A stretch of DNA of 64,000 nt from Larus michahellis (lineage: Eukaryota; Chordata; Aves; Charadriiformes; Laridae), in the NCBI RefSeq assembly GCF_964199755.1, contig NC_133928.1:62001-126000 (forward strand), in the 5' to 3' direction. The notes below the pieces were generated by a model. That model worked only from the letters and a program-made list of their open reading frames with translations, had not been told where the DNA came from and ran no database searches. The position numbers and the translations under genes are program-made. Within the stretch, counting starts at the first letter, position 1. Every line of letters starts with the position of its first letter. Shown in pieces: positions 1 through 64,000 of the stretch.

Positions 1-14
1 TCCCCCCCCCGCAG

Positions 15-179
15 GTTCCAGGTCCAGCGCTGGCGGCGTTGGGGGAGGGGCGGGGGGGAGGGGCGCCCTGGCTGCCCCCCCCTCCCCTCCTCGGCCCCCC
101 CCGGCCCCTCCCCCACCCCCCCGGCGCCACCTTCCTCATGTTCCGCAAGCTGCAGCAGTGGGGGGAGGGGCTCCCCTAA
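15..179 (+). CDS. PPP1R35: PPP1R35, C-terminal coding exon (partial)
   Basis: This is the last exon of a plus-strand gene that begins left of the window. A C-rich tract and CAG acceptor (13-14) precede an open frame of 54 codons ending in TAA (177-179). The end reads ATFLMFRKLQQWGEGLP. Remembered human PPP1R35 ends DTFLMHRTLRRWEA, preceded by a Pro/Leu/Arg-rich stretch as here. PPP1R35 is a PP1 regulatory subunit linked to centriole elongation. In human it is also tail-to-tail with MEPCE, as here, which supports the call. The short match and proline-rich sequence leave some doubt. Confidence 0.75.
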   Translation, partial: VPGPALAALGEGRGGGAPWLPPPPLLGPPRPLPHPPGATFLMFRKLQQWGEGLP

Positions 180-207
180 TTACCCCACTGCCCTAATTAC
201 CCCCCCC

Positions 208-213
208 AATAAA
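208..213 (+). terminator. Poly(A) signal of PPP1R35
   Basis: AATAAA lies 29 bases after the PPP1R35 stop codon, giving a very short 3' UTR. Confidence 0.75.
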
Positions 214-229
214 TCCTCATTTCTAACCT

Positions 230-650
230 CTCTGGGGGGGGGGAAGGGGTGTTTGTGTGGGTCACGTGGGGTGGGCGGGGTCTCGCGTGAGGCCCCTCCC
301 ACTTTTGGAGGAGAATCCCATCATCCTTTGCGGGGGGGGGGGTGTGTGTTCCAAACTACAACTCCCAGCATCCCCTGCGGGTGGCTCCGCCTCCCCATCA
401 CCGTGGAAACGGGACAAACCATCGCGGGGGGGGGGGGCGGCAGATACGGACACCCTAGACAGTACCACTTGGGGGGGGGGGGGGGGGGACGGACGGACGG
501 ACATGGACAGGGACAAAACCCCCCAAAAACCGCCTTGGGGAGGAAGAGAAACAACGGCAGATAGAACCCCCCGGGCTGAGAACTCCCCAAAATTAGTGTT
601 CCCCCCCCCCCCCCCAAAAAAAAACCTGACACCGACCCCCCCTGACCAAT
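230..650. other. Gap between convergent PPP1R35 and MEPCE 3' ends
   Basis: No gene is seen. The stretch holds G runs of 9-16 and C runs of 15 or more. Overlapping open frames on both strands are low-complexity by-products. Confidence 0.6.
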
Positions 651-657
651 CGCGTTC

Positions 658-663
658 TTTATT
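658..663 (-). terminator. Poly(A) signal of MEPCE
   Basis: TTTATT on the plus strand is AATAAA on the minus strand, about 220 bases past the MEPCE stop. Confidence 0.7.
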
Positions 664-883
664 CCCTTCCCCCCCGGGCACAGATCAAACCACAGCAAAC
701 GCGGGGGGGGGGAGGGGGGAAAAACACCCCAACAGTGGGGGAGGGGCACACGCAGCCCCTCCCCCCGTTTGGCATCTTGGGGGGGTGGGGGGGGGGGGGC
801 ACAGGGAGGGGCTGCCCCTCTTCCCCCCCCGCTCCCCCCGGCAGGGCCTGCCCCACACTTGGGGGGCGCAGGGTCCGGGGGGT

Positions 884-3800
884 TCAGGAGGCGTCGCCTC
901 GTCCCTTGTGGAAGAGATAAATGGGCCGCTGGAAGCCTGGGGGGGGGGGAGGAGAGGTTATGGGGCGCCCCCTAAGTCCTTGTCCCCCCCCCACATATTA
1001 GGCAGGAACAGACCCACAGGAGACGCAGGCATCCAGGCCCCACATTTCACCCCACAGATTCCCCTTCCCTCAACCCAGCTGCCCCCCAACCACCCCCTAA
1101 ACTCCACAGATTTGGTGTCCCCCCACCCCCCAGGGGACCCAGGCATCCTGCCCCACACTTCACCCCACAGACTGCCCCCTTTCCCGCAAACCCAGGGGTC
1201 CACCGGCCCCCAAACCCCCCCCAAAACCCTCCAAATTCAGTGTCCCACCACCCCCAAACTCCCCAACCCCCCCGAATTCGGGGTCCCACCACCGCAGAAC
1301 CCCCCAGACCCCCCGCCACATTTGGGGTGCCCCACTTGTTAGGGACCTGCCCCACATCCCAATAGGGGACCCCAGACATCCGGACCCCACACTTCACCCC
1401 CCCAAAGACCCCTTTTCCTGTGAACCCAAGTCCATCCGCCCACCCCCACAATCACCCCCCACACCCCCAAACCCCCCCCCCCCAAATTCGGGGTCCCCCC
1501 CCACCCCCCACATCCCTCCCCACCTTTGGCCGCGTGCTGGGGGGTCCCCAACAATTCGTAGCTGTCGAACCCCACTTCGGGGGAGGTCAGGTAGGAGGGA
1601 AACTGCTCGGGCCGCAGCCGGATGCGCTGGTAGTTCCTGTAGGTCGTCTCCTGGAGAGAGAAGGGGGGGGGGACGACACACACAAAATAAGCCATAAACC
1701 CCCCAAAATGTGTGTCCCCCCCCCCCTCCATTCGCAGCCCCCCAGCGCTCACCGTCAGCCCCTTGCGCTTGCGGTAGGAGGCCCAGGGCTGGGGCTCCAG
1801 CAGCAGGAGCCCCCCCGGGCGCAGGTGCCGGTAAACGCGGCGGAAAAGGCGCTTGAGCCCCTCGTCCCCCCAGTTGAGCTGCACCCACTTGGTGAGCGAG
1901 AGGCAAAGCACCACGTCGAACTCGGGGCGCTGGGCGCGCACCCCCTCCTCCCGCTCCGGCACGTAGTTCCCCTGCGGGCATTAATTAGCAAGGGAGCAAT
2001 TAATTAGAGGGGGTTGGAGGGGGGGCGGGGGGGTATGGTGGTGGGGGGGGGGGGGGAAACGCAGGGAGAGGGGGGTTGGGGGGCACCAGCCCAGGGTGAG
2101 GCCGCTGAAAAGGGTGGGAGTGGGGATAATAATTAAGCAAGGGTTAATTAGGGAGCGTTCGTTAGGAGAGAGGAGAGGGGTGGGGGGAGAGGCACTGAGG
2201 GGGGGTTTGGGGGCAGCAACCCCGGGTGAACCCCACTGAAAGAGCCAGAAGTGGGAATAATAATTAAGAGAGAATTAATTAGGGGGGATTACGGGGAAGG
2301 GGACAAGCCATTTGGGTGGGGATAATAATTAAGGGGGGGCTAATTAGGGGGGAACTACTGGGGGGGGAGGGGGAGAGGGGTGTGAGAAGCGGCACCGAGG
2401 GGTTGGGGGCAGCACCCCAGGGTGAGCCCCAGTGAAGAAACACACACAAATAATTAGAGGGGAGTTAATTATGGGGCGGGGGGGGGGGGGGAAGGATGGG
2501 GGAGAGGCAGTGGGGAGGGTCTGGGGGGCAGTACCCCAGGGTGAGGCCCAGGGAAGTGGGGGGGGGGGGAAGGGGGGGGGGCACATGACCCACACTGAGT
2601 CCCACAGAGGGGTTTTTGAGGGGTGGGGGGCAGATATTGAGCCCCACTGAGGGAGCTGGGGGGGTACAAGCCCCACTGAGAGGTGGGGGGTTCTGAGCCC
2701 CCCAAACCCCCATGTGACACCCCCCCCAAAACCCATGTCCCTTCAAAACCCCTTCTGAGCCCCAAACCCCACTGTGAGCCTCCCAAGAGCCCTTGGGACC
2801 CCCCCAAACGCCACCGTGTCCCCCCCAGAAAAACCCTTGTGACCCCCTCAGACCCTCTCAAACCCCTTGGGACCCCCCCAAGCCCCTTCTGAGCCCGTAA
2901 AGCCCCACTGAGACTCCCCCCAAACCCCAACACGTCCCCCCCAAAACCCCCTCTGTGCCCCCCAAGACCCCTTGGGACCCCCTCAAGCCCCACTGAGATC
3001 CCCTCCAAATATCACTGTGCCCCCCCCAAACCCCACCATGTCTCCTGAAAAGTCCTTCTGAGCCCAAGACCCCTTGGGATCCCCCCAAATCCATCAACAT
3101 CCCCCAAGCCCCACTGTGAGCCCCCCCAAACGCCTTGTAACCCACTTCCCCGCAAAATCCCATCTGAACCCCCCCAAACCCCACTGTGAGCCCCCCAAAA
3201 CCCTTAATGACCCTCTCAAATATCGACCTCGTTAATATATGAACCCTTCTGACACCCCCCAAACCCCACTGTGAGGCCCCAAAAAACCCCTTTTGACCCC
3301 CTTAAACGTCCCCGAGTCCCTCAAACCCCACTGAGCCCCCCAAAAAACCCTTGTGACCCCCTCAGACCCTCTCAAACCCCACCTGAGCTCCACAAGACAC
3401 CTTGCAACCCGCCAAAATTCCCCTTGTGACTCCCTCAGACCCCCCCAAACCCCCTTCCAACCCCCCCCAAACCCCTCCGTGTCCGTCCCCCCCAACTTAC
3501 TGTGACAAAAACAACGTTGTGAGGGAAATCAGCAGCCCCGGGCCCGTCGGGGGGCAGGCGGGGGGCGGCGATGGGACCCCGACTGGCCAAGAGAGCGGCT
3601 GGAAAACCCTTCCGCCCCCCTCCTCCTCCTCCTGCGCCGTTCTCCCCTCCAGCTCCGGCCGCCGCTTCGGCTTGAATCTCCTCCGACAGATAATGCCGGA
3701 TATTTTGTCGGGCCGAACGGATCAACCCCCCATCAATGTCCAACCCCACCACCCGGGCGGGCCCCCAGCGTTTGGCGATGCTGAGGGTGAGGTGCCCCAC

Positions 3801-4649
3801 GTTGCACCCCACGTCCAACACCTCCTTCCCCGCGAACCACTCCGGCCTCATGGCTCGCAGCCGCCCGTCCTCGCAGTCGGGGTTGCGATAACCGTAGTAT
3901 TTGCAGTAATTGCCGTATTGGAACTTTCGGACTTGGTGACGTTGACGCTGTTGCTGGGTTTTTCCGGGGGGTTTGGGTTTTTCCGGAGGGGGGCGGGTTC
4001 CTTCCGATTTACTGCAAGTCCGTCGCCGTTTGCGATGGCGGCCGGGGCAGGCGGTGGCGGTGGCACATGGCGGCGGGGTGGCGGTGGGGACAGCGTGGGG
4101 ACAAGCAGCCTCATCGGTGACGGAGGCGACAGCGGCAACGGTGGCAGCAGCGGCTCCTCCTCGCTGTTGGCCGCGGTGACGATGGCGGCGGCGGGTGGTT
4201 TTGGCGGGGGAAGCCAAACGCAGCCCCTCGCCGGGTGCGTTGAGGCTGAGGGGATCGGTGATATCACGAGGGACCAATATCTCGACGGGGTCGCGACCGC
4301 GGGCGGGGAGGGGGGAGGACTGCGGGGTGCGGGCGTTGAGGGCCCGGCTCACCTCCTCGTCCAACAGACTGTTGAGGTTTAACGGATCGAAGATGTTTCC
4401 CCCTAAAAGGAACTCGGAGGGAAGCACCGGGCCGCATTCCGAAGCCGCCCGGCGACGCCGTTTCCAGGCCGGCTGTTTGGCCCCGCAGCTGCTTCGTCGC
4501 TTCCCTCCTCCCGCCGACCTGAAGCCGTTCCTCGGCCTGGGCGCCTCCACGGTGGGTGAAGCTTCTTCTTCTTCCTCCCGGCCTCCGGTAACGGCAGCAG
4601 ACGAAGAAGGAGGCGGCGGGACCAGGAAGGCCTCAGGCTCAGCCGCCAT
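884..4649 (-). CDS. MEPCE: MEPCE, 7SK snRNA methylphosphate capping enzyme
   Basis: Four exons: 4649-3501, 1971-1753, 1650-1524, 936-884, all GT-AG and in phase; 515 aa (human 689, with a longer N-terminal region). The enzyme uses SAM to methylate the 5' gamma-phosphate of 7SK RNA and stays in the 7SK snRNP that restrains P-TEFb. Exon 1 carries an Arg/Pro/Ala-rich N-terminus and the YCKYYGYRN block, then the SAM-binding motif [16 protein letters not shown]. Exon 2 has [20 protein letters not shown]. Exon 3 has [18 protein letters not shown]. The last exon ends [16 protein letters not shown], matching human FQRPVYLFHKARSPSH. The start is the Met of [14 protein letters not shown], 145 bases downstream of a minus-strand TATA motif. 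Intron 1 (3500-1972) is mostly tandem repeat. Confidence 0.97.
1979..2560. repeat. Tandem repeat with TAATTA islands, MEPCE intron 1
   Basis: Imperfect units of about 70-125 bases pair a G-rich arm (CAGCACCCCAGGGTGAGCCC type) with an AT-rich core holding AATAATTAA and TAATTA. Cores fall near 1980-2005, 2130-2150, 2260-2282, 2325-2348 and 2450-2472. Confidence 0.75.
2680..3480. repeat. CCCCAAACCCCACTGTGAG minisatellite, MEPCE intron 1
   Basis: Degenerate tandem units built on CCCCAAACCCCACTGTGAG and CCCTTGTGACCCCCTCAGA run up to the exon 1 donor. No exon is seen inside. Confidence 0.8.
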
Positions 4650-4685
4650 GGCGGGCCGCGCAAGCGCGCTGCGACCGCTTTCCCT

Positions 4686-4696
4686 TGCGCATGCGC
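4686..4696. promoter_or_regulatory. NRF1-type palindrome at MEPCE 5' end
   Basis: TGCGCATGCGC, a near-perfect NRF1 consensus, 37 bases upstream of the MEPCE ATG. Confidence 0.6.
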
Positions 4697-4792
4697 CGCC
4701 GCTAGGGGGCGCTGTTCCGCCCGGGGGAAGGGGGGACTCCTCCCGCGCCCGCCGCCCGCCCGCGAGTGCGGGAGCGAGGCGGCCGGCCGGAG

Positions 4793-4803
4793 TTTATATA
4801 AGC
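4793..4803 (-). promoter_or_regulatory. TATA box of MEPCE promoter
   Basis: The plus strand reads TTTATATAAGC, so the minus strand reads TATATAAA. It lies about 145 bases before the MEPCE start, which predicts a 5' UTR of about 115 bases. Two CCAAT motifs (around 4852 and 4883) lie further upstream on the MEPCE side. The core is close to symmetric, so it could also serve the plus strand. Confidence 0.6.
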
Positions 4804-4899
4804 GATAGGCGTGGCCACGATGCGCCACGCCTTCCTCCTCCGGGGGTGCCAGCCAATGGGAGAAGAGGCGGCGGGGGAGCGGGCCAATAGAAAGGAGGC

Positions 4900-5720
4900 C
4901 GCCGCTTTCCCCGCCACTCCTCCCGCCCCGCATCAAGGACCCCGGGCCTGAGGGGTGGGGATGGCCGCGGCGAGTGCCTGCGCGGATGGCAGGAAAAGAA
5001 GGGGCGGCCCGGGGGGAACGGAGAGGGGCGAGGGGCACCGGCGCGGGGAGAGGTGCGGGAGTGAGCGGGGCGCGGTGGGGGGGTCTTGGGGGGGGCGAGG
5101 GGGTTGAGGTGCGCGGCGGGGCAGGCGCGCTGTGGGCTCTTCCCCGGGGGGGGGCGGGGGGGCCTCGGAGCGCGCGCTGCTCGCCGGGATTTGGAGTCCG
5201 CGGGGCAGCCGCGCATGCGCAGCGCTGGGGCGAGCGCCTCCCTCCCTTGTAGGGCCGATCCCCCTCCACCCACCACCTCAACCACTCGCCCACGTCACCG
5301 CTCAGCTCATGACATCACTCGGCGATCCCTTCCCTCACCCCACTTCCCCCCCCACCCCACCCCCGCCGTTAACGGAGCGGCGGGGACCACGTGGGGCCGC
5401 CGCACGGCTCCCGCGGAGCAGCGCGCATGCGCGGAGCTCCGCCCCGGCGGCGCGTGACGGCGGTGCGCACGCACGAGCGGCCCCGCCCGCTCCCCCTGCG
5501 CACGCGCAGTAGCCCCTCATCCGCGGCGGGGGGGGCGGGGGAGCCGCGCGCATGCGTCGTGCCCGGCCTCGCCTCGCCCACGGCGCACGCGCATCCCCTT
5601 CCCCGCGCCGCGCGCGCGCATGCGCAGTGGGCGGGGCCGCCGGGCGGGAAGGCGGCGAGGTGGGGCGCGCGCCGCGACGCTCGCCTTCGTTTCTGTGGAG
5701 GTAAAAAAACCCAAAACTTT
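4900..5720. promoter_or_regulatory. CpG island with clustered NRF1-type sites
   Basis: No protein gene is supported. The region is dense in CpG. It holds six NRF1-like motifs (GCGCATGCGCA or GCGCACGCGCA) at about 5211, 5423, 5497, 5548, 5583 and 5616, and CACGTCA/TGACATCA elements near 5291-5316. A possible non-coding first exon ends at the GTGGAG/GTAAAA donor near 5700. It may belong to MEPCE or to an unseen plus-strand transcript. Confidence 0.6.
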
Positions 5721-5899
5721 CTAAATTGGTAAAAACCCTCCCCCCCCCCCCTCCCCCCCCGCTTCACCTCATGAAAATACAAACCCCCCCCCGGCCTCCC
5801 CCCCCCCCCCCCCCGGCTCCAACCCCTCCCCGAGCCACCCGCTCCGGCGGCGGCGCCTCAACCAGGCCCCGCCGGGCAGGTTCTGCCCCTTTTGGGGTG

Positions 5900-5905
5900 T
5901 TTATT
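5900..5905 (-). terminator. Poly(A) signal of ACTL6B
   Basis: TTTATT on the plus strand gives AATAAA on the minus strand, about 120 bases past the ACTL6B stop. Confidence 0.75.
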
Positions 5906-6022
5906 GAGGAGGTTTTTTAAATGTTTGGTTTTTTTTTCTCTCATAGACCCCGAAACGCCAACGGTGAGAGGAAAGGGGGGGCAGGGGGACTCCCCCGGAC
6001 GCCTGGGTCCCCCCCCCCCGCC

Positions 6023-11629
<5,607 letters not shown>

Positions 11630-11644
11630 GGCGGCGGCCGCGGG

Positions 11645-11663
11645 TTCAGCACTGGACAGCGCC
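11645..11663 (+). promoter_or_regulatory. RE1/NRSE-like site upstream of ACTL6B ATG
   Basis: TTCAGCAC, one base, then GGACAGCGCC. Both halves match the REST/NRSF element, but the spacer is two bases shorter than the canonical 21-mer. It ends 16 bases from the ATG of the neuron-restricted ACTL6B gene. Confidence 0.5.
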
Positions 11664-11696
11664 TGCCCGGGGTGGGCGGGGCCTTGACAGGGCAGA

Positions 11697-11905
11697 GCGC
11701 AGCCAATCAGGGCCCGCCCGGGAGGGGGTAGGCGGGGGCGGGAAAGAGGAAAGCGCAGCCAATCGGCAAGCTCCAGGGGTGGGAGAGAAGGGATTGGGGA
11801 GGGAGCGCAGCCAATCAGGGCGTGTCCGCGGGGGTGTTGGTGGAGGCAAAGGCGCTGGGAGCGCAGCCAATCAGCGGCCACCCACCGGGGCGCACGCTGA
11901 TTGGC
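11697..11905. promoter_or_regulatory. Array of GCGCAGCCAATCAG (NF-Y) motifs
   Basis: CCAAT boxes lie at 11703, 11759, 11811 and 11867 (spacing 56, 52, 56), each inside GCGCAGCCAATC. An inverted ATTGG lies at 11900. They sit 70-280 bases upstream of the ACTL6B start codon. Another CCAAT lies near 12090. Confidence 0.7.
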
Positions 11906-13100
11906 CGGCGTTGCAGACAATGGGGGCGGCTTAAAGGGACCGGCGCCTTTTAATAGTAAAGGGGGAGGGGGAGCACGACCCCCCCCCGGGGGACCCAGGT
12001 GTACGGGAGGGGCGTGGCTTAGCGGGGGCGTGGCATTTCCAGGACCCGGCGCTGGCTCCTCCCCCTGAGGGCGGGGCCAGCGGCAGCCACACCAATCGGG
12101 GGCTGGTCTCTCATCGAGCCCCGCCCCCAAATGGGTGTGGCTTCCTTTAGGCCTCACCCCCTGCACGGGGGGGGCCATGGCTTCTCTCCCCCCCCTCGTG
12201 CCTGGGAGTGGGGCAGGGGAGGCACCACCCTGGGGTTTTATGTCAAAATAACCCCAAAATGGCTCCAATTTGACCCAAACCTGGCCCTCCCCTTCCCCTC
12301 CAGCACCAACGTGGGGAAGAGGCTCTGCTATGGGGCAGCGGCAGCATTATGGGGCAGCCACTGTGGGGCAGCCCCATCCCGTCCTGCCGTGGGGCTGGGG
12401 TTTGTCTGTGGGGCAGCTGTGAGTCCATCCATGGGGCAGCGCCGTGGGCCAGCTCTGTGGGGCTCCCGGCTGTGGGGCAGTGCCGTGGGGCTCTTGGCCC
12501 CCAGGCGCCTCCCAGCCCCACATGAAGCCCCCCCCCCCCACCCCGACCCACACAGAGCCTCCTGAACCCCTCCAGCCCCTCACATGCTGGTTGTCGTCTA
12601 CCTCCAATCCCCACAGCTGCCCCATAGCTGCCCCACAGCCCCTCCATCCCCAGCCCTCCTCCCATTCTGAGGGGGTCGTCGGTTTGTCCACATCCTCCCC
12701 AGCCCCATAGTTGCCCAACAGCTCCCCCAACCCCAGCCTACAGCCCCACAGCCACTCCCGCAGCCCCACAGCTGCCCCACAGCCTTCCCCAGCCCCAGCT
12801 CCCCTCTCATTCTGAGGGGGTTGTCGTCCGTCCGTGTCCTCCCCAGCCCCATAGCTGCCCCATACCCACCCACCCCCCGGTATCCCGGATGCTGCGGTCG
12901 CTGCGCAGCACCAGGAGGGGGCGCACCGAGACGGGGAATAGCCCTGGGGGCGTGGTCTAGTGTTTGGGGGCGTGGCTTAGCGAGGGGGCGGGGTCGTGTG
13001 TGAGGGGGCGTGGTTTAAATGGGGGCGTGGCTTGGAGGGGGCGGAGCCGCGCCGTGCGGGGGGTTTCGGGGGGCGTGGTTCAGTGGGGAAGGGGCGGGGC
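11906..13100. other. ACTL6B-POP7 intergenic region
   Basis: No coding exon is supported. It holds GGGCGTGGCTT-type boxes (12005-12130, 12945-13110). Two copies of a block reading TCTGAGGGGGT(C/T)GTCGTC... lie about 145 bases apart (12665 and 12810). GNB2 and GIGYF1, which lie between these genes in human, are not recognisable here. Confidence 0.6.
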
Positions 13101-13104
13101 TTAG

Positions 13105-13166
13105 CCGAGGGGCGGGGCCGCGCCCCCGGAAGCGGAAGCGGCTGCTGTGGACGGGACAGCGGCGAG
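13105..13166 (+). promoter_or_regulatory. POP7 promoter and non-coding first exon
   Basis: CCCCCGGAAGCGGAAGCGG (paired ETS-type sites) is followed by a short exon ending GGCGAG with a GTGCCG donor at 13167. A CAG acceptor at about 14180-14181 leads into the POP7 coding exon. Two exons with all coding in the second is also the human POP7 structure. The exact transcription start is not visible. Confidence 0.6.
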
Positions 13167-13189
13167 GTGCCGGGGGGGGGGCAGGGAGG

Positions 13190-14130
13190 GGAATGAGGCC
13201 TTATGTGGGGTTTATAGGGGTCTGGGGGGTTTATGGGTGGTCTGGGGGGCTGCCCCGGGGACGGTGGGGGATCTATGGGGATGCCCGGGAGTCTCTGGGG
13301 CGCTGCGGGGAGTCTGTGGTGCTCCGGGGAGGGGGGGGGGCGTTGTAGGGGCCTATAGGGTGTCTGGGGGGGTTATGGGAGGCCTATAGGTGGTCTGGGG
13401 GGGCTGCCCGGGGACTGGGGGGGGATCTATGGGTCTGCCTGTGGGGCGCTGCGGGGAATCTATGGTCTATGGTGCTCCGGGGGGGGTCTGTAGGGTTCTA
13501 TAGGGGGTCTGGGGGCGTTATGGGAAGCCTATAGGTGTCTATAGGGAGTCTGTGAGGGAGCTGCCCGGGAGTCGGCGGGGGGGGGGTTGTCTCTGTGGTG
13601 CTCCGGGGGGGGGCCAAGAGAGGCCTATAGGGTTCTATAGGGGGGCTGGGGGGGTTATGGCAGTCCTGTAGGGGGCTATTGGGGGGCTGCCTGTGGGACT
13701 GGGGGGTGCTGCAGGGGGGTCTGTAGGGGTCTATAGGTTCTATGGGGGCCTAGGGGGCTTATGGGCTGTCTATGGGGGGGGCTGTGGGGGATCTATGGGG
13801 CTGCTCGGGGGGTTTATAGGGGTCTGTGGGGCTGCCTGGTGGTCTGGGGGAGGGTCTATAGGAGTCTATAGGGGGTCTGTGGGGCTATGGGGGGTCTGTG
13901 GGGCTCATGGGGGGGTCTGTGAGGCTTGTGGGGGGGTCTATAGGGGTTCCATGGGGCTGGCTGGGGGGGGTTATGGGGGTCCCTGGGGGGGTGTCTAGGA
14001 GGGGTTAGGGCTTTTGTGGGGGGGTTATAGGGGTCTAAAGTGGGTTATGGAGGTTGGGGGGGGGTCCCTGAGGAGGTCTCGGGGGGTTACGGGTGTTGGG
14101 GGGGTCCTTGGGGTGGTGAGGGAGGTCGAG
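13190..14130. repeat. GGGGTCTATAGGGG repeat, POP7 intron 1
   Basis: Degenerate G-rich tandem units alternating TCTATAGGGG, TTATGGG and GCTGCCTGGGG. No exon is seen. Confidence 0.85.
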
Positions 14131-14182
14131 GGGATCCATAGGTCCCCCTGACACCCCCCCCCCCTCCGTTTCTCCCCCCAGA

Positions 14183-14761
14183 ATGTCCTCAGGCCACCCA
14201 GCAGCACCCTCAGCCCCCCCGGGGGGGTCACCGGCCACAGGGGGTGGTGACCCCCACCCCCCCCGCCACCACCCCCGCCGCCGCCGGGGTCCTGCCCCCC
14301 GCCCCCCCTCCCTCAGCACGTCCTCCCCCCCATCTTCCATGGCCCCCCCCGGCGCCGATATCTTTGTGACGGCCCGGACGGATTTCCGAGCCCAGCTCCG
14401 ACGTTGCCAACGGCTCCTGGCGCCGGGGGGGGGCAGGGGGGGTCCCCATGTGCCCCCCCCGGGGGAATTGCGCCTCCACGGCCTGGGCCTGGCCGTCCCC
14501 CGCGCCATTAATTTGGCTTTGCAGCTTCAAGCGGGGGCCCCCGGGGCCCTGCGGCTTCACGCCAGCACCTCCTCCGTCACCCTGCCCCCCCTGGGGACCC
14601 CCCCGCGGCGACGCCGGGGACCCCCCCTGGGACGGGGGGAGGAAGAGGAGGGGGGGCTGGAGGAGGAGGAGGAAGAGGAGGAGGAAGAAGGAGAGACCCC
14701 CCGGCTCCGCCATAACTCGGCCATTCACATCAGGGTCTGCCGGGAGGCGCCCTGTGCTTGA
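14183..14761 (+). CDS. POP7: POP7 (Rpp20), RNase P/MRP Alba-fold subunit
   Basis: A single coding exon of 192 codons (human 140). POP7 pairs with RPP25 to bind the P3 arm of RNase P and RNase MRP RNA, enzymes of tRNA and rRNA processing. The Alba core reads DIFVTARTDFRAQLRRCQRL, then HGLGLAVPRAINLALQLQAG, and ends NSAIHIRVCREAP. Human has DIYVNMKTDFKAQLARCQKL, HGLGLAINRAINIALQLQAG and NSAIHIRVFRVTP. The extra length is a Pro/Ser-rich N-terminus and an acidic Glu run (about residues 153-170). The first ATG after the acceptor was chosen; a second in-frame Met at 14339 is possible. Confidence 0.95.
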   Translation: MSSGHPAAPSAPPGGSPATGGGDPHPPRHHPRRRRGPAPRPPSLSTSSPPSSMAPPGADIFVTARTDFRAQLRRCQRLLAPGGGRGGPHVPPPGELRLHGLGLAVPRAINLALQLQAGAPGALRLHASTSSVTLPPLGTPPRRRRGPPLGRGEEEEGGLEEEEEEEEEEGETPRLRHNSAIHIRVCREAPCA

Positions 14762-15099
14762 GGGGGGGCACCCCGAGGGGTGCTGGGGGGAGCCACACTG
14801 GGGGGGGGGGGGGGGGTGTCTCTCCAAAGGGTTGGGGGGGGCGCTCCTTGGGGTCTTATGGATCATCCTGGGGGGGCACCTTGAGCTGTCGGGGGGCACC
14901 CTGACGTTGGGGGGTGGCACCCTGAGGTGTGGGGGGGGCTCCTTGGGGTGTTACGGGTCACCCCGAGGTGATGGGGGGGCACCCCAAGGGGTTGGGGGGC
15001 ACCTCGAGATGATGGGGGGCACCATCTGCAAGGACCCCCCCCCTCAAACCGCCCTGGAACACCCCAAGGGGGTCTGGAGAGGACTTGGGTTGTCGTGGG

Positions 15100-15910
15100 C
15101 TCCCGGGCAGCCCGGAAAGGCCACCACGAGCCAGGGCCACCACAAGCCACTGTGACCCACCGTGAGCTGGAGCCACTGTGGTCTGGGGCCACCAAGATGC
15201 CACCAAGGAGCTGGGGCCACCAACAAGTCAGGGCCACCGTGAACTGGAGCCACTGCAAGCCACCAACAAGCTGGGGCCACCGCAAGCCACTGTGACCCAC
15301 TGTGAGCCGGGGCCATCAACAAGCCACCAAGGTGTCACCAAGGAGCTGGGGTCACCAGTGAACCGGGGTCACCATGAACTGGGGCCACCGCGAGCCACCA
15401 CAACCCACCATGAACTGGAGCCACCACAGGCCACCAAGGAGCTGGGGCCACCAACAAGCCACCGTGACCCACGGTCAGCTGAGGCCACCGTGACCTGGGG
15501 CCATCAACGGGCCACCAAGATGTCACCAACGAACCAGGGCCACCGTGAGCTGCAGCCACCAAGGAGCTGGGGCCACCAAGATGCCACCAGTGAACCAGGG
15601 TCACCGTGAACTGGGGCCACCACAAGCCACCACAACCCACCATGAACTGGAGCCACCACAGGCCACCAAGGAGCCGGGGCCACCAACAAGCCACCGTGAC
15701 CCACGGTCAGCTGAGGCCACCGTGACCTGGGGCCATCAACGGGCCACCAAGATGTCACCAACAAACCGGGGCCACCAACGAACCAGGGCCACCGTGAGCT
15801 GCAGCCACCAAGGAGCTGGGGCCACCAAGATGCCACCGCTGAGCTGGGGCCACCACGATTCGGAGCCACTGAGGTGCCACTAAGGAGCCACCAATGCTCT
15901 GGGGCCACCA
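15100..15910. repeat. CCACCAAGGAGCTGGGGCCACC minisatellite, 3' of POP7
   Basis: Tandem units of about 22-30 bases (GGGGCCACCAACAAGCCACC, GTGACCCACGGTCAGCTGA) with a higher-order copy: the block near 15420-15560 recurs near 15650-15800. Confidence 0.9.
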
Positions 15911-16011
15911 AGACCCTCAATGACACCCACCCCCACCCCCCCCCCCAACAAAGGACCTGCCCGTCCCCCCACGCCCCCCCCCCCCAGGGGACCCGGGGGA
16001 GGTGACACCCC

Positions 16012-16017
16012 AATAAA
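16012..16017 (+). terminator. Poly(A) signal, probably POP7
   Basis: This is the first AATAAA seen after the POP7 stop. It implies a 3' UTR of about 1.25 kb that includes the minisatellite. It lies 1.7 kb before EPO. Confidence 0.5.
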
Positions 16018-16029
16018 TCCGGTGACATC

Positions 16030-16780
16030 AGCGGCGCTTTGGGGCTTCCCGGGGATGGGGGGGGGAGGGGCCGGGCTTCCTCCGCGTCACCGCTGACCTT
16101 TGGGGCAGGAAACCCCCTTCCCCCCCCCCTCCTTCCCCCCCCCACCCCCCCCATCCCAAAAGGCGTCCGGGGGGGGACCCGGGTGTCCGCGTCCCCCTTT
16201 CTCCGGCCAGAACCCGGAGCTTTTGCCGGGGAAGCCCCTGGTGTGGGGGGGGGGACCCTGGGCCACGTCCCCCGTGTCGTCCCCCCCCACTCCGTGTCCC
16301 CGTCCGTCCGTCCGTCCCCCCCCCACCCCCCGACACCGGCCGCCCTTTGGCCCCGCTGGCGCCGCGGGGACCTGACCCCAGGGCCCGGCCGTGCCGAGCC
16401 GCACGTACGGCCTGGCAGGGGGCCGGCCGCCGCCCGCGTCCCCCCCGCGCCCCGCACGCCGGGGTGTCCCCCCCCCACCCCCGGCCCCCACCCAGCCCAC
16501 GGGGGTTGGGGGTCCCCGCGTTGTCCCACCGCCGCGGTGGCGCCGGTGGCCGCAAGGGTGACGGTGACGGTGACGCTGCCCCATTGTTCGGCCGCTTCCT
16601 CCGGTCACAACCGCCCCCACACGCGCGCGTCCCCCCCCCACGGTGACGGTGACGAGGGGACCCAGGCGGCCGGCGGCGGCCGGGGGACCCGGGTGTCCTG
16701 AGGGGTGTCCGGGGTCCCCCACCCCGGCGGGTCCCCCTGTCCCCACGTCACCCTGGGCCACCAAGGGCCTGCGCGGGGTG
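16030..16780. other. POP7-EPO intergenic region
   Basis: No coding exon is supported. Long frames on both strands are GC-driven. CTGACCTTTGGGGCAGG near 16093 resembles half of a nuclear-receptor site. Confidence 0.5.
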
Positions 16781-16789
16781 TCCCCAGCC

Positions 16790-17390
16790 CTGTCCCGGTG
16801 TCCCCACCCTTGTCCCTGTCCCCATCCTTGTCCCCGTCCCCGTGTCCCCATCCCCAGCCCTGTCCCCATCTCCCCATCCTCGTCCCTGTCCCCATCCCGT
16901 GTCCCCATGTCCCCCTCCCCGTGTCCCCGTCTCCGTGTCCCCGTCCCCACACCCGTGCCCGTGTCCTCGTGCCCATGTGCCATCCCGGTGTCTGCCGCCC
17001 TGTCCCCATGCCACATCCCTGTGTCCCCATGCCCCTGTCCCCGCCCCTCTGTCCCCATCCCCATGTCCGTGACCCTGTCCGTGTCCCCATCCCCCTGTCC
17101 CCATCCCTGTCCCCCATCCTCATCCCCGTGTCCCCATCCCCACGTCCCCGTGTCCTTACCCCCGTGTCCCCATCCTGTGTCCCTGTCCCCACTTCTTCAC
17201 GTCCCCGTGTCCCCTGTCCCCGCATCCCCGTCCCGTGTCCCTGTCCCCGTGTTCCTGTCCCCATCCCACCTCCTCGTCCCCCCATGCCCACGTCTTTGTC
17301 CCCGTCCCCATATTCCCGTGTCCCCCTCCGTGTCCCCGTCCCCACGTCCCTCTCCCACCTCCTTTATCCCACGTCCGTGTCCCCGTCCCC
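16790..17390. repeat. CCCCGTGTCCCCATCC repeat upstream of EPO
   Basis: Tandem 6-20 base units of GTCCCC(A/G)T type. This repeat family recurs in TFR2 introns 11, 15 and 17 and in EPHB4 introns. Confidence 0.9.
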
Positions 17391-17399
17391 GTCCCCCCC

Positions 17400-17703
17400 C
17401 CCCGCCCCCGCCATCCCGGCGCCGTCCCCGCGTGGCCGGGGAGGGGGGTGGCCCGTGGCCAGGGGCCGACGTGCGGCGGCCGGCGCGGCCTTTTCCTCGA
17501 CGGCCGAACCTTTGCGGGGGGTGGGGGTGGGGGGGGGAACCAAACGGACGGGGAAACCCCCCCCCCCCCCCGCCCCCCCCCAACAAGGGCCCTTCCGGCC
17601 CCGCGGCCCCTCGGATCAAACATTAACCGGGGACGGGGACGGGGGGACGCGGCGACGGGGACGGCCACAGGCCCGGGGCCACCCAGGGACCCCCCCCCGT
17701 GCC
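17400..17703 (+). promoter_or_regulatory. EPO proximal promoter region
   Basis: About 300 bases of non-repetitive, CpG-rich DNA precede the EPO start. No TATA box is seen. Two HIF-type cores occur, GCGTG at 17430 and ACGTG at 17469. Such cores are common by chance in CpG-rich DNA. Confidence 0.45.
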
Positions 17704-18310
17704 ATGAGCAGCCGGCGATGGGGGCGGCGGGTGAGTGGGGTGGGGGGCGGCCGGACGCCTGGGTCCACCTTGGGGGGGGGGGGGGGGGTCGGGGGGGGTC
17801 CCGTGGCGGGGGTGACGGGAGCGACTGGGGATGGGGCATCCTGGGAAGCGGGTGGTGGGAGGGGACCCAGGCGTCTGGGGAGGGGGGGGGACACACTGGG
17901 GAGGGGGGGGGACACAACACCTGGGGGTCCCATGGGGACACTGCGTGGGGGGGGGACCCAGGCATCCGGGCACCCCTCGGCCCCGGGGTCATTCATAGTG
18001 GGGAGGGGACGCAGGCGGCCGGGGGGGGGGGGGGGGTCACAGGTGACACTGGGGGGGACACGGGGGACCCAGGCGTCCGGGAGGGACCCAGGCATCCGTG
18101 GGGGGGGGGTCCCATGGGGACACCACGTGGGTGGGGGGGGACCCAGGCGTGCGGGCACCCCCCCATCACCGCAGGGAGGGGCTTCCCCCCCCATCCCAGT
18201 GCCCCCAGCCCCATCTCCCAGTGCCCCCAGTGGGATGGGGGGGGGTCCCTGACACCCTCCTCGCCCTCCCCTCCCCCCGCCCCCCCCAGGGCTGTGTGCG
18301 CTGCTGCTGA
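17704..18310 (+). other. Upstream ORF overlapping the EPO start
   Basis: ATG at 17704 opens a 15-codon frame across the exon 1/2 junction, ending at TGA 18308-18310. It overlaps the EPO start out of frame. It matters only if transcription starts upstream of 17704. Confidence 0.55.
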
Positions 18311-20834
18311 TGCTGTTGGGGGTCCCGGGGCGCCCCGACGGCCCCCCCTCGCTCTGCGACCCCCGGGTGATGGAGAGGTTCATCCTGGAGGCCCGCGACG
18401 CCGAGAGGGGGCTGGTGAGGGGGGGCTCGGGGACATCGCGGGGGGGAGGGGCACAGGGACCACCCGGGGGGCTTGGGAACACGGTGGGGGGCTTGGGGAC
18501 ATCATGTCGGGGGGAAGAGGGATCCCCGGGGGGGGGGGACAGGGACCCTTTGGGGGCCTGGGGACACTGAGGCAGACAGGGACCCCCTGGGATGGTCCTG
18601 GGGAGGGTTGGGGACAGTGGGGGGGGGGGACGGGACACAGGACCCCTGGGGGTCTTGGGGACACTGTCGGGGGGACAAGGACCCCTGTTGTGGCCCGGGG
18701 GGGGGCTTGGGGACAGCATGGGGTGGCTGTCAGGGGGTTTGGGGACACCGGGGGGGGACAAGGACCCCTGGGGTGGCCCTGGGGGGGGGGAGGGGGTTGG
18801 GGACAGCGTGGGGCCGGGTGGGTGGCAGCGTCCCCCTCCCACCCCCAACCCCCCCCCAGGCCGGCTGCGGCCCCCCCTGTGACCTGCCCGAGGCGGTGGC
18901 CGTCCCCGACCCCGGCGTCAACTTCAACAACTGGCGGCGGATGGATGTGAGTGGGGAAAACGGGGCCAAACGGAGGGAAATCGGGCAAAACCGGGGGAAA
19001 TTGGGCAAAACGGGGGGAAGTTGGGCAAAATGGGGCCAAATCGGGGGGGGGGGATTGGGTGAAATGGGGCAAAATGGGGCAGAAAATGGGTAAAATGGGG
19101 AGAAACGGGGAAAACCGGCAAAACAGGAGAACTGGGCAAAATGGGAAGAAACGGGGAAATTGGGGAAAATGGGGCAAAACAAGGCGAAAGGGGCAAACTG
19201 GGGAGAAACGGGGCAAACTGGGGAGAAACGGGGCAAACTGGGCCAAAACAAGGAGAATCGGGGTGAAATGGGGCGGGATGGAGAGAAATGGGGCTAAAGT
19301 GGGACAAATTGGGGAAAACTGGGGAGAAATGGGACGAAACGGGGGAAAATGGGGAGAGACTGGGGGTGAACTGGGATGAACTGGGGGTGATGGGGAGTGG
19401 GGGGGGGTCCCCGGGGGTGGTGGCCGTCCTGGGGTGCCCCTGGGTGTCCCCAGGCCCCTGTGTGACCCCCCCATGACCTCGTGCCTCCCCCCCCCCCCGC
19501 ATTTCACCACATCCCCAAGTGACCCCCCCCAACATCCCCATGTCCCCCTCCGTGCCCCCTGTGCCCCCCTGACCCCCCCCCCAAGTCCCTGTGTCCCCTG
19601 ATATCCTCATGTCCCCCTCACCCCCCCCGTGCCCCCCCCAATGTCCCCACGTCCCCCCAGGCCCCTAATGTCCCCCTGTGACCCCCATGACCTCCAACGT
19701 CCCCCCCCATGCCCCCCGAGCCCCCATGTCCCTGTGCCCCCTGACGTCCCCATGTCCCCACAGGCCCCCCCAACTCCCCCCCCTCCAATGTCCCCGTGTC
19801 CCCCCCGGCACCCAATGTCCCCAAGTGCCCCCCCCCATGACCCCGTGCCCCCCAATGTCTCCCCATGCCCCCCCCCCCCCGCCGTGCCCCCTCCCGTGCC
19901 CCCCCCTGTGACCCCGGTCCCTGCCCGCAGGCGGGGGCGCGGGCGCGCGAGGTGGGGGGGGGCCAGGCGGTGCTGGTGGCCGCCGTCCTGCGGGCACGGG
20001 AGCTGCTGCCGGACCCCCGCCTGCGCCCCACGCTCGACCGGGCCTACAGCGCGGCCCGCAGCCTGGCCCACCTCCTGCGGGGGGTCCCCGCCCCGGTACG
20101 GGGGACTGCGGGGGGGCGGGGGGTGTCCCTGTCCCAGTACAGGGGGGCTGGAGGGGTCCTGGGGGGGGTCCCTGCCCTGGTATGGGGGTCCTGGGGGGGG
20201 GGGGTGTCCCTGCACCACTATAGGGGGGCTGGGGGAGCCTGGGGGCGTCCTGGGGGTCCTGGGGGGGCCCTTGCCCCAGTATGGGGGACTGGGGGGGGTC
20301 GGGTGGGGGGTCTCTGTCCCACTACAGGGGGGGCTGGAGGGGTCTGGGGGGAGGTCCTGGGGGGTCCCTGCCCTGGTATAGGGGTCCTGAGGGGGGGGTC
20401 CCTGGCCCCTTATAGGGGAGATGGGGAGGTCCTGGGGGGGCGGGGTGGGGGGCTCCTTGCCCTGGTATGGGGGGGGTCTGGGGAGGTGCCTGGAGGGGGG
20501 GGGCGGGAATGGGGTCCTGGGGGGGGGGGGGGGCGGGAATTGGGGGTCATGGAAGGTTTTGGTGGGGGGGGTGGGGGTGGGGGGGTGTCCCACCCTGGTA
20601 TGGGGGTCCCTGGAGGGGGGGGATGGGGGAATGGGGGTTCCCACCCCAGTGATGGTGGGGGAGGGGGGCGTCAGTGGTCTCTGACACCCCCCCTCCTCCC
20701 CCCCCAGACCCCCTCCCCGACCTCCCCCCCCCCCCGGGGTGCGGGTGCGGAGCCTGGCGCGGCTGCTGGGGGTGCACAGCAGCTTCCTGCGCGGCAAGGT
20801 CCGGCTCTTCCTCGCCGACGCCTGTCAGCGATGA
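17718..20834 (+). CDS. EPO: EPO, erythropoietin
   Basis: Five exons: 17718-17730, 18290-18414, 18860-18946, 19931-20095, 20708-20834. EPO is the secreted four-helix cytokine that drives red-cell production through EPOR. Exon 1 supplies 13 coding bases and exon 3 is 87 bases, both as in human. Seen: signal peptide MGAAGLCALLLMLLGVPG; helix A SLCDPRVMERFILEARDAE; a CGPPC loop (human CAEHC); VPDPGVNFNNWRRM; ARSLAHLLRG (human LRSLTTLLRA); C-terminus FLRGKVRLFLADACQR (human FLRGKLKLYTGEACRTGDR). All four disulphide cysteines are present. No N-X-S/T sequon exists. Start 17718 was chosen because the ATG at 17704 runs into a stop after splicing. Exon 5 needs a one-base shift at a 12-C run (20724-20735) to enter the FLRGK frame: an assembly error, unusual splicing or real damage. 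Confidence 0.92.
18420..18830. repeat. GGGGACAAGGACCCCTGGGG repeat, EPO intron 2
   Basis: Degenerate units of about 55-65 bases with TTGGGGACA and AGGGACCCCTGGG. Confidence 0.8.
18950..19395. repeat. GGGGAGAAACGGGGCAAACT repeat, EPO intron 3
   Basis: Purine-rich tandem units of about 11-21 bases (GGGGCAAACTGGGGAGAAAC), G-rich and nearly T-free on this strand. Confidence 0.9.
19460..19925. repeat. CCCATGTCCCC repeat, EPO intron 3 (3' part)
   Basis: C-rich tandem of AATGTCCCC, CATGACC and GTGCCCCC units running up to the exon 4 acceptor. Confidence 0.8.
20070..20690 (+). repeat. Exon-edge minisatellite, EPO intron 4
   Basis: The 3' edge of exon 4 with its donor (GGTCCCCGCCCCG/GTACGGGGGACTG) is the first unit of an array of about nine degenerate copies, for example GGTCCCTGCCCTGGTATGGG. 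Several copies keep a GTATGG donor-like core (20180, about 20277, 20465, about 20597). Confidence 0.75.
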
Positions 20835-20836
20835 CG

Positions 20837-21048
20837 GACAGCTGTCAATCACCCACCAGACCCCGCCCCCCCCCCCTTATCCGCCCCCCCCCCCCCTTCC
20901 TTTCACTCCCCCCCACCTCGACCCCCCCCCTGCGGACCCTCCCCCCGGCACGTTGGACGTCCCGGCAGGTGATTGACAGCTGTCAATCATCCTCCGGTGG
21001 AGCGACAGGCCCAGGCCCGGCGGGCGATTGATTGACAGCTGTCACTCA
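20837..21048. promoter_or_regulatory. Three palindromic PBX-MEIS/E-box motifs after EPO stop
   Basis: 20970-20989 is the perfect 20-base palindrome TGATTGACAGCTGTCAATCA. Partial copies are at 20837-20851 and 21029-21048. Each half is TGATTGACAG, the PBX:MEIS/PREP composite consensus, and the centre is the E-box CAGCTG. The first copy starts three bases after the EPO stop. Confidence 0.7.
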
Positions 21049-21557
21049 GGGGAGACGCAGCCCCCCCCCCCCCCCCCCAATTCCCCCCCCCCCCGTAACT
21101 TAATGCGAACATGAGAGTATTTATCTGAGCTGTGCCCCCTCCCCCCCCCGCCTCCTCCCTGCGCCTGGAGCCCCCCCCCGAACCCTGTGGGACCCCCGAA
21201 AACCCCTGGGTGTCCCCCCCCCATGGACACCTGGGTCCTCCCCCCCGAGCTTGGAACCGCCCCCCCCGGACGCCTGGGTCCCCCTAAACCTCCTGGAGCG
21301 CCCCCCCCCCCCCGCCCCCAGGACAGCTGGGTTCCCCATGACTCCCCGTCCCCGGGGACCCCGATGAACCGCCCCCCCCCCCCACCACCGCCCCGAGGTC
21401 AACCCCTGGACGCCTGGGTCCCCCCCCCGGACACCTGGGTCCCCCCAGAGACCCTGGGACACCCCCACCCCCCACCCCGGCCCTGGTCGCCTGGGTCCCC
21501 TCTTCCCTCCACACACACACCCCCCCCCCGGCCCCCCCGGGGTCATTGACCGGGGTC
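21049..21557. other. EPO-TFR2 intergenic region
   Basis: No gene is seen. GTATTTATCTGAG near 21117 carries an ATTTA motif and, on the minus strand, AGATAA. No AATAAA for EPO was found, so the EPO 3' end is undefined. From 21170 the region holds GGACGCCTGGGTCC-type repeats. Confidence 0.5.
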
Positions 21558-21565
21558 AGATAAGG
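21558..21565 (+). promoter_or_regulatory. GATA motif between EPO and TFR2
   Basis: AGATAAGG, a WGATAR GATA-factor site, about 525 bases upstream of the TFR2 ATG. It could serve TFR2 or EPO. Confidence 0.4.
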
Positions 21566-22084
21566 GGCAGCCAGACCGGGCGGCGCCGGGGCGGGGCCTC
21601 TGCGTGGCCACGCCCCCTTTCCCCGTAGAGCCACGCCCACTCATTGAGAAAGCCCCGTCCCTTCCCCACGAGACCACGCCCCCTCCACGAAAAGCCCCGC
21701 CCCGATTTCCCCACAAAGCCCCGCCCCTTCCCACAAGACCACGCCCCCTCCCACACAAAGCCCCGCCCCCTTTTGGCGCCTCGCGGGGGGGGGGGGGGGG
21801 CGGGGGCAGAGCGGGACCGAGCGGCCTCGGGGTGAGCGGGGTCGGGGGGGGCCTGGGGGGTGGGGGGGGCGGTTTGGGGGGTCAGGGGGGACGTGGTGGG
21901 CTCGGGGGGGGGGATTTTTGGTGGGGGGGGAACACGGGGAGGTGGCGGGGGGGACACAAAGTCTGGCTGGGGGCAAAGTCCACCCTATGGGGGGGTGGGG
22001 GGGGGGTGCAGCCTCCTGGGCCCCCCGGACCCCTCTTGGGCCCCCCCATAAGCCTCCTGGGCCCCCCCCAAGGACCCGGCAGCG

Positions 22085-25000
22085 ATGGAGACCCTGAGGC
22101 GCTGCTTCCGTGGCCGGGTAATGGCCCCCCCCCCCCGGAAAAAAAGGGGACCCAGGCGTCCGGGACACCCCAACCCCCCCAAAAAAGGGGACGCGGATCG
22201 CCCCCTCCCCCGCAAAAGGGGACCCAGATCCCCCTCCCCCCCCCGCAAAAGGGGACCCAGGTGTCCGGGCTCCCCCCTCCCCCCGCGATGGGGACCCAGA
22301 ACCTCCCCAAAAAGGGGACCCAGTTCCCCCTCCCCCCTCTAGGGGACCCAATTCCCCCCCCTTTCCCCCCAAAAAGGGGACCCCCGGCGTCCGGGACCCC
22401 ACTTCCCCCCCCCCCGACGGGGACCCACATCCCACCCCCCAGCCCCCAAAAGGGACCCCGGTGTCCAGCAAACCCCCACCCCCCCCTCCAGGGGACCCCA
22501 TTCCCCCCCCCACCTTCCCCCCCATCGAAAGAGGAGCCGGGCGTCCGGGACACCCCCTCCCCCCCCAAAAGGGCACCCAGTTCCCCCCCCATCCCCCCCA
22601 AAGGGGACCCACATCCCCCCTCCCCCCCCGTAGGGGACCCAATTCCACACACACCCCCCCCCGCCCCCCCCCTCGCCCCGCCAAAAAGGGACCCAGGTGT
22701 CCGGCCCCCCCCTCCCCCCGCGATGGGGACCCAGATCCCCCCTCCCCCCCCCAAAAGGGGCCCCAGTTCCCCCCGTCCCCACCCAAAAAGGGACCCAGGT
22801 GTCCGGGCCCCCCCTCCCCCCCCCCCCCCCGAAAGGGCCCCGTCGCCCGGGCGGGGGGTGACGCGGTGCCGCAGCCCCCGGGGGGAGGGGCCGTGTCGTA
22901 CTCCCGGCACCGGGACCCCCGGGGGGGGGGAGGGGACCCGGAGGAGGAGGAGGAGGAGGAGGGGGAGGGGCGGGGCCCCATCGTGCGTCTGCCACGCCCC
23001 CGGCCACGCCCCCGGCCACGCCCCCGGCTCCACCCACTCGCCACCCTGGCGCTGGGCTCCGCCTCCGCCTTCCTGGCCGGTAGGGATCAGCGGTGACCCC
23101 CTTACACCCCTTACCCCTCGGTATCCCCTTTTACACCTCGTTACCCTGCTTTACACCTCCTTACACCCCTTACCCCATTACACCGTTACCCCCGTTACCC
23201 CATTGCCCTCTTATACCCCTTACACCGTTACACCCTGTTACCCCCTTTACAACCCCTTACACCCCCTTCCCCCTTTCTACATCTCCTTACACCCCAATAG
23301 CCCATTACACCATCATCCCTGTTACCCCACTGCCCTGTCATACCCCTTACACCCCGTTTCCCCCCCTACACCCCCTTTTACACCCCATTACATCAGTATC
23401 CCCATTACACCATTACCCCCATTGCACCCCGTTACACCATTAGCCCCTTATACCCCATTACACCCCTTACCCCTCTGTTACCCCATTACACCCCTGTTAC
23501 ACCCCGTTACCTCATTAGCCCATTATTCCCCATTACACCCCATTACCCCATTATCCCAATTACACCCCATTAGACCCTGTTACCCCATTAGCCCATTACA
23601 CCCTGTTACACCCCCATTACCTCATTACACAGCCTGTTCCACCCCTTACCCCCCCGTTACACCCCGTTACCCCATTATCCCCACTACAGCTCGTTACACC
23701 CTCTTACACCCCATTGTTGCCCCATCATCCCCCATTACACCCCTTACCTGCCTGTTACCCAATTACACCCTGTTACCCCATTACACCCTGTTTGACCCCT
23801 TACCCCCCGTTACCCTCTTACACCCCGTTATTACCCCCCATTACGCCCCTTACCTGCCTGTTACACCATTACACCCCATTACCCCCCATTACGCCCCTTA
23901 CCTGCCTGTTACACCATTACACCCTGTTACCCCATTACCCCCGTTACACCCTCTCGTTACCCCATTATCCTGTTACACCCCGTTACCCCCCGCCCCCTCC
24001 CCTGGCCCCGCCCCCCCAGGGCTGCTGGTGGCCGGGATTGGACACTCCCCCTGCGGGGGCGGGGCGGGGGCGGGGCCTGAACCACCAGGCTCCGCCCCCG
24101 AGGAGGCGGGGGGCGGAGCCAGCGCCGAGGCCCCGCCCCCCTGGCCCCGCCTGCGGGAGCTGCTGCAGCGGCACCTGCGCGAGGAGCGGGTGGAGGCCTG
24201 GGTGCGGTGCGTGACCCCTGACCCCGGCCGTGACCCCTGACCCCTGACCCCCATCCTGACCCCATGGGAGGGGCCCCTTGTGACCCGGTTGTGTTGAGCC
24301 TGACACAACACCACCCCCCACCCCCCCCCAAACCTGGACCCCTGACCCCCCCGACCTTGACCCCTGACCCCTATGCTGACCCCTGACCCGCCCCCCCGCT
24401 CCTCACACCTGACCCCAATCGTGACCCTATGAGGTGCCGTGCTGACCCTGACCCTTAACCCTTGACCCTTGACCCCTGACCCAATCCCGACCCGGGGGGG
24501 GGTACCTTGACCCTGAAGGCCTGCCCTTGACCTCTGACCCCTGACCCTGCTGGGGGTACCCTGACCCCCAACCCTCACCCTGGGGCGGGGGGGGACACAC
24601 ACACACGCTTCCCTTTGCCCCCCCTGCCCATGACCCCTGACCCCGTCTGTGACCCCTGACCCCTGACCCCAGGGAGGTGAGCGCGGGGCCGCACGGGGCG
24701 GGGTCGGAGCGGGGGCGGGGCCTGGCGCAGGCCGTGCTGAGCGCCATGGCGGGGGCGGGGCTGAGCCGGGCCTGGAGCCGCCCCCAGCCCCTCCCCCTCC
24801 CCACGCGGTACGGGGTCAGGGGTCACCGGGGGGGTCAGAGGTCAAGGGGCATGGGGGGGGTAGGGGGTCATCGTGGGGGATGGGGGGGTCACAGGGGTCA
24901 AGGGTCATAGGGGATGGAGGAGTTCAGGGGTGGGGGGTCTCGGGGGTGGGGGGTCGCAGAAGGTCAAAGGGGTCACGGGGGGGTCACAGGAGGAGGGGGT

Positions 25001-28000
25001 GGGGCATCACACGGGTCAAGGGTCACGGGGGGATGGAGGGTTCAGGGGTGGGGGGTCATGGAAGGTCAAAGGTCACAGGGGTCATAGGGGTCTGGGGCAT
25101 AGTGGGTCGGGGGGGTGGTCCCAGGGGTCATGGGGGGGTCAGGGGTCGCGGGGGGTGATGGGGGGCTGGGGGGGGCAGACTGGGGGGAGCCTGACCCCGT
25201 GACCCCTGACCTCTGACCCCGCAGGGGGTCGGCCTCGCTGCTGTGGGTGGACGCGGGGGGGCGGGAGCTGGAGCGGCTCCGCCTCGACCCCGAGGCCTTC
25301 TGCGCCTGGAGCGCCCCCGGCAACGCCACGGTAACCCCCGACCTCTGACCCCCGACCTCTGACCCCACCCCCGGCAACGACCCTGACCCCGACATTGACC
25401 TCTGATCCTGGGCCCTGACCCCCCCCCCCCCCCCCCGACCCTGACACCCGACCCCCCCTCCACCCTCTTACTGACCCCTGACCCCGACCCCTGACGGTGA
25501 CCCCCCGACCCTGACACCCGACCCCCAACACGTGACCCCGATCCCGACCCCTGACCTTGACCCTCTTCCTGACCCCAATCCCGATCTTGACCCTGACCCC
25601 CCCCCCGCTGACCCCCGGCCCCGCAGGGGGGGCTGGTCTATGGGCACTATGGCCGCCCCCAGGACCTGGCGCTGCTGCGGGCGCGGGGGGTGTCGCCCCG
25701 CGGGAACCTGCTGCTGCTGCGCCTGGGGAGGGGCCCCCCCGCCGCCAAGGTGGGCTGGGGGGGGGGGGGGGGGGGGAGGGGGGGGGTACCCTGGGTCTGC
25801 TACAGGGGGGAGGGGAGGATGCTGGGGTCACCTATGGCGGGGGAGGGGCGGGACAATGGGGTCTTCGGGGGGGGGGGGAGGGGCAGGGGGACCGTTGGGG
25901 GGGGGAGGGGCAAGATGCTGGGTCCCCTATGGGGGGGGAGGGGAGGATGGTGGTGTCCCCTATGGGGGGGGGAGGGGCGGGACAATGGGTCTCCGGTGGG
26001 GGGGAGGAGGAACCAGGTCCTCTATGGGGGGGGGGGAGGGGCAGATGTGGGGTCCCTCGCGGGGGGGGGGGGGGGGAGGGGCGGATGTGGGTCCCCCCCG
26101 GACGCCTGGGTCCCGCAGGTGGCGGCGGCGGCGGGGGCGGGGGCCATCGGGGTGCTGCTGTACCCCGACCCCCAGGACACGGCGGGGCCCGGGGGGGGCC
26201 CCGGGCTGGGGGGGGACACGGCTGTCACCGTGCATGTGAGTGGGGGGGGGGGGGAACATTGGGGGGGGGGTCAGCAGGGCTGTGAGGGCAGTTTGGGGGG
26301 GGGCTCATGCTGGGGTTGGGGAGATTTGGGAGTGGGGGGGGTGGGGGGAAGGTCTGGGGGGGGCTGGGTGGTAATTGGGGGATGGGGGGGGTCTCGGGGG
26401 GAAATATGGGGGGCACCTGGGGGTATTCTGGGAGATCCTGGGGGGGGGATGGGGGGCAACTGTGGGTTTGGGGGGTGCTGGGGGGCTGGGAGGGGGTGGG
26501 TTGGGGGACTGGGGGGGCTGGGGGGCAACCGGGGGGATTTGGGGGGGGGCTGGTTATGAGGGGCCTTGGGGGGCGCTGGGAGGGAATTTGTGGTGCTGGG
26601 GTGGATGTGGGGGGGGCCTAGGGGGGATTTGGGGGGGGGATCTGGGGGCATTTTGGGGGTGCTGGGGGTGGATGGGGGGCCTTGGGGGGGATTTGGGGGT
26701 GCTGGGGGGGGGGTTGGGGGGGGGTCCCCGTCTCTGAGCGCTCCCCGCAGGTACAGGAGGGGGCGGGGGACCCCTACAGCCGGGGGTTCCCCTCCTTCAC
26801 CAACCGGGCCCCCCCCCGCCGCCCCCCGGGGGTGCCCCCCATCCCCGTCCACCCCCTCAGCGCCAACACCGCCGCCCGCCTCCTGCGGTACCGACCCCCC
26901 CGCGCCCACGGGGGTCCCGCCCCGGCCCCCCGGGACCCCCCCTGGGACCCCCCCCCGGACTCCTGGGACCTCCCCATGGGTTCCCCCCCCCCAACCAAAA
27001 CGCCTGGGTCCCTGCGTGGGGGGGGGGCACCTACCTGCTGGGGGGGGGGGGGGAGAAGGGGGGGCTTCCTCTGACACCCCCAGACCCCCGGGTCCCCTGA
27101 GGGAGGACGGGGGGGGGCGCGGAGGGAGCCCAGGTGGGGCAGAGGCCGTTGGAGCCTCATTAGGAGCAGCTGAGGGCAATTAGGGCTAATTAGGGGTCAT
27201 CAGCCCCCGGGAGGGGCCCAGCTGCTGCGCCCCGGACACCTGGGCCCCCCCCGAACTCCGGGGACCCCCTCAAATTCGTGGGTGTCTCCCCCGCCCCCCC
27301 CCGGACACCCGGGTGCCCCCAAATTCCTGGGTCCCTGGGGAGGGGATGGGGGGGGGGGGGGGGAAATCCCGTGCCCGGGTCCCCCCCCCGGACGCCCGGG
27401 TCCTTCCCCGCAGGGTGTTGGGGGCTCCTCAGGCCCCCCCCCACTGGGGCCCCCCCCCCTCCCGGGGGCTGCGGTACCGGCCGGGCGCGGGGGGGCGGCG
27501 GCTGCGGCTCAGTGTGGCCCCGGGGACGGCGCCGGGGACCCTCACCAGCGTCTTCGGGGCCCTGGAGGGGCGGCTGGAGCCCGGTCAGGGGCGTGGCCTT
27601 TGTGGGCGTGGCCTTTGTGGGCGTGGCCGCGAGGGGAGGGGCTACGGGGAGGGTGGGGCCGGGGAGGGGGAGGGACAAGCCCGGGGGGAGGGGGGGGGGG
27701 GGTGTCCATAGGGAAAAGCCCCGGGGGGGGCGTGGTTTGTTGGGGGGCGTGGTTTGTTTGGGGGCGTGGCCAACCGGGGGCGCGGTCGGGTGGGAACCGG
27801 GTTGGGGGTGTGGCCGAAGGGGCGGGGCCAAAGGGGGTGGGGCAAAGAGGGGGGTGGGATCAACCCCGGGGGTGTGGCCTTTTGGGGGTGTGGCCAAGCT
27901 GGGTGTGGTTGATGGGCGGGGCTCGGGTGGGTGTGGCTAAAGGGGGTGTGTGGTTTGATGGGGTGGGGCTGGGGCGGGGCTGGGGGGGCGGAGCCTGGCT

Positions 28001-31000
28001 GACCCCGCCCCCTCGCAGACTGTTACGTCATCGTGGGGGCGCAGCGCGATTCGCTGGGGCCGGGGGCGGCGGCCTCGGGGGTGGGCACCGCCCTCCTGCT
28101 GGAGCTGGCCCGGCTCTTCGCCGCCATTGGGCGGGACGGTGAGGGCGGGGCCGGAGGGCGGGGCCAGAGGGGGTGGGGCCGGGGGGGCGGGGCATTGGGG
28201 TGGGAAAAGGGCGGGGTTTGGGCCCCTGGATGCCTCTGACCCCCCCCCCCATCACCCCCCCCAGCCCCGTGTGACCCCCCCCGGCCCCTGTGACCCTCTG
28301 GATGCTGGGTCGCCCCTGGCCCCCCGTGACCCCCCCCGACCCCCGTGACCCCCCCTGACCCCCGTGACCCCCCCGTGACCCCCCCGTGACCCCGGCCCCG
28401 CCCCCCGCAGGGTTCCAGCTCCGCCGGACGCTGCTCTTCGTCAGCTGGGACGGGGGCGAGTTCGGGCACTTGGGGGCCACCGAGTGGCTGGAGGTCAGTC
28501 CCCACGGCGGGGTGTCCCCGTGTCCCCCCCGCGTGTCCCCATGTGTCCCCCCCCCCCATGTCTCCACGTCCCCCCGTGTCCCTGTGACCCCCCCATGTCC
28601 CCCTGTCCCCATGTGTCCCCATGTGTCCCCCCCATGTCCCCATGAACCCCCGTGTCCCCGTGTCCCCCCCCATGTCTCCACGTCCCCCCCATGTCCCTCT
28701 GACCCCCCCATGTCCCCACGTCCCCCCGTGTCCCCCCATGTCCCCGTGACCAACTGTGTCCCCGTGTCCCCATGTGTCCCCCGTGTCCCCCCGTGTCCCC
28801 GTGTTGCCATGTCCCCCCATATCCTCGTGTCCCCCCCGTGTCCCCATCACTGACCGTGTCCCCCCATGTCCCCTCGTGTACCTGTCACTGTGTCCCCGTG
28901 TGTCCCCGTGTCCCCATGTCCCCCCCGTGTCCCCACGTGTCCCTGTGTCCCCCCCATGTCCCCATCACTGACCGTGTCCCCCCGTGACCCCCCCAGGGTT
29001 ACCCCGACCTCCTCCACACCAAAGCCGCCGCCTACATCAGCCTGGACCAGGCCATGCTGGGTGAGCCCCTCCCCCACCCCAGGACGGGGGGAGGGGATGT
29101 CCCCTCCCCCCCCTCCCCCCACCCCCCCCCCGGCCACCTGGGATCACCTGACGCCCCTCCCCCCACCAGGTGACGACCGTTTTGTGGCCAAAACCAGCCC
29201 GATGCTGGTCAACCTCCTGGAGAGCGCCCTGGGCCAGGTGGGGGGAGGGGCCGGGGGGGGGGTGGGGGAGGGGTGTCGTGTCACGTGACGTCCCCCCCCT
29301 CCCCCCCCCCCCCCCGGCTCATCACCCCTCCCCCCCCCAGGTGGAGAGCCCCAACGAGGGCGGGAAAAGCCTCTTGGAGGCGGTGACGCGGCCGGGGCGG
29401 GGCTGGGAGAGTGACGTGTGAGCGCCGGGGGGGGGGTCCGGGGGGGGGGTCGGGTGGGTCCGGGGCGGGGGAAGGAGCGGGGATGTTGCGGGGGGGGTCG
29501 GGGGGTCGGGGCCGAACGGCGGGATCCCCCCCTTGGGGGAGGGGGAGGGGGAGGGAAGGGGTTCCCCAAACCCCTGGGTCCCCCCCCGGGGGGGTGGGGG
29601 AGGGGCGTTGGGGGGTGGGGGGGGAGGGGAGGGCTCGGCACCCCCCCCACCCCCCACCCCTCGACGCCTGGGACCCCCCCCCAGGATCCGGCCGCTGCCC
29701 CCCGAAAGCGGCGCCTTCCCCTTCACGGCCGCCGCCGGCGTCCCGGCCCTGGAGCTCGGCTTCGACGAGGTGGGGGGTCCCCGTGTCACCCCCCCCCCCC
29801 GCCCCCGTGTCCCCATCATGGATCACGTCCCCATCACTGGCCACCCCCACGTCCCCCCCGGGTGGTCCCAAGTGTCCCCGTGTCACCCCCGTGTCCCCGT
29901 GAATCGTCCCCGTGTCCCCCCCCCGGTGCCCCCACCGCAGGCCACGGCCCTCCGTGTCCCCGTGACCGACCACGTCCCCGCGTGTCCCCGTGTCCCCCTG
30001 AGTCCCTGTCCCCACGTCCCTCCGTGTCCCCGTGACCGCGTGCACCCCATGCCCCCCCTCGTGTCCCCACGTCCCCTCCGTGTCCCCTTGTCCCCCTCAA
30101 TGACCGTGTCTCCATGTCCCCCCCCACGTGTCCCCACGTCCCCTCTGCGTCCCCTTGTCCCCGTCACCAACCACGTCCCCGTGTCCCCTTGTCCCCGTCA
30201 CCATGTCCCCCCCCCCGTGTCCCCGCAGGCGCCGGGGGGGTGGTCGCGGGCGGCGCTGGGGACACGCGAGGACACGCTGGGGCGGCTGCAGGGGCGGCTG
30301 CGGGGGCGGCTGCCGGCGGTGGCCCGAGCGGTGGCCGCGGTGGCCGCCCACCTCCTGCTGCGCCTGGGCCACGACGCCCGGCTGCCCCTCGACCCCGGCG
30401 CCCTGGGGGACGCGCTGCTGCGGCGCCTGGCGCCCCTCCAGGTCAGACCAGTATAGCCCAGTATAGCCCAGTATAGACCAGTGTGGCACTGGGAGGGCAC
30501 TGGGAGGGTACTGGGGGACACTGGGGGACACTGGGGCTGCCCCTGAACCCTGGTGCCCTGGGGGACGCGCTGCTGCGGCGCCTGGAACCCCTCCAGGTCA
30601 GACCAGTATGAACCAGTATAGACCAGTGTAGACCAGTATAGCCCAGTATAGACCAGCGTGGCACTGGGAGGGCACTGGGAGGGTATCGGGGGACACTGGG
30701 GGACACTGGGGCTGCCCCTGGACCCCGGTGCCCTGGGGGACGCGCTGCTGCGGCGCCTGGCGCCCCTCCAGGTCAGACCAGTATGGACCAGTATAGACCA
30801 GTATAGACCAGTGTGGCACTGGGAGGGTATCAGGGGACACTGGGGGACACTGGGGCTGCCCCTGGACCCTGGTGCCCTGGGGGACGTGCTGCTGCGGCGC
30901 CTGGCGCCCCTCCAGGTCAGACCAGTATGGACCAGTATAGACCAGTATAGACCAGTGTGGCACTGGGAGGGCACTGGGAGGGTATCGGGGGACACTGGGG

Positions 31001-33436
31001 GACACTGGGGCTGCCCCTGGACCCCGGCGTCCTGGGGGACGCGCTGCTGCGGCGCCTGGAACCCCTCCAGGTCAGACCAGTATGAACCAGTATAGACCAG
31101 TGTAGACCAGTATAGCCCAGTATAGACCAGCGTGGCACTGGGAGGGCACTGGGAGGGTATTGGGGGACACTGGGGGACACTGGGGCTGCCCCTGGACCCT
31201 GGTGCCCTGGGGGACGCGCTGCTGCAGCGCCTGGCGCCCTTCCAGGTCAGACCAGTATGGACCAGTATAGCCCAGTATAGCCCAGTATAGACCAGTGTGG
31301 CACTGGGAGGGCATCGGGGGACACTGGGGGACACGGGCTGCCCCTGGACCCTGGTGCCCTGGGGGACGTGCTGCTGCGGCGCCTGGCGCCCCTCCAGGTC
31401 AGACCAGTATGGACCAGTATGGACCAGTATAGCCCAGTATAGACCAGTATAGACCAGTGTGGCACTGGGAGGGCACTGGGAGGGTATCGGGGGACACTGG
31501 GGGACACTGGGGCTGCCCCTGGACCCCGGCGCCCTGGGGGACGCGCTGCTGCGGCGCCTGGCGCCCCTCCAGGTCAGACCAGTATGAACCAGTATAGCCC
31601 AGTACAGCCCAGTAGAGCCCAGTGTGGCGCTGGGGCCGTCCCCGCGGTGTCCCCAACGCCCCCGCTGTCCCCAGGGCCGGGGGCTGTCCCTGCAGTCCCT
31701 GTCCTCGGCCCGCGGGGACGTCGTGCGAGCGGCCGAGAGGCTGCGCCGGGAAATGGCCGGCTCCGACGGCACCAACGAGCGGCTCAACCGCGGCTTCAAC
31801 ACCCGCATCATGGCCGTGAGTGGCACCGCCACCCTGTCACCCTGTCACCCTGCCACCCTGCCACCCTGCCACCCTGTCACCCACCCTGTCCCCTCGACGC
31901 CCGCATCATGGCCGTGTCATCATCACTGTCACCCCGTCACCGTCCCTGTCCCCGTTGACCACGTCCCCAACCCCGTCCCTGTCCCCATCCCATTGACCGT
32001 GTCCCCGTCCCTGTCCTGTCCCCACTGATGGTGTCCCCACCCTTGTCCCTGTCCCCATTGACCACGTCCCTGTCCCCATCCCCGTCCCTGTCCCCATCCC
32101 ACTGATGGTGTCCCCGTCCCTGTCCCTGTCTTTATCCCCATTGACCACGTCCCTGTCCCCGTCCCCATCCCTGTCCCCACCCCACTGACAGTGTCCCTGT
32201 CCCTGTCCCCATCCCCATCCCACTGATGGTGTCCCCGTCCCTGTCCCTGTCCCCATTGACCACATCCCTGTCCCCATCCCTGTCCCCACCCCACTGATGG
32301 TGTCCCTGTCCCTGTCCCCATCCCTGTCCCCACCCCACTGATGGTGTCCTCATCCCTGTCCCCATCCCTGTCCCCACCCCACTGACGGTGTCCCCGTCCC
32401 TGTCGCCATCCCTGTCCCCACCCCACTGATGGTGTCCCCGTCCCTGTCCCCATCCCTGTCCCCATTGACCACGTCCCTGTCCCCATCCCTGTCCCCACCC
32501 CACTGACAGTGTCCCCGTCCCTGTCCCCATCCCTGTCCCCATTGACCACATCCCTGTCCCCATCCCTGTCCCCACCCCACTGACAGTGTCCCCGTCCCTG
32601 TCCCCATCCCTGTCCCCATTGACCACGTCCCTGTCCCCATCCCTGTCCCCACCCCACTGATGGTGTCCCCGTCCCTGTCCCCATCCCTGTCCTCATTGAC
32701 CACGTCCCTGTCCCCATCCCTGTCCCCACCCCACTGACAGTGTCCTCGTCCCTGTCCCCATCCCTGTCCCCACCCCACTGACGGTGTCCCCGTCCCTGTC
32801 CCCATCCCTGTCCCCACCCCACTGATGGTGTCCCCGTCCCTGTCCCCATCCCTGTCCCCACCCCACTGATGGTGTCCCCGTCCCTGTCCCCATCCCTGTC
32901 CCCAGGCGGAGGCCTCGCTCCTGTCCCCTTTCGTGTCCCCCCTGGTCACCCCCTTCCGCCACGTGCTGCTGGGCCGGGGGGGCCACACGCTGCCGGCGCT
33001 GGCGGCCCAGCTGGGGAGGGGACAGGGCTGGGGGACGCGGGGGGACACCCGCCACCTCCGCCTGCGCCTGGCCCTGCTGACCTGGACCCTGCAGGGGACG
33101 GCCGGGGCCCTGGCCGGGGACGCCTGGGACCGTGGGGACATCTGGGGGCGGGGGGACATGGGGGACCGGGGGGACATCTGGGACCTTGGTGGCTCTGGGG
33201 ACACTGGAGATCGTGGGGACAACGGGGACATTGGAGACCGTGGGGACACCAGGGACCGTGGTGCCCTTGGGGACAAGGGGGACACCTGGGACTATGGGGA
33301 CACCTGGGACTATGGGGACCATGGGGACACCTGGGACCGTGGTGGCCTTGGGGACAACGGGGACCATGAGGACACGTGGGACCGTGGTGGCCTTGGGGAC
33401 CATGGTGACACCCAGGATCATGGTGGCCCTTGGTGA
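22085..33436 (+). CDS. TFR2: TFR2, transferrin receptor 2
   Basis: Eighteen coding exons: 22085-22117, 22875-23079, 24020-24206, 24673-24807, 25225-25330, 25627-25749, 26119-26235, 26751-26887, 27414-27583, 28019-28138, 28411-28493, 28997-29060, 29170-29237, 29341-29417, 29685-29769, 30229-30441, 31675-31815, 32906-33436; 864 aa (human 801). TFR2 is a type II membrane iron sensor of liver and erythroid cells, binding holotransferrin and HFE. Seen in order: cytoplasmic YSRH and an acidic Glu run; a membrane segment across exons 2/3; [105 protein letters not shown]. The human GRGDHTL motif reads GRGGHTL here. The frame then runs on into a minisatellite. The N-terminal exons are the least certain. 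Confidence 0.96.
22130..22850. repeat. AAAAAGGGGACCCAG repeat, TFR2 intron 1
   Basis: About fifteen degenerate units of CCCCAAAAGGGGACCCAG(G/A)T with C-run spacers. Confidence 0.85.
23095..24000. repeat. CCATTACACCCC repeat, TFR2 intron 2
   Basis: An almost continuous array of TTACCCC/TTACACCCC words of 7-12 bases. It resembles a degenerate telomere-like C-rich repeat but is not CCCTAA. Confidence 0.9.
24210..25220. repeat. TGACCCC / GGGGTCA half-site array, TFR2 introns 3-4
   Basis: Intron 3 is a (TGACCCC)n array (24210-24670) and intron 4 its inverse, GGGGTCA (24808-25190). It includes a perfect DR1, AGGTCAAAGGTCA, at 25063-25075, the HNF4/RXR consensus. Confidence 0.8.
25340..25620. repeat. 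GACCCTGACCCC repeat, TFR2 intron 5
   Basis: Short tandem CCTGACCCC/CCGACC words between exons 5 and 6, the same family as intron 3. Confidence 0.8.
25755..26110. repeat. GGGGAGGGGCGGGACAATGGG repeat, TFR2 intron 6
   Basis: G-rich tandem units of about 40-60 bases. No exon is seen. Confidence 0.75.
26245..26740. repeat. G-rich degenerate repeat, TFR2 intron 7
   Basis: GGGGGGCTGGGGGGCAAC and GGGGATTTGGGGG words. Strong potential for G-quadruplexes. Confidence 0.7.
27590..28010. repeat. GGGCGTGGCCTTTGTG repeat, TFR2 intron 9
   Basis: Tandem GGGGCGTGG(C/T)TTTG and GTGTGGCC words (CACCC/GC-box type) between exons 9 and 10. Confidence 0.75.
28495..28990. repeat. CCCCATGTGTCCCC repeat, TFR2 intron 11
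   Basis: Tandem CCCCCGTGTCCCC and CCCATGTCCCC words. Confidence 0.85.
29790..30225. repeat. GTGTCCCCGTGACC repeat, TFR2 intron 15
   Basis: Tandem GTCCCC(G/A)TG words, the same family as intron 11. Confidence 0.85.
30370..31620 (+). repeat. Exon-edge minisatellite: tandem copies of TFR2 exon 16 end plus donor
   Basis: The last ~70 bases of exon 16 ([20 protein letters not shown]) with the CAG/GTCAG donor and following intron recur seven more times. The true donor is at 30442; copies are at 30597, 30772, 30916, 31071, 31246, 31398 and 31573. The spacings 155, 175, 144, 155, 175, 152, 175 and shared variants (CTGGAACCC in copies at 30597 and 31071) show a three-unit higher-order repeat. Confidence 0.93.
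31830..32904. repeat. CCCTGTCCCCATCCCTGTCCCC minisatellite, TFR2 intron 17
   Basis: About twenty units of roughly 48-60 bases with CACTGATGGTGTCCCCGTCC or ATTGACCACGTCCC, ending exactly at the exon 18 acceptor. Confidence 0.92.
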
Positions 33437-34220
33437 CACCTGGGACTGTGGGAACACCTGGGATCATGGTGGTCTTGGGGACCTTGGGGACAGCCGGGGT
33501 TGTGGTGGCCCTTGGGGACAACGGGGACAGCTGGGACCATGGGGACACCTGGGACCGTGGTGGCCTTGGGGACACCTGGGGTTGCAGAGGCCCTTGGGGA
33601 CAACGGGGACAGCTGGGACCGTGGTGGCCTTGGGGACCTTGGGGACAGCTGGGGTTGTGGTGGCCCTCAGGGACAACGGGGACACCTGGGACCATGGGGA
33701 CACCTGGGACCGTGGTGGCCTTGGGGACACCTGGGGTTGCAGAGGCCCTTGGGGACAATGGGGACAGCTGGGACCGTGGTGGCCTTGGGGACCTTGGGGA
33801 CAGCTGGGGTTGTGGTGGCCCTTGGGGACAACGGGGACAGCTGGGACCGTGGTGGCCTTGGGGACCTTGGGGACAGCTGGGGTTGTGGTGGCCCTTGGGG
33901 ACAACGGGGACAGCTGGGACCGTGGTGGCCTTGGGGACCTTGGGGACAGCTGGGGTTGTGGTGGCCCTTGGGGACAACGGGGACAGCTGGGACCGTGGTG
34001 GCCTTGGGGACCTTGGGGACAGCTGGGGTTGTGGTGGCCCTTGGGGACAACGGGGACAGCTGGGACCGTGGTGGCCTTGGGGACCTTGGGGACAGCTGGG
34101 GTTGTGGTGGCCCTTGGGGACAACGGGGACAGCTGGGACCGTGGTGGCCTTGGGGACGCCCAGGATCACGATGGCCCTTGGTGATGCTGGGGACCGTGGT
34201 GGCCTTGGGGACGCCGGGGA
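33128..34220 (+). repeat. GGGGACxxxTGGGACCGTGG minisatellite, TFR2 3' end
   Basis: The array begins inside the TFR2 coding exon (33128-33433 is translated) and runs through the 3' UTR. Its distal part settles to an exact 73-base period (ACAACGGGG at 33828, 33901, 33974, 34047, 34120). 73 is not a multiple of 3, so this part could not extend one reading frame periodically. Confidence 0.92.
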
Positions 34221-34300
34221 CATCGAGGACGCCCCTGGCTGGCCCCGCCCCCTCATTTGCATACGGCGGGCGGGGCGCGGGGGAGCCGCCGTCGCCGCGT

Positions 34301-34306
34301 TTTATT
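34301..34306 (-). terminator. Poly(A) signal, probably EPHB4
   Basis: TTTATT on the plus strand gives AATAAA on the minus strand. It is the first such signal seen past the EPHB4 stop (35138) and implies a 3' UTR of about 840 bases. Confidence 0.5.
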
Positions 34307-34365
34307 GGCTGCGACTTCGGGCCATAAATAACAGAATTTGGGGAAAACCTGCCCCGAAGGAGCAC

Positions 34366-34371
34366 AATAAA
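34366..34371 (+). terminator. Poly(A) signal of TFR2
   Basis: The first AATAAA after the TFR2 stop, at the end of the minisatellite-rich 3' UTR. Confidence 0.65.
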
Positions 34372-34767
34372 ACCCCCGGGAGGGCCCCGCCCACTGAGAC
34401 CACGCCCACTTGTGGCCCCCGCCCACCCAGACCACGCCCATCTGGGCCACGCCCACCCGCGCGTCACCCCTGGGCGTGGCTTCCCTGACCCCGCCCACTC
34501 CGGATCAACAGAAAGGGCGGGGCCAAGGAGCTGCGACATCATCAGGGCCCTTATGACATCACCGGGGAGGGGCCAATGAGGTTGTGAGTGGTGACAGCAC
34601 AGGCGCGCCGGGGGCGTGACATCACACGCCAGGCCCCGCCCACCACCCCGTGACATCACCAACCTGGAGTCCCCGGGCAGCAAGCGACAACGTCGGCGGC
34701 GCCAGTGATGTCACAGTGACATCATGGGGCAAAGTCACGCTTTGGTAACACAGGGCAGGGCGCAGGG

Positions 34768-35106
34768 CGGCCATCTTGTGGCGGCCATCTTGGTTTGACG
34801 GCCATCTTGGGGTGGCCATCTTGGCTTGGTGGCCATCTTGTGGCGGCCATCTTGGCTTGGTGGCCATCTTGTGGTGGCCATCTTGGTTTGGCGGCCATCT
34901 TGGTGCAGCCATCTTGGTTTGATGGCCATCTTGGGGCGGCCATCTTGGTTTGGCGGCCATCTTGGCTTGGCAGCCATCTCGGGGCGGCCATCTCGACTCG
35001 ACGTCCATCTCGGGGTGTCCATCTTGGCTTGGCGGCCATCTTGGTGACTCACCCAGGGCCCAGCCCCTCTGAGCGGGTCCGTGGCGCCCTGGTGGCCATC
35101 TTGGCA
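34768..35106. repeat. Tandem array of YY1-type GCCATCTTGG motifs
   Basis: About nineteen copies of CCATCTTG or its variant CCATCTCG, spaced 12-20 bases, many as GCGGCCATCTTGG. On the EPHB4 strand this is CCAAGATGGCCGC, the YY1 consensus. The array begins about 30 bases past the EPHB4 stop, in its predicted 3' UTR. Confidence 0.9.
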
Positions 35107-35137
35107 GGGCCGGGGCCGGGGGCGGGGGGGGGTGGGC

Positions 35138-48114
<12,977 letters not shown>

Positions 48115-48124
48115 AGCGGCACCG

Positions 48125-48530
48125 GTGCGGGGGGGCCCAGGCGTCCAGGCCCCCTCTCCTGTGCCCCACAGCTGGGGGGACCCGGGCGTCCGGGCTGCCC
48201 CCTCCCACCCCCCAGGTCCCCTCCGAGGGGACCCAGGCGTCCGGGTCCCACCCTGGCCCCCCCCCCCCCCACTTTTGGGGGGCTCCTGGAGGGACCCAGG
48301 CGTCTGGGAGGGGTGAAGTTTGGGGAAAGTTTGGGCGACTTTGGGCAACTTGAGGCAGCGGGAAAGCGGCCGGCCTGCGGCTGTGGCCCCCTCCCCCCCC
48401 CAGGCCCCCTCCCGTTGGCAGGGAGGGACCCAGGCGTCCGGGAGGGACCCAGGCGTCCGGGCCCCCCCAGCAGGAAACTCCTTTGTTGAGCGTTTCCCCG
48501 GGTCGGGCGGGGGCAGGATGTGGGATCACG
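48125..48530. promoter_or_regulatory. EPHB4 upstream region
   Basis: This non-coding stretch precedes the EPHB4 ATG on the minus strand and should hold its promoter. It carries five copies of the GGACCCAGGCGTCCGGG motif and no TATA box. Confidence 0.4.
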
Positions 48531-48534
48531 ACCC

Positions 48535-49990
48535 CGGGAGGGGCTGGGGGGGGGAACTGGGAGGGACTGGGGGCACTGGGATGGGCTGGGGGGGGGATCT
48601 AAGGGGGGACCGGGATGAACTGGGGGCACTGGGATGGGCTGAGGGTGTCGGGGGTGGGGGGGGGGCACTGGGATGGACCGGTGGGTGCCTAAGGGGGGAC
48701 TGGGATGAACTGGGGGCATTGGGATGGGATGGGGGGGGGGGTGGTGTCCTGAGGGGCGACTGGGATGAACTGGGGGCACTGGGGTGGGCTGGGGGGGGGG
48801 TCTAAGGGGGGACTGGGATGAACTGGGGGCACTGGGGTGGGCTGGGGGGGGGTCTAAGGGGGGACTGGGATGAACTGGGGGCACTGGGGTGGGTTCTGAG
48901 TGGGGGACAGGGAGGTACTGGGGGCACAGAGATGGGCTGAGGGCATCGGGGGGGGGGGGACACTGGGATGGACTGGTGGGTGCCTAAGGGGGGACTGGGA
49001 GAGACTGGGATGGACTGGGGGGGTCGTCCTGAGGGGGGACTGGGGGCACTTGGATGGGCTGGGGGAGGTTCTAAGGGGGGGACTGGGAGGGACTGGGGGA
49101 ACTCAGATGGGAGGGGGGGGCGAGGGGGGCACTGGAATGGACTGAGCGGTTCTAAGGGGGGACTGGGAGGGACTGGGGGGATCCTGAGGGGGTACTGGGA
49201 TGAACCGGGGGGCTCTGGGAGGGCACTGGGATGAACTGGGGGCACTGGGATGGACTAGGGGCGTCCTAATGGGGCACTGGAACAGACTGGGGGGGGGGGC
49301 TGGGGTGGGCTGGAGAACTGGGAGGGTCTGGGAGGGCACTGGGATGAACTGGGGGCACTGGGATGGGCTGGGGGGGGGCTAAGGGGGAACTGGGATGGAC
49401 TGGGGGAGGGTCCTGAGAGAGACTGGAGCCACTGTGGGGACTCTAGGGGGGAACTGGGATGGACTAGGGGGGTCTGGGGGGGCGCTGGGATTGACTGGGG
49501 GGGCACTGGGATGGACTAGGGGGGTCTGGGGGGCCACTGGGATTGACTGGGGGAGCACTGGGATGGACTGGGGGCACTGGGATGGACTGAGGGGGCCTGG
49601 GGGGGTGCTGGGATGGACTGGGGGGACTGGGGGGGTGCTGGGATGGACTGGGGGGGTACTGGGATGGACTGGGGGGACTGGGATGGACTGAGGGGGCCTG
49701 GGGGGGCATTGGGATGGACTGGAGGGGGCCCGAGGTGGGACTGGGATGGACTGGAGGCACTGAGACAGGCTGGGGGGGGTCCCAAGGGGGGCTGGGGGCA
49801 CTGGGATGGATCTGGGGGGGTCCTAAGGGAGGACCGGGACGGAGTGGAGGCACTGGGGTGGACTGGAGGGGTCCTAAGGGGGCACTGGGAACACTGGGAT
49901 GCACCGGTGGGGCCCACAGCGGGAGTGGGACATACTGGGAGGCCCTGGGGGGGACGACACGGGGAAACTGAGGCCCTGGGGGAACGGGGG
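48535..49990. repeat. ACTGGGATGAACTGGGGGC minisatellite between EPHB4 and SRRT
   Basis: About forty degenerate units of 20-60 bases: GGGGACTGGGATGAACTGGG, GGCACTGGGATGGACTGGG. It separates the head-to-head EPHB4 and SRRT promoters. SLC12A9 and TRIP6, found here in human, are not recognisable. Confidence 0.92.
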
Positions 49991-49999
49991 CGGGACGCT

Positions 50000-50669
50000 G
50001 GGAGGGACTGGGGGATGCTGGGGGCACTGGTTACCTGTGGGGGCACATGCGCGTCGCAGGCCGCCCCCCCTGCCCCCCGCCGCAAAATGGCGTCGGGGAG
50101 AGCCATGGCGACGCCCAGGGCAGCCTCAGGGCGGGGCGCGTGCGCGGGGCGGGCGAGACAAAATGGCCGCCCGCGCCCCTCTCACGTGACCCCACGGGAG
50201 ATGGCGGCCCCCCCAGCCCGCGCGCGCGCGCGCGCCCGCCGCCCGGCAGCCAATGGGAGCAGGCGATGGGGTGGGTGGGCGGGGCCGGCCGCACCACAGA
50301 GCTCCGGTCCTCCAGGGCCGAGCCTAGAGCGTCCACCGCCACCATAGAGAGCTGGGCCCGCGGCTCGCACCCGCTTTTCTGCGTCCCGCAGACCATAGAC
50401 CCGGAGCTCCCCGGCCAGAGCGAATCACCCGCCCCCCCGCACCGGCTGACCCCTCCGGTAACCACCCCCTCGCGACGAAACCATAGAGGAACTCCGAGGT
50501 CCTCCCGCGTTCCTAGAGCGGCGGCCATACGGTCTCCCCTCTAGCCCCCCCCCTTTCCTCTCTGCCCCGCCGCCCCGCCTTCCGTTAGACGTCACGTCCG
50601 GCCGGCGCGGACCGGAAGCGAGCGGGCGGCGGCGCGCGGAGCGGAGCGCGGCCGGGAGCGCGGGGGAAG
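50000..50669 (+). promoter_or_regulatory. SRRT promoter and non-coding first exon
   Basis: CpG-rich, non-repetitive DNA with CACGTGA (about 50183), GAGATGGCGGCC (YY1-type, about 50198), a (CG)n run of about 16 bases near 50219-50234, a CCAAT box (about 50250) and GACCGGAAGCG (ETS-type, about 50610). The first exon ends GGGGGAAG at 50669 with a GTGTGG donor. Confidence 0.65.
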
Positions 50670-50674
50670 GTGTG

Positions 50675-51240
50675 GGGGGGCCCCGGCGTGACATCACGGG
50701 GACGGGAGGGGGTGTCGGGGGGTTCGGGGGGGGCCATGGCGGGGGGTGAGAGGTCGGGGGGGGGGGTTCGGGGGGGTTGTGGGATAGTGGGGGGTCGGGA
50801 GGGCCCCGGGGGATTGTGGGATATTGGGGGTGTCCTGGGGGATGGTGGGATTTTGGGGGGGTCGGGGGGTTCCCGGAGGATCATGGGATGCTGGGGGGGC
50901 CGCAGGGGATTGGGGGATTTTGGGGGGCTCCTGGGGGATCATGGGAACCTGGGGGGGCAGAGGATGGCGGGATATTGGGGGCTTTTGGGGGGCGGGGGGG
51001 GGCCCTTGGGGGATTGTGGGTTATTGGGGGGGGTCCTGGGGGATTGGGGGATATTGGGGGGGGTTGGGGGGATGAGGGGGATTGCGAGATGCTGGGGGTT
51101 CCCGAGGAATTTTGGGGTATTGGGGGGGGTGGGAGACTCTGGGGTTTGAGGGGGGGGGGGTTGGGTTCTCTCTGGAGGGGCCGCAAGGGATTGTGGGGTA
51201 CCGGGGATGCCCCTTGGGGGGGCTGAGGGGGTAAGGGAGA
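50675..51240. repeat. GGGGGATTGTGGGATATTGGGG repeat, SRRT intron 1
   Basis: About fifteen units of 30-40 bases of GGGGGATTGTGGGATATTGG type. Confidence 0.88.
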
Positions 51241-51300
51241 CCCCGTGGGGGTCCCCGCTGACCGTGTCCGTGTCCCCCCCCCCCCCCCCCCCCCAGCGCC

Positions 51301-54300
51301 ATGGGGGACAGCGACGACGAGTACGACCGGCGCCGGCGGGACAAGTTCCGTCGGGAGCGCAGCGACTACGACCGCTCGCGGGAGAGGGACGAGCGGCGGC
51401 GTGATGACTGGAGCGACCGGTGCGGCGCTGCGGGGGGGGGCCCCAACCCCCGGGGACGGGGGGGGCGGGCGGGCAGGCACAACCCCCCCCAGGTTGTCCC
51501 CAACATCCCCGGGGTGTCCCCAGTGCCGTGTCCCCCCACCTTCCTCGGGCAGCGACTGGGATCGGAGCCAGGAGCATCTCAGTGGGGGTGTCTCCAAACC
51601 CCGCCCGGGGGGGGGGTCCCCAACCCCTCGGGGGGGTCCCCAAACGCCCCCAAGGTGTCCCCAGCGCTGTGTCCCCCCACCCGCCTGGTGCAGGGTCTGG
51701 GATCGGGGCCAGGAATGGCATGATGGGGGGGTCCCCAACTCCCCCTAGGATGTCCCCAACTGCCCGCGGGGTCCCCAGTGCTGTGTCCCGCCCCCACCCC
51801 GATGCAGGGACTGGCATTGGGGCAGGGAGCATGGCGACAGGGGGGTCCCCAACCCCCCCCAGAGAGTTCCCAATGCCTCGGGGGGGTTCCCAAGCCCCCC
51901 CCCCCCGCCTGTCCCCAACGCTGTCCCTGTCCCCCCAGAGACTGGGATCGGGGCCGGGAGCGCCGCAGCCGGGGCGAGTACCGGGATTACGACCGGACAC
52001 GCCGGGAGCGGTTCTCACCCCCTCGCCACGAGCTCAGCCCCCCCCAGAAACGCCTGCGCCGCGACTGGTGAGTGTCCCCCCCCCGAACCGCGTGCCCCTG
52101 CCCCTGAACCCCACCACAGCCCCCACAAATGTTGCTGTAGCCCCCCCCAAATCTTACCACGGTCCCCCCAAACCCCACAGCAGCAACCCCACAGATCTCA
52201 ACGCATCCCCCCATTCCGTTGGCAGCCCCTCCAAATCCCATCACAGCTTTCCAAATTCTACCGCAGCCCCCCCAACGCCGCACCGGCCCCCTCCGAGCGA
52301 CCCCCAGATCCTGCCGCAGCCCTCCAATCCTCACCGTAGCCCCCCACAAATCCCATGGCAGCCCACCACAGCCCCCCAGCCCCTGCTGCAGCCCCCAAAA
52401 CTCTGCCACAGCCCTCCCAGTCCCCACAGCGGCCCCCCCAACACCGCCACAGACCCCCCCAAACCCCACCACAGCGTCACAGTCCTATGGCAGCCCCCAC
52501 AAACCCCACCACAGCCCCCTCAGACCCCGCCATAGCCCCCCAGTCCCATGGCAGCCCCCCAAAACCCCATGGCAACCCCTCAAACCCCATCACAGCCCCT
52601 CAGACCCTGATGTCCCCCTCCTCCGCCAGGGATGAGCACAGCGGGGATCCCTACCACAGCGGCTACGACATGCCCTACAGCGGGGGGGGCGCCGGCCCCA
52701 CCTACGGCCCCCCCCAGCCCTGGGGGCACCCCGAGATGCACGTCATGCAGCACCACATCCTGCCCATCCAGGCCAGGTAAGGACTCTGCCCCCTGCTCTG
52801 CCCCCCAGCACCCCCAAAACCACCTCAGCAGCCCCCCAGGTCCTTCCCTGTTCACCCCCAGGGCCCGAATCGGACAGTAATTGCCCCAAAGTGCCCCGTA
52901 ATGGCCCAAATCGCCCAGTAATTGCCTCAACCCCCCACCCAAATGTCCCAAATCACACGGTGATTGCCCCAAACCGCCCCAAAACAGCCCAAATCACGCA
53001 GTAATTGTCTTACAGCTACCAGTAACGTCCTTTGGTGACCCAGTAACAGTCTGAACTGCGCCATGAGGTCATTAAGCTGCCCCATAATGTCACTGAGTCG
53101 CCCAGTAACGGCCCCAAACTGCCCCATAATGGGCTCAAATTGCTGCAGGATTTCCCCAAGGCAGTAATTACCAACTCAAAGGATCCTGAACTGCCCCGTA
53201 ATGTATTTGAGCCACCCGATAACAGCCGAAACTGCCCCATAAGAGCCCCAACCCGCCCTGTAATGTCCTTGAGCCACACAAAACCAGACGAAACTGCCTC
53301 ATAATGGGCCCAAATTGCCCTATAAGAACTCTGAAGCCCCTACTAACAGCCCAAAGTACCCTGTAATGTCTCTGAGCCACCTAATAACAACCTAAAATAC
53401 CGCATAAGGTCTCCAAACTGCCCCGTAATATTCCTGAACTGCCCAATAACAGCTCTAAGTCTCCTATAATGGACCCAAACTGCGCTATAATATGTCTGAA
53501 TTGCCCGGTAGCAGCCCAGAGTTCCCTGTAATGTGTCTGAGCCACCCAGTAACAGCCTAAAATGCCCCATAAGGGCCCCAAACTGCCCCATGATGTCCCT
53601 GAGCCACCCGGCAACAGCCCAAACCGCTCCGTAATGGACCCAAACCGCCCCATTATGGCTCTGAGCCACTCAATAACAGCCCAAACTACCCCGTAATGGT
53701 CCCAAACTGGCTTACGAGGGACGGAACCTGCCCTGTAACGTTCACGAGTCTCCTCATAACAGCCGGGAATGTCCCGTAACGGCCCCAGACTGCCCCATGA
53801 CGTCTCTGAGCCGCCCAATAGCGGCCTAAAATGTTCTTTAATGGCCCCAAACTGACCTTTACTGGCCCCAAACTGGCCTATAATGGCCCCAAACTGCCCC
53901 ATGACGTTTCTGAGATGCCCAATAACGGCCTAAAATGTTCTTTAATGGCCCCAAACTGACCTATAATGGCCCCAAACTGCCCCGTGATGCCCCTGACCCC
54001 CCCAGTAACAGCCCGGAGTGCCCCATAACGTCCCCAAACTGCCCCATAAATGCCCCAAACCGCCCCGTAAGGAGGCGGCAGCGTCCCCGTGTCGGGGGTG
54101 CCGACTCCTGCCTGTGCCCCCAAGCAGACTGGGGAACATCGCGGAGGTGGACCTGGGCATGGCCCCCCCGGTGATGAAGAGCTTCAAGGAGTTCCTGCTC
54201 TCCCTGGACGACGCCGTGGACGAGACGGAGGCGGTGAAGCGATACAACGACTACAAGCTCGATTTCCGCCGCCAGCAGATGCAGGATTTCTTCCTGGCCC

Positions 54301-57300
54301 ATAAAGACGAGGAGTGGTACGTCCGAGGGAGGAGCCCCCCCCCCACCCCCCGAAAAAGCCATCCCACCCAAAAAAAAAAAAAAAAAAAAGCCACTTTCCA
54401 CCCCCAAAAAAACCCCGCTTTCCACCCCAAAAAAGCCGCCGTCTTCTCTAAATCCCGCTGCGGCCGCCCCCAGTTTAAACCAGTGGGGGTTTGGGGAAGG
54501 GAAGGGGAGGGGGGGGATTCCAGCCGCCCCCCGTGGCTTGATTTGAGGCGGGGGGCGGGAAGACACCCCAGGGAATGTCGGGAGGGGTTCGGGGGGGTTG
54601 GATTTTGGGGTGGGGGGAGGCCGGAGCGGCCCCGGACCCGCGCGCAGTCGTTAACCATTCCCTTTTCTCCCCTCCTCCGAAGCGCCCGCCGCCAGCCAGG
54701 TTTTCCCTCCGGACGTCGTCCGCCAGCTTTAAAAAATAAAACAAACCCCCCCCCCCAGCGGCGGCCGGGGCTCGTTAACGCTCATTTCCTTAACGAGCTT
54801 TTTTTTTTTTTTTTTTCCCCCCCCATTTTTCTCCCCCCTCCACGTTGACGTGCTCTGGGGGGGCTGCGGGCAGACAGCCAGGGCTGAGGGTCGCGCACAA
54901 TGCGGCCGGTAGCGAGCAAAAGTCGCAGGAAACAGGCAGGGACCGTTTGTTGTTTTATTTTTATTTTTTTTTTTTTTCGGGAACCCCCCCCCACCTCACG
55001 GAGGGGCCCAAACGCGGGGAGACCCCCCCGCTCCCCCTCCTTTTTCCATTTTTCAGCCAACTTTTTTAGTGTTTTTCTAGTTGGTTTTTTTTTTTTTTGT
55101 TCTTCTACTTCCCTTTGCTTTAAAACAAACAAACAAACAAACAAAAAACGGTATTAATTATGCTAATAAGTAGCAAAGCGCCGACGCGGGGGCCCGGCCG
55201 GATGGCGACGCTCGTGGCAAGCGTATGTATGACCCACCGCACCCCCCAAAACCACCCAATTCCCACCCAAAACACCCCCCGCTCCCCCTTTCCCCAGGGC
55301 CGCCGCTGCCGATCGCCGCCGCTGCGCCGGAGCCCCCACCCGGGCCGAGACTGGGGGCTGGGCCCCCCCTAAGTTTGGGGGGTGGTAGTTGGGGGAGGGG
55401 GGGATCGTTAGGGTGTTTACGAGGTTCCTGAGTTGATGGGGACGGGTCCCTGCGACCCCCAACTGGGGACACGGGGGGTCATTGAACCCCCATTGGGGGA
55501 CACAGGGGCTGCCCCATGCCCTGCTCTGGGGATGCGGGGGGGTCACTGCACCCCAATTTGGGGACACAGAGGCCCCCCCCACTCCCTGCTTTGGGGACGC
55601 GGGGGCTCCCCCCACCCCATTTGGGGGGCGCAGGGGTTCCTACACCCCAACTGGGGGACACTGGGATCCCCCCACCCCGATCAGGGCAGACGAGGGGTCC
55701 TTGTACCCCGAGGTGGGGGGACACGGGGGGGGTCCTGCACCCTGTAGAGGGGGAAACGGGGCTCCCCCCACCCTGGTCGGGGCACGTGGGGTCCCTGTAC
55801 CCCACTGAGGGGAAATGGGGGGGGTCCCTGTACCCCCAGTTAGGGGAAATGGGGGTCTCCACTCCCCAGTTAGGACAGACAGGGCCCCCCCAACCCGTAC
55901 CCCAGCCCCAAAAGATGGGGGCGCCCATCGGCTAGAAACAGGGGGTCCCCCCACCCCATGTGCTAGAAATGGGGGGTCCCCCCACCCCAGATGTGCCAGA
56001 CAGGGGTCCCCCCACCCTAAATATGCCAGATGAGGGGTCCCCCCACCCCAGACATGCCGGATGGGGGATCCCCATGCCCCAGATATGCAAAAAGGGGGGG
56101 CTCCTCCCACCCCAGATGTGGCAGACGGGGGGGGGGGAGTCCCTGCCCCACACGTGCCAGAAGGGGGGTCCCCCCACCCCAGATGTGCCAAAAGAAGGGT
56201 CCCCGCTCCCCCCCCGAAACAGCCAGGGGGGTGATGGGGGGGTTCCCCCCTCTCCCCTGCCGCAGCGGGACCCCCAGCTGGGGCAGGGCTGTCCCCCCCC
56301 AATCCCTGACACCCCCATCTTCCCCCCCGCCCCCCTCCATGTGTTTCCCCCCCCCACAAACCCCAGGTTCCGCTCCAAGTACCACCCGGACGAGGCGGGG
56401 AAGCGGAAGCAGGAGGCGCAGGCGGCCCTGAGGAACCGCCTCAACGTCTTCCTCTACCTCTCGGAGAACGGCTGGTTCGACAACCTGCTCCTGGACATCG
56501 ACCGCGCCCCCGCCATCATCAAAACCCTCGATGCCGGTAGGGACACCCCCCCCCCACCACCACCCCCCACCCCCCGCCTCCAAAAAACACTTTTCTGGCT
56601 TTTGTCAGCCCCTCTCTCCTCTTTTCTCACCCCACTTTCTGGGGGGTTCGTTTTTCCGCCAGCGGTGATTAAGATGGAAGGGGGGACGGAGAACGACCTG
56701 CGCATCCTGGAGCAGGAGGAGGAGGAGGAGCGGCAGGAGAAGGCCGAAGCGGCCAAGAAGGAGGAAGCCCGACCCCCCGACGCCGACCGCAAGGAGAAGG
56801 AGGAGAAGGAGGAGGGAAAGAAGGTCTGGGGTGACACCCCCCCAAAATGGGGTCTCTTTTCGGGTCTCCTTGGGGTCTCTTTTGGGTTTTCTTGGCCCCT
56901 TGGTGTCTCTTTTGGGGTCCCCACGGTCTCTGCTGGGGGTTCCTTTGGTCCATGGGGTGTCCTCTGGGGTTCCCTTGTTCGACGGGGTCTCTCCTGGAGT
57001 CCCCTCAGTCTTTCTTGGGGTCCTCTTGGGCCCTTGGGATGTCATTTGGGGTCCCCATGGGCTCCCCTGGGATCTCTCCCGGCCCCTGGGGTCCCCATAA
57101 TCTCTCCTGGGGTCCCCTTGTACCCTTGAGGTTTCTTTTGGGGTCTCCGTGGCCCCTTGGGGGTCTCCTTGGGCACGTGGCCTCTCCTTTGGGTCCCTTT
57201 GGTCTGTGGGATCTCGTTTGGGGTCCCCTTGGCCCCGTGGGGTCTCTCCTGGGGTCCCCTTGGGGTGTCCCCCTGCCCCAGGCTCTCCTCCTGCGGTCCC

Positions 57301-60300
57301 CTTGGGCCCATGGGGGTGTCTCCTGGGGGTCCCTGGGGTCTCCTCAGGGGTCCCCTTGGCCCCGGGGGGTCTCTTTTGGGGTTCCCCGGCCCTGTGGGTC
57401 CCCCTGCTCCCCGTGACACCCCCTGCCCCCCCCCCCCCCCCCAACCAGGGCGAGGGGGAGGCGCCGAGCGAGGAAAAGGCCAAGAAGGGGCCGGAGGAGG
57501 AGGAGGAGAAGGAGAAGGGACGGAAGGAGGAGGAAGGGGACAAGGAGGGCAAGAAGGTGAGCGGGACACGCCCACATCAGGCCACACCCCCCGCCTGTCA
57601 GGCCCCACCCCCTGGAATAGGCCCCACCCCATCCACCAGTGCCTGTGGCTTGTGCTGAAGCCCCGCCCCCTTTCTGCCAAGCCCCGCCCCCTTTCTGCCA
57701 AGCCCCACCCACCAATGGGCTGGGCCCGCCCCCTTTTTGAAAACCCGCCCTCCCTTTTGAAACCCCACCCCCTTTCCATTAAGCCCCGCCCATTGCAAGC
57801 CCCACAGGCCCCTCCCCTTGAGCCAAGCCCCTCCCCTTTCCCTCAGGCTCCTCCCCCTTTTCTTTGGCACCTCCCATTCGGACAAGCCACGCCCCCTTTC
57901 CCCAGGCTCCACTCCTTCACTCAAGCCCCGCCCCTTCCCCAAGCACCGCCCCCTTCCCCTGCTCTGCCCCTGGGCCCCGCCCCCTGCCGAGGCCCCGCCC
58001 CCCGGCCCCGCCCCAGCGCCCCCTGTCGGCCCCTCCCAGGCCAGCAAGAAGCGGCCGCGGCAGCGCAACGGGGACGACAGCGACGAGGGCAGCGCCAGCG
58101 ACTCCGAGAGCGAGGGCGAGGGCGGCCGCGGGGACAAGGACGGTGGGACACGGCGGGGGACACACGGGGAGGGCGGGGGGGGGACGGACAGGGAGGGTCT
58201 TGGGGAGGGTCCCTGATGCCCTTGGGGGACCCAGGGAGCTCCCCGGGGGGTCCTTCGCGGGGCGTGGGGGACCCTGGGGGGACAAGAGCGTGCCAGGGGG
58301 ATCTTGGGAGTCCCTGGGGGGGACGTGGAGAATCTTGGGGGGCTCCTTGAGGTCTTTGGGGTGGTATTGAGGATGTGGGGGGGTCATGGAGGGTCTTGGG
58401 GGGACACTGAGGTCCCCTTGGGGGGGTCCCAGAGATACTTGGGGGGATATTGAGGGTCTTGGGGGATGTGGGGTTCCTTGGGGGGATCCTCAGGGGGATG
58501 CTGAGGTCCCCCTGGAGGGGGGGGGGATGGTCCCTGAGGCCCTTGGGAGTCCCTGGGGGGATACGGAGGGTCTTGGGGGGTCCCTGAGGTCGTTGGGGTT
58601 CCCTGGGAGGGGGCACTGAGGATCACTGAACGTCCTGGGGGGGTTAAATGGGACCTGGGGGGGGACACGGCGGGGGGGACTTCAGGGCTTGGAGGGGACT
58701 TAGGGGCTCCGGGGACACTGAATGGGGGCCGGGTCTTTGAGGGGTCCCTGCTTGTCCCTGACTCCCCCCATTTCCCCCCCACCGCCAACAGAGGAGAAGG
58801 GGAAGGAGGAAAAGGCCCGTGAGGAAGAGGGGGGGCCGGCGGCGCCGAAGGCCAAGGAGAAGGAGAGCGGGGGGGGGACGGAGCCCAAACCTCGCCCCCT
58901 CCACAAAACCTGCTCCCTCTTCATGCGCAACATCGCGCCCAACATCTCCCAGGCCGAGATCGTGGCGGTGAGACCCCCAACCCCCCCCCAAAAACCCCCA
59001 ACCACCCCCCAGCCCCCTCAAAACCCCCAACATCCACCAAAACCCCCCCCAAAACCCTCCCAAACCACCCCAAAAATACCCCAACCCCCCCAAGAACCCC
59101 TTCCAACCCCCCCAGCACCCCCCAAAAATACCCCAACCCCCTAAGTACCCCTTCCAACCCCCCCAAACCACCCCAAAAATACCCCAACCCCCCCAAGAAC
59201 CCCTTCCAACCCCCCCAGCACCCCCCAAAAATACCCCAACCCCCTAAGTACCCCTTCCAACCCCCCCAAACCACCCCAAAAATACCCCAACCCCCCCAAG
59301 AACCCCTTCCAACCCCCCCAAACCACCCCAAAAACACCCCAACCACCCCAAAAATACCCCAACCCCCCCAAGTACCCCTTCCAACCCCCCCAAACCACCC
59401 CAAAAATACCCCAACCCCCCCAAGAACCCCTTCCAACCCCCCCAGCACCCCCCAAAAATACCCCAACCCCCTAAGTACCCCTTCCAACCCCCCCAAACCA
59501 CCCCAAAAACACCCCAACCCCCCCAAGAAACCCTTCCAACCCCCCCAAACCACCCCAAAAATACCCCAACCCCCCCAAGTACCCCTTCCAACCCCCCCAG
59601 CACCCCCCAAAAAAACCTTCAACCCCTCCATCAAAAGCCTCCCTCCCCCCCAAAAAACTCCCACTCCTCCAAAACAGCCCAACCTTCCCGAAGCTGCCCA
59701 AGAAACCCCCACCCCCCCCTTAAAACCCCCCCAATAAGCCCTCAACCCCCCAAACCCTTCCCAGCACCTCCCAAACCCCCCCAAAAAACCCACCCCCTCA
59801 AGAAACCCCCAGCACCCGTGAAAAACCCCCCCCACCCCCAAAAAGCCCCTCAACCCCCCCCCAAACCCTCCCAGCAGCTCCCAAACCCCCCCCCAAAACC
59901 CCAAACTCCCTCCAAACCCCTCAACTCCCCCCCCCCCCAAATAACTCCCCCCCCTCAAAATAAACCCCCCCTTTCCCCCCCCCAGCTCTGCAAGCGCTAC
60001 CCCGGCTTCATGCGCGTGGCTCTGTCGGACCCCCAGCCCGAGAGGAGGTGGGTGCTGCCCCCCCCCCGGCCCCAATCTGGGGACCCCCCAGGGGTTTGGG
60101 GACCCCCCCCCGGAATGCGGGGGGGGGGGGGGGGGGGGTGTCTCACACCACGATGTCATCGTCGTCGTGTCCCCCCCCCCCAGGTTTTTCCGGCGGGGGT
60201 GGGTCACCTTCGACCGCAGCGTCAACATCAAGGAGATCTGCTGGAGCCTGCAGAACATCCGGGTGAGGGGGGGGCGTTCGGGGGGGGCGTTCGGGGGGTA

Positions 60301-63157
60301 TTTTGGGGTATTTTTGAGATTTTTTGAGGGGTGTTTTGGGCTTATTTTGGTGTTATTTCGGCGTTATTTCGGGGGCGTTTTCAGGATGAGTTTAGGGGTG
60401 TTCCAGGGTTATTTTCAGGGTTGTTTTTTGCGGGGGGGGGGGGGGATTATTTTGGGGGTATTTTGAGGATGGTTTTGGGGGTGTTTTGGGGTTATCTCGG
60501 GTTATTTTGGGGTATTTCGTGGTGTTTCGGGGTTACTTGGGGGTATTGTAGGGGTGTTTTCAGCACATTTTGGGGGGTGTTTGGGGTTATTTTGGGGGGT
60601 TTATAGAGTTATTCCGTGGGGGTTTTCTGAGTTTTGGGGTTTTGGGTGAGTTTCAGGGTTATTTCAGGGTTTCACCCCCCCCCCCGCCCCCCCCTTGTGG
60701 GACTGCGAGCTCAGCCCGGGGTGAACCAGGACGGACGCGCTGCGCTATTTTGGGGCCACTTTGGTGTATTTTGGGGCCATTTTAGTGTGGTTTTGGCCGG
60801 TTTGGGGGGATTTTTAGGTATTTTGGGGGGATTTTTAGGTATTTTGGGGGTTGTTTTGAGGTCTGACTCCCCCCCCTTTGCCCCCCCCCCAGAGCTGCGG
60901 GACTGAGCTGAGCCCCGGTGTGAACCGGGACCTGACGCGCTGGGCTATTTTGGGGCTACTTTAGTGTATTTTGGGGCTACTTTAGTGTATTTTGGGCTGG
61001 TTTGGGGGTATTTTCAGAGTATTTTTAGGTGATTTTGGGGCATTTTGAGGCCTGACCCCCCCCTTTGCCCCCCCCCAGCTGCGGGACTGCGAGCTGAGCC
61101 CCGGCGTGAACCGGGACCTGACGTGCTGGGCTATTTTGGGGCTACTTTAGTGTATTTTGGGGCTACTTTAGTGTATTTTGGGGCTACTTTAGTGTATTTG
61201 GGGGCTATTTTAGTGTATTTTGGGCTGGTTTGTGGGTATTTTTGGGTGATTTTGGGGCATTTTGAGACCTGACCCCCCCTTTGCTCCCCCCCCCAGCTGC
61301 GGGACTGCGAGCTGAGCCCCGGCGTGAACCGGGACCTGACGTGCTGGGCTATTTTGGGGCTACTTTAGCGTATTTTGGGGCTACTTTAGCGTATTTTGGG
61401 GCTACCTTAGTGTATTTTGGGGCTACCTCAGTGTATTTGGAGGCTATTTTAGTGTATTTTGGGCTGGTTTGTGGGTATTTTTGGGTGATTTTGGGGCATT
61501 TTGAGGCCTGACCCCCCCTTTGCTCCCCCCCCCAGCTGCGGGACTGCGAGCTGAGCCCCGGCGTGAACCGGGACCTGACGCGCCGCGTGCGCAACGTGAG
61601 CGGCATCACGCAGCACCGCCCCATCGTGCGCAACGACATCAAGCTGGCGGCGCGGCTGGTGCACGCCCTGGACGGCCGCGCCCAGCTCTGGGCCACGCCC
61701 GGCCACGCCCTCGGGGGGGCCGCGCCCCCGGGGGGCGGGGGGACGGCGGGGACGACGGGGGACGCGCCACCCCCCGCCTCCGCCACCCCCCAGAACCCCG
61801 AAGGGGGGGACGGGGACGCTGCCGCCGCCGCCGGGGTGAGTGTGGGGGGGTCAAAGGGGGGAGGTCTGGGGCGGGGGGGGGGCTCCGGTGTCACCTCGTG
61901 GTCCACGATGTCCCCCTCAATGTCCCCGTTGTCCCCTCATGGACCCCTCGTGGTCCTCACTGTCCCCTTGTGGTCCCCTCATGGTCACCACATGGTCCCC
62001 ATCGTCCCCTCCTGGTCCTTTCATGGTCCCCGCTGTCCCCTCGTGGTCCCCACTGTCCATCTCACGGTCCCCAGGTCCTTCCCATGATCCCCGAGTCCTC
62101 CTCGTGGCCCCTGGTGGTCCCCACGGCCATCTCATGGTTCCTGCGTCCATTTCTTGGTCCCCATCTCCCTCTGATGGTCCCTGGTAGTCCCCACATCCAT
62201 CTCGCAGTCCCCAAGTCCATCTCGTGATCCCCGCGTCCTCCTGGTGGTCCCCACATCCCCTTCGTGTTTCCCACTGACTCCTGGTGGTCCCCAGGTCCTT
62301 CTCGTGGTCCCCAAGTGCTCCTTGTGGCTCCTGGTGGTCCCCACGTCCATCTTATGGTTCTTACACCCCCCAGTGGTCCCCATGGCCATCTTGTGGTCCC
62401 CACGCCCCCGTGGTGGCCCCTGGTGGTCCTTACATCCATCTGGTGGTCCCCACGTCCCTCTGATGGTCCCTGGTGATCCCTATGTCCCCGTGGTGGTCCC
62501 TGGTGGTCCTTGCATCCATCTGGTGGTCCCCGTGTTCTGGTCCCCACGTCCCTCTGATGGTCCCTGGTGGTCCCCGTGTCCCCGTGGTAGCCCCTGGTGG
62601 TCCTTACATCCATCTGGTGGTCCTGGAGTCCTGGTCCCCATGTCCCTTTGATGGTCCCTGGTGGTCCCCACGTCCCCGTGGTGGCCGCGGGTGACGGCCG
62701 GGTGTCGGTGGCAGGCGGTGGGGTGGCAGAACCCGGTGCTGAAGCACATCACGGATTACCTGATCGAGGAGGTGAGCGCGGAGGAGGAGGAGCTGCTGGG
62801 CCGCAGCGGGGGCGACGCCGAGGAGGGGCCGCGCGAGGCCAACCCCGCCGAGGTCACCGTCGAGCGCGACGAGAAGCTCCTCAAGGTGACACCCCCTCCC
62901 GTCCCCTGCGTCCCCCTTGTCCCCATTCAACCTCCCTTGTCGCCGTCCCGTCCCCGTGTCCCCCCGCCGTCCCCGCGTCCCCCCTGATGTCCCGTGTCCC
63001 CAGGTGCTGGACCGGCTGCTGCTCTACCTGCGCATCGTGCACTCGGTGGATTACTACAACACCTCCGAGTACCTCAACGAGGACGAGATGCCCAACCGCT
63101 GCGGCATCGTGCACGTGCGGGGCCCCCTGCCCCCCAACCGCGTCTCCCACGGAGAGG
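51301..63157 (+). CDS. SRRT: SRRT (ARS2), serrate RNA effector molecule (3' part beyond window)
   Basis: Fourteen coding exons: 51301-51419, 51939-52067, 52630-52776, 54128-54316, 56367-56536, 56663-56823, 57449-57556, 58040-58142, 58792-58967, 59986-60047, 60184-60262, 61536-61835, 62715-62885, 63004-63157; 689 residues, then the gene leaves the window. SRRT links the nuclear cap-binding complex to pri-miRNA processing, 3'-end formation and RNA decay. Seen: [20 protein letters not shown] start; [77 protein letters not shown]; an acidic/Lys-rich linker (exons 7-9, diverged from human); RRM-like [90 protein letters not shown]. The zinc finger and C-terminus lie outside. Exon 14 has an alternative in-frame CAG acceptor 15 bases on (62729). 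Confidence 0.98.
51440..51975 (+). repeat. Exon-edge repeat: copies of SRRT exon 3 acceptor and start
   Basis: Exon 3 begins CCCCAG/AGACTGGGATCGGGGCC. Three tandem upstream copies of acceptor-like CAG plus this sequence lie in intron 2: near 51549 (CGACTGGGATCGGAGCC), 51692 (GGTCTGGGATCGGGGCC) and 51806 (GGACTGGCATTGGGGC), about 115-145 bases apart. Confidence 0.82.
52080..52620. repeat. CCACAGCCCCCCAAACCCC repeat, SRRT intron 3
   Basis: C/A-rich degenerate tandem units of about 20-30 bases (ACCACAGCCCC). Confidence 0.82.
52860..54065. repeat. CCCAAACTGCCCCATAATG minisatellite, SRRT intron 4
   Basis: About twenty units of 55-65 bases, CAAACTGCCCCATAATG plus GAGCCACCCAATAACAGC. The AT content is higher than in the surroundings. 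Near-identical copies lie at 53870 and 53940. Confidence 0.9.
54720..55160. other. AT-rich island with opposed poly(A) signals, SRRT intron 5
   Basis: The most AT-rich stretch of the window. It holds AATAAA on plus (54735-54740) and two AATAAA on minus (54954-54959, 54960-54965), T runs of about 14-18, and a (CAAA)n run near 55125. No coding frame is recognised. It may be a premature or antisense 3' end, or an old retro-insertion. Confidence 0.5.
55380..56240. repeat. CCCCACCCCAGATGTGCCAGA repeat, SRRT intron 5
   Basis: Two linked arrays: GGGGACACAGGGGCTCCCC type (55440-55900, about 50-base units) and GGGGTCCCCCCACCCCAGAT type (55930-56210, 35-45-base units). Confidence 0.88.
56830..57425. 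repeat. GGGGTCTCTTTTGGGGTCCC repeat, SRRT intron 7
   Basis: Units of about 25-35 bases: TTGGGGTCTCTCCTGGGGTC and CCCCTTGGCCCCTGGGG. Confidence 0.88.
57565..58030. repeat. AAGCCCCGCCCCCTTTCTGCC repeat, SRRT intron 8
   Basis: Tandem GC-box-like CCCCGCCCCCTTTC words of about 20-25 bases. Confidence 0.85.
58150..58770. repeat. GGTCTTGGGGGGACACTGAGG repeat, SRRT intron 9
   Basis: G-rich degenerate tandem units of about 30-40 bases. Confidence 0.8.
58970..59660. repeat. CCCCAAAAATACCCCAACCC minisatellite, SRRT intron 10
   Basis: About thirteen homogeneous units of 49-52 bases: AAAAATACCCCAACCCCC, AAGAACCCCTTCCAACCCCC, CAAACCACCCC or CAGCACCCCCC. The two endings suggest interleaved unit types. 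Confidence 0.93.
60263..60690. repeat. GGGTTATTTTGGGGTATTT repeat, SRRT intron 12 (5' part)
   Basis: T/G-rich tandem units of 12-25 bases, unusually AT-rich for the window. Confidence 0.85.
60690..61590 (+). repeat. Exon-edge repeat: copies of SRRT exon 13 acceptor and start
   Basis: Exon 13 begins CAG/CTGCGGGACTGCGAGCTGAG and encodes [15 protein letters not shown]. Four upstream copies of acceptor tract plus about 50 exon bases lie near 60696, 60894, 61079 and 61297, about 185-240 apart, joined by GCTATTTTGGGGCTACTTTAG. Copies 3 and 4 are almost identical to the true exon edge and its polypyrimidine tract. Confidence 0.93.
61850..62700. repeat. TGGTCCCCACGTCC minisatellite, SRRT intron 13
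   Basis: About thirty degenerate units of 18-36 bases: CTGGTGGTCCCCACGTCCCT, CATCTGGTGGTCC. Confidence 0.9.
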
Positions 63158-63164
63158 GTACGGC

Positions 63165-64000
63165 CCGACCCACCAGTTGGGGGGGGGATTGGGGGGGCTC
63201 CTGACCCCCGCTTGGGGATCTCCTGTCCCCTGACTGGGGGTCTGGGGGTCCCCTGCCCACCCCCCCCCGCCACCAGCTGTGGGTCTCAGGGCCAGGGAAG
63301 GTCCGGAGGGGGGGTTCCACGTGCCCCAGCCGTGGGTCTCCTGCCCCCAAAATGGGTCCTGGGGTCCCCTGTCCCCCAGACTCCTGCATCCCCTGTGTCC
63401 GCCCCCAGCCCCTGTGACCCCCCCCGACCCATGTGTGTCCACCCCCAGCCCCTGTGACCCCCCCTGACCCGTGTGTGTCCCTCCCAGTCCCTGTGTCCCC
63501 CCTGACCCATGTGTCCCCCCTGACCCATGTGTCCCCCCTGACCCATGTGTGTCCCCCCCCAGCCCCCGTGTCCCCCCCCGACCCGTGTGTCCCCCCTGAC
63601 CCATGTGACCCCCCCATCCCCATGTCCGCCCCCATCCCCTGTGACCCCCCCGACCCGTGTGTGTCCCCCCAGCCCCTGTGACCCCCTCTGACCTCTGTCC
63701 CCCCCATTCCGTGACCCTCCGTGACCCTCCCTGACCTGTGTGTCCCCCCCGACCCATGTGTGTGTCCCCCACCTGCATGTCCCCCCCAGGCCCTGTGACC
63801 CCCCTGACCCATGTGTGTCCCCCCCCATCCTCTGTGAGCCCCCCAACCCATGTGTGTCCCTCCCAGTCCCTGTGAGCCCCCTCAGCCCTGTGTCCCCCCC
63901 CCCAGCCCCGTGTCTCCCCTGACCCATGTGTGTCCCCCCAGCCCCCGTGTCCCCCCCCAGCCCCGTGTCCCCCCGCAGCCCCCGTGTCCCCCCATCCCCC
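63165..64000. repeat. TGACCCATGTGTGTCCCCCC repeat, SRRT intron 15 (open at window end)
   Basis: From about 63400, units of 18-30 bases: CCCCTGACCCATGTGTGTCC and CAGCCCCTGTGACC. The intron continues beyond the window. Confidence 0.88.

What the first reader, a model, noticed from the sequence alone, without database searches (positions are those of the whole stretch)
20070..61590. A shared process: minisatellites that amplify exon edges with their splice sites
Five arrays in four genes (EPO, TFR2, EPHB4 and twice SRRT) within 42 kb repeat a donor or an acceptor with adjoining codons; a sixth repeat runs through the TFR2 terminal exon. The true exon edge is always the end unit of the array. This suggests that replication or recombination slippage in G-rich DNA starts at exon edges, or that decoy splice sites are retained. 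I know of no named system of this kind.
Basis: partly seen in the sequence, partly recalled or inferred. Interest (0 to 1): 0.85.

Follow-up and report, generated by a model that had tools for sequence, protein, structure and literature searches.

The report
Exon-edge minisatellites in bird-like introns
In a gene-dense, repeat-filled stretch that looks like a tiny bird chromosome, copying errors have multiplied the ends of some exons, splice sites included, into the neighbouring introns; this was described in chickens in 2026 as exon stuttering, so the arrays found here in four genes are further examples of it.

Summary
I modelled 6 genes, 71 exons and 65 introns. Six of 130 exon edges have copies in the adjacent intron that beat all 100 random-intron controls by at least 4 score units: the five reported, plus a single copy at the TFR2 exon 17 donor. 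The repeat through the TFR2 terminal exon is also real.

Hron et al. 2026 (PMC12954441) describe the process in chicken as "sequence stuttering", or "exon stuttering" when a lateral exon part and its splice site are copied. By their hit threshold 2 of 65 introns qualify here; they report 190 of 5,572. I found no preference for exon edges: 86 of 130 random intron probes pass the test that 6 of 130 edges pass, and random placement predicts 6.5 to 17.9 edge-spanning arrays. That the true edge is the end unit is forced by geometry.

Less expected: two arrays appear to be translated (EPHB4 exon 3, TFR2 C-terminus). Every EPHB4 unit counted keeps the frame, unlike in 25 noncoding arrays. RNA is needed to prove it.

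The parts
19931..20095 (+). EPO exon 4; its last 15 nt and donor are the first unit of the array
   Evidence: gene model; Pfam EPO_TPO
20073..20660 (+). EPO intron 4 array repeating the exon end and donor; scored decoys weaker than the true donor, three units have lost GT (by eye)
   Evidence: TRF 20073-20245; further units by eye
30229..30441 (+). TFR2 exon 16 (true donor after 30441)
30380..31623 (+). TFR2 intron 16 array: 8 units at spacings of 144-175 nt, each with 62 exon-derived nt and CAG|GTCAGA
31895..31913 (+).
32906..33436 (+). TFR2 terminal exon; its last 106 residues, from GDAWD on, read through the array to the first stop
33115..34157 (+). Array through the TFR2 terminal exon and beyond the stop; 9-nt rhythm before the stop, 73-nt period with a recurring +1 after it
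39348..39595 (-). EPHB4 exon 11 (true acceptor before 39595)
39570..40282 (-). EPHB4 intron 10 array: 8 decoy acceptors (40272, 40194, 40106, 40028, 39940, 39851, 39771, 39682), each with about 20 exon-derived nt
45798..46446 (-). In-frame array inside EPHB4 exon 3 (46812-45258), part of a 289-residue insert in the ephrin-binding domain
51540..51980 (+). SRRT intron 1 array (limits approximate) with three diverged decoy acceptors (51553, 51694, 51808) before the true acceptor of exon 2 (51939)
60690..61580 (+). SRRT intron 11 array: decoy acceptors near 60894, 61079, 61297 and a decayed copy near 60696, before true exon 12 (61536)

Best explanation
This is exon stuttering as described for chicken dot chromosomes. 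Local tandem duplication and later copy-number turnover act in most introns of a GC-rich, gene-dense microchromosome. Most duplicated segments lie inside an intron. Some by chance span an exon edge, and a contiguous tandem duplication that contains exon sequence and ends in the intron must contain the splice site. Such duplications survive because the extra copies stay in the intron: the original outermost site still makes the ancestral exon. Which copy is spliced is inferred, not shown. In introns of 519-1,273 nt the likely rule is exon definition, which picks the copy closest to the other end of the same exon. Duplications inside coding exons mostly do not persist, except in loops or tails that tolerate in-frame length change.
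For: Repeats are the norm in introns (61% of intron bases; 58 of 65 introns). 2 of 65 introns meet the published hit threshold, and both copied exon parts abut the border, against 190 of 5,572 and over 90% in the paper. Random placement predicts 6.5-17.9 edge-spanning arrays; 6 are seen, or 4 if only TRF arrays crossing the edge are counted. In TFR2 all 8 donors score alike, so strength cannot decide. Using any of 7 TFR2 decoys, 2 of 2 tested SRRT intron 11 decoys or 3 of 3 SRRT intron 1 decoys gives an early stop, so the outermost site is presumably used. Carranza et al. 2022 (abstract and Results read): minigenes with two identical strong 5' splice sites and 365-nt flanking introns used the upstream site exclusively. 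TFR2 exon-derived copies carry several amino-acid changes.
Against: No RNA, reads or second individual were available, so splice choice, copy number and variability are untested. In the same paper weakened identical 5' sites gave exon skipping in the larger constructs, and for 3' sites exon definition only reduced the upstream preference, so the EPHB4 and SRRT prediction is weaker. Exon-derived parts in SRRT intron 11 vary less than intron-derived parts (p 0.0004), and gapped columns are fewer in exon-derived parts of all three arrays compared. Two of 65 is a small count. The species and chromosome are not known. The placement model rests on estimated ancestral intron lengths and assumes edge-spanning duplications are as well tolerated as intronic ones.
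Confidence: 0.8

Rival explanations
1. Amplification starts preferentially at exon edges, for example because exon-intron composition steps stall replication.
For: Five arrays within 42 kb, each with a real edge at its end.
Against: Edges are repeated about 14 times less often than random intron positions by the same test (6 of 130 against 86 of 130); random placement predicts as many or more. Selection against exon change also lowers the edge count, so a mild edge preference is not excluded.
Confidence: 0.08
2. Decoy splice sites are kept by selection, to tune splicing or make variant proteins.
For: TFR2 8 of 8 identical donors; 4 of 7 scored EPHB4 decoys at least as strong as the true site; the nearest EPHB4 decoy adds 87 nt with an open frame; fewer changes in the exon-derived part of SRRT intron 11.
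Against: EPO and SRRT intron 1 decoys are weaker than the true sites and three EPO units have lost GT (by eye). 18 of 20 decoys tested in TFR2, EPHB4 and SRRT give an early stop or a frame shift. Recent turnover alone explains identical copies.
Confidence: 0.07
3. Assembly artefact: repeat copies inflated or invented.
For: EPO exon 5 is out of frame at a C run as assembled, which suggests homopolymer errors.
Against: Units differ from one another by substitutions and length; the other five gene models read open, SRRT through its 14 modelled exons; Hron et al. report that raw nanopore data confirmed the general structure for chicken PHF8. No reads were available for this window.
Confidence: 0.05

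Closest known systems
Sequence stuttering / exon stuttering of avian dot chromosomes (Hron et al. 2026, PMC12954441; abstract, section 7, section 8 part 1, Discussion and screen methods read)
   Same: Intron-filling imperfect tandem blocks of tens to hundreds of nt; lateral exon part with adjacent donor or acceptor copied through the neighbouring intron; comparable rate.
   Different: They report no case where blocks cross into exons; here two arrays lie in coding exons. TFR2, SRRT, EPHB4 and ACTL6B are not in their main text, and EPO only as a hidden gene; their 115-gene list (Fig. S5) was not seen, so these genes may be in it.
Tandem dual-specific splice sites in polyubiquitin UBC (Duan et al. 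2024, PMC10809524; abstract and one section read)
   Same: A tandem array with AG|GT at each unit, as in TFR2 intron 16 (8 of 8).
   Different: UBC units are coding and frame-keeping; TFR2 units are intronic, at spacings 155, 175, 144, 155, 175, 152, 175, and the AG|GT sites score low as acceptors (11th-18th percentile of real ones).
Introns from tandem arrays (Zhuo et al. 2007; only the reference entry seen; content recalled)
   Same: Splice signals carried in tandem repeats.
   Different: There the arrays are said to make new introns; here introns that already exist grow.

Membership tests
Exon stuttering (Hron et al. 2026) | Direct tandem copies of part of a coding exon in the adjacent intron | tested here: met
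   6 of 130 edges
Exon stuttering (Hron et al. 2026) | BLASTn-short hit of at least 20 nt and 42.1 bits in the neighbouring intron | tested here: met
   TFR2 intron 16 and SRRT intron 11 only, 2 of 65 introns; maximum in shuffled introns 34.2. EPHB4, EPO, SRRT intron 1 and TFR2 intron 17 fall below it
Exon stuttering (Hron et al. 2026) | Copied exon part reaches the exon border and includes the splice site | tested here: met
   both introns that pass the threshold; splice sites
Exon stuttering (Hron et al. 2026) | Introns rich in tandem repeats (published medians 7-93% for dot chromosomes) | tested here: met
   61% of intron bases, median intron 53%
Exon stuttering (Hron et al. 2026) | Location on an avian dot chromosome | not testable with these tools
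   no species or chromosome given; the genome search unanswered five times; composition and gene content fit
Exon stuttering (Hron et al. 2026) | Length variation between individuals | not testable with these tools
   no reads or second genome
Exon stuttering (Hron et al. 2026) | Blocks do not cross into exons (a reported observation, not a definition) | tested here: not met
   arrays in EPHB4 exon 3 and the TFR2 terminal exon as modelled
Dual-specific splice site array (UBC type) | AG|GT at every unit | tested here: met
   TFR2 intron 16, 8 of 8
Dual-specific splice site array (UBC type) | Units can be spliced in or out without harm to the frame | tested here: not met
   7 of 7 TFR2 decoys stop early

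The most novel reading that the evidence does not exclude
The same instability also runs through coding exons and is translated. EPHB4 would carry a roughly 290-residue, probably length-variable hydrophilic repeat inside its ephrin-binding domain, and TFR2 a 106-residue array-encoded tail, with selection tolerating only unit lengths that keep the frame. This would contradict the published statement that stuttering leaves coding regions intact.
Probability: 0.5. Interest if true: 0.6.

Novelty: new member of a known kind. Interest (0 to 1): 0.4.

Why it matters
The arrays are natural minigene tests: TFR2 intron 16 offers eight donors of equal strength in a row, so RNA from this gene would show directly whether splice choice follows exon definition. 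If the coding arrays are translated, this instability reshapes proteins as well as introns, which bears on why birds lost or hid so many genes of their smallest chromosomes. The placement result also gives a simple reason why published exon copies nearly always touch the exon border.

Tried and rejected
Edge-initiated amplification: not adopted. Selection on exon-derived decoy parts: mixed, not adopted. The first per-column comparison counted gaps as differences and overstated the exon-intron contrast; it was redone without gapped columns. There, unit 1 of EPHB4 and of SRRT was cut at a fixed length upstream, which adds intron variation. A sliding self-alignment meant to count indels let sequences align to their own overlap and is not used. 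Spacing test: arrays of at least 200 nt, non-overlapping, with at least 5 seed spacings; one array with 10% exon bases (61132-61580, 5 of 6 multiples of 3) fell in neither class, and the TFR2 coding part was scored instead. The unit pattern was chosen after reading the sequence. Intron reading of the EPHB4 exon 3 array: a good donor (46451) and a moderate acceptor (45772) bracket it, but that splice removes 679 nt and breaks the frame; it is not excluded if the assembly has a homopolymer error. The edge test used only the 60 exon nt next to each edge; whole exons were tested. The pseudo-edge control drew only from introns of 180 nt or more. In one search one EPHB4 decoy (39771) was missed by the search pattern and one SRRT decoy (60892) was scored out of register; both were left out of the strength counts. 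EPO decoy translations are uninformative because assembled exon 5 is out of frame. The published screen also involved manual review, which I did not copy. POP7 was left out of the edge counts because it was read by eye only and its intron looks noncoding.

Full report
What the window is. GC is about 70% and TRF reports 505 repeat rows covering 47% of the window. I built gene models from splice sites and open frames: MEPCE(-), ACTL6B(-), EPO(+), TFR2(+), EPHB4(-), SRRT(+), in all 71 exons and 65 introns; POP7(+) was read by eye. Pfam supports the families: EPO_TPO; Peptidase_M28 with PA for TFR2; kinase, Ephrin_lbd, fn3 and SAM for EPHB4; SERRATE_Ars2_N; Actin; Bin3. A PDB search gives ephrin type-B receptor 4 as best match for the ligand domain. 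The exact gene names otherwise rest on recalled protein sequences and gene order. TFR2, EPHB4, ACTL6B and MEPCE read as one open frame to a stop, and SRRT is open through its 14 modelled exons. EPO changes frame at a C run in exon 5. Species and chromosome were not given; 'bird microchromosome' is inference from composition and gene content.

The observation. The 60 exon nt next to each of 130 edges were aligned to the adjacent intron and to 100 same-length pieces of the other introns. Eight beat all 100; six did so by 4 or more: TFR2 16 donor, SRRT 11 acceptor, EPHB4 10 acceptor, TFR2 17 donor, SRRT 1 acceptor, EPO 4 donor. These are the five reported plus one single copy. Four edges are crossed by a TRF array with at least 12 exon nt. 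The repeat in the TFR2 terminal exon is real.

Is the edge special? By the same test 86 of 130 random 60-nt intron probes (introns of 180 nt or more) are repeated in their own intron, against 6 of 130 edges. If array units were placed uniformly, counting placements inside the intron or across either edge, 6.5 to 17.9 edge-spanning arrays are expected over twelve parameter settings; the chance of 6 or more is 0.69 to 1.0, and of 6 or fewer 0.51 down to below 0.001. The lower settings fit 6 well and the higher ones suggest a deficit. So there is no excess that needs an edge-specific cause. A contiguous tandem duplication that holds exon sequence and lies otherwise in the intron must contain the edge, and the true edge must be its outermost unit, because everything beyond it is constrained exon.

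What is known. Hron et al. 2026 (Genome Biol Evol; PMC12954441) describe massive local repeat expansion in introns of chicken dot chromosomes, name it sequence stuttering, and call it exon stuttering when a lateral exon part with the adjacent donor or acceptor is copied. They found it in 190 of 5,572 dot-chromosome introns, with over 90% of sources within 1 base of the border, and 183 of 192 exon-stuttering introns varied in length between chickens. With their hit threshold, without their manual review, 2 of 65 introns here qualify, TFR2 16 and SRRT 11, both abutting the border; the maximum in shuffled introns was 34.2 bits. They speculate on replication stress, G-quadruplexes or meiotic gene conversion. 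A search for their terms listed 5 papers, of which only this one is on the subject.

Splicing. Position weight matrices were built from this window's own sites without the six array edges. All 8 TFR2 donors are identical. In EPHB4, 4 of 7 scored decoys are at least as strong as the true acceptor. In SRRT intron 11, two decoys equal it. SRRT intron 1 decoys score 6.1-6.8 against 11.8, and the EPO decoys that keep GT 0.5-5.3 against 6.8. Using a decoy truncates TFR2 (7 of 7) and SRRT (5 of 5 tested); in EPHB4, 2 of 8 stay open to the normal stop, 3 of 8 shift frame and meet an early stop, and 3 of 8 shift frame without a stop. Since the genes look intact, the outermost site is presumably used. 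All six introns are 519-1,273 nt long, where exon definition should favour the site nearest across the exon: identical strong 5' sites with 365-nt flanking introns gave the upstream site only in Carranza et al. 2022, though weakened sites gave exon skipping in the larger constructs. For 3' sites that paper reports only a weakened upstream preference, so for the acceptor arrays this is less secure. Splice choice here is inference.

Fate of the copies. Among decoys and excluding gapped columns, exon-derived and intron-derived parts differ little in TFR2 (9 of 62 against 14 of 58 variable, p 0.25) and EPHB4 (4 of 22 against 22 of 55, p 0.11), but clearly in SRRT intron 11 (2 of 46 against 39 of 137, p 0.0004), where nested 21-nt repeats spoil the alignment and one of three units was cut at a fixed length. 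Gapped columns are fewer in exon-derived parts in all three (0 of 62, 0 of 22, 2 of 48, against 55 of 113, 16 of 71, 60 of 197), probably because those parts hold no short repeats. TFR2 exon-derived copies carry amino-acid changes such as D to N, A to E, A to V, R to Q and L to F; no ratio of change types was computed.

Arrays in coding exons. EPHB4 exon 3 holds 867 nt (289 residues) between CDSLPR and CKETF, where the solved EPHB4 structure 2bba (human, recalled) has four residues. The Ephrin_lbd match splits into two stretches. All 16 unit lengths are 30 or 42. With a mechanically chosen seed, 8 of 8 spacings are multiples of 3, against 95 of 268 in 25 noncoding arrays, none of which kept all spacings in frame. 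Against translation: substitutions by codon position are 27, 27 and 27, so there is no sign of amino-acid constraint; two of three frames lack stops; only two unit lengths exist, so the 16 are not independent; and a donor-acceptor pair brackets the array, though it breaks the frame. In TFR2 the C-terminal end runs straight into the array for 106 residues. Before the stop 23 of 24 GGGAC spacings are multiples of 9, the exception being the first; after the stop a recurring +1 appears in 9 of 48 spacings. These two cases depart from the paper's remark that no block was seen to cross into exons, and are the most interesting lead here.

Noticed in passing
45258-46812 (- strand): EPHB4 exon 3 has an in-frame 289-residue repeat-rich insert in the ephrin-binding domain.
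   Followed up: partly
33115-34157: The TFR2 C-terminus is extended by an array; a 9-nt rhythm before the stop gives way to a 73-nt period after it.
   Followed up: partly
20708-20834: EPO exon 5 is out of frame at a C run as assembled, probably a homopolymer error.
   Followed up: no
31895-31913: Single copy of the TFR2 exon 17 end in intron 17, perhaps an early stage of an edge array.
   Followed up: yes
30441, 30596, 30771, 30915, 31070, 31245, 31397, 31572: The TFR2 units carry AG|GT, which could act as dual-specific splice sites, though they score low as acceptors.
   Followed up: partly
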